From NCBI RefSeq assembly GCF_020966775.1, contig NZ_JAJKFV010000004.1:124001-188000 (forward strand): a stretch of 64,000 bases of DNA, given 5' to 3'. Origin of the DNA: Rhodopirellula halodulae. GTDB taxonomy: Bacteria > Planctomycetota > Planctomycetia > Pirellulales > Pirellulaceae. Of this stretch, positions 1-64,000 are shown piece after piece (the first letter of the stretch is position 1; every line of letters begins with the position of its first letter). A program made the translations under genes and the position numbers. Below the pieces are notes generated by a model, which was not told the DNA's origin, ran no database searches, and worked only from the letters and a program-made list of their open reading frames with translations.

Positions 1-247
1 CCCTCTCGCCGCCAGTCGTGAAAAGCCGGCTGTCTCCGTTCGCAATGTCGTGAACCAAGAAGATTCTTGGGCGACGTCCTACAGCCATGGCGAGTTCTTG
101 CGTGCTGGCCACGACCAACGCCTGGTGATCGATCCGGACAACTTGACCATGTTGTTTCAGGGAGCCGACGATCGCGAATATCAAAAGGGTGGATACGGTG
201 ACATCACTTGGCATTTGGGACTGCTGAAGCAGGTGAAGTTGCCATGA
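1..247 (+). CDS. C-terminal end of an unidentified protein (5' truncated)
   Basis: An open frame enters from the left edge (codons in phase with base 2) and stops at 245-247, giving about 81 C-terminal residues. The tail is rich in Gly, Asp and aromatic residues (FQGADDREY, GYGDITWHLGLL) and has no membrane segment, so it looks like the end of a soluble or exported beta-rich protein. I do not recognise the family from this fragment. The stop codon overlaps the ATG of the next gene in an ATGA arrangement, so the two are probably co-transcribed and translationally coupled. An internal Met codon at 50 is unlikely to be the real start because the frame stays open upstream. Confidence 0.7.
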   Translation, partial: PLAASREKPAVSVRNVVNQEDSWATSYSHGEFLRAGHDQRLVIDPDNLTMLFQGADDREYQKGGYGDITWHLGLLKQVKLP

Positions 248-2730
248 GCGAAGCCAAGATCACGCCGGTTGCCAGCCGTGGATTGGCGATCATCCTCGGC
301 TTGATGGCACTGCTTCTCGGCGGTGCCTTGTTTTTTGATTGGGGTGCCGTGGATCAGTGGAGCGACGCAGGGCGAGCATGGGGATGGCTGGTCACCGCGA
401 TCAGCTTCTCGCTGGCAATCGTTTTGGCTCAAACCGGCTGGCGAGATCGCCGCTCGCCTTCGCGGTTGCGTTTGGATTGGTATCTGCCGGCGATCAAACG
501 TTTGCCACCCTCCACCAACCCCAGCGGTTCCATTCTCGGCCGAACCTTTCGGAGACTGCTGCCCGGTTTGCAATCCAATTGGCAAACGAAACAGCGCGGG
601 TTGCTGCGACGTTGGTTGCGACGATTGGGCCCAAGCTGGGTTGCATCGCCGCTGAGACGCCTGAGCCAAGCCACTTGCCTGATCGTGTTCTGTTGGTTGT
701 TTTTCTATGTGTGCTGGCCGTATCACGCCCAACCGAATCTTACAAACACTTTGGCGGACGTGACCTTTGTTGCGTTCGACCAAGACAGCCAAGCAGCAAC
801 GTTCCAAGCAAGCTTCTCGACCAAGAGCGACGAGACAGCCAACAATCGTGACCACTCGGGCAATGATTGGAAGGCGGGAGCCACTTGGTTTCTGACATCC
901 AAGCAAGCGGCGTCGGGTAGTTCCCCCGAACAGAACGCGCTCGGTGAATTCGCGGTGATCGACAAGTCAGAAGACTCCGTTCTTTTGCGGCCAGTCGGAG
1001 ATTTGAGTCCGTTGTTCGTGGATGTCATCACTGGAATGTCATTGTCCAAGGAGTTTGAAGCGACCGATCGTGATCCACTGGCATGGCCGGATCACTACAC
1101 CGAAAACTTGGACACGAAGGAATGGATTCCAGCGGAGACCTTCTTGATGATCGATCCGCTGTTGAGTTTGTCGACCGCGATTGCTTCACGCAGTTGGGTA
1201 TGGTCACTGTCATGTGCCGCCGCGATCTTGATCGTCTGCGTTTGTGTGCCCCGAGGCTTCTGCGGCTACTTGTGTCCGCTGGGCACCACGATCGATTTGT
1301 TCGACTGGGCCATTGCAGGCAGAACCAAACGCTGGCGAGTTCCCGACGAAGGGTGGTGGGTGCATGTGAAGTACTACTTGCTCGCGGGAATCTTGCTGGC
1401 CGCTTCAGCCGGCCTGCTCGTGTCCGGTTTCTTTGCCGCCATCCCCGTTGTCACACGCGGGTATTTGTTCCTGTTTGATCCATTGCAAAGCGGGGCTACT
1501 CGTGGCTGGCATTTGGTACCGAGCATGAACGTCGGGCATATCGTCAGCGTCGTCATGTTCTTCGCGGTGCTGGGACTGGGATTTTTGCGGCCTCGGTTCT
1601 GGTGCAAATACGTTTGTCCCAGCGGAGCGGTGTTCTCACTTGGAAACCTGTTTCGATTGACCGAGCGGAAAGTGGAATCCAGTTGCATTCACTGCAACAA
1701 GTGCGTCGAAATTTGCCCGTTTGATGCGATCAAGCCGGACTTCACCACACGCGTCACGGATTGCACGCTTTGTCAGTCCTGCGCGGGAGTCTGTCCGACC
1801 CATGCGATCAAGTTTGTGGAACGTTCCAACTTGGTCCAGTTGAAGGTTGAGAACGATCCACCAACGCACGAAACCTCCTTGGGGCGCCGAGGCTTTCTTT
1901 CGCTGGCGACCGGGTCTGCCGCTAGCATCGCGGGGGCAGCCGGAATCACCGTGCTAGGCAAAGGCTTGGGAGCCAACTTGGATGATCCCGATGCGTTTCG
2001 CCCCATACGTCCGCCGGGCAGCGTTCCCGAACAAGAGTTCTTGGAAATGTGCATTCGCTGTGGCGAATGCTTCAAAGCTTGTCCCAACAACGTGCTGCAG
2101 CCATTGGGTTTCGAACAGGGACTGGAAGGACTTTGGACGCCGGTGGTCCAAGCGGATTGGGCCGGTTGCGAATCGAGTTGCAACGCATGCGGCCAAGTTT
2201 GTCCGACCGGTGCCATTCGCGCGTTGCCCCTCGATGAAAAACGGCACGCTCGAATGGGATTGGCAATCGTCAACGAGACAACCTGTCTGCCGTTTGCCGG
2301 CAAAGAATCATGCGACCTGTGTGTTCAAGAATGCATTTCCGCCGGCTACGACGCGATTGAATACACACAGGTGGGCGTCGAGGTGGATGCGCAAGGCAAT
2401 CCGGTGGATGGAACGGGGTTCACGGCGCCGGTTGTTCTGGCTGACAAATGCGTTGGCTGCGGTCTGTGCCAAACTCGTTGCGTCGCGATCAATGTGAAAG
2501 AACGCGGCGTCCTGGATCATTCCGCCATCATTGTCGAGACAGGTGAGGGCCGCGAAGACCGGGTGATGTCCGGGTCTTACAAAGCGATGCACGATGAACG
2601 TCAATCGGCATCCTTGCGAATCATCGAATCAGATACCGAAACAGAGACACCAGCCGCCGAAGCGACGATCCAGATGGATGATCCATTCGGAACGGAATCT
2701 GAGCCCTCCGACGACATCAGCCCGTTCTGA
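244..2730 (+). CDS. Fused NapH/NapG-like membrane polyferredoxin
   Basis: 828 residues. The start is ATG at 244, preceded by AGGTGA and overlapping the upstream stop; an upstream TTG at 208 is less likely. The order is: N-terminal membrane segments, a periplasm-like loop, more membrane segments with CGYLCPLGT and CKYVCPSGA (the NapH/NosR CxxxCP signature), then two ferredoxin motifs (CIHCNKCVEICP, CTLCQSCAGVCP). At about residue 546 there is a twin-arginine-like GRRGFL followed by a hydrophobic stretch, then four more Cys clusters (CIRCGECFKACP, CNACGQVCP, CDLCVQEC, CVGCGLCQTRC). This reads as NapH joined to NapG. The likely role is membrane electron transfer from quinol through several [4Fe-4S] clusters to an unknown acceptor. 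No nap or nos catalytic gene is nearby. It lacks the N-terminal FMN domain of NosR. Confidence 0.85.
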   Translation: MSEAKITPVASRGLAIILGLMALLLGGALFFDWGAVDQWSDAGRAWGWLVTAISFSLAIVLAQTGWRDRRSPSRLRLDWYLPAIKRLPPSTNPSGSILGRTFRRLLPGLQSNWQTKQRGLLRRWLRRLGPSWVASPLRRLSQATCLIVFCWLFFYVCWPYHAQPNLTNTLADVTFVAFDQDSQAATFQASFSTKSDETANNRDHSGNDWKAGATWFLTSKQAASGSSPEQNALGEFAVIDKSEDSVLLRPVGDLSPLFVDVITGMSLSKEFEATDRDPLAWPDHYTENLDTKEWIPAETFLMIDPLLSLSTAIASRSWVWSLSCAAAILIVCVCVPRGFCGYLCPLGTTIDLFDWAIAGRTKRWRVPDEGWWVHVKYYLLAGILLAASAGLLVSGFFAAIPVVTRGYLFLFDPLQSGATRGWHLVPSMNVGHIVSVVMFFAVLGLGFLRPRFWCKYVCPSGAVFSLGNLFRLTERKVESSCIHCNKCVEICPFDAIKPDFTTRVTDCTLCQSCAGVCPTHAIKFVERSNLVQLKVENDPPTHETSLGRRGFLSLATGSAASIAGAAGITVLGKGLGANLDDPDAFRPIRPPGSVPEQEFLEMCIRCGECFKACPNNVLQPLGFEQGLEGLWTPVVQADWAGCESSCNACGQVCPTGAIRALPLDEKRHARMGLAIVNETTCLPFAGKESCDLCVQECISAGYDAIEYTQVGVEVDAQGNPVDGTGFTAPVVLADKCVGCGLCQTRCVAINVKERGVLDHSAIIVETGEGREDRVMSGSYKAMHDERQSASLRIIESDTETETPAAEATIQMDDPFGTESEPSDDISPF

Positions 2731-2900
2731 CGAGCGGCCTGACCAACGTTTGCATGAGTTGCTTGGCTGCCCCGTGGAAGCCGCGATGGTGATCGCATCC
2801 TTTGCGGAGCAAACGGCGACTCTGTTCGTACCAACAGCAGAGCAAGCACCACTCAGGCCGCATACAAATCAGGCCAAGCACCAATCAGGCCTCTTCCCAA
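2731..2900. other. Convergent intergenic region with short repeats
   Basis: 170 bases between converging genes. Three close copies of a CAxxAATCAGGCC-like word lie at roughly 2846-2893 (CACTCAGGCC, AAATCAGGCC, CAATCAGGCC). No convincing terminator stem or RNA gene is visible. Confidence 0.4.
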
Positions 2901-3191
2901 TCAAGCAATGTGTGTCAACTCATGCAGGACGAACTCTTCCACCATACCTTCGGTGGCAGCCTGATACGCTTTGATGTGGTCGTTGTTGGTGTGGTCCTGC
3001 CACAATTCGCGAGAATCCCAAATTTCAAAGAACAGAAAATGGGCCGGGTTCTCGTTGTCCTGATGCAAGTCGTACTGCACGCAGCCCGCTTCTTCGCGAG
3101 TGATCGGAACTAGATTTTCCAGTTGCGATTTCACGAAGTCGACTTGATCCGATTTCACTTTGATACTGGCGACGATCGTCAGTTTTGCCAC
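2901..3191 (-). CDS. Antibiotic biosynthesis monooxygenase (ABM) domain protein
   Basis: 96 residues, one complete ABM domain of the YgiN/quinol-monooxygenase type. It opens with a beta strand (KLTIVASIKVK), followed by the typical EEAGCVQYDLHQD and FLFFEIWDS segments and a final HIKAY helix. These proteins are dimeric ferredoxin-like folds that oxidise quinols or similar aromatics without a cofactor; the substrate here is unknown. It has no signal peptide, so it is probably cytoplasmic. It stands alone, convergent with the polyferredoxin and about 165 bases from the next gene on its left-to-right side, so it is probably monocistronic. Confidence 0.85.
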   Translation of the reverse strand: MAKLTIVASIKVKSDQVDFVKSQLENLVPITREEAGCVQYDLHQDNENPAHFLFFEIWDSRELWQDHTNNDHIKAYQAATEGMVEEFVLHELTHIA

Positions 3192-3356
3192 GATGGACTC
3201 CGAATGGATTGAGGTTCAACAACGCCGGGGCCAAATGCCAAACATTCGCGAATCACCGACGCTGTGTCACATCATGCCATCTGCGGCGAGCTTGTGAAAT
3301 CGTAGTTGCAAACGCTGACGCTGCCTTCGCGGGGAGAATGGCGACCGCGAGATCAC

Positions 3357-4565
3357 TCACTCGGCGGCGACCGCTTCGAAGATCGCGATTTGGCCATCGT
3401 TGCGTTTGCCTTTCTGGTTCTCGCCACCGTTTGGCCATGACAGGGCAATCCCGAACAGTTTGCCATCACGCTCAACGGCACAAAAACCATGCATGTGATG
3501 CATGTATTGCAAGCCGTCGTAATCGGCCGGGACCAATCGCCCGACCGGTTTGCCATCGGCAACGATCAGGACTGGAGCCACACCGTTGCTGTCGGCCAAA
3601 GGATTGAGCAACGGCAGATACATTTCGTTGCCGAACAGAGCGAGATTGCATGGGTTGGAACGAGGTGGCAACTGGATGAATTTTTCCTCGGAGGTTCCGG
3701 GCAGCTTTTGCATTTCGCCTTTGGCATCGAAACCGTAGACACGTCCGTGAGCACGCGAGGCAACTTCAATCACTTCGTCTCCATCGATCGTGGTCACTTC
3801 CACGCCGTGAGCGGTCGCGAAAGGGCCTCCTTGGCTGGTTTTGCCACCCCAAGCCGCACCGGTCCATTTCCAATTCCCGTCAACGAACTTGGCGGTCAAC
3901 GCGTAGTCACCAGGTGCGTAGCCGGTCACGACGATCAGCGATTCCGCTTCGGGTGCAAACACGACATCACATGGTGCGAACTTGCCTCCGTCGGCGTAGT
4001 ACCTGTTGATGGTTTCGTTTTCGAATTCGCCACCTTTAGGTGAGGTCAAAACAGCGACCACTTCACCACGTTTGGAAAGAACCACTTCGCCGGTGTTGGT
4101 GGAGGCGAAGGCCCAGTAGGACTCGTCGTTGAACAAAAAACAGTCCGCTCCGTGAGAGTTCATTCCCTCCGCGAACTTGGGGTCCTGGTTTTCAACCAAG
4201 CTCCACGATTTCAATTCCGCATCCAGTGCAACCAAACCATGTCGGCTGACGACCGTCACAACTTCCTTGGTCACGGGGTCTTGGTCGGCGTTGTTGTGCA
4301 GTCCGCCTTTGGCCGCGGCGGCCAGCGCGTCCGATTGTTGGCCGAGGTCGGCACGGTGCTTCCAAGCGTAGGTCACGTCACCGATTTGGAAGGTGCTGGG
4401 CAGATTCGGATCGGTCGCACTGGACTTGGCAACCAGGGTTTCCGACGAATGCTCGTGACCTTCGTGGGCGACGCCAGTGTTGGCGATTCCGCTGCATAAA
4501 AGACCAGCGAGAAACGCAGGAACGAAACATCGAGCAGAGATAGAAATGGACGCGTTGCGACGCAT
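3357..4565 (-). CDS. Secreted His-rich N-terminus, beta-propeller-like protein
   Basis: 402 residues. An N-terminal signal peptide (FVPAFLAGLLCSGIANTGVAH) is followed immediately by HEGHEH, a likely metal-binding patch. The rest alternates short strands with repeated V-V-x-G and G-x-V/L blocks, as in WD/NHL-type propellers, and includes a conserved-looking MHHMHGFC segment near the C-terminus. It resembles periplasmic metal-trafficking propellers in general layout (His-rich leader plus propeller), but I cannot assign it to AztD or any named family. A TCACGTCGTGA palindrome at 4617-4627, about 52 bases upstream of the start, could be an operator. It is probably monocistronic. Confidence 0.65.
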   Translation of the reverse strand: MRRNASISISARCFVPAFLAGLLCSGIANTGVAHEGHEHSSETLVAKSSATDPNLPSTFQIGDVTYAWKHRADLGQQSDALAAAAKGGLHNNADQDPVTKEVVTVVSRHGLVALDAELKSWSLVENQDPKFAEGMNSHGADCFLFNDESYWAFASTNTGEVVLSKRGEVVAVLTSPKGGEFENETINRYYADGGKFAPCDVVFAPEAESLIVVTGYAPGDYALTAKFVDGNWKWTGAAWGGKTSQGGPFATAHGVEVTTIDGDEVIEVASRAHGRVYGFDAKGEMQKLPGTSEEKFIQLPPRSNPCNLALFGNEMYLPLLNPLADSNGVAPVLIVADGKPVGRLVPADYDGLQYMHHMHGFCAVERDGKLFGIALSWPNGGENQKGKRNDGQIAIFEAVAAE

Positions 4566-5214
4566 GGAGACTCTTGATTTGCATTGAGAACTGAACGCGA
4601 GCGAAGCGGGATGGTGTCACGTCGTGAGAAACAACGTTCGCAATCGCTGGCGGTGGAGAGCGGACAATGAAGTGGCAGCTGAACAGATACAAAGACGTGT
4701 TCCAGACCAACTGGAGGCGGTCGATGTCCGCGAATCGCGTTCGGAATGAGCCGTCCTCGTAGCAGCCGTCACTTCATGAGTTGAAAAATATAGCTGCGGT
4801 CAAAGTCATCGCTATCCCATCCGTCACTGTTGCGATGCCAAGCGACAACGGGCGTCAATCAATAGATCCCGGCAAGGTAAGAGAACGTTCCGTTATCGCT
4901 TCCCTGAGTGCTAGCGGCCTACGCTATGAATAGGCGGGGACATGCAATCGAGCGAATGATTCTTTCGAAAAAAGATGCTGATCGCGACGCGTGAATCTTT
5001 CGCTAGCCAGTTTGACGACCGAACCACACGAAGAAGGACAAGTCGCGGGCTGCAAAGAGCATTGCGAAGAATGCCCGGCCAAGAAAGTCCTCTGCGAAGA
5101 AAGACTCCTGCCGAGAATCAGTTTTGCGAAGAAAGACGATGGGTGGGTGCGATCGCAACGCAAACGCACCCATCGCATTGCCCGCCGTGGTTACCCATCC
5201 GGGCTGACGGTCGA
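4566..5214. other. 649-base intergenic region
   Basis: No gene is supported here. It holds the upstream region of the secreted His-rich gene (palindrome TCACGTCGTGA at 4617-4627) and, at its right end, a terminator-like stem for the copper storage gene. The middle part (about 4780-4950) is locally more AT-rich. Open frames in this region have no coding-like composition. Confidence 0.5.
5144..5172 (-). terminator. Stem-loop downstream of the copper storage gene
   Basis: TGGGTGCG (5144-5151) pairs with CGCACCCA (5165-5172) around a 13-base loop. On the minus strand the stem is followed by a pyrimidine-rich TCTTTCTTCG. It lies 42 bases past the stop of the gene at 5215-5547. Confidence 0.5.
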
Positions 5215-5547
5215 TCAGGCGGCCATTGCCGAGCAGCTTTCATGGCACTTGCGGCAGCATTCGACACAGGCGTCCATGTCGCCGACCTGCTGGCAACTCT
5301 TCGCACACGCATCGCAAATCTCTGCGCAGGCACGACAGTAATGCGAGTGAAAGTCGCTGTTTCGGCTCATGAAGTCGACGCAGGCCGAACATGCGGCGGC
5401 GCAATCCAGCATCAACTTGACGTGTTCTTGCTCGACGTGTGAGCCGCCTTCTTTCAAACACACTCGAGTGAGCATGTCCTGGATGGTTGTCTGGCAGTTC
5501 TGGCAATTTTCAATGCATTGATCTTTTGAGAGGGTAGCAGTTCCCAT
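5215..5547 (-). CDS. Four-helix-bundle copper storage protein (Csp/DUF326)
   Basis: 110 residues with 17 cysteines in repeated CxxxC/CxxC spacing (CIENCQNC, CAAACSAC, CRACAEICDACAKSC, CVECCRKCHESC). This is the hallmark of Csp proteins, whose cysteines line a four-helix bundle and hold many Cu(I) ions. There is no Tat or Sec leader, so this should be the cytosolic Csp3-like type. I chose the ATG at 5547 because CAGGAGT sits correctly upstream; the frame stays open 22 codons further up but without a ribosome site. A near-consensus sigma-54 promoter lies 63 bases upstream (5610-5624). The hydrolase operon ends 95 bases upstream on the same strand and could read through. Confidence 0.9.
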   Translation of the reverse strand: MGTATLSKDQCIENCQNCQTTIQDMLTRVCLKEGGSHVEQEHVKLMLDCAAACSACVDFMSRNSDFHSHYCRACAEICDACAKSCQQVGDMDACVECCRKCHESCSAMAA

Positions 5548-5609
5548 GTTTGACTCCTGGTAAGAACAGACGGAACGTGAACCCAACGGTTCACCCGAAA
5601 TCAAGGTCC

Positions 5610-5624
5610 GCAACTGATGTACCA
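5610..5624 (-). promoter_or_regulatory. Sigma-54 promoter for the copper storage gene
   Basis: The minus strand reads TGGTAC-ATCAG-TTGC, with the invariant GG and GC separated by 10 bases. This matches the sigma-54 consensus TGGCAC-N5-TTGC except for C to T at the fourth base, which is a common variant. It points at the gene whose ATG is at 5547. Activator sites would fall in the 3' end of the hydrolase gene. Confidence 0.7.
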
Positions 5625-5642
5625 GTCATTCCGCGCGGGCAG

Positions 5643-6500
5643 TCATTCCGAGGAAGTCGCCTCCAGCCACGCCTCGATGGCTCGGTAAGCGCGATCGCGA
5701 TCCGCTTCAATCAAGAGCGAATGCCTCATGCCCACCAGCGGGACATGTTGGCAATGCGATCCCGCTTGGCGAACGAAGTCAACCGTCGTTTGGGAATCAC
5801 AGAGTTCGTCTTCGCTGCCCGTCAGCACCAGCAAGTCATGTTCAAGCTCGCTTGCGTGATCCAGCAACCAAATTCCGTGATTGAGAAGCTGGCTGCCAAT
5901 CCCAATCGACAAGCTTTCGTGGACCAACTCGTCCGTTGCAATTTTGCGAAGTGCGTCATCGTCCTGCGTCAATTGTGTCGGGTCGATCGATGCCGAAACG
6001 CGAATGTGCGGGATCAGCTTTCCGGTCAGCCAAGCCGCGAAGGCTTGCGGTCGGGTTGGTGGATTGGGCGGCAGAATCATTGGGTTGGTGACCACCGCGC
6101 GGCGGACATGCTGGTTTTCTCGACCGAGCAATTGATTGAGTACCAAGTTGCCGCCCATGCTGTGACCAAGCAAAACCAATTCGGCACTGGGAAACTGCTG
6201 AGCGGCAAAATCCAGTGCAACCGTGATATCGTCGACCAGCGTCTCAAAACTAGGTGCATCGCCACGAGCACCGGGGCTTTCACCATGACCATGTTGATCA
6301 TAAAGGACGACCCCGCGTCCTTTGTCCGTCATCCGCTGAACAAAATCTGGATAGCACCCGACATGCTCGCCCAGTCCATGGACCACCACCCAACATAAAT
6401 CCGCCGCCGCGGGGCCGTCGACTTGGCAGTGCAACTCCCTTCCGTCCAGTGTTTCGAAATGGGTGAGCTCGGAGCTGCTTGGTTCAAGATTGGAAACCAT
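5643..6500 (-). CDS. Alpha/beta hydrolase, monoacylglycerol-lipase-like
   Basis: 285 residues, cytoplasmic. It has the oxyanion-region HGLGEH at about 41-46, the DxHGHGxS strand (YDQHGHGES, about 68-74) and the nucleophile elbow GHSMGG with Ser114. A late Asp (TGSEDELCD) and His (GMRHSLL) complete the triad. This pattern is typical of Hydrolase_4/serine aminopeptidase S33 enzymes such as monoacylglycerol lipases and lysophospholipases; the substrate is not known. It starts 21 bases after the stop of the 93-residue gene on the same strand, so the two form an operon behind the sigma-54 site at 6975-6989. Confidence 0.85.
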   Translation of the reverse strand: MVSNLEPSSSELTHFETLDGRELHCQVDGPAAADLCWVVVHGLGEHVGCYPDFVQRMTDKGRGVVLYDQHGHGESPGARGDAPSFETLVDDITVALDFAAQQFPSAELVLLGHSMGGNLVLNQLLGRENQHVRRAVVTNPMILPPNPPTRPQAFAAWLTGKLIPHIRVSASIDPTQLTQDDDALRKIATDELVHESLSIGIGSQLLNHGIWLLDHASELEHDLLVLTGSEDELCDSQTTVDFVRQAGSHCQHVPLVGMRHSLLIEADRDRAYRAIEAWLEATSSE

Positions 6501-6521
6501 GTTTGGACATCGCCGTGAGTA

Positions 6522-6803
6522 TCACGCGTCTTCGCGTTGGATGAATTTGCAGAAACGACTGACGTCTCCCTCCGCGGTTTCGTCATCGTGCAGAAACGCG
6601 AGTTGAGCTTCTTCGAACTTGGCAAAGAAATCTTCCCAGCTAATCGTCGACAGTTCGTCGTTGCGTCCGCCGTGCGGAAAGTCGATGCGAAGCAACCCAA
6701 CATCGCTATCGGATCGGGTGGTGGATTCGACGGTGGAGGGAACTCCGCCGCGTTCTTGAACCCATTGTTGGATAGTCGAGTGGTCAGTCGTTGTCTTGGC
6801 CAT
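6522..6803 (-). CDS. Conserved 93-residue protein of unknown function
   Basis: Small, acidic and cytoplasmic. It begins MAKTTTDHSTIQQW and carries the pattern GGVPSTVEST, LRIDFPHGG, ISWEDFFAKFEE, LAFLHDDE and SRFCKFI. From memory, this widespread small family is often labelled 1,4-alpha-glucan branching enzyme in databases. Nothing in its sequence supports a catalytic role, since it is far too short and has no GH13 motifs. It is the first gene of a two-gene unit with the hydrolase, preceded by a consensus sigma-54 promoter. A stress-related accessory role is an inference from that context only. Confidence 0.75.
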   Translation of the reverse strand: MAKTTTDHSTIQQWVQERGGVPSTVESTTRSDSDVGLLRIDFPHGGRNDELSTISWEDFFAKFEEAQLAFLHDDETAEGDVSRFCKFIQREDA

Positions 6804-6824
6804 ATCGTAGATCCTCGGAAAGGT

Positions 6825-6840
6825 TGGTCACAAATTTGCA
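6825..6840 (+). promoter_or_regulatory. Possible sigma-54 promoter towards EcsC
   Basis: The sequence TTGGTCACAAATTTGCA has GG (6826-6827), 10 bases, then GC (6838-6839) in a good TTGCA context, but the -24 box is TGGTCA rather than TGGCAC. It lies 272 bases before the EcsC start and inside the transcribed leader of the opposing promoter, so it is less certain than the others. Confidence 0.3.
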
Positions 6841-6886
6841 CAGTGAGACAGACAACACGGAATCGCCAACGCTATCCTGCTCAACG

Positions 6887-6919
6887 GGCCTGCTGAACTG
6901 GCCTGCTGAACTGGCCTGC
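6887..6919. repeat. 13-base tandem repeat, 2.6 copies
   Basis: GGCCTGCTGAACT is repeated exactly at 6887-6899 and 6900-6912, with a partial third copy (GGCCTGC) from 6913. It lies between the two sigma-54-type sites. Confidence 0.85.
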
Positions 6920-6974
6920 GCAGCTAGATTGGTAGCCGGCTTTCACGTGGGTGTGTCGCTGGTGCAATCTCCAC

Positions 6975-6989
6975 GCAAGGTCCGTGCCA
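6975..6989 (-). promoter_or_regulatory. Consensus sigma-54 promoter for the 93-residue gene and hydrolase
   Basis: The minus strand reads TGGCAC-GGACC-TTGC, an exact match to the sigma-54 consensus with correct GG-N10-GC spacing. It lies 172 bases upstream of the ATG at 6803. Confidence 0.75.
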
Positions 6990-7111
6990 CCCAACTGTTC
7001 GATCAAATTTGGATCGCCGAACCCGAGTGAGACTCACCGCAGCGATGGTAGGTTTGGCCCACACTCATCAACCATTCTCGACGCATCGTCGCTTCATCGG
7101 AGAACAAAGTT

Positions 7112-7942
7112 TTGAACGAGAACTTGCTGACGGACGAACTTCCCGCTGATGCTTTGGAAGAACTTCGAATCGCGAAAAAGACGTTGGAGCATCATGGGAT
7201 CGCGGATCGGCTGACCGAGATGATTGGTGCACCGATTACCGCTTCGCTACGCATGCTGCCCGACGGTGTCGAATCCGCAGTCCATGCGGCGATCGATAAA
7301 TCGCTGCACGTCGCATTGGACGTGGCACTCAAAACACTGGGCGAAGGCGAGGGCTCGGGCGGCAAATTGGGCAAACCCAAACTGCTGTCACACAAAGTCC
7401 TGGCCGGTTTGAGTGGGGCCGCGGGAGGTGCGTTGGGCGGAGCGACCGTGGTGGCGGAATTGCCCGTTTCAACGGTGTTGATTCTACGTAGCGTCGCGGA
7501 TATCGCACGCAGTGAAGGCGAGGATTTGGCGCAGGTCGAAACACGTTTGGCGTGCTTGGAAGTCTTCGCATTGGATCCGGGAAATGATGCCGAGATCGAT
7601 GATGAAACCGAGATCGGATACTTCGCCGTACGAGCCGCCATGGCCAAACAGATCAAAGACGCATCGACCTACATTTTGAAACACGGCGTGCGTGACCAAG
7701 CTGCTCCACCTTTGGTTCGCTTGGTGGCTCAAATTGGCAAGCGATTTGGCGTCGTTGTCAGTGAGAAACTGGCGGCTCAGGCGATCCCAGTAATTGGTGC
7801 GGTTGGCGGAGCGTTGATCAACAGCTACTTCATCGATCACTACCAAGATCTCGCTCGGGCCCACTTCACCATCCGCCGACTCGAACGGCAGCACGGCGAA
7901 GCGTTGATTCGCGAAGCCTACTCGAACCTGGAAGTAAAGTGA
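7112..7942 (+). CDS. EcsC family protein
   Basis: 276 residues. The start is a TTG at 7112 with GGAG at 7099-7102; no suitable ATG is present near the conserved beginning. The central Gly/Ala-rich stretch (KVLAGLSGAAGGALGGATVVAELPVSTVLILRS, about 92-124) followed by DIARSEGEDL and CLEVFALDPG is characteristic of EcsC domains. A second Gly-rich segment (AIPVIGAVGGALINSYFIDH) lies near the C-terminus. EcsC proteins are membrane-associated and poorly understood; Bacillus ecsC accompanies an ABC exporter, but no transporter is present here. It sits among stress-type genes and may be sigma-54 dependent (weak site at 6825-6840). Confidence 0.8.
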   Translation: MNENLLTDELPADALEELRIAKKTLEHHGIADRLTEMIGAPITASLRMLPDGVESAVHAAIDKSLHVALDVALKTLGEGEGSGGKLGKPKLLSHKVLAGLSGAAGGALGGATVVAELPVSTVLILRSVADIARSEGEDLAQVETRLACLEVFALDPGNDAEIDDETEIGYFAVRAAMAKQIKDASTYILKHGVRDQAAPPLVRLVAQIGKRFGVVVSEKLAAQAIPVIGAVGGALINSYFIDHYQDLARAHFTIRRLERQHGEALIREAYSNLEVK

Positions 7943-8097
7943 TCGCTTCGGCAATTTCCGTGATTGGCCCCGCATGACGCCGTCCGACAAGACGCGGCCA
8001 GAGAGGTTGCGACCAAACAGAACGCCACACAGCATTGAATGGTCATTTCGCGACCAGGTTGCTCCATGACCGAACGTTTTTCGTGAGAACCGGAGTC

Positions 8098-8131
8098 GAA
8101 CAGTGTTTGCGGCGGAACAGTGCTCGCGGCG
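8098..8131. repeat. 17-base tandem repeat, possible activator site
   Basis: GAACAGTGTTTGCGGCG (8098-8114) is followed directly by GAACAGTGCTCGCGGCG (8115-8131), with two mismatches. It lies 61-94 bases upstream of the sigma-54 promoter, the usual place for enhancer-binding-protein sites. Confidence 0.7.
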
Positions 8132-8191
8132 GATTGATTGGGTGACAAGATGCTTTGCACCGATCCCAAAATTCCTTTCTCCAGCTGGGAT

Positions 8192-8207
8192 TGGTACGAC
8201 CTTTGCA
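8192..8207 (+). promoter_or_regulatory. Sigma-54 promoter for the AI-2E permease gene
   Basis: TGGTAC-GACCT-TTGCA, with GG at 8193-8194 and GC at 8205-8206 separated by 10 bases. It differs from consensus only by C to T in the -24 box. It is 139 bases upstream of the ATG at 8346. Confidence 0.7.
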
Positions 8208-8345
8208 ATTTCAGACGTCGCTCGCGGAAATGCTGGGGTTTCTGGCGAATGCACGGTGTAGGTTTCCTCCCGCGACTCGATAGTTTGCGGTGATCGGCCA
8301 AGACCGGTAGCTGTTTGAATCACCCTGCTGAGCCATTTCACCGCA

Positions 8346-9563
8346 ATGACCAACACGCAATCCGATGAGGTGCTTCAGGCAGAGCCCTCCCCAATCGATC
8401 GACGAATGGGCGTTCTATCAGCCCGCATCTGTGCGGCAATGTTGGTGCTCTACGCGTTGTACTACGCTCGCAGTTTGGTGATTCCCGTGGTCACCGCGAT
8501 CGTGCTCTACCTGACGTTGCGACCGATCGTCCGACAAGGAAAACGCTGGGGCGTCCCGTCGTCGATCGGTGCGATTGGCATCATCGTCGGCATCCTGCTG
8601 ATGCTGGGACTGGGAACGTACGTGGTGATCGAACCTGTGAAGGAGAGCATTGCGGATGCACCGCAACACCTCGCCGAAGTCAAAAGCAAGTTGGCTTTCA
8701 TCACCGATCGATTGCAAGACGTCGACGAAGCAACCGCTGAACTGGCGGAAGCGGAACGCGAATCGGAGGCGGACTCGGCTCGTGAGAAACCCGTTCCCGT
8801 TGAAATCAAACAACCGACTTGGACGAGCGGCTGGTCTTACTTGAGTGGCACTGGAAATGTCGTCTCGTTCTTAACCATCTGCATCGCACTACTGTACTTT
8901 CTGCTCGCCACAGGAGACGACTTGCTGCGAAGCGTGATGCGTTCGCTTCCCAGTTTCTCTTCGCGAAGGAAACTGGTTGAGGTCATTGAAAACGTACAAG
9001 AAGGTCTGGGTAGTTATCTCGCCCAGGTATCGGCCATCAACGCTGGATTGGGCGTGGTGGTTGGCGTCGCGATGTGGATCCTCGGAATGCCCTCGCCGAT
9101 ACTGTGGGGCGTGATGGCGTTTGCATTCAACTTCATCCCGATCGTGGGAGCGATCGCGGGTGCGGGAATCATTTTCTTCGTCGCGTTGTTGAACTTCGAC
9201 CCCGCTTACTACGCCTTTGTCGTGACGCTGGTGTTCATGACCTTGACGTCTCTGGAAGGACAATTCATTACGCCGGCGATTTTGGGACGGTCCATGCAAA
9301 TCAGTCCGGTGCTGGTTTTCCTGTCCATCGTCGTTTGGGGATGGATGTGGGGAATCATGGGCGTCTTCCTCAGCGTTCCAATCTTGATCGCAGTTCGCAT
9401 GGCGTGTGAGGGCTACGACGAATTGCGACCTTTGGCGATGATCCTGGGTGCGGAACAACCCAAGACAGACGACCAAGCCGAACGCTCCGTCACACGAGAA
9501 GCGGCGAGCAACGAACGAACACCGTCGGAATCAGCGATGACAACTTCTGTCACCGCGAACTGA
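8346..9563 (+). CDS. AI-2E family transporter (PerM/UPF0118)
   Basis: 405 residues with the family's usual layout: two or three N-terminal membrane helices (MLVLYALYYARSLVIPVVTAIVLYL region), a hydrophilic acidic loop (about 110-155), then five helices. The conserved blocks ISAINAGLG-like (SAINAGLGVVVGV), PSPILWGVMAF, NFIPIVGAIAGAG and the late LEGQFITPAILG are present. Members export small molecules or act as Na+/H+ antiporters; the substrate cannot be told. The C-terminal 40 residues are polar. No ribosome site is obvious. The next gene starts 30 bases after the stop, so it is probably co-transcribed. A sigma-54 promoter lies upstream. Confidence 0.88.
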   Translation: MTNTQSDEVLQAEPSPIDRRMGVLSARICAAMLVLYALYYARSLVIPVVTAIVLYLTLRPIVRQGKRWGVPSSIGAIGIIVGILLMLGLGTYVVIEPVKESIADAPQHLAEVKSKLAFITDRLQDVDEATAELAEAERESEADSAREKPVPVEIKQPTWTSGWSYLSGTGNVVSFLTICIALLYFLLATGDDLLRSVMRSLPSFSSRRKLVEVIENVQEGLGSYLAQVSAINAGLGVVVGVAMWILGMPSPILWGVMAFAFNFIPIVGAIAGAGIIFFVALLNFDPAYYAFVVTLVFMTLTSLEGQFITPAILGRSMQISPVLVFLSIVVWGWMWGIMGVFLSVPILIAVRMACEGYDELRPLAMILGAEQPKTDDQAERSVTREAASNERTPSESAMTTSVTAN

Positions 9564-9592
9564 CATCCAACTCTTCTCCATTCGGTTCACTG

Positions 9593-10645
9593 ATGAAAAC
9601 CGGAACATGTCGATGCGACAACCGCATCTTTTTCGACAACCACACCTGTGTCTCCTGCGAGGCTTCGCTCGGGCGATGCACCGTTTGTGATTCTTTGACC
9701 AGCTTCACGCAGCGAAAAAACAGACTTCGCTGCGATACCTGCGAGGTGCAGGCTTATCCCTGCATCAATCAAGAACACGGCATCTGTCAGTGCTACAACG
9801 TCAAGCCGGGTCAGCTTTGCGTATGGTGTGCTTACACGCGAGTCATCCCTCCGCTGGATCAACCTGAAAGTATCCAACGTTGGTCCAGAATGGAGTCCGC
9901 GAAACGACGATTGCTATTGCAGCTCAAAGACCTGGGACTGCCTCCATTTGTTGGTGACACGGCGGAGGAATATCCGCTGCTCTTTGAGTTCAGGGAAGAT
10001 TCCGTTGACGAGAACGGGAACCCCCAAAAGGTCATCACCGGTCATCAAAACGGTTTGATCACCATCAACTTAAAAGAGGCAGACAGCGTTCATCGCGAAA
10101 CGCTGCGAGTCCAATTGGGCGAGCCACAGCGTACTTTGATCGGACACATGCGACATGAAGTGGGACACTACATCGATTGGTCTTGGGCGATGCGAGTCGC
10201 CAAGGGTCGTTATCACGAACTGTTCGGTGACCCTGATGCGATCGACTATTCCGAAGCGATGAAGCGTCACTACGAATCAGGACCGCCGGCGGATTGGGCC
10301 GACCAACACGTCAGCGCTTACGCAACCATGCACCCTTGGGAAGACTTTGCCGAGACAGTCAATGTCTATCTGGACATCATGGCGATCGCAACCACCGCCA
10401 ACAGCATCGGCGGCAAGACATTGGATCTGACGACCGAAGCCGATCATCAACGGCTCGTGCAATCCGTGTTGAAGATCGTGATCGAAGTCAGTGAATACAA
10501 CCTCGATTTAGGATTGCAACCGTTGTTGCCAGAACAACTCTCACCCGCGGTTCTCGAGAAACTCGCGTTCATTCACGAGTTGAGAGGGATGCATCTTCCA
10601 TCCCGCGACGAAATGGCTGAGGTACCGGTGTCGGTCACCGATTAG
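9593..10645 (+). CDS. Zinc-ribbon N-terminus, putative zinc metallopeptidase (Peptidase_Mx)
   Basis: 350 residues. Residues 1-80 hold many Cys in CxxC pairs (CRCDNRIFFDNHTCVSC, CTVCD, CDTC, CVWC), as in zinc ribbons. The catalytic HExxH is HEVGH at 188-192, within MRHEVGHYIDW, and is followed by a region with DPWEDFAE-like residues (HPWEDFAETVNVYLD) that matches the conserved second half of the family. It is cytoplasmic. Proteins of this family are conserved but their substrates are unknown. It probably shares the transcript of the AI-2E gene. It is convergent with the chemotaxis cluster, with only 18 bases between stops. Confidence 0.85.
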   Translation: MKTGTCRCDNRIFFDNHTCVSCEASLGRCTVCDSLTSFTQRKNRLRCDTCEVQAYPCINQEHGICQCYNVKPGQLCVWCAYTRVIPPLDQPESIQRWSRMESAKRRLLLQLKDLGLPPFVGDTAEEYPLLFEFREDSVDENGNPQKVITGHQNGLITINLKEADSVHRETLRVQLGEPQRTLIGHMRHEVGHYIDWSWAMRVAKGRYHELFGDPDAIDYSEAMKRHYESGPPADWADQHVSAYATMHPWEDFAETVNVYLDIMAIATTANSIGGKTLDLTTEADHQRLVQSVLKIVIEVSEYNLDLGLQPLLPEQLSPAVLEKLAFIHELRGMHLPSRDEMAEVPVSVTD

Positions 10646-10663
10646 CTACAAAGCCGTGGCATA

Positions 10664-11173
10664 CTAACTTTCGGAGCCAATGCACTGATCGTGAACCACT
10701 CCATAGACGGAAAGTTGGATCCCTTCCGATTGGTAGTGGCAAATGATCTCGGCGTTCTCGATGAGTTCGCATTGCAACTCAGAACCCGGTGGGTGCATCT
10801 TCGGAACGGACATGCTGAGGTCGAACTGATCCAACTGCGACTTGGCGCCACCGGCGACCAAGTTGCCGAGTTCTTTGGCGGCATCCAGAACGTCCTCGTC
10901 CGGGATGTTGTCATCCATCCCAAGAATTTTGGACGACCACTGTAGAGCCGAGTTTTTATCCAACAGCAGCACCACGGTGCCGGAGATTTTGCCTTGCCAG
11001 TCAAGTGAGATGAGCCAGCAAGGCGATTCGCTGTCCAATGACGCAGCCCCCGTGAACTCGGAAGCTTCGATCTTCTCGATGTCGGATCCGACCATCATTT
11101 GAAATGTGTTCTGAACCGACGAATCGATCGCCGACGCGATGACTTGTTCAATGGTGAGAAGTTCGGTGCTCAT
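10664..11173 (-). CDS. cheX: CheX-type chemotaxis phosphatase
   Basis: 169 residues. It carries the CheC/CheX/FliY helix signature ExxN (AAKELGNLVAGGAKSQL), which holds the Glu and Asn that hydrolyse phospho-CheY. A start at 11173 is supported by GGAG a few bases upstream. It is the last gene of the chemotaxis cluster. Since no cheZ is present, this and its paralogue at 11787 are the likely CheY-P phosphatases. Confidence 0.85.
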   Translation of the reverse strand: MSTELLTIEQVIASAIDSSVQNTFQMMVGSDIEKIEASEFTGAASLDSESPCWLISLDWQGKISGTVVLLLDKNSALQWSSKILGMDDNIPDEDVLDAAKELGNLVAGGAKSQLDQFDLSMSVPKMHPPGSELQCELIENAEIICHYQSEGIQLSVYGVVHDQCIGSES

Positions 11174-11229
11174 AGGTTCTCCGAGCGTTGCGTCACGTTG
11201 GGTCGGCCGCGACGGACGGCCGAGTGGAC

Positions 11230-11601
11230 TCAGCTGCTTGCTTGAGGAAGCACGCGTTCCAACTTGGCTTGCAGCATGGGTTGGTCAAAGGGTTTCACGA
11301 GATAGTCGTTCACGCCGGCTTGAATGGCTTCCAGCACGCGGCCCTTTTCGGCTTCCGTGGTGATCATCATGATAGGCACCTTGGACCCCGTTCCGCGAAT
11401 CGCTTGCACCAACTCCAAACCGTTCATGTTGGGCATATTCCAGTCGGTCAACACCAAATCAATGTTGGGGTCTTTTTTAAACTCTTCGAATGCGATGGCG
11501 CCGTCGGCTGCCTCCACCACGTCATCGACCCACAGGCTATTGAGCCCTCGGGCAATGATCTTACGCATGACACCCGAATCTTCTGCCAGCAAAACTTTCA
11601 T
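11230..11601 (-). CDS. cheY: CheY-like response regulator
   Basis: 123 residues, a single receiver domain. It has an acidic pair E7/D8, phosphoacceptor Asp53 (LVLTDWNMPNMNG), a Thr in MMITTEA and the Lys of DYLVKPFD. With no output domain, it fits the motor- or target-binding CheY. A GGAGAAACGAGAG leader supports the start. It sits between the two cheX-like genes, which should dephosphorylate it. Confidence 0.88.
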   Translation of the reverse strand: MKVLLAEDSGVMRKIIARGLNSLWVDDVVEAADGAIAFEEFKKDPNIDLVLTDWNMPNMNGLELVQAIRGTGSKVPIMMITTEAEKGRVLEAIQAGVNDYLVKPFDQPMLQAKLERVLPQASS

Positions 11602-11666
11602 CTCTCGTTTCTCCGTCTCTGTCTTTTTTGCTAAGGTTTAATAGTGATTGGCCGAGCCCTAAGGAA

Positions 11667-11771
11667 ACCTACCTTCCCAATCGTTCGAAGGCAGGTCTGA
11701 CAAGGGGTGCAAATTGAACGGCAATGCATGTCATCAAGGTTTATGCCATGCCGTTCCACCTTGGCACCCTT
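11667..11771 (-). other. Two stem-loops in the cheX-cheY intergenic region
   Basis: The first is ACCTACCTTC (11667-11676) with GAAGGCAGGT (11687-11696), a 10-base stem with one mismatch or wobble. The second is a long interrupted stem: GGGGTGC (11704-11710) with GCACCC (11764-11769), and inside it GAACGGCA (11716-11723) with TGCCGTTC (11749-11756). Neither is followed by a clear U-run on the minus strand, so they may act in mRNA processing or stability rather than as terminators. Confidence 0.55.
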
Positions 11772-11786
11772 ATGGATTTTCGACGC

Positions 11787-12260
11787 TTATGAATTTGAGT
11801 CGAGGTGGCAAATGGAAACGGTGAAGTCCGTCCCATTGCTGTGAAGTGCGATGTCTTGCGTGTGAACCACGTTTGCAAGTTTGAAATCCAGTCCGCTGCC
11901 GCTGGCCACGCTTGGCAAAGACAACGAGGACTGCCCCGGCAAGATCGCTTTGATGCTGCCGCCGACCATGTTGGAAAGTTCCGCAATGGTGTCTTGGACA
12001 TCTTCCATGGACACGTCGGATTCCGGCATCATCAACATGGCTCCGGCCGCCTTGCGTCCCAGTTCCAAGGGAGTGTTGATCTCCACCGCGCCTGTCCAAT
12101 CGCCTTGGATTTGAACGCAGCCAACCAAACGGTCCGCTTCGGGGTCTTGTTGGGCTGCAGTTGCATCGGCGGAAGGTTCACAAGGCATTTGCAACATGTT
12201 GTCAAAGATCGCCTGAACAAGCTGAACGACGTTCTCGGGTTCAATCGGTTGGATGTCCAT
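11787..12260 (-). CDS. CheX/CheC-like phosphatase paralogue
   Basis: 157 residues from ATG at 12260 (the frame extends 28 codons further, but conservation-like sequence begins at MDIQPIEPE). It carries a CheX-like pattern: DWTGAVEINTP, ELGRKAAGAMLMM, and the catalytic helix DTIAELSNMVGGSIKAIL with Glu and Asn in the ExxN spacing. A Gln/Asp/Glu-rich insert lies near residues 30-45. It differs considerably from the cheX at 10664, so the two may act on different receivers (the free CheY at 11230 and the one at 14363). Confidence 0.75.
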   Translation of the reverse strand: MDIQPIEPENVVQLVQAIFDNMLQMPCEPSADATAAQQDPEADRLVGCVQIQGDWTGAVEINTPLELGRKAAGAMLMMPESDVSMEDVQDTIAELSNMVGGSIKAILPGQSSLSLPSVASGSGLDFKLANVVHTQDIALHSNGTDFTVSICHLDSNS

Positions 12261-12294
12261 GGTTTCGCTTTCTTTAGAAGGATTTGTGCGAGAC

Positions 12295-12353
12295 TTGGTT
12301 TCAGTGGGTGATGTGATCTGTTCATACGAACGCCACGCGATCACTCAAACCAA
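12295..12353 (-). other. Stem-loop in the cheR-cheX intergenic region
   Basis: TTGGTTT (12295-12301) pairs with AAACCAA (12347-12353), and inside it GTGATC (12313-12318) pairs with GATCAC (12339-12344). It fills most of the gap between cheR and the cheX paralogue. No U-run follows. Confidence 0.5.
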
Positions 12354-12390
12354 AAGGAATTTGATGTCGAAATGGTTTTCGACCAACGAT

Positions 12391-13230
12391 TCAGACGGGG
12401 CGGTAGTACACAGTACGATCTACCTGAGTGCGTTCAAACTCATCTGTGAGATTCATCGTGTTTTCGGATCCACCCAGGAAGAGAATGCCGTCCTCGCGGA
12501 TTCTCTGGCGCACCTTTGCAAGGATCTCCCGTTTGGTGTCGGGCGTGAAATAGATCAGCACGTTGCGTAGGAACACCACATCGACGGACATCAGCGTAAG
12601 CGGCCAATTTTCGATCAGATTGACGCTGTCGAACCGAACCATCGAACGGATGTCGTCGTTGATTCGCCAATGGACCCCGTCGCGATGGAAGTACTTCATC
12701 AACAACTGCATTGGTAGGCCACGGTTGACCTCCGTTTGATTGAAGATTCCGTTCTCGGCACGTTCCAGGATCTCCGACGAGAGGTCGGTGGCTCGCAGAC
12801 GCACGTCCCAACCCGCAAGTTGTGGAAAGTGTTCGCGAATCATCATCGCGATTGAGTAGATTTCTTGACCGCTGGAACAAGCGTTGGACCAAATCGTCAA
12901 ACGTTTTTCGTTGCTGCGTTTTTCGATCAGCTCGGGAAGGAGCTTGGTTCGCAGTAAGTCGAACGGATGGATGTCTCGATAGAAGCTCGTTTCATTGGTG
13001 GTCATCGCGTCAACGACGGCCTCTGCCAACTTGCGTTGGTTCGGTTTACGAAGCGTTTCCGCGAGTTCGCTGATGGAATCCAAACCATGTTCGCGAGCGA
13101 CCGGGTTCAACCGAGACTCCACCAAGTACGACTTACTCGGTTCGAGCACGATGGCAGAACGATCGAGAACGAGCTTTGCAAGGAAATCAAAGTCTTCCGT
13201 CGAGAGTGAATCGGCGGTGCATGTTGTCAT
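12391..13230 (-). CDS. cheR: Chemotaxis protein methyltransferase CheR
   Basis: 279 residues, normal CheR length. It uses S-adenosylmethionine to methylate glutamates of chemoreceptors. An N-terminal helical domain is followed by NETSFYRD (about 79-86), the SAM-binding segment WSNACSSGQEIYSIAM, ATDLSSEIL, and VFLRNVLIYF with DTKREIL near the C-terminus, all family signatures. No TPR extension is present. Its ATG overlaps the cheB stop by four bases, so the two are translationally coupled. Confidence 0.95.
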   Translation of the reverse strand: MTTCTADSLSTEDFDFLAKLVLDRSAIVLEPSKSYLVESRLNPVAREHGLDSISELAETLRKPNQRKLAEAVVDAMTTNETSFYRDIHPFDLLRTKLLPELIEKRSNEKRLTIWSNACSSGQEIYSIAMMIREHFPQLAGWDVRLRATDLSSEILERAENGIFNQTEVNRGLPMQLLMKYFHRDGVHWRINDDIRSMVRFDSVNLIENWPLTLMSVDVVFLRNVLIYFTPDTKREILAKVRQRIREDGILFLGGSENTMNLTDEFERTQVDRTVYYRPV

Positions 13231-14366
13231 GAGAGAGCCCCTGCTGTAGCGAGAGATCGTCGGGGACGACCGTGCGTTGCATGTCGGATGAGTTCGCCGC
13301 CGATTTCATTCAGCGGTAGGATTTGATTGGAAAGCCCCGCGTTTGCCACTGCGGCGGGCATTCCCCAGACCACGGACGTTTGACGGTCCTGGCTGATGAT
13401 TCGACCGCCTGCCTTGGCGATCAACTCGCATCCCGCCAGACCGTCACTGCCCATGCCGGTCAAGATGCAAGCCATACTGTTTCGGCCATAGTTCTTGGCC
13501 ACGCTGCGAAAGAGCACGTCCACGGCGGGGCGGCACGAGTTTTCCGCTTCGTCTTGGTTCAGCTCCACCGTGGCGGTCGCTGAGGCGACGGAAGTCGTCA
13601 TGTGAAAGTCACCTGGTGCGATCAAAGCACGACCGGGAAGCAGAGCATCCCCCTGCACGGCCTCGGAAACTTCCAATTCACACTTTTGGTTCAACCGATC
13701 GGCCAAATGCTTGGTGAAGATCGGTGGCATGTGTTGAACAATGACAATCGGAATCGGAAAGTCACCTGGAATCTCTGGTAGCAAGCTCGATAGCGCATTT
13801 GGTCCGCCAGTGGAGACACCGATGGCCAGAATGTCCAGACGAGTTGCGATGGGAGCTGGCCGAGTCTTGTACGTCTCGGCTGAGGTTTCAGGCTGGTCCG
13901 CCGATGGACTTTGAAGAGTCTTTCGAATGGATTTGGCTGGCGTGGAGTAGCCAGGGCACAATGCCTTCAACTTGGGAATCATGTCCCCGCGAACACGGGT
14001 CATCGCTTCGGTCACGCTGCCAACGTTGGCTGGTTTGCCCACGTAATCGTTCGCGCCGCGTTCGAGCGCGTCCAAGGTGCCTTCGGCTCCACGCTGCGTG
14101 AGCGTGCTGAACATGATGACCGGCAGTGTCTTGTTGACCTTGCGAAGTTCCGTCAACGTTTGCAGACCATCCATCTCCGGCATTTCAATGTCCAACGTGA
14201 GAACATCGGGCTTGAGAGTTGGGATTTTGGCCAGTGCAATCTTTCCGTTGGGCGCGGTACCGACCACTTCCACGGATGGATCTTCGGACAAGGTTTGTGT
14301 CAACAATCGCCGGATGACGGTGGAGTCATCGACAATCATCACTCGGATTTTTTTTTCGGAACTCAT
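13227..14366 (-). CDS. cheB: Chemotaxis methylesterase/deamidase CheB
   Basis: 379 residues. The N-terminal receiver has Asp59 (LTLDIEMPEMDG), and a linker at about 125-175 leads to the C-terminal methylesterase. The catalytic motifs are GVSTGGPNAL (Ser), VQHMPPIFTKHLADRLN (His) and LTGMGSDG (Asp). It removes receptor methyl groups when phosphorylated by CheA. It overlaps the upstream receiver gene by four bases and cheR by four bases, so receiver, cheB and cheR form a tightly coupled block. Confidence 0.95.
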   Translation of the reverse strand: MSSEKKIRVMIVDDSTVIRRLLTQTLSEDPSVEVVGTAPNGKIALAKIPTLKPDVLTLDIEMPEMDGLQTLTELRKVNKTLPVIMFSTLTQRGAEGTLDALERGANDYVGKPANVGSVTEAMTRVRGDMIPKLKALCPGYSTPAKSIRKTLQSPSADQPETSAETYKTRPAPIATRLDILAIGVSTGGPNALSSLLPEIPGDFPIPIVIVQHMPPIFTKHLADRLNQKCELEVSEAVQGDALLPGRALIAPGDFHMTTSVASATATVELNQDEAENSCRPAVDVLFRSVAKNYGRNSMACILTGMGSDGLAGCELIAKAGGRIISQDRQTSVVWGMPAAVANAGLSNQILPLNEIGGELIRHATHGRPRRSLATAGALS

Positions 14367-14737
14367 ACCGTGGTTCCAATGCCGAGGATCTCTAGTTTGG
14401 AGTTGATGTTTTCTTCCGTGAAAGGCTTCATGATGTATTCGTTCACGCCGGCCATAAACGCCAATGCCATCCGTTCCATTTCGGATTCAGTGGTCACCAT
14501 GATCATGGGGGTCGCACCGTGTTGCTCATCGGCACGCACGGCTTTGACGAATTCGAGCCCATTCATTTCTGGCATGTTCCAGTCGACCAGAATCAGGTCG
14601 ACGCGGCCGAGTTCTTGCAATCGCTCGAGGCCTTCCAGCCCATGTTCGGCTTCGTGTGTTTCGTAGCCAATTGACTTCATGATGCGGGCAATCATTCGTC
14701 GGATCACTCGCGAGTCATCAACAATCAGGACATTCAT
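14363..14737 (-). CDS. Single-domain response regulator (second CheY)
   Basis: 124 residues, starting at MNVLIVDD (ATG at 14737). Receiver residues are D7/D8, Asp52 (LILVDWNMPEMNG), Thr of MVTTESE and Lys of EYIMKPFTEE. It is a stand-alone receiver like the cheY at 11230, with which it shares the DWNMPxMNG loop. It could be a phosphate sink or a second output. Its stop overlaps the cheB start (ATGA). Confidence 0.88.
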   Translation of the reverse strand: MNVLIVDDSRVIRRMIARIMKSIGYETHEAEHGLEGLERLQELGRVDLILVDWNMPEMNGLEFVKAVRADEQHGATPMIMVTTESEMERMALAFMAGVNEYIMKPFTEENINSKLEILGIGTTV

Positions 14738-14814
14738 ATTGAGTTGCGTTGGGTTGGTTGGAAATCGCATGAGCAAAAGAACGCCGCTGTGAAGCGTTCT
14801 CAAATTTCAAAAGC

Positions 14815-14852
14815 GATGTCCCGGCATCCGTCAGATTGGATGCCGGGACATC
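14815..14852 (-). terminator. Strong hairpin after the chemoreceptor gene
   Basis: A perfect 15-base stem: GATGTCCCGGCATCC (14815-14829) and its complement (14838-14852), with an 8-base loop. On the minus strand it is followed by GCTTTTG. It lies 16 bases past the receptor stop, so it should end or reduce transcription from cheA-cheW-mcp before the receiver-cheB-cheR block. Confidence 0.75.
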
Positions 14853-14868
14853 TGTCATCGATTTGCGA

Positions 14869-17391
14869 TCAGAACTTGAATCGCATGACCAATTGCTGCA
14901 GAGCGGCCGACATTTCTGACAGCTCGCCCGCGGCTTGTTGCGTGTTGCCGGCACCTTGCGAGGTGCTTTCAGCAGCGGAGGCAACCGAGGTAATGTTCTT
15001 CGCAATCTCGTCGGCACCCGAAGAGGCTTCGCCGATGTTGCGACCGATCTCGTTGGCAGTGGCGGTTTGTTCTTCCACCGCACTGGCGATCGTGTTCGAG
15101 ATGTCGTTGATCTGATTGATCACGTCACCGATTTGGCGGATGGCCGAAACAGCTCCACCGGTGTCGGACTGGATCGTTTCGATCTTGCCGCTGATGTCTT
15201 CGGTTGCCTTCGCGGTTTCTTTCGCGAGTTCCTTGACTTCGTTGGCGACCACAGCGAATCCCTTGCCAGCTTCACCCGCACGAGCGGCTTCGATGGTGGC
15301 GTTCAGAGCCAACAGGTTGGTCTGTTCAGCGATCGAAGTAATGACCTTCACCACTTTACCAATTTCTTGGCTGCTGGCACCCAGCTTGGTGATCGTGTCA
15401 TTCGTGTCGCTCGCAATCCCAACGGCTTGGTTGGAGATCTTCGACGCTTCACTTGCGTTGCGAGCGATTTCGCGAATGGCCGAGTTCAGTTCTTCGACGC
15501 CGGTGGTGACCGTTTGAATGTTTTGGCTGACTTCCGTCGAGGCACTCGAAACGATTTGAGCTTGCGAAGAGGTTTCTTCGGCGTTGCTGCTCATCTGGGT
15601 GCTAACCGCTGACAGTTCTTCGGATGCACCCGCGAGCGAGGTCGCATTTTCGGCAATCGATTCGATGCTGTTGCGAAGGTCCTTGAAGAACGTTTGCAGA
15701 CGCGAACCAACTTGGCCGATGGCGTCTTCACCGTCGACATGAATTTCTTGCGTCAGGTCACCGCCGGAGGCTGCGTTGACGACTTCCAAGATCTCGTCCA
15801 CGTTCTTTTTCAGTTCTTCCCGAGCGTTCACTTGATCGGTGATGTCGGTGGCGAACTTCACAACTTTGAATGGTTTGCCATTCAAGTCGAAGATCGGGTT
15901 GTAGGACGCTTGGATCCAAATCGGTTCACCGCTCTTGGTGATTCGCTTGAATTCGCCGGCTTGGAACTCGCCACGATTCAGGCCTTCCCAGAGCTGTGCG
16001 TATTCAGGCGATGCGGCGTGTTCGGGTGTCACGAAGGTGCGGTGATGCTTGCCAACGATTTCGTCGAGCGAGTAACCCAAACCAGCCAAGAAGTTGTCGT
16101 TGGCGTGGATGATCGTTCCATCCAGATTGAATTCGATGACCGCTTGAGCTTTGCCGATGGCAGCCAACTGGCCTTCGTAGTCAGCGTTCTGGAGTCGTTC
16201 TTCGGTGACGTCGGTCACGATTTGCACGTATTTGGCAACGCGCCCCATCTCGTCCTTGACGGGGCAGTAAACCCCGTGCAACCAAACGTCTTCCCCGGTC
16301 TTAGTGACACGTTTGAAGGTTCCGCTTTGTGGGTTGCCGGCCTTCAACTCGTCCCAGAATTGGTTGTACTCATTCGATCGAGAGAAAACGCCATCCACGA
16401 AGGTTCGGTGTGGCTTACCAACGAGTTCTTCCTCTTGGTAACCCATGATGGTCAGGAAGTTGTCGTTGGCCGAGACGACGTTGGAATCCAGATCGAATTC
16501 GACGAAGGCGTTCGTCGAGTTGATCGCGTCCAACAAACCGTTGGTGTTGTGGCGAGCGATCTCGGTTTCCGTCAGGTCATAGCGGATTCCGATGTACTTG
16601 CGTGGCTTGCCGTTGTCGCCCATGACCGGTGCGATGACCGCGTCGACGTAGTAAGGCGTGCCGTCTTTGGCGCGGTTCTTGATGATTCCGCGGAATGGTT
16701 TGCCACGGCCGATCGTCGACCACATCTCCTTGAAGACTTCTTTCGGCATATCGGGGTGCCGAGTGGTGTTGTGGCCGAAACCGATCAGTTCGTCTTCTGG
16801 ATACTTCGAAACTTCGATGAACTTTTCGTTGACACGAAGGATGTCACCTTTGAGATCCGATTCGGAAACGATGCTGGTCATGTTGACCACATCGACGTAA
16901 ACCTGAAGCTCGTCGACTTGATGTTGCAAGTGCTTCTTTTCGGTGATGTCGGATCCGATTACCAACGTTTGCTCCAACTCGCCGTTCTCGTTGTGAACGG
17001 GATGGAAGGTCAGATCCAACCATCGATCGGTGTCGTCGGACGCAAGCAGCAACACCTCCCCCGCAGCGACGTCGCCTGATGGCAAGTCTTGTAGCATTTG
17101 CTTGTAAGCCTTCTTGGCTTGGTTGGTCGTTGGCATCAGGTTGCCAAACGGCGAACCGACGACGTCTTCCCATTCTCGGCCGAGCAAATCCAAAAGACGG
17201 TTGTTGGCACTCAGGACAATGCCGTCGTGGTCCAGTTCAAACACCAATTGCGAGGCGTTCAGTGCTTGTGCTTGAGTTTGCAATGCGCCATCCGCGGATG
17301 CGTCATTCGCTTTGGAACGAGACGAAGCCTTCGTTTTGCGTGCTGTGTTGGCGGTAGCGTTGTCTTTTGAATTTTCGAGAGTGGTGCTCAT
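14869..17391 (-). CDS. Soluble methyl-accepting chemotaxis protein with four PAS domains
   Basis: 840 residues with no membrane segment. After a Ser/Ala-rich leader come four PAS repeats (about 45-160, 165-285, 285-405, 405-525). Each ends in a PAC-like block such as [20 protein letters not shown] or [10 protein letters not shown] short HAMP-like/linker segment with [11 protein letters not shown] follows, then the MCP signalling domain (about 580-840) with hairpin tip [19 protein letters not shown]. The PAS domains suggest sensing of redox, oxygen or small ligands inside the cell. It does not look like a transmembrane receptor. It lies between cheW and the receiver genes. Confidence 0.93.
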
Positions 17392-17463
17392 GGGAATGGT
17401 TCTTTTAATCGGCGTGATGGTTGAAATTTGGTTTCGGTCGAAAGGTTTGATTCAGGAGGAAAG

Positions 17464-17901
17464 TCAATTCAAACTGACGTTCATGGCTCTCTCCCTATCG
17501 AGGATCAAAATCAGCTCATCGTCGGTTTTGTAAGCACCGCGAATGATCTCGCTGGCAACGGCGTTGAGTGTTCCCGGTGTGCGTTCAAGATTTTTGGGGT
17601 CGATCATTTCGACCTCTCCGATGGAGTCGACGAGGAAGCTGGTGGCGGTGCCGGATGCGCCTCGAACGATGATGTTCATCGGAAGTTGGTCCGATTCGCG
17701 ATCGGGAAGTCCCAGTCGCGTGCGAAGGTCGATCGCCGTGACGATCTGGCCTCGCAAATTGATCAGTCCGCAAACCGAGTTATCAGCCAACGGGACCTCG
17801 GTCATCTTCTGATAGCGAATCACTTCTTGAACGGATTTGACCTCGATCCCAAAGACCTGGTCATCCAGATAGAAGGTGCAAATTTGGTCGTCGTCAATCA
17901 T
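17464..17901 (-). CDS. cheW: Chemotaxis coupling protein CheW
   Basis: 145 residues, one CheW/SH3-like domain (YLDDQVFGIEVKSVQEVIRY, then GLINLRGQIVTAIDLRTRLGL, both family blocks). It links the receptor to CheA. The start has AGGAATTC upstream. It lies 26 bases after the cheA stop and 72 bases before the receptor gene. Confidence 0.93.
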   Translation of the reverse strand: MIDDDQICTFYLDDQVFGIEVKSVQEVIRYQKMTEVPLADNSVCGLINLRGQIVTAIDLRTRLGLPDRESDQLPMNIIVRGASGTATSFLVDSIGEVEMIDPKNLERTPGTLNAVASEIIRGAYKTDDELILILDRERAMNVSLN

Positions 17902-17927
17902 TTGAATTCCTGTTTTGGCTTGGCGGC

Positions 17928-20315
17928 TTAAGCGAGCTGATGTCCGGCCGCTTGGATAACGGCGGGCAAGTCCAGGAGGTCAATGATTCGTTCCTGAACG
18001 ATGGCGGAGCCCAAGACCCCATTGCCACTGTGCGATTCAACGAGGTCGATGTGAGCGTCGACGATGTCGATGATGCGATCGACGACGATGCCGAAACTGC
18101 GGCCTTCTTCAGAGTGGACCACGACTTGGCAATTCACTTCGACTGGTGTTTCGGCATCTTCTGACGTTGCCTCGGCAGCGGCGAAGGCGGTTCGCGAAAC
18201 TCCTAGGATCGATGCCAGATCAATCAACGGCAGGATCTTACCGCGGTACTGGATAACACTCTTGTTGTCCGCTTCCTCGATCAGTTTCTTTGGCACTTGT
18301 TCGAGTCGAGCCACCTGCGACATTTGCATGGCGACTTGACGCTTGGGTCCAACGCCCAACACCAACAAGGATTGAGCCTTGCCCGCGTGTTCATTGGCGG
18401 CCTCGTCCGTACGACTTGGGTTGCGTGAACCGCTGGATTGCAGCACGCGACCTCGTTGAGCGATGCCAAGAACATCCAAGATCAACGCCACGCTGCCGTC
18501 GCCTAGAATCGTGGCACCCGAATAAACCGGAATGTCCTTGATTTGGTGGCTGAGTGGTTTGACGACGATCTCTTCCGTTTCGTTGATTCGATCGACGATC
18601 AGCCCAAACTGTTGGTCGTCGGCTCGCAACACAACAATGTTGATGGCCGAATGTTCGCCGGTATCCGACGGGTCGTCGGCTGGCTTGCCTAAGATGTTGC
18701 GTAAGTCAACCAATGGCAGCAGTTGACCGCGGAGTCGATACACCGGAGCGTTTTGAATGTATTCGATTTTGGAAGTTGCGTTTTCGCCTTCCAGTCGAAC
18801 CAATTCCATCAAGTTGACTTGTGGAATCGCGAACCGATTGTCGGCACATTTGACCAACAATGCGGGAATGATTGCCAACGTCAAAGGAATCTTGATTCGG
18901 ATGGTGGTTCCCAATCCGGAGTGGCTTTCCAGATCCAAAGTGCCGCCGATCTTTTCGATATTGGTTTTCACCACATCCATTCCCACGCCTCGCCCCGAGA
19001 CATTGGAAACCTTTTCAGCGGTCGAGAAGCCGGGAGCGAAGATCAGATTGCAGATTTCTTGCTCGTCCATCGCCTGAGCTTGTTGCTCGGTGATGATCGA
19101 TTTCTCGATGGCTTTGGATCGGATGCGGTCGATGTTCAGTCCCGCACCATCATCGACGATTTCGATGTTGACTTGCCCGCCTTCGTGGTAGGCTCGCAAC
19201 ATCAAACAACCTTCCGGATCCTTTCCGTAGTTGGCTCGGACCTCTGGTGGTTCGATGCCGTGGTCGACCGTATTGCGAACCAAGTGAGTCAGCGGGTCCT
19301 TGATCGCTTCGATGATTGTTTTGTCGAGTTCGGTCTCCTTGCCCTGCATTTCGATGCGAACCTGTTTTTCGCAGATTTGGGCCAAGTCACGAACCAGGCG
19401 TGGGAACTTTGCCCAGACATTGCCAATCGGTTGCATGCGTGTCTTCATCACGCCTTCTTGCAACTCGCTGGTGATCAGGTTCAAACGTTGCGACGTGGTG
19501 TTGTATTCGTTGTCATCGAAACGCTCTGCGAATTGCAGCATCTGGTTGCGTGCCAGAACCAATTCGCCAACTTGATTCATCAAGGTGTCGAGCAAGCCGA
19601 CATCGACACGGATCGAAGTTTCGGCAGGCGAAGTGTCGCTCCCAACTCCGGAGGATGACTTGTTCGCTTCAGGCTTCTTGGCGACTGGCTTGGGTGCGGG
19701 GGCAGGTGCAGAGGGAGCCGCCGGTGCCGGGCTTGGGGGAGCTTCCGGTGCAGCAGCTTGAGCAGCGGCTTCTACTCCTTCGCTGGCTTGTTCCAACTGC
19801 GTTTCCGCGTCTTGAGCAACTTGCTCCGAGTCGCGAGTCGGCTCAACCGCAGCCGGACTAGCTGCTTCGGATTCCGCAGGTGCCGCTTCAGCAGGAGCTT
19901 CTGCTGCGGCGGGAGTTGGGTTGCCGCCGCTTCCCGATAGAATGCAGTCCAGTGCCGCAATTTTTTCGGACACATCCATGTCGTTGGAGTCTTCGATTGA
20001 ATCGAGCAACTCTTTCAAACCGTCCGTCGCGGAAAGAAGTGTGCTCACCACATCAATGGTGGGCACGATTTCTTGATTGCGAATCTTGTTCAGGACTTCT
20101 TCTTCGCGATGAGCGAGAGATTCCAAAACGGGCAGACCAAGGAAGCCGGCGGCTCCTTTGATCGAGTGGATTGCACGAAAGATGTGATTGACGAGGTCGA
20201 GATCGACATCCTCACCTTGTTGTTCCATCGTCAAAAAGTCTTTCTCGATGTCGCCCAAGTGTTCTTGCGACTCGACGACAAACTCTTTGATCAGTTCTGC
20301 GTCTTCGATATTCAC
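17928..20315 (-). CDS. cheA: Chemotaxis histidine kinase CheA with two CheW domains
   Basis: 795 residues from a GTG at 20315; a TTG at 20390 would add 25 residues that do not look conserved. An Hpt domain comes first with phospho-His50 (AIHSIKGAAGF). A long Ala/Pro-rich linker (about 120-220) follows, then the dimerisation segment (VGLLDTLMNQVGELVLARNQ), the ATPase with HLVRNTVDHGIE and DDGAGLN, and FSTAEKVSNVSGRGVGMDVV. The C-terminus has two successive CheW-like domains (about 500-630 and 645-790) instead of one. It phosphorylates CheY and CheB. No P2 domain is obvious; the linker may replace it. First gene of the cluster. Confidence 0.93.
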   Translation of the reverse strand: MNIEDAELIKEFVVESQEHLGDIEKDFLTMEQQGEDVDLDLVNHIFRAIHSIKGAAGFLGLPVLESLAHREEEVLNKIRNQEIVPTIDVVSTLLSATDGLKELLDSIEDSNDMDVSEKIAALDCILSGSGGNPTPAAAEAPAEAAPAESEAASPAAVEPTRDSEQVAQDAETQLEQASEGVEAAAQAAAPEAPPSPAPAAPSAPAPAPKPVAKKPEANKSSSGVGSDTSPAETSIRVDVGLLDTLMNQVGELVLARNQMLQFAERFDDNEYNTTSQRLNLITSELQEGVMKTRMQPIGNVWAKFPRLVRDLAQICEKQVRIEMQGKETELDKTIIEAIKDPLTHLVRNTVDHGIEPPEVRANYGKDPEGCLMLRAYHEGGQVNIEIVDDGAGLNIDRIRSKAIEKSIITEQQAQAMDEQEICNLIFAPGFSTAEKVSNVSGRGVGMDVVKTNIEKIGGTLDLESHSGLGTTIRIKIPLTLAIIPALLVKCADNRFAIPQVNLMELVRLEGENATSKIEYIQNAPVYRLRGQLLPLVDLRNILGKPADDPSDTGEHSAINIVVLRADDQQFGLIVDRINETEEIVVKPLSHQIKDIPVYSGATILGDGSVALILDVLGIAQRGRVLQSSGSRNPSRTDEAANEHAGKAQSLLVLGVGPKRQVAMQMSQVARLEQVPKKLIEEADNKSVIQYRGKILPLIDLASILGVSRTAFAAAEATSEDAETPVEVNCQVVVHSEEGRSFGIVVDRIIDIVDAHIDLVESHSGNGVLGSAIVQERIIDLLDLPAVIQAAGHQLA

Positions 20316-20831
20316 GGTACCGCTATTTCCCCAGTGGTGGCACTTCGTTGAGCGTTCCAAGCGACGCTCAACGGTGTCGCGGGTCTCCAACCCAGTCGTT
20401 GGAAGAGCCTGTTGTTATGTAACCCGCGAAAAGATTGGCGGTCGGGTTGACTTTGCCTGTCAGGGAGCTCTCGGCGAGTTTGACGGTTTCGCAGAGACGA
20501 CAATGAATCGATTCGAGCGTTTGGGGCCTCGAAAAAGCTCACCCAAATCGACCAAACCGATCAGATCTAGCGAATTGCAGCCCAAAGCAAATCGCACCCA
20601 CGCACGCTCAAATCGTGCATGCCGCGAGGGTTTGTATGTAGGGAAGTCCCGGTAAGACGCCTCGAAGCGTTTTTTAGTCCTCAACAGATGCCGTTTCCAA
20701 GCGGTTCCACCACGCTTGAACCTCGGCAGACGGTAGTGGCAATGATTTCAGTGACGCGGTTGCAACATCCGATTGAAACAAGGGAATCGTTGGTCCGCCG
20801 CGATGTCTTCTGGCTGAAACGGAGTGTTGAA
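20316..20831. other. Divergent region between cheA and the B12-domain regulator, 516 bases
   Basis: Promoters for both directions must lie here, but I see no clear -35/-10 or sigma-54 match. A short terminator-like stem lies at 20655-20675. In-frame codons upstream of 20832 stay open to 20619 but lack any conserved motif. Confidence 0.45.
20655..20675 (+). terminator. Possible small terminator or attenuator
   Basis: AGACGC (20655-20660), loop CTCGAA, then GCGT followed by a run of T (to 20675). The stem is short and includes one wobble pair. A GGGA-AG-TCCC palindrome lies just upstream at 20641-20650. If real, it would attenuate transcription into the regulator gene at 20832. Confidence 0.3.
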
Positions 20832-21731
20832 ATGCAAACAGAACTGTCCATTCGCGATGCCGCCCAGCAGTTGAGCGTCAGCCCGTCAACCTTCAAACGT
20901 TTGTGCGAGAAACATGGCGTCGAACTGAACCGCACTCCAGGCGGCCATCGTCGCGTGCCATTGAACGCTTTGGACGAATTGGCTTGCAAACTGGGAATCG
21001 GTGAGTTGCAACGGCAAACTCGTCATTCGTGGCGAGGCAGCCTGTCGACCAACAATGTGTTGGATCTGCTGAAGACGCAACAGTCCGACCAACTACGCGA
21101 TCGAATCCTAGCGGCCTGTCGCCAACCGTCTGATCTGATTTCGATCATCGATCAAGCTATCGCACCAGCGTTGTGGACGATGGGAACCATGTGGCAGCGT
21201 GGTGAGATGAAGGTTTACGAGACGCAGATCTGCACGGAGACCATGTTGAGGTCAATCTACGCGCTGGAGACCCATTTCCAACGAGTTCAAGAAACGGGCT
21301 TGCAAGCGGTGGGCGGATGCTTGCACGAGGGATGCGACACCATGTCGTCCAAATTGGTCGCGTTGTCGCTTCTCAGCCTGGGCGTTCGAGCTCACGATTT
21401 GGGTCCACGTGTTCCTGCCGAGGAAATGGCCGATGCGGCAAACGCTTTGGCGGCCGACCTGGTGTGGTGCTCCTCGACGCACTGGGACGACCGAGCAGAC
21501 TTGATCGGACAACACCTTTTGCTTCGCCGGATGCTCGCGGTGGAGACGCCGTTGATGATCGGAGGCGGCGGGCTGTCAAAGTCAGCGGTTCACTCGCTGG
21601 AGGCCTGCACCTACTTCGAAACGCTCGGTGGCATGGCGGCTTTTGTTCAAGACATGGTCGCCAAGAAGAAGGTCGACAAGGAAACCGGATCGACCGGTTC
21701 TCTTCGTTCTCGATCGCCGCAGTCGCTTTGA
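20832..21731 (+). CDS. MerR/excisionase-type HTH with B12-binding-like domain
   Basis: 299 residues from ATG at 20832, with GGAGTG just upstream. The N-terminal helix-turn-helix is LSIRDAAQQLSVSPSTFKRL followed by the wing RTPGGHRR. The middle helical bundle and C-terminal Rossmann-like half resemble the cobalamin-binding regulators CarH/LitR. The upper-ligand motif W-x9-E-H is W121-x9-T131-Q132, and the lower-ligand motif E/DxHxxG is C-L-H165-E-G-C, so only the His is kept. It may bind cobalamin weakly, bind another ligand, or have lost binding. Being divergent from cheA, it might regulate chemotaxis; this is inference. Confidence 0.75.
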   Translation: MQTELSIRDAAQQLSVSPSTFKRLCEKHGVELNRTPGGHRRVPLNALDELACKLGIGELQRQTRHSWRGSLSTNNVLDLLKTQQSDQLRDRILAACRQPSDLISIIDQAIAPALWTMGTMWQRGEMKVYETQICTETMLRSIYALETHFQRVQETGLQAVGGCLHEGCDTMSSKLVALSLLSLGVRAHDLGPRVPAEEMADAANALAADLVWCSSTHWDDRADLIGQHLLLRRMLAVETPLMIGGGGLSKSAVHSLEACTYFETLGGMAAFVQDMVAKKKVDKETGSTGSLRSRSPQSL

Positions 21732-21771
21732 ACTGATTTCACCGATCCAACGACACCTCCATCGCATGACA

Positions 21772-21813
21772 ATCCCTGGCGACTAAGCGTCGATCCCTGG
21801 CGAGCAAGCGTCG
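21772..21813. repeat. 21-base direct repeat, two copies
   Basis: ATCCCTGGCGACTAAGCGTCG (21772-21792) is followed at once by a second copy (21793-21813) with two changes (CT to GC in the middle). It lies in the 286-base gap before the peroxidase gene, in which I see no other feature. It could be an operator pair or a genome-wide intergenic repeat. Confidence 0.75.
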
Positions 21814-22017
21814 AACGGTTGCGTGCCCAACCTTTCAAAGGGAACAACGGAGCCGCTCATGTCACGCGGGCAGAAAGCTTTTTCGCGGAACGGGCAATTG
21901 TCTCACGTTTTGTTGCAAATTGCGTGTGGATCGCCCCCTGTGATTGGGTGAGCTTTCGTTGCAACGAACGAAGCTCGCCCTCTCTTCTCTTTTCTCCGCA
22001 CAGTCACGGGTGTCGCG

Positions 22018-24453
22018 ATGGACAAGCTCTGGAATCGTTGGGTAGGTGGTTCGAAGTCGAAACGAACAAAGACACAAACGCGTCGCATGCGACGGCGGCG
22101 TCTCAGATCCGAGAGCTTGGAGACTCGAAAGTTGTTGGCGGCCAACCTCTTTCACAACGAAGCGTTCCCGGAGGACGTGAACGAAGATGGCGAAGTATCC
22201 GCACTCGACGCTCTCACCGTGATCAACGCCATGGGCGAAGAGGGCACGGCCGAACCCATTGGATCGCTGGAGCCACTTTCGGCTCAGGGCAACGCTGATC
22301 TGCAGCAGCGACGTCGGGGCCGAATGACGGATGTCAACAACGACGGACGTAACTCGGCTCTCGACGCGTTGATGGTGATCAACCGCTTGAATCGCCAGCG
22401 TCACGAGAACAACCGGGACGATCCCGGAACGGACGATCCAGCAACGGAGGTACCAGGAGCGGACGATTCAAACGAATCCCCGACCGATGCAGACACGACC
22501 ACCGATGAAATTCGTTCGATTGATGGCACGGGAAACAATGTCGACAATCCGGACCTGGGATCGGCCAACACGCCCCTGCTGCGAGTCGCTGACAACGATT
22601 ACGCGGACGGAATTTCAGAGCCCGCGGGGGCGGACCGCCCGAGTGCCCGTGAGATCAGCAACGCGTTGTCGGCTGCGGATCCCGACGGAACAACCAATGA
22701 ACGCGGTTTGAGCTCCTTCGTGTTTGCATGGGGACAATTTTTGGACCATGACATCGATCTGTCGCTCGAACCCGAGACCGATGGCGAATCCTTCGACATT
22801 GAAGTCCCCGCCGGCGACCCGCTGTTCGATCCCTTCAATACCGGTGAAGCGACGATCCATCTGACTCGATCGGAAATCGCGGAAGGAACGGGGACATCCG
22901 TCGACAATCCTGCCGAGCAAGTCAACGCGATCACCGCGTTCATTGATGGCTCGCAAGTTTACGGCAGTGACCAAGCGACGGCTGATTCATTACGAGAATT
23001 TGTCGGCGGACGATTGTTGATCACGGAAGACGGCTTGCTCCCCAATGACGACAACCAAGGCGTCTTGGCGGGTGACATCCGCGCCGCCGAGAACGTGGTG
23101 CTCACTTCCATGCATGCTCTGTTCGTTCGCGAACACAATCGTTTGGCCGATGAAATCGCTGCGGAAAACCCGTCTCTCAGTGATGAAGAAATCTACCAAG
23201 AAGCTCGCACGATCGTGATCGCTGAGATGCAGTCGATCACCTACAACGAATTCTTACCAGCCTTGCTGGGTGACGATGCTCTCTCGCGATACACGGGCTA
23301 TGACGCGAACGTTGACCCGTCCATCGCGAATGAATTTTCGACCGCGGCATTCCGTTTCGGCCACACCACTCTGAACGATTCGTTCCGATTCGTGGATGAT
23401 GATGGCAACGAGATCGCCGAAGATGTCTCGCTGGCCAACGCGTTCTTTCAGCCGGAGATGCTGGAGGAGACCGGGATTGATCCGCTGTTGAAGTACGCTG
23501 CATCGACGCTGTCGCAGGAGGTTGATCTGGAGGTGGTGGACAGTTTGCGGAATTTCCTTTTTGGGCCTCCGGGAGCCGGCGGGTTTGATTTGATTTCGTT
23601 GAACATCCAACGTGGACGCGACCACGGACTGGCTGATTTGAACTCGGTCCGTGAGGCGTACGGACTGGAAACCTACGAGTCATTCGATCAAATCACCTCG
23701 GACGCGAATTTGGCCTCCGAGTTGGAATCGCTTTACGGCGATGTGAACAACATCGATCTTTGGGTGGGGATCTTGGCCGAGGACCGCACGGAGAATGGAT
23801 CGCTCGGTGAGACCGCCACCACCATCATCGCCGATCAGTTCGAACGATTGCGAGATGGCGATCGGTTCTATTACGAAAACACCATGTCAGATCGCGAGAT
23901 CCGTGAGATCGAAAACACGACGCTCAGCGACGTCATCGCTCGCAACACCAACTTGAATTCATTGCAGGACGATGTGTTTTTCTTCTCTCCTGAGATTTCC
24001 GGCACCGTGATGGCTCAAGCGTCCACCACGACGACCTCAACGAGTGATGGTAAAGGCGAAGACCTCTTCGCTCCCACCTTGATTGAGGAAGATGCCTTGG
24101 AAACACTCGCACGTGACAGCGGTCGGCAAAGAGACCAAAGCCAAGATGCTTCCGGCCGGAACGATCGCGGTCAAAAAGATCGCCCACGCGATGACGGTGA
24201 ACAAGACACACCTCTCGAGCCAATGGTGGGAGCGGTGCTGGAATTGGTCGATGGTGAGGGTACCGTGGTGGACGTGGCGATCACGGATGAGATGGGCCGA
24301 TATCGCTTCGATTCGGTCGACGAATCCGGAGCCTACGTCGTTCGCATGGCATTGTCCGATGACTACGTGGTCCTGGGGAACGACGCCTTGGATGTTCAGC
24401 TCAGCAACGGCGAAGAGAACTACCGCGGGATGGATTTCGTGGTATTGGTCTAG
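22018..24453 (+). CDS. Exported animal-type haem peroxidase with dockerin repeats
   Basis: 811 residues. An Arg/Lys-rich N-terminus ends in SLETRKLLA (about 33-41), the planctomycete surface-protein leader. Two dockerin-like calcium loops follow (DVNEDGEVSALDALTVIN at 53-70 and DVNNDGRNSALDALMVIN at 105-122), then a Thr/Asp/Pro-rich linker. The An_peroxidase domain (about 220-620) has distal His244 in WGQFLDHDID, a likely Arg397 and proximal His449 in FRFGHT, then NIQRGRDHGL. An acidic linker leads to a C-terminal SdrD/CNA-B-like domain (about 735-811, YRFDSVDESGAYVVR). It probably oxidises halides or phenolics outside the cell, anchored through dockerin contacts. It stands alone with a terminator after it. 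Confidence 0.88.
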   Translation: MDKLWNRWVGGSKSKRTKTQTRRMRRRRLRSESLETRKLLAANLFHNEAFPEDVNEDGEVSALDALTVINAMGEEGTAEPIGSLEPLSAQGNADLQQRRRGRMTDVNNDGRNSALDALMVINRLNRQRHENNRDDPGTDDPATEVPGADDSNESPTDADTTTDEIRSIDGTGNNVDNPDLGSANTPLLRVADNDYADGISEPAGADRPSAREISNALSAADPDGTTNERGLSSFVFAWGQFLDHDIDLSLEPETDGESFDIEVPAGDPLFDPFNTGEATIHLTRSEIAEGTGTSVDNPAEQVNAITAFIDGSQVYGSDQATADSLREFVGGRLLITEDGLLPNDDNQGVLAGDIRAAENVVLTSMHALFVREHNRLADEIAAENPSLSDEEIYQEARTIVIAEMQSITYNEFLPALLGDDALSRYTGYDANVDPSIANEFSTAAFRFGHTTLNDSFRFVDDDGNEIAEDVSLANAFFQPEMLEETGIDPLLKYAASTLSQEVDLEVVDSLRNFLFGPPGAGGFDLISLNIQRGRDHGLADLNSVREAYGLETYESFDQITSDANLASELESLYGDVNNIDLWVGILAEDRTENGSLGETATTIIADQFERLRDGDRFYYENTMSDREIREIENTTLSDVIARNTNLNSLQDDVFFFSPEISGTVMAQASTTTTSTSDGKGEDLFAPTLIEEDALETLARDSGRQRDQSQDASGRNDRGQKDRPRDDGEQDTPLEPMVGAVLELVDGEGTVVDVAITDEMGRYRFDSVDESGAYVVRMALSDDYVVLGNDALDVQLSNGEENYRGMDFVVLV

Positions 24454-24486
24454 CAGGCGGTGGACTTTCTTGCCTCTGCCTCAACA

Positions 24487-24550
24487 GTGTCGCCTTTCGC
24501 TCTGCAAAAGCAGCCTTCGCACGCAGCTTCTGCGGGGCAGAAGGCGACAC
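24487..24550. terminator. Long bidirectional hairpin between convergent genes
   Basis: GTGTCGCCTT (24487-24496) pairs perfectly with AAGGCGACAC (24541-24550). Inside, GCAAAAGC and GCTTCTGC can form a second stem. It lies between the peroxidase stop and the sulfatase stop and could terminate both. The length and internal repeats also fit a REP-like intergenic element. Confidence 0.6.
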
Positions 24551-24581
24551 CATCATCAACGCACCAGAAAACTCATCGTCG

Positions 24582-26393
24582 TTATCGTTGTCGATCAGAT
24601 CGTCGCAAGATCACTTGATGAACACCGGCATCAATGGACTTATCGACAGAAACAGACAGACGAATCGGGCCAGAAGGAAGCGTTGTTTTGACGGTGTGCC
24701 CACGCCTCGCGTTAGGTCGGACGTGGAACATCAATTCCTCGTCGTCGACATGCAGTATCGCAGAACCGCCGGAGTGTTGATCGTCCGTCAGAACCAACTC
24801 GACCTCGTAGTTTTGTCGAGCGGGAGCTTGCAGCAACCAAAACCCCGTCGAGTTTCGTGACCAAGGGCGCCCGCTTTCATGACGCCAATCTTGGCGAGTC
24901 AAAACGGATTCTGGTTCGTGGTCTGTGCCGATCACGATTCGTGGTGGTGCGTAGTTGTCGGGACGCGTGGAGGAAACGTCCTCGAACCATTTCTCATAAG
25001 CCGCTTTCAAACGTCCAACCAATTCGGGCTTCTCAGCAGCAAGGTTGTGCTGCTGTTTGGGATCCTCTTCGAGATGGTACAGCTCCAAGTCAGGCGAGCC
25101 TTCAAAGTTCTCTTTCCCGAACCCGCTGGGATGGACGAGTTTCCATGGATGTTCATGGATGGCAAAGTGATGGAAACGTTGCGGCACGTTCCCTCGGTGC
25201 GTCTGAAAAACGATTTGGCGTTGTTTCCAATCGTCCGCAGAACGCTTGCCCGTGATCCACGGCAGAAAGCTTTTTCCGTCCAACGAGGTTCCGTCGGGGA
25301 CATTCGCTTGGCAAGCTTCGAGTAGCGTCGGCATGAGATCGATGTGCGCGGTCATCACATCCACGGTCGTTCCCGCTTTGACCTTGGCGGGCCAATGGAA
25401 CAACAACGGGGAACGAATGCCGCCGTCGTCTACCTGAGTCTTGCTGCCTCGCATGTTGCCAACAAAACGCTTCGAGTTGGGACCGTTATCGTTCAGGTAC
25501 AACACGATGGTGTTTTCAAGCTGATTCATTTCGCCCAACGCATTCATGAGCTTGCCAACGTTTTCATCAATGTTGGTGATCATCGCGGCGATCCGGGCCA
25601 GCTTGTCAAACTCCGCGTTCCTGCGGCGATCAGGAAGATCGCTCACCAAGATTGGGCTGAAGTCCACATCCTTGTACTCGTCGTACAGTCGTTCCGGCAC
25701 ATCATGAAATGGGCCGTGAGGAGCATTGGTCGCGATGTAGGTGAAGAACGGCGACTGGGATTGTGTCTGATCGCCAATGAACTCAATCGCGGCATCAAAG
25801 AAGAGATCGGTGCAGTAACCCTTCATCGCGACTTCTTCGCCGTTGTGAATCAACGTCGGATCGGTGTATTTGCCTTCCGCACCAATCGGGTCTGAAGGCT
25901 GGCCGATGCCGCCACCGCGGTGAATCAGGCTTTCATGAAAACCTTGGTCCATCGGTCGCATTGGGTAGTTGTCGCCCAAATGCCACTTCCCAAAGATCCC
26001 CGTTCGATAGCCAGCGTCGGTCAAGCATTCCGCCAGCGTGACTTCCGCAGGGTCCATCATGGCACGCCCGAGATAAGTGTCGATGCAGCGAGTCCGATAG
26101 TTGTATCGCCCCGTCATGAGGCTGGCACGCGTGGGTGCACAAACACTGCTGACGTAAAAACGGCTCAGCAGCCCGCTGCGTGTTCGCAACTCATCCAATG
26201 AAGGAGTGCGAATGATCGGATTGCCCATGAAACCGTAATCACCGACGCCCTGGTCATCGCTCATGATGACGATGACATTGGGTCGAGACGAGTCATCCGC
26301 CTGAATCGATTGTGGGGCAAAGGAGATCGCCAAGCAGACTGCGATGAAGGCTGAATGGATCCGAAGACGTTTCAAAAGGCGGGACGGTTTCAT
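24582..26393 (-). CDS. Secreted sulfatase
   Basis: 603 residues. A signal peptide (AFIAVCLAISFAPQSIQA, cleavage near 32) precedes the sulfatase fold. The metal-site DD is at 46-47 (IVIMSDDQG). The formylglycine motif is CAPTR with Cys85 in SSVCAPTRASLMTGR, which fits CxPxR, so maturation by an FGE-type enzyme is expected. FGKWHLGD and DNGPNSKRFVGNMRGSKTQ are further sulfatase blocks. The C-terminal 150 residues form a separate beta-rich part. It presumably removes sulfate from algal polysaccharides. It follows a second sulfatase on the same strand. Confidence 0.93.
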   Translation of the reverse strand: MKPSRLLKRLRIHSAFIAVCLAISFAPQSIQADDSSRPNVIVIMSDDQGVGDYGFMGNPIIRTPSLDELRTRSGLLSRFYVSSVCAPTRASLMTGRYNYRTRCIDTYLGRAMMDPAEVTLAECLTDAGYRTGIFGKWHLGDNYPMRPMDQGFHESLIHRGGGIGQPSDPIGAEGKYTDPTLIHNGEEVAMKGYCTDLFFDAAIEFIGDQTQSQSPFFTYIATNAPHGPFHDVPERLYDEYKDVDFSPILVSDLPDRRRNAEFDKLARIAAMITNIDENVGKLMNALGEMNQLENTIVLYLNDNGPNSKRFVGNMRGSKTQVDDGGIRSPLLFHWPAKVKAGTTVDVMTAHIDLMPTLLEACQANVPDGTSLDGKSFLPWITGKRSADDWKQRQIVFQTHRGNVPQRFHHFAIHEHPWKLVHPSGFGKENFEGSPDLELYHLEEDPKQQHNLAAEKPELVGRLKAAYEKWFEDVSSTRPDNYAPPRIVIGTDHEPESVLTRQDWRHESGRPWSRNSTGFWLLQAPARQNYEVELVLTDDQHSGGSAILHVDDEELMFHVRPNARRGHTVKTTLPSGPIRLSVSVDKSIDAGVHQVILRRSDRQR

Positions 26394-26402
26394 GGAAATT
26401 GA

Positions 26403-26463
26403 CCGGCGGGAGAGGAGGGAGTTGAGGTGGGGCTAGAAAGAAGGGAGGAAGGAAGAAGGAAGG
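26403..26463. repeat. Polypurine tract upstream of the sulfatase gene
   Basis: About 60 bases almost entirely A/G on the plus strand (GGA/GAA-rich, with one GGGGCTAGAAAG), so the sulfatase transcript has a polypyrimidine leader. It has no Shine-Dalgarno sequence. CTAGAA here recalls the heptamer array at 28020-28054. Confidence 0.7.
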
Positions 26464-26491
26464 TCGAGCAGCAAGAGGAGTACAAAGAGCG

Positions 26492-27934
26492 TCAGCGACT
26501 GCGGCCGTCGCGGACAATTTTTTGAAGGTGCTCGCTCAACTGCTTCACCAAGTCGGGACGCTGTTGATACAAGTTGGTGGCTTCGAATAGATCTACTTCG
26601 ACTTGATACAACTGTCCGTCGGGCTCGCCCGATTGTGCCTGCACCCGCCTTGGTTTTGAAAAGCCGCCCGATCCGAGCCCTGTGATTAACTTCCAGCCGT
26701 CCTTTTGGATCGTCATCAACTTGGAGTTGCTGCCTGCTCGCATGACAAACTCCCGACGTGGGTTCTTTTGCGATTGCGGTCGGCCTGTGAGCGTGTTGTA
26801 GAAACTGAAGCTATCCGGACCGGCATTAGCTGGTAATTCCACTTGCCAAGCTTCCGCGAACGTCGCCATCAAATCGGTGAAGCAAACCAATTGATCCGAA
26901 TCGCTTCCCGCTGGAACGGTGCCCGGCCAACGCACGATGAACGGCATTCGGTGACCAGCTTCCCATGCGTCGGCCTTCATGCCACGAAGGGCCCCCGCGG
27001 AATCATGCTCGAAACGGTCGGTGTCCTTGTCATACCACACCGGACCATTGTCCGAAGTAAAAATGACGACCGTGTCGCGATCCATGCCCTGGTTCCTCAG
27101 CGTGGAAAGCACGCGACCAATTTCGTGATCCACCATCATCACGAAATCGCCATAAGACCCGACTCGACTCTTGCCTCGAAAAGCGGGACTGGGCAACCAA
27201 GGCGTGTGCGGTGCAGGGTAAGCGAGATACAGCATCAGCGGTGATGCTTTTTCACCGGTCGGATGTTCCTCGATGGTTGAGATGGCGACATCAGTGAAAT
27301 GCGGCAGCACATCCGATAACTCCAATTCCGGAGCGATTCCGCCAGCTCGCCAAAACGCACCCTGGATTGGCGACCAGCCTTCGCTTGAGTTGGCCTCGAT
27401 TTTTCGCGTGGGCGGCGACACCGCGTGGCGATTTAGAATGTAGAAGTAGGGCGGGATGTCGGTGGAGGCTCGGATGCCAAAGAACTCATCGAACCCACGG
27501 TCGACCGGGCCTCCACGCAGTTCCCCCTCGTAAGTCTCTGGCGACCGTTCCTCGAAACCCAAATGCCACTTGCCCACCATGGCGGTTCGATAACCCTGGG
27601 CTTTGGCTAGCGATGCAAGGGTCGGTTGGTCAGCATCAATCAGTGGCTGCGTTGGCCAAACGCTGACGTTGGTTCGAAAAGGATATCGCCCCGTCATCAA
27701 GCCGTACCGTGACATGTGACAGAGCGGGCCGGGGGCATGGGCATTGCGAAAGCACATGCCTTCGCGAGCCAGCGAATCAATGTTGGGCGTTGCAATCTTC
27801 GATTGGTCGTTGAAGCATTGAGGATCGCCGTAGCCCATGTCGTCCACCAGAATGAGGACGATGTTGGGATGCTCCGCCGCAAACGCGGAGGAAACGACCA
27901 GCAGAAGAACAAGCGACAGACAGATGCGAAGCAT
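26492..27934 (-). CDS. Secreted sulfatase with unusual active-site motif
   Basis: 480 residues. Signal peptide MLRICLSLVLLLVVSSAFA is followed by the metal pair Asp31/Asp32 (LILVDDMGYGD). The expected formylglycine motif is CHMSR (Cys72 to Arg76, in PGPLCHMSRYGLMTGR), with Met instead of the usual Pro. The rest is regular: VGKWHLGFEE, FTSDNGPVWYDKD and LRGMKADAWEAGHR. The protein is complete, so it is not a degraded copy. Either the maturation enzyme accepts Met, or the protein is inactive or works as another hydrolase. The ATG is directly abutted by a heptamer repeat and has no Shine-Dalgarno sequence. Confidence 0.9.
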   Translation of the reverse strand: MLRICLSLVLLLVVSSAFAAEHPNIVLILVDDMGYGDPQCFNDQSKIATPNIDSLAREGMCFRNAHAPGPLCHMSRYGLMTGRYPFRTNVSVWPTQPLIDADQPTLASLAKAQGYRTAMVGKWHLGFEERSPETYEGELRGGPVDRGFDEFFGIRASTDIPPYFYILNRHAVSPPTRKIEANSSEGWSPIQGAFWRAGGIAPELELSDVLPHFTDVAISTIEEHPTGEKASPLMLYLAYPAPHTPWLPSPAFRGKSRVGSYGDFVMMVDHEIGRVLSTLRNQGMDRDTVVIFTSDNGPVWYDKDTDRFEHDSAGALRGMKADAWEAGHRMPFIVRWPGTVPAGSDSDQLVCFTDLMATFAEAWQVELPANAGPDSFSFYNTLTGRPQSQKNPRREFVMRAGSNSKLMTIQKDGWKLITGLGSGGFSKPRRVQAQSGEPDGQLYQVEVDLFEATNLYQQRPDLVKQLSEHLQKIVRDGRSR

Positions 27935-27935
27935 G

Positions 27936-28041
<106 letters not shown>

Positions 28042-28054
<13 letters not shown>

Positions 28055-29532
28055 GCTTCCTTCAACGCTTCAACGGTGGGCGGGGAAGGTTTGACGCTGC
28101 CGGGGCGTTTGCCACGTGCGATATCGAACGGGGTCCAACCGCGTTTGTTCTTGTGATTCCAGGAATCTGACACGGCACCCAATTCCGCAAGCTTGCGGAC
28201 GGCGGTGGGAAAGTTTCGAAGTGCGGCCCCATGCATCGCGGTTTCACGATTGCGGTCAATGGCGTTGGGGTCATTGCCGAGTGAAACCAACATCTCCAAT
28301 GCCAGATCCACTTCCTCCGGAGTGCCCGGTTCTTCACCGACCGCGATCACTCCCACACCCGCAGCCGCCATCAAAGGCGTGGTGTGGTCGTCGTTGGCGA
28401 GGTTGGGATCCGCTCCCAGTTCCAACAACAACTGCATCAATTCAATGTCGGCACCGCGAGCCGCCAAAAAGAACGGCGTGCCACCGCGCGGATTCAAACG
28501 TTGCCCACGGGACGAGCCTTTTTTCAAACGCAAATTGACATCCGCCCCGAGCTCAACCATTTGACGAACGAATGCCAAGGAATGCAGTCCACCGGTGATT
28601 CGTGGTGCGGGATCCCCCTCCGGATTATCGCCTCGTTCGGTTTTTCGAACCCAACTGATCGCATGCAATGGACCGTAGCCGCTGCGTTGGTCATTCGGGT
28701 CGGCGCCACGACGCACTAAATCAACCGCGAGTTCCAGATGCCCGCTTTCGACCGCGAACATCAAGGCCGACATCCCATCGCGAGGATTGCGGCCACCCCC
28801 GCGTTTGACCTTCACCACCGAATTGACGTCCACGCCGTGTTCTAACAGGCGATGGATGACGTCGGTCCGGCCGTGGCGAGCCGCGAACATCCAAGCGGTC
28901 AAACCCGACGCGGACAGAGCATGATCCACATCGCAACCGGCTTTCAACAACACGTCGACCGCGTCCGAGTTGCCAGCGGCGGCGGCCCACATCAAAGCGG
29001 TTTGTCCGCGAGTTTCCTTTTCGTCCAGATCAGTCCCCGCCTCGACCAGGCTCTGCACGATCTCAGCGTTGCCCTGGCGTGCGGCCAGCATCAACGGCGT
29101 TTCCTTGCCCAGACGTTTGGAATTCACGTTGGCTCCCAATCGCACAAGCATTTGCGCCGAATCCATGTTTCCAAACTCGCAGGCCAAGCTTAGCGGCGAC
29201 ACCAAGTACTGAGTTGACACATCCAAATCCGCACCCGCCGCGTGCAAACGCTCGATCCATTGCGGTTGGTCATGGTAAGCCGCCCAGTGGACAGCCGTCA
29301 TGCCGTCCGGCTGCGACTGATTCACGTCGAACGAGTCTCGCTTCATCGCCGCCGCGACTCCGGACCAGTCGTTCAGCTCCGCGTCCTTCAACCAGCCCGC
29401 CGAGGCGTCTGATGCCAAGTTCGCGGTCGACGTCGTATGATCCGCACGCACCACCATGACCGGAAAAGCCATCGCCAGCATCACGACAACGCCCCAGCCC
29501 GTTCCAGGCAGGTGTCTTTGATTCAGCCTCAT
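28042..29532 (-). CDS. Exported ankyrin-repeat protein
   Basis: 496 residues with an N-terminal hydrophobic leader (GWGVVVMLAMAFPVMVVRA). About ten ankyrin repeats follow, with typical units such as GMTAVHWAAYHDQPQWIERLHAAG, ETPLMLAARQGNAEIVQSLVEAG and GQTALMWAAAAGNSDAVDVLLKAG. They serve as protein-binding scaffolds; no catalytic domain is visible. The C-terminal ASSF and stop are encoded by the GCTAGAA heptamers, suggesting the array has replaced or extended the original end. It starts 10 bases after the DUF1552 gene stop and is therefore in the same operon. Confidence 0.9.
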
Positions 29533-29542
29533 CGTGTCACCC

Positions 29543-30883
29543 TCACAGCGTCACCGGATCAAACAAGTGGTCGATGGTGCCAGTGCTGTCCGCGAAGGAT
29601 TCCAGTGGGACGCCAACTTTGTTCAGCAACGTCAGGTGCAAGTTGGACAGTGGCTCCGGATCGTCGAATCGCAGGTGGCGATTGCCTCGCATATTTTCGG
29701 CGCCGCCACCGGCAACCAAGATCGGCAGGTTGCTGTGATCGTGCTTGTCCGGATCGCCCATCCCACTGCCATACATGTACAGCGAATGATCCAGCAATGT
29801 TCCGTCCGCCTCTGGGATCTCGTCCATCCGTTGAAGGAAGTCCGCGAAAAGAGAAACGTGGAACTGATTGATCTTTGCAACCTTTTCCAGTTTGTCTGGA
29901 TTGTTGCCGTGGTGGGTCACCGGATGGTGAGGATCCGGCACACCGATTTCCGGATAGGTTCGCGTGCTCGCTTCACGTGCCAATTGGAAACTGACCACGC
30001 GAGTGATATCGCCTTGGAAAGCCAACAACTGCAAGTCAAACATCAACTTGGCATGGTCCGCGTATGCCGTTGGAACGCCGACGGGTCGATCCAAATCGGG
30101 CAACGGATTGTCTTGGCTGGTTTGTTCTGCGAGTTGGATACGGCGTTCCACTTCACGGATGCTTTCCAAGTAACTGTCGATTTTGTTCCGATCCGAAGAC
30201 CCCACGCGGGATTGAATGCGTTTGATCTCTTGCGTGATGGAATCGAGCAAGCTGGCTCGCTTTTGAATCGCAGCCTGCCGTTGCTCGGGGGTGCCACCTT
30301 CGCCAAACAAGCTTTCAAACACGATTCGCGGATGAGCTTCCGAAGGCAACGGCTGAGTCGGCGAGGCCCAAGACAAACTGTTTTGATAAACACAGGCATA
30401 ACCGTTGTCGCACTGGCCCACGGTCGACAGCAGATCCATCGACAACTCCAGCGAAGGCAGTTGGGTTTCCGAGCCGATCTTTTGAGCCGCGATTTGATCC
30501 ACAGTGGTTCCGTTGTAGTAGTCGCTGCTTTCCGTTCGTTTGGCGCGAGCGGCACTCAAGAATGCGGAGTTCGATGTGGCGTGCGACCCCGGGTAGGCGT
30601 TTTGCAGATCCGTGTTCGTGATCACCGTCAGATGATCTTTGACCGATTCGAGCGGCGACAGACTCGATGGCAATTTGTCGAGTGTGTCCCCCTTGGGTGT
30701 CCATGCCGCCGGGTTGTAACCCATCGGGATGTAGATGTATCCGATCCGCTTGAGCTTGCTGGGGGCGGCAACCGTGGCGGCCGACGCGGTCATGGCAGGA
30801 ACCATCGCGTCCAACAGCGGCAAAGCCACCGCCGCACCGGAGCCACGAAGCAATGTGCGGCGTGAAAGGTGAATGCGTTTCAT
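29543..30883 (-). CDS. DUF1552 family secreted protein
   Basis: 446 residues. The N-terminus LSRRTLLRGSGAAVALPLLDAM is a twin-arginine export signal. The body carries the DUF1552 signature pattern (YIYIPMGYNPAAWTP, a HATSNSAFLS segment, and the late MYGSGMGDPDKHDHSNLPILVAG). The function of the family is unknown. In planctomycetes it is nearly always next to a DUF1587/1592 cytochrome-like gene, as here (79 bases downstream of it), so the two probably act together, possibly in polysaccharide degradation. It is followed by the ankyrin gene. Confidence 0.92.
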   Translation of the reverse strand: MKRIHLSRRTLLRGSGAAVALPLLDAMVPAMTASAATVAAPSKLKRIGYIYIPMGYNPAAWTPKGDTLDKLPSSLSPLESVKDHLTVITNTDLQNAYPGSHATSNSAFLSAARAKRTESSDYYNGTTVDQIAAQKIGSETQLPSLELSMDLLSTVGQCDNGYACVYQNSLSWASPTQPLPSEAHPRIVFESLFGEGGTPEQRQAAIQKRASLLDSITQEIKRIQSRVGSSDRNKIDSYLESIREVERRIQLAEQTSQDNPLPDLDRPVGVPTAYADHAKLMFDLQLLAFQGDITRVVSFQLAREASTRTYPEIGVPDPHHPVTHHGNNPDKLEKVAKINQFHVSLFADFLQRMDEIPEADGTLLDHSLYMYGSGMGDPDKHDHSNLPILVAGGGAENMRGNRHLRFDDPEPLSNLHLTLLNKVGVPLESFADSTGTIDHLFDPVTL

Positions 30884-30962
30884 TGTGCTTTCGGTCCTTG
30901 GTTGGCGTTTCGAATCGCGACGGTTTGAGGAGTGGGTGTTTGATGAAAGAATGCGCTGGTTA

Positions 30963-33410
30963 CTACCGCGAACGGATTTCGCGGTATCGAAACGGTTCGC
31001 TCAAGACGATTCCCGTGATGATCGACCGCAGCGTGTAGTTGTCTTGCGATGACTGCTGAACGATTCGGCGGATGGCCGGGCCATCAAACGGTTCCGTGGC
31101 ACGCCCCAGTCCGTAGGTCATCAACTTCTCCGTGACCGTTTGGGCAAAGATGTCCGGCCGAGCAACGATGCCGCGTTCCAACGCATCGATCGAATTCAGT
31201 TCGGTTCCATCTGGCAATTGGCCCGACGAATCCACGTCGAGCGTGCCTTCGAATTGCCGCCAACGTCCCACCGCATCGAAATTTTCGAGTGCGAAGCCAA
31301 GTGGATCGATCAAGTCATGGCAACTGGCACATGTTGGATTGGCTCGGTGCATCGCAAGCCGTTCGCGAACGGTCTTGGCTGCCAGCGTGTTCTTCTCTTC
31401 CAGGTTGGGAACATTCGGCGGTGGCGGCGGTGCCGGTGTACCGAACACATTTTCGAGCACCCAATTGCCGCGAATGGTGGGTGATGTTCGTGTGGCATAC
31501 GACGTGACCATCAGGATGCTGCCGTGCCGCAGGATTCCGCCGCGATGCGACGCGTCATCGACTCTCACTCGGCGGAAATGACTCCCGTTGACACCGGGAA
31601 TGCCATAGTGCGTTGCCAGTCGCTCGTTCAAAAACGTTTCGGTCGATGCGATCAAGTCCGTCACACAGCGATCGTTGACCAACACATCCTCGAACAACAA
31701 CTGAGTCTCTCGCTTGAAGGATTGACGCAAGTTATCGTCGAAGTCCGGGAACAGTCGCAGGTCAGGCGTGATCGAATCCAAGTTTCGCAGTTGCAACCAC
31801 TGGGACGCGAAGTTGGTCACCAAAGCCTCCGACCGCGAATCGCTCAACATTCGTTGGACTTGCGTTCGCAAAACATCATCGTTTCGAAGCTGTTTGGTTT
31901 CCGCCAAATCGAGAAGCTGCTCATCGGGAATGCTGCTCCACAGGAACGCGGCCAGACGGGTCGCTAATTCGTAATCGTTGATAGCGACCGAAGTGGAATC
32001 GTCGGAGGAGGGAGTTTCCGACTCGATTCGGAACAGGAAATTTGGATTCACCAACAACGCCGTGAGTGCGGACTCCATGCCCTGCTGAAAATCGCCCGCC
32101 GCGTTGCCTTCGTCAAAGAACGCCAGCAACAAGTTCAGTTCGTCCTTCGTCGCGGGGCGTCGATAAGCCCGCCGAGCCAGGCGTTTCAACGCGTCGGCAG
32201 CATCCGCCCGCGTGCGAGTCTCTGACGAGAGAAGTTCCCCCAGGATCAATCTTCGGCTGGTGGTTTCACCAGGCCCTTCCGGAGCAAAGGGGCCCACGAT
32301 GGAAACCTGGTAGATCGCCGGGGTCAATCGCGGATGTCGGTGTCGGTTGAAGTTTGCATCGAAGGGTTGACGCTTGCCTTCCGTCAGCGATGAAAAAGTT
32401 TTGGTGAACGTCACGCCCACGTTGTGCCGACCGGCTTCGACGCGCAAACGTGTCTTCAAATGGGAATCCGAATGTGTGTAGTCCGGGCCGCCCCATTTGC
32501 CGGTTCGCTTTGGCGGTTTGACCGTGAACTGATGCACGCGGGCTCGATCAATCAAAACGTCGATCTGGTGCTCGCGGTGCAAACCTTCGACCTGTTCGTC
32601 GCGGTCACGTGTGAGCTTCAGTTCGATTTCGTACTCGCCGGTCTGGGGAAAGTGCTGCTGGAACAGCACACCGCCGCGAGTCCCAAACGGCAAACCGTCA
32701 ACATGGTTTTCCTGCGAACGCTCGGCCGGAAGACGAATCGTCACACCAGCCGGACCGTTTCCCAATCCACCAATCGCCAGACGACTGATCTTTTGGGCTG
32801 CGGTGAGGTATCGATTCAGGTGCGTCGGGGACAACTCTTCGACCGTGATGTTGTCAAACCCGTGGCTGGATTCATCTTTGGGCAGATAGTCAGCGGCATC
32901 GATTCGCACATCCAGCAGATCCCGAATCGCGTTTTGGTATTCCACTCGCGTCATGCGACGCATCGCACTCAAACGCCCGGGCCTCGGATAACGTTTGCTG
33001 CGAGCGTCCAGCAGGTCGACCAGGGACTCGGTGACTCGGGCATAGGTGGGTTCGTCCGGCTGACCGTATTCCGGGGGCGGCATTTGACGGGTATGAACCC
33101 GCCGCAGGATTTTCTCCCAAGCCTCCATCGCGAAATCGGGCGAGTTGAAAGCTTCTTCGCGACAGTCAAAACCTGCCAAATCGAAACCGGATTCCGCATC
33201 GGTGCCAGAGTGGCAATCAAGACACTGCTGCGAAAGAAAATCACGAACGACCGCCAAGTCGTCTTCGATGGCGTTCGACGGATTACCCAACGTGACGTCG
33301 GAGTTGGCCGCGTCCGCCGACGGATCGGTGTCATCACCAAACCCCTTCACGTTCAACGTGACCAGAACCGTCAGGCAAACGCAGACGAGCAGCGGGCGGA
33401 AGCGTGGCAA
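30963..33410 (-). CDS. DUF1587/1592/1595/1588/1585 cytochrome-like secreted protein
   Basis: 815 residues with a signal peptide (PLLVCVCLTVLVTLNVKGFG). An N-terminal haem motif CLDCH (63-67) is followed by the planctomycete domain set: DUF1587 (about 120-185), carbohydrate-binding-like region (about 225-370), DUF1595 (about 385-450), DUF1592 (about 465-595), DUF1588 (about 610-710, with a second haem-type CASCH) and DUF1585 (about 720-800). It is probably a periplasmic or surface cytochrome involved in oxidising sugars or similar substrates, but no reaction is established. It heads the operon with DUF1552 and ankyrin genes. Confidence 0.92.
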   Translation of the reverse strand: MPRFRPLLVCVCLTVLVTLNVKGFGDDTDPSADAANSDVTLGNPSNAIEDDLAVVRDFLSQQCLDCHSGTDAESGFDLAGFDCREEAFNSPDFAMEAWEKILRRVHTRQMPPPEYGQPDEPTYARVTESLVDLLDARSKRYPRPGRLSAMRRMTRVEYQNAIRDLLDVRIDAADYLPKDESSHGFDNITVEELSPTHLNRYLTAAQKISRLAIGGLGNGPAGVTIRLPAERSQENHVDGLPFGTRGGVLFQQHFPQTGEYEIELKLTRDRDEQVEGLHREHQIDVLIDRARVHQFTVKPPKRTGKWGGPDYTHSDSHLKTRLRVEAGRHNVGVTFTKTFSSLTEGKRQPFDANFNRHRHPRLTPAIYQVSIVGPFAPEGPGETTSRRLILGELLSSETRTRADAADALKRLARRAYRRPATKDELNLLLAFFDEGNAAGDFQQGMESALTALLVNPNFLFRIESETPSSDDSTSVAINDYELATRLAAFLWSSIPDEQLLDLAETKQLRNDDVLRTQVQRMLSDSRSEALVTNFASQWLQLRNLDSITPDLRLFPDFDDNLRQSFKRETQLLFEDVLVNDRCVTDLIASTETFLNERLATHYGIPGVNGSHFRRVRVDDASHRGGILRHGSILMVTSYATRTSPTIRGNWVLENVFGTPAPPPPPNVPNLEEKNTLAAKTVRERLAMHRANPTCASCHDLIDPLGFALENFDAVGRWRQFEGTLDVDSSGQLPDGTELNSIDALERGIVARPDIFAQTVTEKLMTYGLGRATEPFDGPAIRRIVQQSSQDNYTLRSIITGIVLSEPFRYREIRSR

Positions 33411-33676
33411 CGGAAGGACTCCGGCAGCAGATCGGTGGGAATCGAAATCAGGCGAGACGCTGGTCGCCCCTCGTCAAAAGGGCCGTCCAACGCTTCGCCT
33501 GATATTACTCGATTTCGTTCCTGCTTGCTGAATTTGCGGTGCTTCATTTCCCTCAATGGGCGATGCAAATCAAGTCTGATCACCCTTGAAGCTTCGATCG
33601 CAAATGCCTGCATGAGATAGCCCATCAAGCCGATCGCGAATCGGTTTCGATGGCATCCGGCTTCGAACGCGGCTGA

Positions 33677-34342
33677 TCAATCGGCCAGCGGCATCACTTC
33701 GGCTTTTCGAATGTGCACCACGCTGCCAGGATCGTGCTGTTGAAAGGCGAAGTGGCCTGGACCGTAAGTCTTCTCGAAGTCCATGTATTCATACAGTTCG
33801 TTGCCATCGACGGTGATTTTGATGCGAAGCATGTCGCGTCCACGCCAATTGTCTTCTTTGACCTCGATTTCGTAGGTGAACCAGGTATCTGGTTTGACCA
33901 ATTGAGGATAAACGTGGCAGAAACCGTACAGCGACCCGGTGCGAATCGGATCGGTGTGGGTGCTGTCGACCTGGGCTTCGTAACCGTCCATGAAGCCTGG
34001 TTTGCGAGTGGTCCGGAAATAGACGCCGGAATTGCCGCCATCGTTGATTTTGACTTCGCAGCGATAACGGAAGTTCTTGTACGGCCCGGACGTGTTGACC
34101 AGCATCGAAGGTCGCCCGGTGCCCTTGATCACACCGTCTTCCACTTCCCAGTGGCTGTCGTCGCGACCGACTTTCTCCCAACCTTCCAGCGTTTTGCCGT
34201 CAAAAAGCACGGTCCATTCTTCCGCATTCTTCGAGTTCGAATCTTCCGCGGAAGCGGAAAGGCCAACGCAGCAGGTGGCAAGGATCAGACCGCACATCAA
34301 GCGGCACGACAGATAAGGAGTCAACGACATGTGATGGTTCAT
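33677..34342 (-). CDS. DUF1080 (3-keto-disaccharide hydrolase-type) secreted protein
   Basis: 221 residues. A signal peptide (LMCGLILATCCVGLSASA) is followed by one concanavalin-like DUF1080 domain: WTVLFDGKTLEGWEKVG, WEVEDGVIKGTG, YRCEVKINDGGNSGVYFR and GHFAFQQHDPGSVVHIRKAEVMPL, the usual opening and closing blocks. Members act on or bind glycans; some hydrolyse 3-keto-disaccharides. An alternative start four codons downstream (MSLTPY) is possible. It lies 266 bases upstream of the DUF1592 gene on the same strand; that gap holds no other feature that I can see. Confidence 0.9.
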   Translation of the reverse strand: MNHHMSLTPYLSCRLMCGLILATCCVGLSASAEDSNSKNAEEWTVLFDGKTLEGWEKVGRDDSHWEVEDGVIKGTGRPSMLVNTSGPYKNFRYRCEVKINDGGNSGVYFRTTRKPGFMDGYEAQVDSTHTDPIRTGSLYGFCHVYPQLVKPDTWFTYEIEVKEDNWRGRDMLRIKITVDGNELYEYMDFEKTYGPGHFAFQQHDPGSVVHIRKAEVMPLAD

Positions 34343-34676
34343 CCTAGAGGCAAAGCATGCGAATGTTGACAGCAGTGCGGTGGTCGATCTCTCGACTAAG
34401 ACAGAGCGTCAACGTCAGTTTCGGTGAAATGTAAGCGATGGCCGGCCAATTTGTCTATGGATCGGCTGAGACGCCCGCGAATCGTTCGATTGATAGCGGA
34501 GCTCAATGCCAGGTTCGTGAATCAACCCAAAGTGACGTCACAAACACTCAATCGAGGACTCTGAGAGAAGGGCGGCACACGATTTGAAGCGTTGATTTGC
34601 AGCATGCCGGATCGTCGGCGCCCGGCATCGAACACTTCCAGACGTAGAAGTGCAACGTGCAAATTGTTTGGGTGGT
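34343..34676. other. Divergent region before the phosphoketolase operon, 334 bases
   Basis: It holds a perfect 10-base palindrome GTGACGTCAC at 34532-34541, a plausible operator about 140 bases before the phosphoketolase start. A degenerate sigma-54-like CGGCACACGATTTGA at 34573-34587 has the GG but GA instead of the invariant GC, so I do not call it a promoter. No gene is seen. Confidence 0.45.
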
Positions 34677-37235
34677 ATGGGATCGTTCTTCATGCGACGA
34701 GCCTTGGCCGCCTGTCTCAAACCAGGGCAATTGATTGTGCAAGGCAAACTCTCCCCAGAACAATTGGATCTGTACTGGTGTGCAACGAATTACCTCTCTG
34801 CCGCGCAAATCTATCTGCGTGAGAATGTCTGTTTGAGGGAAACGTTGCGGCCCGATCACATCAAGCCTCGATTGCTTGGGCACTGGGGGACTTGTCCTGG
34901 GATCAATCTGATTGCTACTCACCTCAATCGGCTAATCGTTGAACGCCAGCTTTCAACGTTGTTGGTGACCGGGCCCGGGCATGGGGCTCCCGCTATCCTT
35001 AGTAATCTCTTCTTGGATGGTTCGTTGGGAGAGCGGTACAGCGACCTCCGTCGAGAGTCAGGCGGCTTACGCATGCTCATTCGAGAGTTTTCTTGGCCCG
35101 GTGGGTTCCCAAGTCACCTCACTCCTGCCACGCCAGGAGCGATTCATGAAGGCGGTGAGTTGGGTTACGCGTTGGCAACAGCGTTTGGTGCCGCGCTGGA
35201 TGCACCCGAACGAATGGTTGCCTGCATCGTTGGCGATGGAGAAGCGGAGACGGGACCAACCGCGACCGCTTGGCATTTGACGAAGTACTTGAATCCTCTG
35301 CGAGACGGAATGGTGCTGCCGATCGTACACCTCAATCACTACAAGATCTCCAGCCGAACCATACTGGGTTCGATGTCGGATGATGAGCTGACGGATTTGT
35401 TTCAAGGCTACGGTTACTTCCCGATCCTGATCAACGCGGGGACAACGGGTGGGAACCATCGCAGCCAACTGTCCGTTGCTCCGGTACAACACGGTGAGGC
35501 TGCCCACGTGAATCACGCAGCCATCGCAGCGGCATTTGATCAGGCTCACTCGAAGATGGACGAGTTGCGTGATGACTGGAGACGTGAGTTGGCCCATGGG
35601 CAACAGCTTCCCAACAGACCAGGTTGGCCTGTGATCCTATTTCGCTCGCCAAAAGGATGGACTGGCCCAGCAGAATTAGACGGCAAACCCATTGAGGGGA
35701 CTCATCGATCGCATCAGATCCCCGTTCCCAGTCCTCGCGAGAACGAAGAACATCTGAAGGCACTGGAACAATGGCTCCGATCGTATCAACCCGAAAAATT
35801 GTTCGATGAGAATGATCGCCCGCACGCTCAAGTGGTGGATTGGCTACCGGAAGGAAACCTTCGCTTGGGCATGCGTCCGGAATCGAACGGTGGCGAGATC
35901 CGCAAGCCGTTGAAGCTGCCGAGTTGGCGAAACGATTCGATCGCTGTCGAGATTGGTAACCGAGGAAGTGTAGTTGCGAGCGACATGAAGCGGGCTGGAA
36001 CTTTGCTTCGAAAGGTGATTCAGCAAAACCGCGGTGCGTTTCGTTTGTTTTGTCCTGACGAACTTGAGTCGAATCGACTGACAGAGACACTGGAGGCCAG
36101 CGATCGTCAGTTCGTGTGGCCAACACCGGATCAAGATCCAAATGTTGACCTGATCGGCAGCGTCTTTGAAATGCTTTCGGAACACACGTGCCAAGCCCTT
36201 ATGCAGGGTTACCTGCTGACGGGGCGGCATGCGGTGTTCCCATGTTATGAAGCCTTCGTGTCCATCGTCGACAGCATGATGGGACAGTATGCAAAGTTCT
36301 TGAAGCGATCAGACGAAATCGGGTGGCGAGAACCGGTCAGCTCATTCAACTATTTATTGAGCAGTGAAGGATGGCGACAGGACCACAACGGGTATTCGCA
36401 TCAGATGCCGGGATTTCTCAACATGTTGTTGAACAAGAAGGCACAAAACGTCCGTGTGTACCTTCCACCCGATACAAATTGTCTACTTTCAACGCTGGAT
36501 CATTGCTTACGCAGCACTGGCAAGATCAATCTGATCGTGGCTTCCAAACAGCCGATGCCACAATGGTTGAACGCTGATGAAGCGGACGATCATTGCCGAC
36601 GTGGGTTATCGATATGGGATTGGGCGACTAGCGACCAGACGCCATCTGGCGAATCCGACGGTTCGGAAACACCCGATGTTGTGCTCGCCTGCTGTGGAGT
36701 CTACCCGACCTCGGAAGCCATAGTCGCGGCAAGGTTACTCCGCAAAGCGGTTCCGGAGCTGAAGCTCAGGCTAGTGAACATCACGGATCTGCTCATCCTA
36801 GAAGAACAGACCTTTCACCCTCACGGTTTGGATCGGGAGGCATTCGCCAAGTATTTCACAGAAGAACAGCCAGTCATCTTCAACTTCCATGGCTATCCGT
36901 CGGCGGTCAAACAGTTGCTATGGAACCGTCCAAATCATCAACGTTTTCGAATCAATGGGTACGTTGAGGAAGGGACGACGACCACTCCGTTCAGCTTGTT
37001 GGCGGCCAATGGAATCGATCGCTTTACGTTGGTCGATCAAATCCTGTGTGCAGCCGCTGTGCAACGTCCCTCGATTCGTTCGCGTCTGGATCCCATCCGC
37101 CAACAATCCCAACGTCGCCGCGAAGAGATGCTGTCGTACGCGCAGTCCAACGGTGAAGACGTGGAATCGTTTTCTGATTGGGAGGTCGATGGTGAAGGCA
37201 TGGAGGAGTGTTTGGCGACGGGAGCTGAGCGGTGA
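34677..37235 (+). CDS. xfp: Phosphoketolase (xylulose/fructose 6-phosphate)
   Basis: 852 residues from ATG at 34677; GTG at 34650 or ATG at 34692 are alternatives. It splits xylulose 5-phosphate or fructose 6-phosphate with phosphate into acetyl phosphate plus an aldose phosphate, using thiamine diphosphate. Signatures are YLSAAQIYL, IKPRLLGHWGT, TGPGHGAPA, the thiamine site GDGEAETGP, LNHYKISSRTILG, and later GYSHQMPGF and NGYVEEGTTTTPF. Length is slightly above the usual 790-825. The stop overlaps the acetate kinase start (GTGA), so acetyl phosphate production and use are coupled. Confidence 0.95.
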   Translation: MGSFFMRRALAACLKPGQLIVQGKLSPEQLDLYWCATNYLSAAQIYLRENVCLRETLRPDHIKPRLLGHWGTCPGINLIATHLNRLIVERQLSTLLVTGPGHGAPAILSNLFLDGSLGERYSDLRRESGGLRMLIREFSWPGGFPSHLTPATPGAIHEGGELGYALATAFGAALDAPERMVACIVGDGEAETGPTATAWHLTKYLNPLRDGMVLPIVHLNHYKISSRTILGSMSDDELTDLFQGYGYFPILINAGTTGGNHRSQLSVAPVQHGEAAHVNHAAIAAAFDQAHSKMDELRDDWRRELAHGQQLPNRPGWPVILFRSPKGWTGPAELDGKPIEGTHRSHQIPVPSPRENEEHLKALEQWLRSYQPEKLFDENDRPHAQVVDWLPEGNLRLGMRPESNGGEIRKPLKLPSWRNDSIAVEIGNRGSVVASDMKRAGTLLRKVIQQNRGAFRLFCPDELESNRLTETLEASDRQFVWPTPDQDPNVDLIGSVFEMLSEHTCQALMQGYLLTGRHAVFPCYEAFVSIVDSMMGQYAKFLKRSDEIGWREPVSSFNYLLSSEGWRQDHNGYSHQMPGFLNMLLNKKAQNVRVYLPPDTNCLLSTLDHCLRSTGKINLIVASKQPMPQWLNADEADDHCRRGLSIWDWATSDQTPSGESDGSETPDVVLACCGVYPTSEAIVAARLLRKAVPELKLRLVNITDLLILEEQTFHPHGLDREAFAKYFTEEQPVIFNFHGYPSAVKQLLWNRPNHQRFRINGYVEEGTTTTPFSLLAANGIDRFTLVDQILCAAAVQRPSIRSRLDPIRQQSQRRREEMLSYAQSNGEDVESFSDWEVDGEGMEECLATGAER

Positions 37236-38419
37236 TCGTCTTGTCTCTCAATCCCGGCAGCGGGTCGTTGCGATATCGTTTGGTTGATACCACCGGAGAT
37301 CTCACTTCGTTGCCTTCGGGAATGGTTGATCGAATCGTTGGTGAAGATCGACTCGCGGAAGAAACAAAGTCGCTGCTAAAACGGTTGCCTTGGGAGATAG
37401 TGGATGCAATTGCTGTGCGTTGCGTTCACGGAGGACGCTACTGGGCGATCCCTGCTTGCAAAATGACACCCGAAGTTCTGCGGCACCTGGAATCCATCTT
37501 TCCTCTCGCGCCTTTGCACCTACCTTCTGACGTGGCGGTGGCTCGAACGGTCATGCAATCCACCGATAAACCAGTGCATGCTGTCTTTGATTCTTCCTTC
37601 CATCGAACGATTGACGAGGTTCATTGGCGATATCCCATTCCGTATGACCTCGGTGAGGAATATCGCAGCATTGGCTTCCACGGCTTGGCCCACGAGTCAG
37701 TAGCGTTGGCGTGGGCGAAATTGTCTTCTAGCGGCGGTAATGGGCAGCACGCACCATCGCATGGCTCGAAATGGTTATCGCTTCATTTCGGAGGTGGTGC
37801 TAGCGCATGTGCTGTTGTGGATGGGGAAAGTAGATGGACAACCATGGGTATGACGCCCTTGGATGGGTTGATGATGAGTACACGGAGTGGAAGCATTGAC
37901 CCCGCCATTGTGTTGTCCATGATTCGCGACGGTCGATCGCCAGATGAAGTGGAACGTTTGCTGAACCGTGAAAGCGGTTTGAAAGGTGTTTCAGGAATCA
38001 GCGAAGACACCCGTGACTTATTGCCCGCGGCCGCGGAAGGCGATGTGAGGCCCCGATTGGCTCTCGAGATGTATGCCAATCGAGTGCGTCAAACGGTTGG
38101 CGCTGGGATCGCTGTTATGGGAGGGTGCGATGCTTTGTTGCTTTCGGGAGCATTGGTGAAGGACTCCGCCGAGTTTCGTCATCGTTTGTTAAATGGTCTG
38201 GATTGCTTCGGCATCCATCTCGATGACCGAAAAAATGACCGTGACGACGAACTGCGAGAAGTAACCGAGTTGTCGAGTCGCCATTCCTCGACCTCCATCG
38301 CATTTGTTCCGGCGGACGAAGAAAAGCAGATGGCTCGTATGGTCGAAATGTGCGAGTGGGGAAGGACGTCTTCCATGCAGCGGAGTCATCAAGGGGTGGG
38401 TTCACATGACCACGATTGA
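37232..38419 (+). CDS. ackA: Acetate kinase with altered nucleotide loop
   Basis: 395 residues starting at a GTG that overlaps the xfp stop. Acetate kinase catalytic residues appear conserved: Asn in SLNPGSGS, Arg in VRCVHGG, His in LAPLH, Asp in AVFDSSFHRT, His in GFHGLAH, Arg in MMSTRSGSIDPAI and a late Glu (ADEEKQ). The phosphate loop LGNG is GGG (HFGGGAS), and the conserved GIGEN adenosine-site loop is replaced by GALVKDS. So it should still handle acetyl phosphate, but the phosphoryl acceptor may not be ADP. Pyrophosphate-type acetate kinases are known to have blocked adenosine pockets. A cytosolic partner of phosphoketolase. Confidence 0.85.
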   Translation: MIVLSLNPGSGSLRYRLVDTTGDLTSLPSGMVDRIVGEDRLAEETKSLLKRLPWEIVDAIAVRCVHGGRYWAIPACKMTPEVLRHLESIFPLAPLHLPSDVAVARTVMQSTDKPVHAVFDSSFHRTIDEVHWRYPIPYDLGEEYRSIGFHGLAHESVALAWAKLSSSGGNGQHAPSHGSKWLSLHFGGGASACAVVDGESRWTTMGMTPLDGLMMSTRSGSIDPAIVLSMIRDGRSPDEVERLLNRESGLKGVSGISEDTRDLLPAAAEGDVRPRLALEMYANRVRQTVGAGIAVMGGCDALLLSGALVKDSAEFRHRLLNGLDCFGIHLDDRKNDRDDELREVTELSSRHSSTSIAFVPADEEKQMARMVEMCEWGRTSSMQRSHQGVGSHDHD

Positions 38420-39074
38420 GTCACGCTGGTTTTTCGATCGACGACCCTCATGGTTCCCAAGCTGGGAAACCAACAACCTTGATCTCCGACGTGAAGAGAG
38501 AACGGATTGGTACGCTCCAATTCAAGATGCTCGATCCAGCGTCAAGCTGCGAGGCAATCCCGAGCATGCCAGGCAACAAACGCCGGTGGATCGATGTCAA
38601 CTCGAAGCGAAGATGCAGCTGGATTCCAGTCAACGCTTTCCCGACCAAAACGAACGCAAGTTGAGTTGGAAGCGATGGAAGAAACACCCGTTGCGGGAAC
38701 TCCGTATGAACGACGCCTTCGATGCGAAACTGATTCGTTCTTGCATGTCTGTCTGGGTGCGAGTGCGCAAACAACGGCAGTTACGCACTGTCCCACTCGA
38801 AGGTCAACGCGATGCCGATGGCAACCACACCGAGTTGCAAACGGAATGGGCTCACGTCGAATTGCTTGGGCGAGAATGGTGGACGCTCTGTTTCGAGGTG
38901 GAATGTGCCATTGAAGAGCACGAAGAATCGAATCTATGTCGTCAGATGATCCGCGGTGTTGAAGAAGCAGTCTTTGATGGGACGTCTCAGATGAGCTTCC
39001 CTTCGGGAAACATTCCCGAATTTCCATGCCAATCTTGGCCTGAATTCATCGCGGCTCAGTTGCCGTCTCGGTGA
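38406..39074 (+). CDS. CYTH-like protein of unknown function
   Basis: 222 residues from ATG at 38406, overlapping the ackA stop by 14 bases. No family is certain. Alternating charged strands such as REERTDWYA, SSVKLRGN, LEAKMQL and WVRVRKQRQL, together with a late FEVECAIEE, recall the triphosphate-tunnel beta-barrel of CYTH proteins, and the next gene encodes a CHAD protein, the usual CYTH partner. The canonical ExExK start is missing, so this is an inference. If CYTH-like, it would bind tripolyphosphate or nucleoside triphosphates. It is otherwise basic, soluble and without signal peptide. Confidence 0.55.
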   Translation: MTTIESRWFFDRRPSWFPSWETNNLDLRREERTDWYAPIQDARSSVKLRGNPEHARQQTPVDRCQLEAKMQLDSSQRFPDQNERKLSWKRWKKHPLRELRMNDAFDAKLIRSCMSVWVRVRKQRQLRTVPLEGQRDADGNHTELQTEWAHVELLGREWWTLCFEVECAIEEHEESNLCRQMIRGVEEAVFDGTSQMSFPSGNIPEFPCQSWPEFIAAQLPSR

Positions 39075-39133
39075 AACGTGCAGCTCGGAACGCGTGGTCG
39101 CCTATAAATCCTTCGTTTTGGAATGGGTAAGTC

Positions 39134-40024
39134 ATGAGTTACAGAATCAAACGAAGCGAGACCCCACAGGATGCCTTGCACCGAATTGCAAACGAGCAAA
39201 TCGACAAGGCTCTTCGCGAGATCGAGAAATCCTCAAACGACCGGCACCACGCGGTCCATCAGGTTCGCAAACGTTGTAAAAAAATTCGAGGCCTGTTGCG
39301 GTTGGTACGTCCGGCTTTGGGCAAGACATACGATGTCGAAAACAAAGCGATCCGGGATGCAGCCCGTCGAATCTCAGCCATCCGTGATGCGAAAACGAAT
39401 GTCAAAAGTCATGATGATCTGATGGACGAATTCGGTCAGCACATCGACCGGGACGCTTTTTCAGACATACGATTGAAACTGGCAAAAGAGCTTCAACAAA
39501 TTTCCGACGATGTGATTGATCACGCACTGGCGAAGGTGCGTCAGGATTTGGCTGACGTCAAGCAGCGATCCAGCAACTGGAGACTGAAGCACGACGGCTA
39601 CGCGGCAATTCACAAGGGATTGACGAAAACCAGACGACGTGCGGAATCACGACTGGATTCGGTGATCCAGACCCCAAGCACCGAGTCGTTGCACGAGTTT
39701 CGTAAACGCGTGAAGTATCACTGGTATCACTTGCGTCTGCTCAAGGGTGTTTGGCCAGAGGCCATGACGCCGATGATCGAAGCGTCCAGTCGCTTGGCGG
39801 ATCAGTTGGGCGATGACCACGACTTGGCTGTGTTCAACCAGACTGCTGAACGAAAAGAGGTCAGCAAAAAGACACGTCAAGTGTTGAAGGGAATTGCGGA
39901 TCGCAAGCGAGAAACACTCCAATCTGCTGCGGTGAATTTGGGTCGGCAGTTGTTTGCTGAGTCTACCCATGCCTTTGACCAACGCATCCGTGCCTATTGG
40001 CACATCTGGCGGGATGCCAACTAG
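39134..40024 (+). CDS. CHAD domain protein
   Basis: 296 residues, almost entirely one CHAD domain made of two helical repeats. The family marks are ALHRIANEQIDKAL, HHAVHQVRKRCKKIRGLLRLVRP (first basic helix), ESLHEFRKRVKYHWYHLRLL (second) and LADQLGDDHDLAVF. The conserved His and Arg/Lys residues form a basic cavity that binds inorganic polyphosphate. It is cytoplasmic. It lies 59 bases after the CYTH-like gene in the phosphoketolase operon. TATAAAT at 39101-39107 could be a separate -10 box. Confidence 0.9.
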   Translation: MSYRIKRSETPQDALHRIANEQIDKALREIEKSSNDRHHAVHQVRKRCKKIRGLLRLVRPALGKTYDVENKAIRDAARRISAIRDAKTNVKSHDDLMDEFGQHIDRDAFSDIRLKLAKELQQISDDVIDHALAKVRQDLADVKQRSSNWRLKHDGYAAIHKGLTKTRRRAESRLDSVIQTPSTESLHEFRKRVKYHWYHLRLLKGVWPEAMTPMIEASSRLADQLGDDHDLAVFNQTAERKEVSKKTRQVLKGIADRKRETLQSAAVNLGRQLFAESTHAFDQRIRAYWHIWRDAN

Positions 40025-40059
40025 CGCGGTCGCAATCCGCATAAAGGTTCCTTTCTGAT

Positions 40060-40075
40060 TGGTTCGGCTTTTGCA
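40060..40075 (+). promoter_or_regulatory. Sigma-54-like promoter for exoD
   Basis: TTGGTTCGGCTTTTGCA: GG (40061-40062), 10 bases, GC (40073-40074), with a good TTGCA -12 box but TGGTTC instead of TGGCAC at -24. It lies 69 bases upstream of the ATG at 40143, in the same orientation. Confidence 0.4.
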
Positions 40076-40142
40076 ACGTCAATACTTCTCCTTGAAAATT
40101 CGCGACCTCCGCTGCCGAGGAATTGAACCCCAGGTATTGAAG

Positions 40143-40739
40143 ATGAGTATTGACCACCAGGCTCCCATCGAGCAGATCCTTCACCGCATCGACGACATTG
40201 CAGAGCAGAACGAACGCATCCAATTCGGCCAAGTCATGGACGCGGTCGGTCGCAATTCGTTCGCGTCGCTGTTGTTGGTGGTTGGTGCCATCATGTTGCT
40301 GCCCGGGCCCGCGGACTTACCGGGTGTCCCGGTGCTGCTGGGGGCCATCGCGATTTTGTTGTGTGGTCAGATGCTCGCGCATCGCGATCATGTTTGGATT
40401 CCGCATTGGATTGAGCGGCGAGAGATCAGCCAGGACAAGATGAAGAAGATGCTGGATTGGCTGCGACGTCCCGCCGCGTGGTTGGATTCCATGACCGCCG
40501 AACGCTGGACGTTCATGATGAATCACGCGACGATCAGCACGTTGGCGGTCGCCGCAATCCTGGTCGCGATGAGCACACCAATTCTGGAATTCATCCCCTT
40601 CAGCGCAAACCTCGCCGGAGGAGCCATCTTCGCATTCGCACTGGCCATCCTGGCCCGAGATGGATTGCTGGCGGGATTGGCGGTGTGCATCTCAATCGCG
40701 ACGTTCGGCTTGGTGGGATACCAATTCTTCGTCAACTGA
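40143..40739 (+). CDS. ExoD family membrane protein
   Basis: 198 residues from ATG at 40143 (the frame extends upstream without conserved sequence). An N-terminal polar helix (IEQILHRIDDIAEQNERIQFGQVMDAVGR) is followed by paired hydrophobic segments: SFASLLLVVGAIMLLPGPADLPGVPVLLG, about 20 residues of polar loop, then three C-terminal membrane helices. This is the ExoD pattern, named from exopolysaccharide production in Rhizobium, with unknown biochemistry. It follows the CHAD gene after 118 bases, with a candidate sigma-54 promoter between them. Confidence 0.88.
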   Translation: MSIDHQAPIEQILHRIDDIAEQNERIQFGQVMDAVGRNSFASLLLVVGAIMLLPGPADLPGVPVLLGAIAILLCGQMLAHRDHVWIPHWIERREISQDKMKKMLDWLRRPAAWLDSMTAERWTFMMNHATISTLAVAAILVAMSTPILEFIPFSANLAGGAIFAFALAILARDGLLAGLAVCISIATFGLVGYQFFVN

Positions 40740-40784
40740 GTTGGCAACGCGAATCAAGAAACTTCGCAAAAAAACTTTGATCGG

Positions 40785-40811
40785 TGTCGATCCACTCGAA
40801 GGCCGTTCGAC
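40785..40811 (+). promoter_or_regulatory. Possible ECF42-type promoter for the YCII/SnoaL gene
   Basis: TGTCGA (40785-40790), 17 bases, then CGAC (40808-40811). From memory, ECF42 sigma factors recognise TGTCGA at -35 with a short CGA/TC-like -10. It lies about 147 bases before the ATG at 40958. The region around it (40740-40957) holds no gene. Confidence 0.3.
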
Positions 40812-40957
40812 CACTCTGTAATTCGCGACTGATTCTTAGGTGACACGCTGGGAACGGTTCGCGGTCTCGTTGGAGTTCCGTCACGCAGACTGCGGTTTGA
40901 TGGGATACAACGTCTGAATGTGATCGAAATCGAGACGAACTTGCCCGGAGAGACACA

Positions 40958-41839
40958 ATGCGAGTGATGGTAATGGTCAAAGCTTCTCCCAGTTCAGAAG
41001 CTGGAAGAATGCCTGATGAGGCTTTGTTGACCGCGATGGGAAACTTCAACCAAGAGCTGGTGGATGCGGGCATCATGCAAGCCGGCGAAGGGTTGAAGCC
41101 AAGCTCCGAAGGAGTGCGTGTTCACTTTCATGGCACCGAACGTTCAGTGACCGACGGGCCGTTTGCCGAAACGAAGGAGCTGATCGCTGGGTATTGGATT
41201 TGGGAAGTGGACTCGATAGATGAAGCGGTGCGGTGGGTCCGTCGCTGCCCCAATCCGATGATGGAAGATTCTGACATTGATATTCGACCCATCTTTGGAA
41301 TGGAAGACTTCGGAGAAACGATGACTGAAGAGCTCCGTCAACAGGAAGCCGATCTTGTCAAGAAAATTCAATCGCCAGAAGAGGCGGAATTACGTCGTGC
41401 CGTGAAACGCTGGTCCGACGCTTTGGAAGCCAAGGATTGCGACGGTTTAGTCCGCGACTACGCACCGGAAGTCGTGTTGTACGGTGCGATCCCGCCCTAC
41501 AAGTTTGAAGGTCCTGAAAAGATTCGTGAGCTTTGGCAGAATTGTTTGCCAAACTTCCCCGCGTTCGAGTCGGTTTTCCATAACATGAAGTTTCATGTGG
41601 CCGGCGAGGTTGCGTTCGCGTATGGGTTGCACAGTTTTCGAACGGAGGACCCGGACCATCCGGCGGGAAAGTCATGGATGCGAGTCACCATTGGTTACGA
41701 ACGCCAAAATGGTGCATGGAAAGTGGTGCATGAACATGTTTCACTGCCCTTCAATCCCATGACAAACCAGACCTGGTTGATCGAAGATCCGGAGGTCATG
41801 AGTGTGCCCGACTATGACCCGGATGCCTGCGCCAGCTAA
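40958..41839 (+). CDS. YCII/DGPF domain fused to SnoaL-like domain
   Basis: 293 residues. Residues 1-120 are a DGPF/YCII domain (MRVMVMVKASP, RSVTDGPFAETKELIAGYWIWEV, PIFG). A charged helical linker leads to a SnoaL/ketosteroid-isomerase-like domain (about 145-265; AVKRWSDALEAKDCDGLVRDYAPEVVLYG, WKVVHEHVSLPF). DGPF proteins accompany ECF41/42 sigma factors and may be their targets or partners; catalysis is unproven. It opens the cluster that ends with the sigma gene at 43346-44596. Confidence 0.88.
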   Translation: MRVMVMVKASPSSEAGRMPDEALLTAMGNFNQELVDAGIMQAGEGLKPSSEGVRVHFHGTERSVTDGPFAETKELIAGYWIWEVDSIDEAVRWVRRCPNPMMEDSDIDIRPIFGMEDFGETMTEELRQQEADLVKKIQSPEEAELRRAVKRWSDALEAKDCDGLVRDYAPEVVLYGAIPPYKFEGPEKIRELWQNCLPNFPAFESVFHNMKFHVAGEVAFAYGLHSFRTEDPDHPAGKSWMRVTIGYERQNGAWKVVHEHVSLPFNPMTNQTWLIEDPEVMSVPDYDPDACAS

Positions 41840-41984
41840 CGGTTTGTTCACACAGCAGGCATGCGAACCGAGACAGCGCGATACGCATGGTTGAATCGGT
41901 CAATCCAATGACACGTTGCCGGCAAGAGGCAACGCGTATCAAATTCGATGCAGCAGACTTTTCAATTCCAACACGAGACAAGAC

Positions 41985-42455
41985 ATGTTTTCTCAACCGC
42001 AATCTGAACACGAATGGCTGGAACAATTGGTGGGTGAATGGAAATTCGAACACGAGTGTTCCATGCCCGATGGATCGATCAATCAAGCGGAAGGCAAGAT
42101 GACTTGCCGCACCTTGAATGGGATGTGGCTGCTGAGTGAATCCAGTGGCGAATCGGAGGAAGGAGCTTGGTCCTCTTTGATGAGCATTGGATTTGATCCC
42201 AAGTTGGGTCACTACGTTGGCACATTCATGGGTTCGATGATGGCGAACATTTGGCACTACCAAGGATGTCTGGACGAGTCGAAAACCCGACTTCAACTCG
42301 CTGCGGAAGGCCCCAAGTTTGAAGGCGAAGGAACGGCTCACTATCGCGACACGATCATTGTCATCGACGAAAACAACTGGCGAATGACTAGCGAAATGCA
42401 AACGGATGACGGGGAATGGGTGCAATTCATGAGCGGCAAGCATACGCGTGTCTAA
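41985..42455 (+). CDS. DUF1579 family protein
   Basis: 156 residues from ATG at 41985. The DUF1579 pattern is clear: EHEWLEQLVGEWKFEHEC at the start, TCRTLNGMWLLSES, SIGFDPKLGHYVGTFMGSM, and the last strand WVQFMSGKHTRV. It is a calycin-like beta-barrel of unknown function, frequent next to YCII/DGPF and SnoaL genes. It has no signal peptide and sits between two YCII genes. Confidence 0.85.
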   Translation: MFSQPQSEHEWLEQLVGEWKFEHECSMPDGSINQAEGKMTCRTLNGMWLLSESSGESEEGAWSSLMSIGFDPKLGHYVGTFMGSMMANIWHYQGCLDESKTRLQLAAEGPKFEGEGTAHYRDTIIVIDENNWRMTSEMQTDDGEWVQFMSGKHTRV

Positions 42456-42547
42456 CATGCTGCAACCGGCTTGTGGGTCTGAAATGCAATCGCCTTTGAC
42501 TGGCTCAGGTCAATGAGTTTGTTCCCATTCACTGAGGTTCGAGATCG

Positions 42548-43330
42548 ATGAAGTACATGTTGTTGATATACAGTGCGGAAAATGATTGGACGGAAGACGA
42601 ACGCCGGGCGTGCATGATCGAATCCATGGGCATCTGCGAAGAGCTTGCTGAGTGTGGCACGTGGATTGACTCCGCACCTTTGCATCCCGTGAGCACATCC
42701 ACCACGGTTCGTGTCCGTGAAGGATCGTGCGAAGTCACGGATGGACCCTTTGCGGAAACCATCGAGCAACTTGGCGGCTATTACATCATTGACGTGAAAG
42801 ATCAGCAGGAGGCAATCGACATTGCGAGCCGTTTGCCACCTGCGAAGAAAGGCACCGTCGAGATCCGGCGGCTCACGGAACTATCCGGCGAATTATCACT
42901 TCCGCCGTCACAGGCACCCGCTTGGAAAGAAGGGCAGGCGGGCTCGCTGAATGAAGGCAAAGACTATCTGCTCATGCTTTTCTCAGAGGAAGGTGTGTGG
43001 CAACCGGAGGAACACGCGATCGCATTGAACGAATCTGTCGACCTCTGTCATGAACTGGATCGTTGCGGTCAATATCGTTCGGCTTCGCCCTTGGAGCCTG
43101 CTTCTTCGGCCGTTTGCGTTCGCGTCCGTCGCAACGAATGTGAAGTGACCGATGGGCCTTATCCGGAAACCAAAGAGCAATTGGCGGGGTATTTTCTGGT
43201 CCACGCATCGGATTTGAACCAAGCCATTAGCATCGCCTCGCGAATTCCCGCGACGACGCGTGGTACCACCGAGATTCGACCTCTGTTTCCCTTGCCGACG
43301 GTCAACACGTCTTCGGCTTCGGCGAATTGA
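42548..43330 (+). CDS. Tandem YCII/DGPF protein
   Basis: 260 residues made of two YCII domains. The first is about 1-115 (KYMLLIYSAEND, CEVTDGPFAETIEQLGGYYIIDV, IEIRRL-like VEIRRL) and the second about 140-255 (DYLLMLFSEEGV, CEVTDGPYPETKEQLAGYFLVHA, EIRPLF). This looks like an internal duplication. YCII members with His/Asp pairs can act as dehydrochlorinase-like enzymes, but DGPF proteins near ECF sigma factors have no known activity. Its stop is 15 bases from the stop of the convergent sigma gene. Confidence 0.9.
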   Translation: MKYMLLIYSAENDWTEDERRACMIESMGICEELAECGTWIDSAPLHPVSTSTTVRVREGSCEVTDGPFAETIEQLGGYYIIDVKDQQEAIDIASRLPPAKKGTVEIRRLTELSGELSLPPSQAPAWKEGQAGSLNEGKDYLLMLFSEEGVWQPEEHAIALNESVDLCHELDRCGQYRSASPLEPASSAVCVRVRRNECEVTDGPYPETKEQLAGYFLVHASDLNQAISIASRIPATTRGTTEIRPLFPLPTVNTSSASAN

Positions 43331-43345
43331 TCAGATCGCGAAAAA

Positions 43346-44596
43346 CTAGGTCGTTGTGATGAGCGCGATCTTGCGAGTTAGAAAGCGTTGCTCAGCCTCA
43401 TTGGTGGAAAACGACAATGCCTTCTCGAACGCGATCTTCGCTTCCGGCAATCGTTGCAGGCGTCGCAACAATTCGCCGCGAGCTGAGTGAGCAAGAGAAT
43501 GTTCAGCCAAGGCGCCCGAGTCCAAAATCTCGTCGATTAGCGTTAGTCCCGCCGCAGGATCATCCCGCATCGCAACCGCGACGGCACGGTTCAGGCTAAC
43601 GATCGGCGAGGGTTGGATTCGGACGAGGATGTCATAGAGAGCGACAATTTGACGCCAGTCCGTCTCTTCAGGAGTCTTGGCATCGGCGTGCACCGCTGAA
43701 ATGGCAGCTTGGATGGTGTACGTTCCGATCCGCTTGGTTCTCAATGTTTGCCGTAGGAAGCGTTGCCCTTCCTCAATCAAAGACTGGTTCCAACGACTCC
43801 GGTCCTGTTCTTCCAGCAACACGATGTCGCCATTCTTATCCATTCGAGTTGCGCGCCGAGATTCGTGAAGCAGCATCAACGCGAGCAATCCGCCCACCTC
43901 GGGGTCGGGCAGCAAGCGGTGTAGCAAACGAGCCAACCGGATGGCTTCGTTGGACAAATCCGATCGTGTCAAATGTTCGCCGCTCGATGCCGAGTAGCCT
44001 TCGTTGAACACCAGATAAATCACCGACAGCACGGCATCCAAACGCGAAGGAAGCTCCGAAACGGATGGGATTTCAAATGGGATTCCCGCATCTCGAATCT
44101 TCGCTTTGCCACGTACGATTCGCTGCGCCATCGTCGAGGGCTTCATCAGAAACGCCCGTGCGATTTCTTCTGTGGTCATCCCGCAAACCTCCCGCAAGGT
44201 TAGCGGTACTTGGACTTTTTGATCAATCGCTGGGTGACAGCAGGTAAAGATCAGCCGCAAGCGATCGTCTTGGATTTCGTGATCCGATCCGTCCGCATTG
44301 GCGGCTTCCAATTCGCCAACTCGTCTTATCAGTTCCGGTTGCAGATCCTGGAATTTTTGTCGGCGTCTGATTCGGTCCACGGCGCGGAAACGGCCCGTGG
44401 AGATCAGCCAGGATGTCGGATTGTCAGGGACGCCTTCGGTTGCCCATTGCTGCATCGCGGCAGCGAAAGCCTCATGCATCGCTTCTTCAGCGAGGTCAAA
44501 ATCACCCACCAAGCGAATCAGACTCGCGAAAACTCGCCGAGAATCCTCGCGGTAAATCCGTTCAATCGTTTTTGAGACAGAATCATCCAGGCTCAT
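43346..44596 (-). CDS. ECF42-type sigma factor with TPR-like C-terminus
   Basis: 416 residues from ATG at 44596 (MSLDDSVSK); the frame extends 25 codons upstream without conserved sequence. Region 2 is at about 10-80 (RIYREDSRRVFASLIRLVGDFDLAEEAMHEAF, AVDRIRRRQ). Region 4 is at about 115-175 (LTLREVCGMTTEEIARAFLMKPSTMAQRIVRGK). A long helical extension follows (about 185-415), with YLVFNEGYSASSGE, RLLHRLLPDPEVGGLLALMLLHESRR and repeats ending in LPEAKIAFEKAL. This is the ECF42 layout, in which the TPR-like tail is needed for activity and no anti-sigma factor is encoded. It should activate the YCII/DGPF genes. Confidence 0.9.
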   Translation of the reverse strand: MSLDDSVSKTIERIYREDSRRVFASLIRLVGDFDLAEEAMHEAFAAAMQQWATEGVPDNPTSWLISTGRFRAVDRIRRRQKFQDLQPELIRRVGELEAANADGSDHEIQDDRLRLIFTCCHPAIDQKVQVPLTLREVCGMTTEEIARAFLMKPSTMAQRIVRGKAKIRDAGIPFEIPSVSELPSRLDAVLSVIYLVFNEGYSASSGEHLTRSDLSNEAIRLARLLHRLLPDPEVGGLLALMLLHESRRATRMDKNGDIVLLEEQDRSRWNQSLIEEGQRFLRQTLRTKRIGTYTIQAAISAVHADAKTPEETDWRQIVALYDILVRIQPSPIVSLNRAVAVAMRDDPAAGLTLIDEILDSGALAEHSLAHSARGELLRRLQRLPEAKIAFEKALSFSTNEAEQRFLTRKIALITTT

Positions 44597-44771
44597 CCCA
44601 GCGCCGGCCACCACCGAAGTTCTCGAAGTCACGAACAAAACGGCGAAACGTTTGTTGCCTCGGGCAATCAAATCGTCTCAAGCCACAGCCGGTAACTTAC
44701 TTCAAGACGAACCGCGTGGTGCGACGGATCGGCCGTTGCGTTGGGATAATTTGCTGGAACGAATGCGAAAC

Positions 44772-45017
44772 TCATTCAGTCACAACGTCGACTGGTTCTC
44801 GATCAATGCTGGCGTCAATGGACTCAGCGGCGCGATCGATGGTTTGAGCGGCACCGTCGGCAGCATCCTTTGACGTTTCTACCAAAGAAGAGGTGTCTTG
44901 CCGCACCTTATCGGTGTCAACTCGAACGGTTGGATCGCCATCGTCCGATGTGAACCGCAACCATCCAAGAACGACCAAGACCAAAACAATCGCGGCGATG
45001 AAGATGAAGGCTCGCAT
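44772..45017 (-). CDS. Small single-span membrane protein
   Basis: 81 residues from ATG at 45017, with GGAG upstream. One membrane helix (AFIFIAAIVLVLVVLGWLRF, about 3-22) is followed by a polar, Asp/Ser-rich helical tail with repeated DxxRxxxES-like heptads, as in proteins that sit on the membrane and carry a coiled tail. No family is recognised. Its promoter at 45126-45140 is a sigma-54 match, divergent from the GH13 gene. It lies 175 bases upstream of the sigma factor gene on the same strand and could be co-transcribed with it. Confidence 0.7.
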   Translation of the reverse strand: MRAFIFIAAIVLVLVVLGWLRFTSDDGDPTVRVDTDKVRQDTSSLVETSKDAADGAAQTIDRAAESIDASIDREPVDVVTE

Positions 45018-45086
45018 GATGCACTCCGTTGAAGAGGATTGAGGAAACAAAATCGACGCGTCGGTTTTCGCCGCGTTGTCGTCGAG

Positions 45087-45109
45087 CGTTTGGTCCTCAG
45101 AGCCAAACG
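45087..45109. repeat. Inverted repeat, possible activator site
   Basis: CGTTTGG (45087-45093) and CCAAACG (45103-45109) with a 9-base spacer. It lies 58-80 bases upstream of the plus-strand sigma-54 promoter and inside the leader of the minus-strand one. Confidence 0.5.
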
Positions 45110-45125
45110 CGTTGAGGGTGCAAAA

Positions 45126-45140
45126 GCATTTGTCGTGCCA
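45126..45140 (-). promoter_or_regulatory. Sigma-54 promoter for the small membrane protein gene
   Basis: The minus strand reads TGGCAC-GACAA-ATGC, with GG and GC 10 bases apart and one deviation in the -12 box. It lies 109 bases upstream of the ATG at 45017. Confidence 0.6.
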
Positions 45141-45166
45141 GCAATCTGTTCGCCGAGGAATCAACG

Positions 45167-45182
45167 TGGCACGAGAATTGCC
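45167..45182 (+). promoter_or_regulatory. Consensus sigma-54 promoter for the GH13 gene
   Basis: TGGCAC-GAGAA-TTGCC, an exact match with GG-N10-GC. It lies 118 bases upstream of the ATG at 45300 and 26 bases from the divergent site at 45126-45140. Confidence 0.75.
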
Positions 45183-45299
45183 ATTTGCACTGCCGCCATT
45201 TCAGCAAGCCGATTCGAGATCGATGATGGATGGAGCGAAAATTGACATCGCCACATCACCGATCCATCAGCCCTGCGGAATGCTCTTAAAGGAACATCA

Positions 45300-47159
45300 A
45301 TGGACGAGTCGGCTTTGTTGACGCCACAAACCCTCGAGCAACCTGTGGCTCGGAAGTATGCAACACGGGATGACAGTTCGCAGGCGACACAGATTCATCC
45401 CGGAATGGGAGCGATTATCCACCATGCCGGCGTCGCTTTTCGCGTTTGGGCACCCAACGCCGAGCGAATTTCAGTCATCGGAACATTCAATGACTGGGAT
45501 GATTCCAAAGCCGAGATGCAACATGAAGAAAATGGCTACTGGTATGTCGACATCGCCGAGGCCAAACCGGGGGATGAATACAAGTTCAGAATCCGCCACG
45601 GGGAACAAATCTTGGATCGCATTGATCCCTACGCACGCGAAGTCACCAACTCGGTTGGCAACGCGGTGGTCTACCAAGATCAATACGATTGGAAGACAGA
45701 GGCGTTTGAGCGACCATCCCAGAACGAGTTGGTCATCTATGAAATGCACATCGGGACATTCCACCGCGACGATCTTGAAGTTCCTGGCACGTTTCGAGAT
45801 GCGATTGCCAAATTCAAGCACCTCAAGGATCTGGGGATCAATGCCATTCAAATCATGCCCGTGGCAGAGTTCGCAGGCGATCTCTCATGGGGCTACAACC
45901 CCGCTCACATCTTCGCGGTGGAACAGGCCTACGGTGGTCCCGACGCATTGAAGCACTTTGTCGACGAGGCTCATCAGGCCGGTTTCGCGGTGATCATCGA
46001 TGTCGTTTACAACCACTTCGGGCCGAGCGACTTGGATCTGTGGCAGTTTGATGGATGGAACGAGAATGGAAAGGGTGGGATCTACTTTTACCAGGATCAC
46101 CGTTCCAGCACTCCTTGGGGAGACACACGGCCCGATTACGGACGCGGTGAAGTTCGTCAGTTCATCCACGACAACGCGATGATGTGGATGCGTGAATACC
46201 ATGTTGATGGTTTGCGTTACGACATGACTGCCTACATTCGAACGATTTCAGGGATTGGCAACGACGACATTGCGGAAGGTTGGGGGCTAATGCAATGGAT
46301 CAATCGTGATTTGAAACGCGATTTCCCGGGTTGCTATTTGATTGCGGAAGACCTGCAGACCAACAACTGGTTGACCAAGCCCGAAGATCAAGGTGGTGCT
46401 GGTTTCACCACGCAATGGGACGCGGCATTTGTGCACCCCATTCGTAGCGTGGTGCAAGAAATCGATGACGCCCACCGCGATATGTGGTCAGTCCGCGATG
46501 CGCTTTGCCATCGTTACAACGGGGATGCGTTTCAGCGAGTCATTTACAGCGAATCACACGATGAAGTCGCCAACGGAAAGTCTCGCGTTCCTAGCGAGAT
46601 CGATCCCGAATCGCCCGAAAGTCGGCACGCAAAGAAACGTACGTTGCTCGCCGCCGCGATGGCTTTGACTGCGCCGGGTTTGCCGATGTTGTTTCAAGGA
46701 CAGGAGCTACTCGAGGACGAGTGGTTTCAAGATACGGATCCGCTTGAATGGGAACGTGCCAAGCGGTTGCGTGGTATCAAACGTCTCTTTCGCGATTTGA
46801 TCCATCTCCGATTGAATCGAAGTGGGCAGACGGCAGGACTAACTGGGCAGCACATTGAAATGCATCACGTCAATGAAGCGGACAAAGTGATTGCGTTTGT
46901 GCGACGCGGAGATGATCCGGCGGATGATGTCTTGGTCGTGGCGAATTTTTCGAACCGGGCTTGGGAAGAGTACGAAATCGGTTTCCCAGCGACCGGCGAG
47001 TGGCAGCTCCGATTGAATTCCGATTGGGCAGGCTATGACCAAGATTTCGACGATCATCCGGTCGAGCACGTCGAGGCGGTGGATCAGCCTTACGATGGTT
47101 TGCCCGCGCGGGCGGCGATTTCATTTGGCGCCTACGCCGTGCTGATCTATTCGAAGTGA
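45300..47159 (+). CDS. GH13 alpha-glucan enzyme, branching-enzyme/trehalohydrolase-like
   Basis: 619 residues. An N-terminal CBM48 domain (about 40-130; FRVWAPNAERISVIGTFNDW) is followed by the GH13 barrel. Catalytic residues are nucleophile Asp308 (VDGLRYDMT), acid/base Glu350 (YLIAED) and Asp421 (SESHDEV); VIIDVVYNHFG is the first conserved region. The layout matches 1,4-alpha-glucan branching enzymes and malto-oligosyltrehalose trehalohydrolases, and no glg or tre partner is nearby to decide between them. It is cytoplasmic, with a role in storage glucan or compatible-solute metabolism. A consensus sigma-54 promoter precedes it. A weak ATCGC/GCGAT stem at 47167-47180 follows. Confidence 0.88.
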   Translation: MDESALLTPQTLEQPVARKYATRDDSSQATQIHPGMGAIIHHAGVAFRVWAPNAERISVIGTFNDWDDSKAEMQHEENGYWYVDIAEAKPGDEYKFRIRHGEQILDRIDPYAREVTNSVGNAVVYQDQYDWKTEAFERPSQNELVIYEMHIGTFHRDDLEVPGTFRDAIAKFKHLKDLGINAIQIMPVAEFAGDLSWGYNPAHIFAVEQAYGGPDALKHFVDEAHQAGFAVIIDVVYNHFGPSDLDLWQFDGWNENGKGGIYFYQDHRSSTPWGDTRPDYGRGEVRQFIHDNAMMWMREYHVDGLRYDMTAYIRTISGIGNDDIAEGWGLMQWINRDLKRDFPGCYLIAEDLQTNNWLTKPEDQGGAGFTTQWDAAFVHPIRSVVQEIDDAHRDMWSVRDALCHRYNGDAFQRVIYSESHDEVANGKSRVPSEIDPESPESRHAKKRTLLAAAMALTAPGLPMLFQGQELLEDEWFQDTDPLEWERAKRLRGIKRLFRDLIHLRLNRSGQTAGLTGQHIEMHHVNEADKVIAFVRRGDDPADDVLVVANFSNRAWEEYEIGFPATGEWQLRLNSDWAGYDQDFDDHPVEHVEAVDQPYDGLPARAAISFGAYAVLIYSK

Positions 47160-47190
47160 CGCTTCCATCGCTGAGGCGATTTGAAACCCA

Positions 47191-47739
47191 CTACTCCGCG
47201 GGCGTGATCTTGCCAAACAGGTGACCGCCCTTGGCGTCGTGCTGCCAAGTTCCCGCGTAACGACCGTCGTGGATCAAGACTCGCGATGAAAAGGTGCCAA
47301 GCCCCGGGATCCAAACGGAATCCATCGTGATCACGGGAGTGCGATCAGACCACAGGATTTTCAGTTGCATTGGGAATTCACCGTCCGTGTCGCCGTACTT
47401 GATTGCGACCTTCATGGAATACATGTCGGGAGCGTCTAATTTCTCGCACGAACGAATGGTGTATGACTCGGGCTTGAGCATTTTGTCCTCGCGGCCATCC
47501 ACCGTGAAATGGCCGGTGAAGGTGGCTCCGCTGAGGTACTTCGCCAATCGTTCTTCGCGATCTGAGTCGCTTGCCGGAGTTGTTTCCGTCGGTTTCATTT
47601 TCAACGTCTCAGTTTCCGACGTTTCAGTTTCCTGAGCAGGCGAACCATCTTGGGCCATCACAACGGGCGACGCGATCGACAAGAGCGATGCGACGGCAAT
47701 GCAACCACAGGCCAAACCGGTCAATGCAAATCGTTTCAT
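47191..47739 (-). CDS. Secreted planctomycete protein of unknown function
   Basis: 182 residues from ATG at 47739. A signal peptide (ALTGLACGCIAVASLLSIASPVVMA) is followed by a Glu/Thr/Ser-rich linker (about 30-60) and a beta-rich domain (ATFTGHFTVDGRED, SYTIRSCEKL, MYSMKVAIKYGD, VWIPGLGTFSSRVLIHDGRYAGTWQH, GGHLFGKI). I do not recognise the family. It begins 16 bases after the stop of the cinA-like gene on the same strand, so the two are probably co-transcribed. Confidence 0.7.
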   Translation of the reverse strand: MKRFALTGLACGCIAVASLLSIASPVVMAQDGSPAQETETSETETLKMKPTETTPASDSDREERLAKYLSGATFTGHFTVDGREDKMLKPESYTIRSCEKLDAPDMYSMKVAIKYGDTDGEFPMQLKILWSDRTPVITMDSVWIPGLGTFSSRVLIHDGRYAGTWQHDAKGGHLFGKITPAE

Positions 47740-47755
47740 CGTGAGAGACTCTCGG

Positions 47756-49018
47756 TCAAAGGGTGGGAAAGCACTTCCGCAACCAAAACAGCCCCGCTTT
47801 GGCAACACGCGCATGCAGGATGCTGGGGTGAGCGGTCAAATGCAATGTTTGGGAAGGAAAGGTTTGATCAGGAGCGGCCACGGTGAAGGTAACCTCACCG
47901 CCCGGCAACGGATGTTCGCTGGTTTGATGAATGCTGGGGTACTCGTCCACCAGCAGCACCCAATCGGTTTTGAGTCGTTGCTGAAGGGCAGTCAGACAAC
48001 TTTCCGCCGAGGCGTCATCCGGCAGCCCCACCCATTGTTGCAGATCCGTCAGGTCGGCGAGCGAGATGCCTCCCACAAAAGCGGGTACATCGGCGGTGAA
48101 GCCCGGTTCGTCGGAAACGGCCGCAAACCAATCGCCCAACGGTGCGGCACGTCCCAATTCCACCAACAGCAAACGCTGGCTCGCTTGATTCAGATGCCGA
48201 ATCACCGCGTGATGTTGTTCAAATGTTTCTCCGTCGCCAAAGTAAAACTCACTGGCCTTTTCCAAAATTTCTTCGCGAGTTTGATCGATCAGCGATTGGC
48301 AGATTTCGGGGGAATCACCGGTTGCCACGATTCGCAACGAAATCGTCGCGGCGCTGACGGTGATGCCAACACGGGGTTGGCGATCTCGCGAAATCATGTC
48401 GCCCAAGCGGTGTTCCATATCGCTTTCGCCGGTGCCGAAGAATTTCATCACGTGATGCGCGATGTGCTGGCGACGGTCTCCGCGATCCAGCAACGCGGGG
48501 GATACCGTTTGCTCAAACATCGTTTTCATTTCAGCGGGGACACCCGGCAAAGCGAAAATACGAGAGCGTGATCCGGAGGACCGATCGAACATCACGTCGA
48601 TGCCCGGCGCCGTTCCTTGCGGGTTGTGAATCGGTGTCGCCCCGCGAGGAAACATGGCTTGGCAATTGTTGCGTTCGGGCATTTCGCGTCCGCGACGACG
48701 AAACATGTTTTGGATGTGTTCCAACGACTCGGCGTGCATTTCCAATGGCACGCTCAATGCCTCCGCGATGGCTTCCCGCGTCAGGTCATCTCGAGTGGGG
48801 CCCAGTCCACCCGTCGAGATCACAATGTCGGCACGCTCCGCCGCGATTCGGAACACGTCCGTGTTGTGTTGCAGGGTATCGCCTACCGTCGTGTGAAAGG
48901 GCACTTCGATCCCCAGCTCACCAAGACGCTGGCTGAGCCACTGAGTGTTGGTGTCCAAACGGGCACCCGAGGTCATCTCATCGCCAATGGAAATGATTTC
49001 GGCCGTGGTGTTCGACAT
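47756..49018 (-). CDS. CinA-like protein with degenerate C-terminal domain
   Basis: 420 residues from MSNTTAEIISIGDE (ATG at 49018). The N-terminal molybdopterin-binding/COG1058 domain is canonical (IISIGDEMTSG, ADIVISTGGLGPTRDDLTREAIA, FALPGVPAEM), as in enzymes that hydrolyse ADP-ribose and related nucleotides. The C-terminal half aligns in length with the nicotinamide-mononucleotide deamidase domain, but its catalytic TAESCTGG is replaced by a LVELGRAAPL-like segment (RLLLVELGRAAPLGDWFAAVSDEPG), so deamidase activity is probably lost. Pyridine-nucleotide recycling or damage control is the likely theme. Confidence 0.8.
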   Translation of the reverse strand: MSNTTAEIISIGDEMTSGARLDTNTQWLSQRLGELGIEVPFHTTVGDTLQHNTDVFRIAAERADIVISTGGLGPTRDDLTREAIAEALSVPLEMHAESLEHIQNMFRRRGREMPERNNCQAMFPRGATPIHNPQGTAPGIDVMFDRSSGSRSRIFALPGVPAEMKTMFEQTVSPALLDRGDRRQHIAHHVMKFFGTGESDMEHRLGDMISRDRQPRVGITVSAATISLRIVATGDSPEICQSLIDQTREEILEKASEFYFGDGETFEQHHAVIRHLNQASQRLLLVELGRAAPLGDWFAAVSDEPGFTADVPAFVGGISLADLTDLQQWVGLPDDASAESCLTALQQRLKTDWVLLVDEYPSIHQTSEHPLPGGEVTFTVAAPDQTFPSQTLHLTAHPSILHARVAKAGLFWLRKCFPTL

Positions 49019-49326
49019 GCGGTTGAGAGGCCTTGCTGGTGTCGGGGCCAATGGAAAGACACCCGAAAAATGCGGTGAAGGGTTTGAAAAGACGCTGGAT
49101 TGGCTTTGCCCTGGGGCGACAAAGCCCGCTGAGGAGCTTAACCTTTGCGGGCCGGTTCGTCATTGGTCGGGCGTCGTTGGCAGGGCGTGCGAATGCTAGA
49201 CAGCAACGCATCCTGTCATCGAAACGTTGGTTCCAATTCGACGCCCCAACGGACAAGCGAAGCCTTGGTCTGAGACAAACCGGTTCTCGCCCTTCTCATG
49301 ATGCTCCCCAGACAATCCCTCCACGC
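49019..49326. other. Divergent region between cinA-like and eboE genes, 308 bases
   Basis: Contains a perfect GGCTTTG/CAAAGCC stem (49102-49108, 49120-49126). The eboE frame stays open upstream to 49033, but that part is Arg-rich and unlike the protein. No other gene is seen. Confidence 0.4.
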
Positions 49327-50736
49327 ATGACGTCCACACCCGCAGGCTATCCCGACGTTGCATCGGTTCTAGGTAAGTCAAATGTTTCTGCAGCGGCCTC
49401 GGGGTCTGCAACGGAGTCCGGTTCCAAACCGGAACACGATTCGGCGATCCGCTGGTCGGTTGGATACTGCACCAACATTCACGCCGGCGTCGACGTGGAA
49501 GGCGTCACCGAAAATTTACGATCGATTTCGGCGGAGGTGCGTCGTCGCATTTTGGATTCGCAGTACTCCGGCGAAGACGGAACACCCAAAGTTCAAACCG
49601 GCAAGAATTTCGCGACGATCGTGAACACCGCGTCACCTTTGGGTGTCGGACTGTGGCTATCGTCCGAAGCCACCAATGATCTGCGACGTAACGGGCTGAA
49701 GCCACTGACCTCGGCGATGAAGCAAGCTCGTTTGTTGCCCTACACGATCAACGGATTTCCCTACGCGAATTTTCACCAGGACGTCGTCAAGCACGCGGTC
49801 TACATGCCGACCTGGTGGGAAGATTCTCGCATCGGCTACACACGTGACTTGGCCAAAATTCTGTCGGAAATTTTGCCCGCCGACACCACGTTGGGTTCCA
49901 TCAGCACGTTGCCGATCGGTTGGCCACAAACCGTGGATGCCGAAGGCAATCGCGTCAAAGTCAGCGACGATCAACTGCACCACGCGGGAACGAATTTGCG
50001 ACGCATGGCGGAAGACCTGCGTCGACTGGAAGACCGAACCGGCAAACGGATCGTACTGGCAATCGAACCCGAACCCGGATGCATTCTCGATACCGCGGCG
50101 AAAGTCATCGAATGGTTCGAGCAACAATTGCCGGATGCCACCCACCGTCGCTACATCGGCGTGTGCCACGATGTTTGTCACTCGGCGGTCATGGGCGAAT
50201 CACAACACGATGTTTTGGCGGCGTATGCCAAAGCCGGCATCATGGTCGGCAAGATTCAGGTCAGCAGCGCAATCGTGGTTGATTGGAGCCGCATCGCGGA
50301 CACAGACCGCGAAGCCACCCTGACGCAATTGCGATCGTTCGCGGAAGATCGCTACCTGCATCAAACGGGTCGCGTGACCGCGTCGGGCAAGTTTGTGTTG
50401 GAAGAAGACCTGCCGAAGGTGCTCGAGGATTTGGACGCCAACCCGAGTCGTTACGCGACGGACAAACGTTGGATGATTCATTTCCACGTGCCGATCTTTG
50501 CCGAGCAATTTGGGCACCTGCAAACCACGCGAGCCGACGTTTTGGAAACCCTGAAAAGCGTTGTCGAACTCACCGATGCGTCGAAGCGTCGACAACCGTT
50601 GCAGTTCACCGGACACTTGGAAGTCGAAACCTACGCTTGGTCGGTGATGCCCGAATCCGCCGGACGAAGTGACCTGGCGGGCGACATTGCCTCCGAACTC
50701 ATTTGGCTGCACGATGTCTTATCCGAGTTGAGCTGA
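49327..50736 (+). CDS. eboE: EboE-like TIM-barrel protein (metabolite traffic)
   Basis: 469 residues from ATG at 49327. After a variable Ser/Gly-rich leader, the EboE beginning WSVGYCTNIHAGVDVEGVTENL is clear. A xylose-isomerase-like barrel follows: TINGFPYANFH, TLGSISTLPIGWP, LAIEPEPGCILDT, CHDVCHSAV, and IHFHVPIF with acidic and His metal-type residues. EboE belongs to the ebo clusters that assist traffic of metabolites such as scytonemin precursors; its own reaction is unknown. None of eboA, B, C or F is in the window; pdxJ follows 127 bases later. Confidence 0.8.
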   Translation: MTSTPAGYPDVASVLGKSNVSAAASGSATESGSKPEHDSAIRWSVGYCTNIHAGVDVEGVTENLRSISAEVRRRILDSQYSGEDGTPKVQTGKNFATIVNTASPLGVGLWLSSEATNDLRRNGLKPLTSAMKQARLLPYTINGFPYANFHQDVVKHAVYMPTWWEDSRIGYTRDLAKILSEILPADTTLGSISTLPIGWPQTVDAEGNRVKVSDDQLHHAGTNLRRMAEDLRRLEDRTGKRIVLAIEPEPGCILDTAAKVIEWFEQQLPDATHRRYIGVCHDVCHSAVMGESQHDVLAAYAKAGIMVGKIQVSSAIVVDWSRIADTDREATLTQLRSFAEDRYLHQTGRVTASGKFVLEEDLPKVLEDLDANPSRYATDKRWMIHFHVPIFAEQFGHLQTTRADVLETLKSVVELTDASKRRQPLQFTGHLEVETYAWSVMPESAGRSDLAGDIASELIWLHDVLSELS

Positions 50737-50863
50737 TTGTTTTTCCAAAGCCAGTGACTCCGCCGGTCGTCCGGAGCCACCTTGGCCGACGGCCCTCTTC
50801 AGCTTGCGGACAACTTCTGCTCACTTCTTCTTTTTCACCTGCATCACTTTCACGCATCCTTCC

Positions 50864-51607
50864 ATGCCCCACTTCATTGATCTCGGCGTCAACGTCGATC
50901 ATGTCGCCACCCTTCGCCAAGCCCGCCGCGGCCAAGAGCCCGACCCGGTCACCGCGGCGTCGCTGGCCGAACAAGGCGGCGCGGACGGGATCACGTTTCA
51001 CTTGCGTGAGGATCGTCGTCACATTCAAGACCGCGATGTGGAGCTGTTTGTCCAGACGGTTCAGGTTCGAACCAATTTTGAACTGGCCTGTGCCAAAGAC
51101 GTGCTGGGCATTTGTTGCCGAGTGAAACCGGATTGGGCGTTGCTGGTCCCCGAAAGCCGCGAAGAAGTGACCACCGAAGGCGGCTTGGACGTCGCGGGCG
51201 ATTCGGGACGGATTGCGGACGCGGTGTCGATGTTGAAAGACGCCGGAATCGCCACCAGTTTGTTCCTGGATCCCGAACCCAAACAAATGGAAGCCGCGGC
51301 GAAGTTGCAAGTCGACGCGGTTGAACTGCACACCGGGCCGTACGCCTTGGCCAAAGGCGCCGCCGTCGACCATGAGCTATCACGATTGACGACGTCTGGG
51401 CAAATGATTCGCGAGGCGGGAATGCGTTTGCACGCCGGTCACGGGCTGAACTACGTCAACGTGCGTCCGGTCGCCGCGATCGAAGGCATGGCGGAGCTGA
51501 ACATCGGACACAGCATCGTCAGCCGATCCGTCATGGTTGGCATGCGCGAAGCGGTTGCTGAGATGCGGCGATTGCTCGACACCGTGACCATTGCCAATCG
51601 GGGCTGA
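50864..51607 (+). CDS. pdxJ: Pyridoxine 5'-phosphate synthase PdxJ
   Basis: 247 residues. It condenses 3-amino-2-oxopropyl phosphate with 1-deoxyxylulose 5-phosphate to pyridoxine phosphate, the last step of de novo vitamin B6 synthesis. Motifs are LGVNVDHVATLRQAR, ADGITFHLREDRRHI, SLFLDP, VELHTGPYA, AGHGLNY and NIGHSIVSRS. Start ATG at 50864; the leader just upstream is pyrimidine-rich (TTCTTCTTTTTCACC) and has no Shine-Dalgarno sequence. It is convergent with dnaE2. Confidence 0.96.
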   Translation: MPHFIDLGVNVDHVATLRQARRGQEPDPVTAASLAEQGGADGITFHLREDRRHIQDRDVELFVQTVQVRTNFELACAKDVLGICCRVKPDWALLVPESREEVTTEGGLDVAGDSGRIADAVSMLKDAGIATSLFLDPEPKQMEAAAKLQVDAVELHTGPYALAKGAAVDHELSRLTTSGQMIREAGMRLHAGHGLNYVNVRPVAAIEGMAELNIGHSIVSRSVMVGMREAVAEMRRLLDTVTIANRG

Positions 51608-51643
51608 GCTGCCAATCAAGACTTTCCGCCAATTGAATCAGGC

Positions 51644-54600
51644 CTATCGAAAGTCGCGTCGGGGAACGCGCAGCCCGGTGGCTTTTTCGCTGAGGTCCTC
51701 GATGCGGCCCACGATGACGTGGATCACGCCTTGCTTGTTTTCTAACTTGCCGTCGACGATCCAAGCATCACTGGCCCGAGCGATTTTGAAGAATCGTTTC
51801 CAGACTTGAGCGAACATCACCAAGTTCATGGATCCGGTTTCGTCCTCCATGGTCACGAACGTGATGCCCTTTGCGGTGCCCGGACGCTGACGCATCAACA
51901 CCAATCCGGCAACGCGAACGTGCACGCCGTCACGCAGTTTGGGCAGATCGCTGGCTCGTTTGCAACGCATTGCATCCAAGTCGTCTCTCCAGAAAGAAAC
52001 CGGGTGGGCTTTCAAACTCAATCCCGTGGTGGCGTAGTCATTGCGAACCTCTTCGGCCGGCGACATGGGAACCAATTCTTCCGGGACGCTGCAGTCCGGT
52101 TCAAGATCCGCCAGCAACGGCATCGAATCCGCCGAGTCATCTTGTGCGAGCGATTGCCACACCGCAGCACGGCGGTCTTGCGCGATCGACGCCAGCGCAT
52201 CGGCATCGGCCAACGTCGCGAGGTTCGAACTGGACAAGTTCGCTCGCGTGGTCAGATCGTGCAGATTGAGAAACTCTCCGCCGCGGTCTCGCGCGGCGAT
52301 AATTTTTTGAGCCACATCGCCGGGCAAACCACGAATCATTTGCAACCCCAGTCGCACCGCGGGCTGCGATCGGTTGGGATCGTCCACCAATCGCGAACGA
52401 ATATCGCTGGCGTTGACGTCCACCGGCAGAACACGAACACCATGTTGCTGCGCATCACGGATGAGTTGCGACGGCGCATAAAACCCCATCGGTTGACTGT
52501 CGAGCAACGCGGCGCAGAAGGCGGCGGGATAGTGTTTTTTCAAATAGCACGAAGCGTAGACCAGCAGCGCGAACGAGGCCGCGTGCGATTCGGGAAAACC
52601 GTATTCACCAAAGCCGCGAATTTGACGGAAGACGTTCTCCGCGAACTCGCCGGTCAAACCGTTGGCCTTCATGCCTTCCAACAGTTTCAGTCGGAATCGG
52701 TCGATAACGCCCGGTCGTCTCCAAGCCGCCATGGCTCGCCGCAATTGGTCCGCTTCCCCCGGCGTGAATCCCGCGGCGACCACCGCCAATTTCATCGCTT
52801 GTTCTTGAAAGATCGGCACCCCCAACGTTTTTTCCAGCACCTTGCGGATGGCTTCGTTGGGGTACTTCGCCGCGTTTGGATTTTCGCGAGCCGCCAAGAA
52901 CGGATGAACCATGTTGCCTTGGATCGGCCCCGGACGAACGATCGCGACTTCGATCACCAAATCGTAGTAGCAGCGTGGTTTGAGCCGAGGCAGCATGCTC
53001 ATTTGAGCCCGGCTTTCGATTTGAAACACGCCCATCGTGTCCGCCGCACAAATCATGTCGTAGGTCGGCGCGTCGTCCGGTGGAATCGTTGAAAGCGATA
53101 GGTATCGGTCATGGTGCTGCCCCACCAACTCGAAACAACGTCGAATCGCCGACAGCATCCCAAGGGCAAGGATGTCGACTTTTAAAATTCCGATGTCGTC
53201 CAAGTCATCTTTGTTCCACTGAATGACACTGCGTCCCGGCATCGCGGCGTTCTCGGTGACGCACAATTCGCAAAGGTTGCCCGCGGTCATCACCATCCCG
53301 CCCACGTGCTGTGACAGGTGGCGTGGAAAACCGATCAGCGTTTCCGTCAGATACAAAAACCGTCTTCCGAGCGCCGTGTCGGGATCCAGCCCAGCGTCGC
53401 GGCAACGTTCCGGAAGCTCCGGATTGCGACTGTAACTACCGGCTAATTTCGCGACGGCGTCGATGATGTCCGGCGAGACACCGAGGGCCTTGCCAACTTC
53501 CCGAATGGCACTCTTGGCCCGATAGCAGGTCACAACGGCCGTCATCCCAGCTCGATCGCGACCGTACTTTTCGTAGAGATACTGCAGCACCTCCTCGCGA
53601 CGTTGATGCTCGAAGTCCACGTCGATGTCAGGGGCTTCGCCGCGTTCCCGGCTGATGAACCGCTCGAACAGCAGATCCGTTTGCGTCGGATCCACCGCGG
53701 TGATCCCCAAGCAATAACAGACCACCGAGTTGGCGGCGGACCCGCGACCCTGACAAAGAATTTTTCGCGACCTGGCAAAACGAACGATGTCCCACACGGT
53801 CAGGAAGTAGGCTTCGTAGTGAAGGTCCTCGATGAGTTTGACTTCGTGCCGAAGCGTTTCAATGACTTTCTCCGGCACACCGTCTGGCCAACGCCCGAGA
53901 GCCCCCTCCCAAGTCAATCGTTTCAAATGCTCGATTGGCGTCATACCTTCGGGAGCCAACTCGACCGGGTATTCGTACTTCAATTGATCCAGCGTGAATT
54001 GGCATCGCGATGCCACATCGATGGTGCGTGCGACGGCGTCCGGGACATCGCGGTACAGTTCGGCAATCTCATCCAGCGACCGCAGATGGTGTTGGCTGTT
54101 GACCAATCGTTCCGATTGAATCTCATCGATCGATTTGCCATGTCGAATCGCCACCACGCAGTCATGCAGTGCCATCCGTTCGGCGGAGTGATAGCGAACG
54201 TCCCCGCACGCCAACAACGGCACATCGGTGCCGATTGACAAATCCCTTAACCAGCTCGCCTTGGCCGCGTCATCCACGCCTCGGTGAAAGGACGCCAGCA
54301 GATAGCCGGCATCGTCAAAGACATCGCGGAACGGACCTCGCAAGAATTGCCGCGTATCGTTGCTACGTTGATGATGATCCTGGATGGAACGTGATTCGTC
54401 AGTGGCGATGACTCCGGCGAGCAATCCTTCCGCATGTTCGGCGATTTCTTCAAAGGACAATTCGCAGCGGCCTTTTTCGCAACGCATCCGGCCAAGCGAA
54501 AGCAGGCGACACATGCGTCCGTAGGCGGCTCGGTCGGTCGGCCACAGCACCATCGGCGGTGCGTCGGTGGGATGCACTTCGGTCCCAACGATGTACTGCA

Positions 54601-54775
54601 GCCCCAGTTCTTGTGCCGGCGAAAATCCCCGTACCACGCCAGCGATACTCTCGCGGTCGGTGATCGCCAGTCCTTCGTAGCCCAATTCGGCGGCTCGCTG
54701 GACCAGTTCGTCGGGGTGAGACGCCCCGTCGAGGAAGCTGAAGTTGCTGCGGCAGTGAAGTTCGACGTATCGCAT
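51644..54775 (-). CDS. dnaE2: Error-prone DNA polymerase DnaE2 (ImuC)
   Basis: 1043 residues from ATG at 54775 (MRYVELHCRSNFSF) with GGAG just upstream; ATG at 54814 would add 13 residues. An N-terminal PHP domain (HCRSNFSFLDGASHP, GLAITDRES, GTEVH) is followed by the polymerase III alpha core with CQGRGSAANSVVCYCLGIT and the catalytic PDIDVDFEHQRREEV. Helix-hairpin-helix and OB-fold regions (VRVAGLVLMRQRPGTAKGITFV) come last. The length and start are those of DnaE2, which carries out damage-induced mutagenic synthesis with ImuA and ImuB. Neither partner is in this window, and I see no clear LexA box. Confidence 0.93.
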   Translation of the reverse strand: MRYVELHCRSNFSFLDGASHPDELVQRAAELGYEGLAITDRESIAGVVRGFSPAQELGLQYIVGTEVHPTDAPPMVLWPTDRAAYGRMCRLLSLGRMRCEKGRCELSFEEIAEHAEGLLAGVIATDESRSIQDHHQRSNDTRQFLRGPFRDVFDDAGYLLASFHRGVDDAAKASWLRDLSIGTDVPLLACGDVRYHSAERMALHDCVVAIRHGKSIDEIQSERLVNSQHHLRSLDEIAELYRDVPDAVARTIDVASRCQFTLDQLKYEYPVELAPEGMTPIEHLKRLTWEGALGRWPDGVPEKVIETLRHEVKLIEDLHYEAYFLTVWDIVRFARSRKILCQGRGSAANSVVCYCLGITAVDPTQTDLLFERFISRERGEAPDIDVDFEHQRREEVLQYLYEKYGRDRAGMTAVVTCYRAKSAIREVGKALGVSPDIIDAVAKLAGSYSRNPELPERCRDAGLDPDTALGRRFLYLTETLIGFPRHLSQHVGGMVMTAGNLCELCVTENAAMPGRSVIQWNKDDLDDIGILKVDILALGMLSAIRRCFELVGQHHDRYLSLSTIPPDDAPTYDMICAADTMGVFQIESRAQMSMLPRLKPRCYYDLVIEVAIVRPGPIQGNMVHPFLAARENPNAAKYPNEAIRKVLEKTLGVPIFQEQAMKLAVVAAGFTPGEADQLRRAMAAWRRPGVIDRFRLKLLEGMKANGLTGEFAENVFRQIRGFGEYGFPESHAASFALLVYASCYLKKHYPAAFCAALLDSQPMGFYAPSQLIRDAQQHGVRVLPVDVNASDIRSRLVDDPNRSQPAVRLGLQMIRGLPGDVAQKIIAARDRGGEFLNLHDLTTRANLSSSNLATLADADALASIAQDRRAAVWQSLAQDDSADSMPLLADLEPDCSVPEELVPMSPAEEVRNDYATTGLSLKAHPVSFWRDDLDAMRCKRASDLPKLRDGVHVRVAGLVLMRQRPGTAKGITFVTMEDETGSMNLVMFAQVWKRFFKIARASDAWIVDGKLENKQGVIHVIVGRIEDLSEKATGLRVPRRDFR

Positions 54776-54848
54776 TTCGCTCCGATTGTCGCGGATGCGG
54801 ACGAACTTGCCCATCGTCGTTTTGGGAAATGGGGGCTAAACTGCGGCC

Positions 54849-55973
54849 ATGACATCCTCCGCTTCTGAAACGACCGCCGCCGCTGAATCGAATTCGCCGG
54901 GAAATTCGTCCCTTCCCTACGAATGGAAAGAACTCTCGCTGGGCAACGTCCCGATCGGTTTCCCGATCGTGCAAGCAGCACTTTCGGGGTACAGCGATTT
55001 ACCGATGCGCGTGATCGCACGGCGGCATGGCGCCAGCTACACGCTTTGCGAAGTGATGCTGGACCAGTTTTTGTTGTCGCTGACCAAACGCGAAAAAACG
55101 AAGCATTTTTTGGACATCGCGGACGAGGAACATCCCGTCGGCGGGCAACTGATGGGAGCGGAGCCGGAGCAGTTCTCCGCCGGGGCGTTGAAATTGGTGG
55201 AAGCCGGGTTCGACGTGATCGATGTCAATTTCGGTTGCCCTGTGAAAAAGGTCTTGGGACGTTGCCGAGGCGGATTTCATTTGTCTCAACCCTCCGTTGC
55301 CATCGAGATTCTGCGTCGGACGCGCGACATCGTGCCAGATCACATCCCGGTCACGGTCAAGATGCGACGCGGCATGGACGACACGCAAGAAGCCCGCGAC
55401 CAGTTCTTTGAGATACTCGATGGTGCGATGGACGTGGGACTGGCCGGAGTCACCGTGCACGGTCGGACCGTGATGCAGCGTTACGTCGGCCCGAGTCGTT
55501 GGTCGTTTTTGAAAGATGTCAAAGATCACGTGGGTGATCGATTGAAAATCCTGGGCAGTGGCGATTTGTTCGCCGCGGTGGATGGGTTTGAGATGATGAA
55601 ACAGACCGGAATCGATGGTGTCACGGTGGCTCGCGGAGCCATCGGGAACCCATGGATCTTTGAACAATCACGAGCGATCGGAAACGGCGAGCCCTTGCCA
55701 CCTCCGCCAACCATTCACGAACAAGCCGCCGTGATGCGAGAGCACTTCGCTCTGTGTGAACAGACCTACTCGGAGCAACGAGCACCATTGTTGATGCGAA
55801 AGTTCTGCATCAAGTATTCCCAGAGTCACCCGAACCACCGTGAGGTACGCATGGCCTTCACACGGTTGCGATCGCGTGACGAATTTGAATCCGCGTTGCA
55901 ACAGCACTACAGCGACGACGGTCCCGGCCAATACGTGCCAAGAGAAATGCACGGTTCGCAAGAAGAGTCGTGA
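54849..55973 (+). CDS. dus: tRNA-dihydrouridine synthase (DusB-like)
   Basis: 374 residues. It reduces uridines in tRNA with FMN. Motifs are IVQAALSGYSDLPMR near the start, GQLMGAEPEQF, the catalytic Cys in VNFGCPVKKV, VTVKMRRGMDD, GVTVHGRTVMQRYVGPS and the FMN-site LGSGDL and GVTVARGAIGNPWIF. After NFGCPVKKV the usual GxAGxxLL is GRCRGGFHLS, an unusual variant. The first 35 residues are Ser/Ala-rich. It is divergent from dnaE2 with 73 bases between starts. Confidence 0.92.
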   Translation: MTSSASETTAAAESNSPGNSSLPYEWKELSLGNVPIGFPIVQAALSGYSDLPMRVIARRHGASYTLCEVMLDQFLLSLTKREKTKHFLDIADEEHPVGGQLMGAEPEQFSAGALKLVEAGFDVIDVNFGCPVKKVLGRCRGGFHLSQPSVAIEILRRTRDIVPDHIPVTVKMRRGMDDTQEARDQFFEILDGAMDVGLAGVTVHGRTVMQRYVGPSRWSFLKDVKDHVGDRLKILGSGDLFAAVDGFEMMKQTGIDGVTVARGAIGNPWIFEQSRAIGNGEPLPPPPTIHEQAAVMREHFALCEQTYSEQRAPLLMRKFCIKYSQSHPNHREVRMAFTRLRSRDEFESALQQHYSDDGPGQYVPREMHGSQEES

Positions 55974-55992
55974 TCCGAGAGACCTCTCCAAC

Positions 55993-57579
55993 TCAATAAA
56001 CATCCCGCACGTAGCGTTGCTCGCTCGTCATGGTTTTCAAGTAGGCTTTGGCGTCTTCGGCGGACATGCCACCTTCGTCTTCAATGATTTGCAACAGGGC
56101 TCGCTCCACATCCGCGGCCATCCGGCTGGCGTCGCCACAGACATAGAAGTGGGCTCCCTTCTTCAGCCATTGCCACAATTCCGCTGCATTCTCTCGCATT
56201 TTGTCTTGGACATAGACCTTCTTGTCTCCATCCCGGCTGAATGCCGTGTCCAAACGAGACAACACGCCATCGTGCACGTAGTCCGTGAGTTCTTTCTCGT
56301 AGAGGAAATCATACGCCTCGTGCTGGTCGCCAAAGAACAACCAATTGTCACCAGGTGACTTTTTGGCCGCACGCTCTTGCAGGAAAGCAACAAACGGAGC
56401 GACGCCGGTTCCGGGGCCAACCATGATCATCGGCGTGTCTTCTTTCGCTGGCACCGTGAATCCACCATGGTTCGGCTGCACGAACACTCGAAGGCTTTCG
56501 CCTTCGGCAATGCGTTCGGCGAGCATTGTGCTGGCAACGCCTTTGCGAACCCGGCCCTCTCGTTCGTAGACCACTTTGCCAACCGTCAGATGCACTTGGT
56601 CTCCGACGGCTTTCATGCTGCTGGCGATCGAATACAAACGGGGATTCAGCGGATCCAAACACTCGAGAAACTCGGTGGCGGTGATCGTCGAACCGGCGGC
56701 CACTTCGAGCACGTCCAGGACGTCAAACCCTTCTGGCACACCCTCGGCCAGTAGATGCTTGAGGGTGTCTTGTGCGGACGCATCCGGAGTACGGCCGATC
56801 AGCAGTTCGATCAATTCATCGCTTGGGTCCTTCAGGCAACAATCTTCTTGCAGGGCAGTGAGCAACGGTTTGGTATTGCCCAGCGGCGTGGCCACTTTGA
56901 CTTGCGAGTCCGCAGCTAGACGATCGATGATTTGGGCACACAGGTCGCCACAATTGACCGGGTAGACGCCCAACGCATCGCCGACTTCATAGCGCATCCC
57001 CGAGCCAGTCAAATCGATGGCTACGTGACGCGTGTCTTTCGCGGAACCTTCCAGATTCAACGGACGTGATTCGAGCAGATTGGCGGAATACGGATTGTTG
57101 CGTGACCAAGCCGCGGCTCCGTTGGAGGCCGCACCATTCGCGACGGCGCCATTGGCGGTCCCGTTCGTCGCGGGAGCGTCCGCCATCAACTTCTTGATCA
57201 TCTGTTTGGTTTCTTTGCCGCCGGGGCTACACAGGCTGAGATTTTTCTCTTCGCCCGACGCGATGGCTTCGCCATAGGTTTGGCACAAGTACCCGCAGGA
57301 GCCGCAATTAAGCTGAGCCATCGCGGCCATCAGTTTGCGTTCCAAAGGTTTTTCTTCTGCCATCTCCATCCGGTCGACGATTGGCAACGAAGCGTCGTGC
57401 CACGGGAAATCCTCTTCCTCCTCGACCTCAGGTTCGGCACCTGGTAGTCCCACGGCCAATGCGGACGCGACCGAACCGTTCGCTGTCTCTTGGATTCCGG
57501 TCAGTCCCGCGAAGAAACCATTGAGCCAAGCACGTTGTTGTTCGTTGAAGGGAGCTGTTTCTGGAATGAAGCTGGACAT
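55993..57579 (-). CDS. CysJ-like flavoprotein reductase with a [4Fe-4S] domain in place of flavodoxin
   Basis: 528 residues. The first residues (FNEQQRAWLNGFFAGL) match the CysJ leader type. The flavodoxin FMN domain is absent. A four-cysteine Fe-S domain (C92, C95, C99, C117; NCGSCGYLCQTYGEAIASGE, LCSPGG) takes its place, followed by an Ala/Asn linker. The FAD-binding_1 region has YEVGDALGVYP, LNPRLYSIASS and MIMVGPGTGVAPF, with the C-terminal NAD(P)H part DQHEAYDFLYEKEL and YVCGDA. It presumably passes NAD(P)H electrons to the nitrite reductase upstream. It is the last gene of the nitrate operon, 56 bases after nirA. Confidence 0.85.
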   Translation of the reverse strand: MSSFIPETAPFNEQQRAWLNGFFAGLTGIQETANGSVASALAVGLPGAEPEVEEEEDFPWHDASLPIVDRMEMAEEKPLERKLMAAMAQLNCGSCGYLCQTYGEAIASGEEKNLSLCSPGGKETKQMIKKLMADAPATNGTANGAVANGAASNGAAAWSRNNPYSANLLESRPLNLEGSAKDTRHVAIDLTGSGMRYEVGDALGVYPVNCGDLCAQIIDRLAADSQVKVATPLGNTKPLLTALQEDCCLKDPSDELIELLIGRTPDASAQDTLKHLLAEGVPEGFDVLDVLEVAAGSTITATEFLECLDPLNPRLYSIASSMKAVGDQVHLTVGKVVYEREGRVRKGVASTMLAERIAEGESLRVFVQPNHGGFTVPAKEDTPMIMVGPGTGVAPFVAFLQERAAKKSPGDNWLFFGDQHEAYDFLYEKELTDYVHDGVLSRLDTAFSRDGDKKVYVQDKMRENAAELWQWLKKGAHFYVCGDASRMAADVERALLQIIEDEGGMSAEDAKAYLKTMTSEQRYVRDVY

Positions 57580-57635
57580 GAGATCAATCCTGGGGATTCG
57601 TTTGCGGCTGGATCGTTTGAAGCAGGTTTGGCGGA

Positions 57636-59474
57636 TCAGGCGGCTACGGGAACCGCGATTAAATTTTTCAATTCGTCATCGCTAAGTCGGCTAGCGAATT
57701 GATGAAAGGATTCTTGGTCGTCTTGGCGGTGCTGTTGGTAACTGGTCAAAATTGCCGTGACCAAATCGGGGACGTCTTCGAACGGGATCGAGGTGAAGAT
57801 CTCGCGTGCGATTCCTTGGCGTGACCCCCAGCCGCCACCCAGACAAATGTGATAGCCGTCGACCATGTCGTCGCCGACCTCGACTTTGCAAGCGATCAAG
57901 CCGATGTCGCCGATGTAGTGCTGAGCACAACTGTGGTGGCAACCGGTCAAGTGAATGTTGACCGGCAGATCAAGCGTCAAAACGCTTTCGACTTTTTCCG
58001 CGATCGCCATGGCGTTGGCCTTCGTCGGAGCACCCGCGAATTTGCAACCGGCGCTGCCGGTGCAGGCAACCAGTCCGGCACGAATGGAGTTGGCTTCGTA
58101 GTCCAAGCCGCAAGCTCGGATGGCTTCTTGAACGGCCGGCAGATCAGCATCGCTGATGTTGGTCAGCATCAAGTTTTGCCAAACGGTCAATCGGATGTCG
58201 CCATTGCTGTACCGCAGTGACAGGTCGGCCAACGTGCGGGCTTGATCCGTGGTCATGCGGCCGACGGGAAAGACCACACCCAATGAGTTCATCCCCGTTT
58301 GCTTCTGCGGGAACACACCGACGTGAGCATGGCGGTCCTCGATGTCTTGGACACTGAGTTTGGCCACATCGACCTTGGTCAACTCTTTGCCCATTTCGGC
58401 TTCGACTTCGCCGATGAACTTTTCGAATCCCATGTCATCGAGCACGTATTTCAAACGAGCTTTCTTGCGATCCGTTCGGTCACCCGTGCGGATGAAGACA
58501 CGCACGATCGCACCGGCGACCGACACACATTCGTCCGGACGCAGCAAGACTCCCGTGTACCTCGCGAAATCCTTGTGGCCGGTGATGCCGCCCAAGCAGA
58601 GTTGGAAGTAGACCCCGGCCGGCAAGTCGTCCGACGCGTTTTCGTCTGAGACTCGCACGGCTTTGAAACCAATGTCGTTGGTGTCTTCGAGCGAAGCGAT
58701 TCGTCCGCCGCCTTCAAAGGCGATGTTGAACTTGCGTGGCAAACCATACATTTCGCGATGATTGAGAATGTAGTGATGCATTCGCTTGGCGAGTGGCAAG
58801 GTCTCGATCAGTTCGTCCGGATCCAAACCCGACAGCGGACTGCTGGTGCAGTTGCGAATGTTGTCACCTCCGCTGCCCAGGGGAACGATGTTCAATTCCC
58901 GAGTGCCATAGAGGATGTTCATCGCTTGATCGGCGGGGATCTCACGCAACTGGATGTTGCCCCGCGTGGTCAGGTCCAAGTAGGGCCCCGCTGATTGATC
59001 CGCCAAATCGGCCAAGCCTCGCAATTGCCACGCTTGAATTTGACCGCCGGGAATTCGAAGCCGGCACATGTAGGAATCTTGGGCCGGTGCAACGTAAAAC
59101 AACCCATGGAACTTTTGCAGGAACACATCGGTTCCTTTGGGAAATTCGCCGGCGTCGCTACGAGCCTGCATTTCTTCCCACATGTCCAACGGATTCTTTT
59201 CGCGTTTGGCTTGTTCTTCCTTGGAAAGCTTCTTGCCCGATGCAATGACAGCGGACTGGGCTTCGTAGGCAAAACGTTCGGGGCCGGCGGGAACGGGTTC
59301 ACCATCGACCGTGGCGGAACCACCACCCAACGCGAGCGTGGTTCCGTTGCTTCCTGATCCGGAGATAACGGGCAGACCTTGGACCGCGCGAGCGACGTCG
59401 GCTCCGAAGGTGAATCCGGAGAGGTACTGCTTCTGTTCTTCGGAGAAAGCGTTTTGATCCTGTTGATCAGACAT
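57636..59474 (-). CDS. nirA: Assimilatory nitrite reductase (sirohaem-[4Fe-4S], NirA type)
   Basis: 612 residues from ATG at 59474, overlapping the nitrate reductase stop by eight bases. Two ferrodoxin-like/4Fe-4S halves are present. In the second half the sirohaem-cluster cysteines are in [11 protein letters not shown] and [14 protein letters not shown] (C-x5-C and C-x3-C). It reduces nitrite to ammonium by six electrons. The N-terminus ([18 protein letters not shown]) resembles the leader of the neighbouring CysJ-like subunit and may be a docking element. It could also act on sulfite, but its position next to nitrate reductase favours nitrite. Confidence 0.9.
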
Positions 59475-61728
59475 GGTCGCTCGACAAAACGGGGACGATT
59501 CGGACCGCGCAATCCTTGTAGCTGGGTTGGCCACTGTGCGGGTCAAAGTGTGAGAGGGTCAATCGATTGGTGCAGTCGTAGTGCATGGGCATGAACGCCT
59601 GGCCCGACTGAACCGAATGGGTCAAACAGGCAGTTGCCTCTGCTTCACCACGTCGGGACTGCACGCGGACGAGATCCCCGTGATCGATGCCCAACGCATC
59701 GCCATCACGAGGATTCATTTCGATGTACGGTTGATTGGGATACAGCGAACGCAGCAAAGGGCTTTGTCTCGTTCGAGTCTGCGTGTGCCATTGGCTGACG
59801 GTTCCTCGCCCTGTCAGCAGAACGATCGGAAAGTCCTCGTCGGCGGGCTCGGGCATCGCGTCGATATCGTCGACGATCAAACGTGCCCGTTGGTCATCGT
59901 GAAAGAAATGCCCATCGGCGAACAAGCGTCGCTGTTGTTCCGGTTCAAAACCACCGTCGGCTTGTTCCTGTGACCAAGGCCACTGGATACCACCGCAGCG
60001 ATCGATTTGCTCGTAGCCGTCGATGCCAGTGATGTCGCTGGGTTGGTTTCGGCTGGCACGTTGCATGATTCGGAATGCGGCTTCGGGCGAAGTCCACTCG
60101 GCAAACATGTCACCCAATCCCCATCGATGGGCGATGCCGCGAAAAATTTGAAAATCCGCGAGAGCCTGTCCGGGAGCGTGACGCACCTTTTTGAGCAAAC
60201 CGTAGCGTCGTTCGCTGTTGATGAACGTGCCTTCTTTTTCACCCCAACCGGCTGATGGCAAAATCAAATCCGCGTGAGCACAGGTTTCCGTGGTCTGATA
60301 CATGTCCTGCACGACCAAGAAATCCAGTTGGTCGAACAACTCACGCACATCGCCTTGGTCGATCCAGCTATGCGCCGGGTTGGTTGCGACGACCCACAGC
60401 CCTTTGATCTCGCCGTTGCGAATGCCCTCGATGATTCGGTTGTATTTCCAACTGGTCGTGGTTGGGATTCGCTCAACCGGAATGTCCAACGCCTCCGCGA
60501 CCTTTGCCCGATCCGCATCGCTTTCGAAGGAATGATGGCCAAACAGATTGGTGGTGTTGCTCCACAGCCGCGAACCCATCGCGTTGCATTGACCGGTGAT
60601 GCTGTTGGCACCTGTTCCAGGTCGACCAATGTTGCCGGTGATCAAGGCGATGTTGATGATCGCTTGGGCGGTGCGGGTGCCTTGGTAACTTTGATTGACA
60701 CCCATGGTCCACCACAGCGAAACCGCATTGCCGCGGCCGATGGATTCGATCGCTTGTGATACCGCATCGACCGAGAGGCCCGCATTTTGACATACGGATT
60801 CCAGCTCAAACGTCGACACGTGATCACGAAGCGATTCGAATCCGTGTGTGTGGTTTTGAACAAAGTCATGATCGACGTAGTCGCGTCGGATCAATTCGTT
60901 CGCGATCGCATAAAGCAGCGGCAAATCGTTTTTGGGCTGGAGCTGCAGATGCTGAGTCGCAGCCGCGGCAGTTTCCGTTCGCCGAGGATCAATGACAATG
61001 ATCTCGGGATTGTTGGGATTGCGAAGCACGCGTTCCCACATGATCGGGTGGCCGATGCACGGATTGGCACCGATGAACACCATGCAGTCGCTTTGCTCAA
61101 AGTCGTCGTAGGTGTACGGCGGCGCGTCGAAACCGAACGATTCTTTGTAAGCGGTGACCGCCGTGGCCATGCACTGGCGAGTGTTTCCGTCGCAGTGGCG
61201 GATGCCCATTCCGAAACGTGCCAACGCCCCCAGGAAAGCCATCTCCTCACAAGCAATTTGTCCGGTCGACAAAAAAGCAACGGACTCGGCACCGTGTTTG
61301 GCTTGGACCGATTTCATTCCCTCGCAGAACGAGGTCAATGCGTCATCCCAAGTGATGGGCGTCAGCTCGCCACCGGAGTCGCGAAGTAGCGGTTGTGTGG
61401 CTCGTTCGGCGGAATCCAAAACTCGAAGTGCTTCCCAACCTTTGGGGCAGGCCATCCCCAGGTTGACCGGATAGTTTGTTTCCGGAGTCAGCCCAACGGC
61501 TTCGCCGTCTTTGAGATGCAAACGCAAACCACAACCGGTCGCGCAATACCCACATGTCGCGGTCGTTGTCGTATCGGCCGACATGGAATCATGGGTCATG
61601 CCCAAACCATGTTCGCCGGGATGCAAAACCAATTCGCGGGTCATGGGGCCGGTGCGGCGTTGCAACAATGTCGGCAACTGAAAACGTTTTTCGCGTTCCG
61701 ATGGAACTTCATCAGTTGAAATGCTCAT
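59467..61728 (-). CDS. nasA: Assimilatory nitrate reductase catalytic subunit
   Basis: 753 residues. An N-terminal [4Fe-4S] site (C59, C62, C66, C94 in [15 protein letters not shown] and ACPKGW) is followed by the molybdopterin guanine dinucleotide domains. The Mo ligand is Cys186 in [10 protein letters not shown]. Further marks are [32 protein letters not shown]-like [13 protein letters not shown], and the C-terminal [17 protein letters not shown]. There is no Tat signal, so it is cytoplasmic, as expected for Nas. The start overlaps the DmsB-DmsC fusion stop (ATGA). Electrons are likely to come from that fusion protein. Confidence 0.92.
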
Positions 61729-63539
61729 CGCAACGTCCCCGGCATGCGGTCGTGAACTACGCTTGAAAAATACAGCAGACGTTCGAGGTACTCGCCGGCG
61801 GCAAGCACCAGGCCACCCACCATTGCGATTCCCGCGAGCATCCAGTTGGAACTGCTAACACCCACCAAAACGGAAAGTGCGAGCAGCCCCACGCCGACCC
61901 ATCCACAGACGAGTCGAGCTTTGCTCAAAGATTGAAGATGCTGACGAACGAGTCGCTGACTACGACGATCCCAAGCATCGTTGCCATCCACCGATTCGCG
62001 GCGAAGCAAGATGTGATGTTCCCAAACCAACTTGGCCGCAGCCAACGCGATCGCGGTGCCGAGCAAGCCGCCGGCGATCGCGACCTGTTGCGAGGTGGCC
62101 GCGAGCACCACGCCGAATGCGAGTAGACCGCCGATCACCGTCGTGCCACCAAATCGCATCAATGTTCGGTTCATCCGCCAAAGCGTTCGTTGCGTGGCGA
62201 TGTAAATCATGGCACTGCTGAAAAGGCCAGCTAAACCAAACACAATGGCACCGACGAGCAACACCGGTGCGGCCCAATCGGGAATCACCAACCATTCGGG
62301 CAGTGAAAGCGACTCGGGCAACATCGGTGCGATGACCGGCAACCAGAGCACGCCCATCGCCAAGGAGAGCAAACCCACAAATTTGCCCAGCAAGACGGCT
62401 TCACGACTGAGCCACGATGTACGCAGTCCCAAAAAGATTCGCCAAGATCGCAGTGGTTGTCCCAGGTGCAGTGGAGCCAGGTTCATCCCGACCATCGAAA
62501 TGCCCCAAGCCACTGTGGCGGTCCAACGCGTGGTTTCTAAATTCAGGCCTTCGCCCGATATCGCCCCTAGCACCGCGACCACGCGCTCGCACACCAACAT
62601 GCCGACACCGATTTGCGTAGCAATCAGCAAAGCGGCCAGCGGCCAGTGATCTTCTGCGGGTTCGTCGATCTCGTGATCTTGTGCAATTCCTTCGAATCGT
62701 TTGTTCGGATCCGAGCTGTGGAAGGTGGTGGTGGGGCGAGTGATCGATGAAAGCGGAGCACCGCTCACCAACCGTTCTCGCACGTCGGGCGCCCCAACCT
62801 GTTGTTCAACAATCTGAATCGAGATGGCTTCGTTGGGGCACGACTGCACGCAGGCGGGTGCTTCGCCGACGGACAGGCGTTGATGACACATGTCGCATTT
62901 GCGAACGATACCCAAGCGTTTGCTGTACTTGGGCACTTCATACGGGCACATCATTGTGCAGTATTTGCACCCGATGCATTGGTCGTCCAAGTGGCGAACG
63001 ATGCCGGTTTCCGGGTCTTTGTCGTAGGCTTTCACCGGGCAACCATTCAGACAACCGGGGTCTTCGCAGTGATGACAAGCCGTCGTGACGTGCTGGACAC
63101 CGATCGCGATGGGAAGCGACGTGGTGGCGGTCTCCGCGGATGGTTCCCCAACCACCAACGTACCAACGCGACGCCAGCTTTCGGTTTCGTCCAAACCGTT
63201 CATCGTATGACACGCGACGACGCAAGCTTTGCAGCCGCTGCACGTGTCCAGGTCCACATTGAATGCGTACTGCTGGCCCGGACCTGGTGGACTGGCCGGC
63301 ATCAGCTTGCTGTAGTAGCGGGCCTGTGCCGGGGCATCAATCAGGTGCGCTTCCTCATCCTCAGTCTCATGAACCGAAGCAAATTCTTCCACCGCGGTCA
63401 ACGTTTGCTGTTCTTTGAGCAGCATCGAGACCAAGTCGAACGAGTCGCCTTGTCCGTCCAGCGGCAAACCCGCAGCGGGTGAACCATTGGCCCCGGCTGT
63501 CACGGCGACATTCGTTTCGGTGGGAAGTAGACTGGACAT
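61725..63539 (-). CDS. Fused DmsB-type ferredoxin and DmsC-type membrane anchor
   Basis: 604 residues. Residues 90-265 hold a DmsB-like subunit with four Cys clusters ([12 protein letters not shown] at 100-111, [34 protein letters not shown] with CVQSCP). Residues about 300-600 form a DmsC-like anchor with eight or nine membrane helices ([38 protein letters not shown] and others). Fusing the two subunits is unusual. It presumably takes electrons from quinol and passes them to NasA. It starts three bases after the GAF gene stop and overlaps nasA, so all are one operon. Confidence 0.88.
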
Positions 63540-63542
63540 GGA

Positions 63543-64000
63543 TCAGAACATCAACAAAGTGATGGAGCTGAGAACGGTTCCGTCAAAGAATGGAATCGCC
63601 AATCCCGCGGTCGGGCATGGCAAGGCTTTGTCCGCAGGTCGGGTCAACAGCAACGCAGCCATGTCTTCGATCAACACGGTTCGTTGATTCTGGGTGACCA
63701 ACCCGAGGATGCCGGTGTTCGTGGGAACCTTGGTGCCAACGTCCAACCGAAACGCTTTTTCAACGTCGCCGTAAGCCTGGCTGGTCAGTTCGCATTCCGA
63801 ATCGTTGACTTTCCAAACTTCCATCGCCCGAGCCATGGGCGTTTTCCTGGACTGGATCAGCACCGCGGTCGAGAGGAACTGATCCGAAAAGATCGGCACT
63901 CCCAACGCGGAATTCAGCAAGTCCGCCGAAGCACCCGCGGCTCGCAGAAACCCCATGTGATTCGCCAAGTCGTCTTGGACGAGAGCGATCTCGCGATCCC
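63543..64000 (-). CDS. GAF-domain protein, N-terminus beyond the window
   Basis: The frame is open to the right edge, so only the last ~152 residues are seen; TTG (63968) and ATG (63956) codons inside are unlikely starts. The segment is a GAF domain: LSTAVLIQSRKTP, MEVWKVNDSECELTSQAYGDVEKAF, GILGLVTQNQRTVLIEDMAAL and GLAIPFFDGTVLSSITLLMF. No DNA-binding part is visible. As first known gene of the nitrate operon it may sense nitrate, nitric oxide or redox state, but this rests on position only. Confidence 0.75.
   Translation of the reverse strand, partial: DREIALVQDDLANHMGFLRAAGASADLLNSALGVPIFSDQFLSTAVLIQSRKTPMARAMEVWKVNDSECELTSQAYGDVEKAFRLDVGTKVPTNTGILGLVTQNQRTVLIEDMAALLLTRPADKALPCPTAGLAIPFFDGTVLSSITLLMF

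What the first reader, a model, noticed from the sequence alone, without database searches (positions are those of the whole stretch)
5610..45182. Dispersed sigma-54 regulon of stress-type genes
Four sites match TGGYAC-N5-TTGC with exact GG-N10-GC spacing, at 5610-5624 (-), 6975-6989 (-), 8192-8207 (+) and 45167-45182 (+). A fifth (45126-45140, -) has one deviation, and weaker ones lie at 6825-6840 and 40060-40075. With equal base frequencies the strict pattern would be expected about twice per million positions per strand, so four in a few kb of intergenic DNA is far from chance. The strict sites and the 45126 site all point at a nearby start. Targets are a copper storage protein, a small protein with hydrolase, AI-2E permease, a GH13 enzyme and a small membrane protein, with ExoD and EcsC as weaker candidates. 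I know of no described planctomycete regulon of this composition.
Basis: partly seen in the sequence, partly recalled or inferred. Interest (0 to 1): 0.75.

Follow-up and report, generated by a model that had tools for sequence, protein, structure and literature searches.

The report
Sigma-54 stress-gene regulon in a planctomycete
Several stress-type genes scattered in this planctomycete carry the same rare kind of gene switch (a sigma-54 promoter), the switch is kept in close relatives, and it appears to belong to a larger stress regulon centred on a gene island elsewhere in the genome that encodes its own activator.

Summary
The sites exist and exceed chance: six intergenic -24/-12 sites in the window against 0.42 expected (0 of 200 shuffles). 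The 'weak' ExoD site is real; the EcsC candidate (6825) and a strict match in a peroxidase gene (22441) are not supported. The window genes look like satellites of an island on contig C29 (about 2.28-2.36 Mb): 19 intergenic sites against 0.97 expected, before MgtC, DUF3140, DUF2383, AI-2E and other genes and before an NtrC-type activator. Orthologues of window genes lie beside this activator in 3 of 14 relatives looked at. Strict sites elsewhere precede DnaK, Hsp20 and csrA. Best reading: sigma-54 with a phosphorelay-type activator drives a general stress response. Against: no shared enhancer motif; island Dps, catalase and CsbD have no strong site of their own; distant Csp3 and GlgB-like homologues mostly lack sites. 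Some planctomycete sigma-54 promoters were predicted before. No experiment exists.

The parts
5610..5624 (-). sigma-54 type -24/-12 site, 62 bp before the ATG of the Csp3 gene
   Evidence: score 13.0; site at 55-69 bp in 18 of 18 close homologues
5215..5547 (-). cytosolic copper storage protein, Csp3-like (110 aa)
   Evidence: phmmer to RkCSP3 (6zif, 2e-15) and CSP3 (5fig, 1e-5); no Pfam or NCBIfam family at 0.001
6975..6989 (-). sigma-54 type site, 171 bp before the 93-aa protein
   Evidence: score 16.4; sites 18.2, 16.1, 14.4 in 3 of 3 relatives
6522..6803 (-). small protein (93 aa), no family
   Evidence: orthologues in 3 relatives
5643..6500 (-). S33-type alpha/beta hydrolase, probably second gene of the same transcript
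   Evidence: Pfam Hydrolase_4; no site of its own in 3 of 3 relatives; co-transcription inferred
8192..8207 (+). sigma-54 type site, 139 bp before AI-2E permease
   Evidence: score 18.2; sites at 3 of 4 orthologues >=68% identical
8346..9563 (+). AI-2E family permease
   Evidence: Pfam PF01594
9593..10645 (+). putative zinc metallopeptidase (Peptidase_Mx), probably same transcript as AI-2E
   Evidence: Pfam PF15887; co-transcription inferred
7112..7942 (+). EcsC family protein; beside the activator gene in relative G001, but no convincing site here
   Evidence: Pfam PF12787; weak sites 11.4-12.2 in 3 of 4 relatives
   Evidence: score 9.9
22441..22455 (-). strict pattern match inside a haem peroxidase gene, antisense: probably chance
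40060..40075 (+). sigma-54 type site before ExoD (TGGTTC-N5-TTGCA)
   Evidence: score 14.4; conserved block in the alignment of 4 species; 3 of 3 orthologues
40143..40739 (+). ExoD family membrane protein
   Evidence: Pfam PF06055, scanned in the longer frame 40059-40739
45126..45140 (-). sigma-54 type site, 108 bp before small membrane protein
   Evidence: score 15.9; 4 of 6 orthologues at >=11.5
44772..45017 (-). small membrane protein (81 aa; membrane nature by eye)
   Evidence: translation; no NCBIfam family
45167..45182 (+). sigma-54 type site, 118 bp before the GH13 gene
   Evidence: score 16.5; identical 16-mer in G004, G005 and G010
45300..47159 (+). GH13 enzyme, GlgB-like branching-enzyme relative (619 aa)
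   Evidence: Pfam; best NCBIfam models GlgB and TreZ, all below cut-off; PDB GlgB relatives

Best explanation
The sites are sigma-54 (RpoN) promoters of a general-stress regulon. RNA polymerase with sigma-54 waits at these promoters; an NtrC-type activator encoded in the C29 island (gene C29:2291951-2293417, receiver + AAA + Fis-type HTH), probably phosphorylated through a neighbouring Hpt-like protein and a CheB-CheR-PAS-histidine kinase, opens them under stress. Its own gene carries such a site (positive feedback). The island holds the core genes, many as later members of transcripts; the window holds satellites (copper storage, GlgB-like enzyme, AI-2E permease, ExoD, small proteins). Shown here: the sites, their excess over chance, their conservation in close relatives, the island, and linkage of window-gene orthologues to the activator in some relatives. 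Inferred: transcription from the sites, the phosphorelay, co-transcription, and that this one activator serves the window promoters.
For: Excess over shuffles in window and island (6 vs 0.42; 19 vs 0.97; 0 of 200 each). Conservation (18 of 18; 17 of 20, reversed 1 of 20, non-target neighbours 0 of 9). Island sites at >=12.5: 17 of 22 intergenic and within 300 bp of a start in the right direction, reversed matrix 1 of 11. Around activator relatives in 80 GTDB loci: 58 vs 2 control sites (21 loci, >=69% identity), 52 vs 2 (32 loci, 50-68%), 22 vs 5 (27 loci, <50%). Beside the activator in relatives: EcsC, Peptidase_Mx and AI-2E in G001, GlgB-like gene in G003 and G011 (the G001 AI-2E is closer to the window's, 56%, than to the island's, 46%). 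CsbD genes across the order: 17 of 30 loci with a site >=12.5, reversed 0 of 30; in 10 of 25 genomes with both, CsbD lies within 15 kb of an activator homologue. Other strict sites precede DnaK, Hsp20, csrA, aconitase, DUF1206. One RpoN in 40 of 40 genomes, own included; proteobacterial RpoS over cut-off in 0 of 40. In R. baltica Dps RB4433 (162 aa) and PNPOx RB4438 (160 aa) are induced by heat, cold and salt (PMC2754498, Table 1); genes of these lengths and kinds (by eye) lie in the island of G004, downstream of an Hva1-like gene with a site of 15.3, 84 bp upstream.
Against: No shared upstream activator motif. 16 strong sigma-54 activators in the genome (19 matches), so others could serve these promoters; neighbourhoods of unrelated activators were not scanned as a control. 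In the own island Dps, catalase, CsrA, BON/MscS, Pmp3 and flagellin have no site >=9 within 350 bp, Hva1 scores 10.7, PNPOx 11.6, CsbD 9.5 and the kinase 11.3, so several typical stress genes depend on inferred transcripts or weak sites. Csp homologues outside the close group: 0 of 13 above 9.3, including G194 of the same family, which has a 74% activator relative. GlgB-like gene: 1 of 10 orthologues at 57-64% identity. Genes of the 80 loci without sites also include CsbD and BON proteins. R. baltica rpoN was not seen regulated by heat and was lowered by salt (PMC2754498, passages). PhyR-domain matches over cut-off occur in 12 of 40 genomes, though not in the own one. Genome-wide the strict pattern is not in excess.
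Confidence: 0.63

Rival explanations
1. The sites are real sigma-54 promoters, but several different activators control them, so the window genes and the island are not one regulon; the stress flavour is only shared gene type.
For: 16 strong activators in the genome, no common upstream motif, a second activator 48% identical to the first in the own genome.
Against: Orthologues of window genes sit beside the activator in G001, G003 and G011; sites crowd around its relatives.
Confidence: 0.3
2. The regulon is a developmental or stationary-phase (swarmer/sessile) programme rather than a stress response.
For: A flagellin gene and CsrA lie in the island, though without sites of their own; Csp3, ExoD and a branching-enzyme-like gene would fit storage and surface change.
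Against: Hsp20 and DnaK carry strict sites, CsbD genes carry sites across the order, and the R. baltica Dps and PNPOx genes respond to three stresses (PMC2754498).
Confidence: 0.2
3. For the Csp3 genes the conserved block is mainly an operator of a copper-sensing repressor (CsoR-like, ATACC..GGTAT; name recalled) and only looks like a -24 element.
For: 13 of 20 aligned Csp promoters share ACCCC about 4 bases before TGGTATG (my count).
Against: GG and TTGC at fixed spacing are kept in the copies lacking that block, the window copy among them. Dual control remains possible.
Confidence: 0.1
4. Chance matches to a short pattern.
For: No genome-wide excess of the strict pattern.
Against: Shuffles, reversed-matrix controls and conservation at orthologues.
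Confidence: 0.02

Closest known systems
Predicted sigma-54 regulon of Pirellula sp. strain 1 (Studholme and Dixon 2004; not held, seen only as cited in PMC2754498 and PMC12316311)
   Same: Same group of bacteria, same promoter type; promoters of csrA and thioredoxin RB10378 are cited from it.
   Different: Whether it names the island, Csp3, AI-2E, ExoD or the GlgB-like gene could not be checked.
aRpoNDB, sigma-54 regulons across phyla (PMC12316311; outline and passages seen)
   Same: Reports chaperone, UspA, MscS, CsrA and NtrC-type genes enriched in Planctomycetia.
   Different: COG-level statistics; main text has no hit for CsbD or 'general stress' nor for copper, AI-2E or EcsC. Its database and supplements were not viewed.
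General stress regulons of RpoS, SigB and EcfG/PhyR (recalled)
   Same: Overlapping gene kinds: Dps, catalase, CsbD, OsmY/BON, small membrane proteins.
   Different: Those use sigma-70 family factors; here the promoters are sigma-54 type.
Rrp2-RpoN-RpoS pathway of Borrelia (search listing and abstract starts only)
   Same: An activator with sigma-54 at the head of a broad response.
   Different: There sigma-54 turns on RpoS; here no RpoS passes the cut-off and effector genes carry the sites themselves.
R. baltica common stress response and stress cluster RB4432-4438 (PMC2754498; section 5 part 1 and passages seen)
   Same: Dps and PNPOx of the island are in it.
   Different: In the passages seen sigma-54 is proposed only for thioredoxin RB10378.

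Membership tests
sigma-54 (-24/-12) promoter | GG and GC elements 10 bp apart, TGGCAC-N5-TTGC-like | tested here: met
sigma-54 (-24/-12) promoter | Intergenic, pointing at a nearby start | tested here: met
   six of the window sites; 22441 not
sigma-54 (-24/-12) promoter | Conserved at close orthologues | tested here: met
   18 of 18; 17 of 20; lost further out
sigma-54 (-24/-12) promoter | RpoN present in the genome | tested here: met
sigma-54 (-24/-12) promoter | Upstream activator binding sites | tested here: inconclusive
   no convincing motif
sigma-54 (-24/-12) promoter | Transcription start 12 bp downstream, RpoN-dependent | not testable with these tools
   needs RNA data
NtrC-type sigma-54 activator (C29:2291951-2293417) | Receiver, AAA sigma-54 interaction domain, Fis-type HTH | tested here: met
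   GAFTGA visible in the translation
General stress regulon | Many stress-type effector genes under one promoter class | tested here: inconclusive
   met for DnaK, Hsp20, MgtC, DUF3140, DUF2383, Csp3; own Dps, catalase, CsbD without a strong site
General stress regulon | Induced by several unrelated stresses | tested here: inconclusive
   literature only, two matched R. baltica genes (PMC2754498)
General stress regulon | Single master regulator controls all members | not testable with these tools
   linkage only
RpoS-type general stress response | RpoS present | tested here: not met
   0 of 40 genomes over cut-off
PhyR/EcfG-type general stress response | PhyR sigma-like domain | tested here: inconclusive
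   none in the own genome; over cut-off in 12 of 40 genomes, two of them same-genus (G003, G012); whether these are PhyR or ECF factors was not examined
SigB-type general stress response | SigB and its partner-switch proteins | not tested
   no search made
Csp3 copper storage protein | Homology to Csp3, Cys-rich, no export signal | tested here: met
   cysteines and lack of signal judged by eye

The most novel reading that the evidence does not exclude
In Pirellulales sigma-54, not a sigma-70 family factor, is the general stress sigma factor: a CheB-CheR-kinase/Hpt/NtrC-type phosphorelay opens dozens of sigma-54 promoters for chaperones, DNA and oxidative protection, copper storage, envelope and reserve-glucan genes, an enhancer-dependent counterpart of the RpoS, SigB and EcfG solutions.
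Probability: 0.42. Interest if true: 0.85.

Novelty: new variant of a known kind. Interest (0 to 1): 0.66.

Why it matters
How planctomycetes run a general stress response is open: no RpoS passes the cut-off and R. baltica has 37 ECF factors (PMC2754498, passage). If sigma-54 does it, the response is enhancer-dependent and ATP-driven, unlike the RpoS, SigB and EcfG solutions. The prediction is concrete: named promoters, one activator, one kinase, and a copper-storage gene whose site is kept at 55-69 bp in 18 of 18 close homologues.

Tried and rejected
The EcsC site at 6825 (score 9.9) and the strict match at 22441 inside a peroxidase gene were rejected. A shared activator site was sought by dyad counts in 30 and then 150 upstream regions and in the Csp alignment; the best dyad (TGG-N11-TCA, 38 of 150 vs 101 of 997, uncorrected 1e-7) showed no preferred distance. 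Promoter alignments: only the ExoD one puts the window site in register with the relatives'; in those for the GlgB-like gene, the 93-aa protein and AI-2E the window site falls out of register, so they are not used as evidence. Pfam contrast of 115 genes behind sites and 115 others in the same loci was weak: CsbD 6 vs 4, BON 4 vs 4, receivers 13 vs 14; clearer for DUF1328 (7) and DUF2383 (5), neither among the 25 families shown for the controls. For that contrast 124 targets were cut to 115 and 860 controls sampled to 115 after removing near-duplicates and genes cut by locus ends. CsbD: a first method placed starts in 20 of 30 loci (13 with sites), a second took all 30 (17), where three loci cut short by contig ends are misplaced. 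In one search matches under 68% identity, under 55 residues or starting after residue 36 were dropped. Linkage used activator matches down to about 1e-133; G248 has CsbD but was not searched for the activator; the own genome was left out. The matrix is my approximation of published -24/-12 frequencies (recalled), not fitted here; genes were called by my own codon-usage script, which misses Csp3 (added by hand).
Full report
What was checked. A fifth strict match at 22441 lies antisense inside a haem peroxidase gene and was not listed. The strict pattern is expected 0.32 times in the window. With a 16-column matrix, the intergenic DNA of the window has 6 sites at >=12.5 against 0.42 in shuffles (0 of 200 reach 6), while 40 kb of flanking DNA has none. 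By score and place the six are before Csp3, the 93-aa protein, AI-2E, ExoD, the small membrane protein and the GH13 gene.

Genome context. The genome (6.61 Mb, 33 contigs) has 29 strict sites, fewer than the reversed pattern (54), so the pattern is not enriched overall. But 18 of 29 are intergenic; 16 of these are within 300 bp of a called start in the right direction, and the Csp3 site makes 17. Outside window and island their genes are Hsp20, a DEAD-box helicase (RecQ-like by eye), DUF1206, aconitase, DnaK (Hsp70), CsrA and an AraC-type regulator. A second cluster of 7 lies on C29. Scanning 120 kb there gave 19 intergenic sites at >=12.5 against 0.97 in shuffles; in the first scan 17 of 20 intergenic ones were 14-274 bp before a gene.

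The island. Genes directly behind sites of >=12.5 include MgtC, DUF3140, a DUF2383-type protein, a PLP enzyme, AI-2E, a quinone-oxidoreductase-like enzyme, a deaminase, an epimerase, an APP1-type phosphatase, a glycosyltransferase, MatE, a receiver protein and several small proteins (families). Dps, catalase, BON/MscS, Pmp3 and CsrA also lie there but have no site >=9 of their own; Hva1, at the head of the Dps gene group, scores 10.7, CsbD 9.5. In G004 the corresponding Hva1-like gene has a site of 15.3, and CsbD orthologues of G023 and G008 have 14.1 and 12.5-16.5. The island contains an NtrC-type activator (C29:2291951-2293417; REC, AAA, HTH) with its own site 152 bp upstream (13.5; 14.7 in G004, 16.4 in G023, 15.5 in G025). 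Next to it is a 116-aa protein without Pfam match; I take it for an Hpt protein from its place, from 38% identity to proteins in the same place in G001 and G011, and from Hpt matches among genes of related loci, which is inference. A 1636-aa CheB-CheR-PAS-kinase-receiver protein is encoded 6 kb away, with a weak site here (11.3) and 14.0 in G004.

Relatives. Orthologues of the window genes at >=68% identity: sites >=11.5 in 3 of 3 (93-aa protein), 3 of 4 (AI-2E), 3 of 3 (ExoD), 4 of 6 (small membrane), 4 of 4 (GlgB-like), together 17 of 20 (15 of 20 at >=12.5), reversed matrix 1 of 20 (0 of 20); EcsC 2 of 4; hydrolase, Peptidase_Mx and ECF factor 0 of 9. In the fourth AI-2E case (G018) a site of 17.2 stands before the preceding gene. 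The ExoD element is a conserved block in diverged intergenic DNA of four species. Csp3 homologues were found in 11 of 14 genomes; all 18 genes tested (19 loci, one fragment dropped) have a site 55-69 bp before the start, 15 of them >=12.5, reversed 0, and so does the second copy in the own genome (14.5). Against this, GlgB-like orthologues at 57-64% identity have a site in 1 of 10, and 13 more distant Csp homologues, from a class sample in which 11 of 198 genomes had any, have none above 9.3.

Link to one activator. Orthologues of the activator are in all 12 same-genus relatives examined (77-92% identity); 28 of 40 genomes, own included, have a match at E<=1e-100. In 80 GTDB loci around its relatives (the best 80 of 260) sites outnumber the reversed control 58:2, 52:2 and 22:5 in three identity classes; unrelated activators were not scanned for comparison. 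In G001 the activator, an Hpt-like gene, EcsC (74%), Peptidase_Mx, a large CheB-type gene (by eye), AI-2E (56%) and a CsbD-like gene (by eye) are neighbours within about 20 kb; in G003 and G011 a second copy of the activator lies within 8 kb of the GlgB-like gene. That is 3 of the 14 relatives whose tables I compared. CsbD genes in the order have a site in 17 of 30 loci (reversed 0), and in 10 of 25 genomes with both lie within 15 kb of an activator homologue. The own genome has 16 strong activators and no common upstream motif was found, so assignment to this one activator is inference.

Stress. Every one of 40 genomes has one RpoN and none has RpoS over cut-off. PhyR-domain matches over cut-off occur in 12 of 40, none in the own genome; SigB was not searched. 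In R. baltica, heat, cold and salt all induce Dps RB4433 (162 aa) and PNPOx RB4438 (160 aa) (PMC2754498, section 5 part 1 and passages seen). G004, whose contig length equals the R. baltica chromosome as I recall it, has genes of 162 and 160 aa of these kinds (by eye) in its island. The same paper reports rpoN not regulated under heat and lowered under salt, and cites a predicted sigma-54 promoter for thioredoxin RB10378.

Known work. Sigma-54 promoters of Pirellula sp. strain 1 were predicted in 2004 (not held). PMC12316311 (2025; outline and passages) finds chaperones, UspA, MscS, CsrA and NtrC-type genes enriched in Planctomycetia, with no hit for copper, AI-2E, EcsC, CsbD or 'general stress' in its main text. 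Searches for a planctomycete sigma-54 general stress response listed no paper that states it in title or abstract start (open-licence library only; the papers listed and 69 other than PMC12316311 were not opened). So the promoter type in this phylum is known, parts of the target list are published at COG level, and the joined picture of island, activator, satellites and conserved promoters appears new within what I could search.

Verdict. Sites as sigma-54 promoters: about 0.9. One regulon under the C29 activator: about 0.5. Physiological role as general stress response: about 0.55.

Noticed in passing
Csp3 promoters in relatives (loci between L246 and L264, and L279), not in window 5547-5640: 13 of 20 aligned copies share ACCCC about 4 bases before TGGTATG, a CsoR-like inverted repeat overlapping the -24 element, suggesting copper repression on top of sigma-54 control (operator name recalled).
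   Followed up: partly
between site and ATG of Csp3 genes in relatives: A GCGGC-AACGG-GGCCGC-like inverted repeat lies in the leader of most copies by eye; role unknown.
   Followed up: no
window 10664-13230: Two CheX-like proteins and a CheR side by side.
   Followed up: no
window 43346-44614: ECF sigma factor with DUF6596 next to YCII-domain genes; no sigma-54 site in 3 of 3 relatives.
   Followed up: partly
window 22018-24453: Animal-type haem peroxidase with dockerin and planctomycete extracellular motif.
   Followed up: no
G000 C29:2339801-2347096: 2431-aa dockerin protein (weak Calx-beta match) just after catalase, with a strict sigma-54 site 275 bp upstream.
   Followed up: no
L140-L141 (G025, another family): 14 intergenic sites in 40 kb around a 53% activator homologue, reversed control 0, before CsbD-like, AI-2E-like and small membrane genes.
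   Followed up: partly
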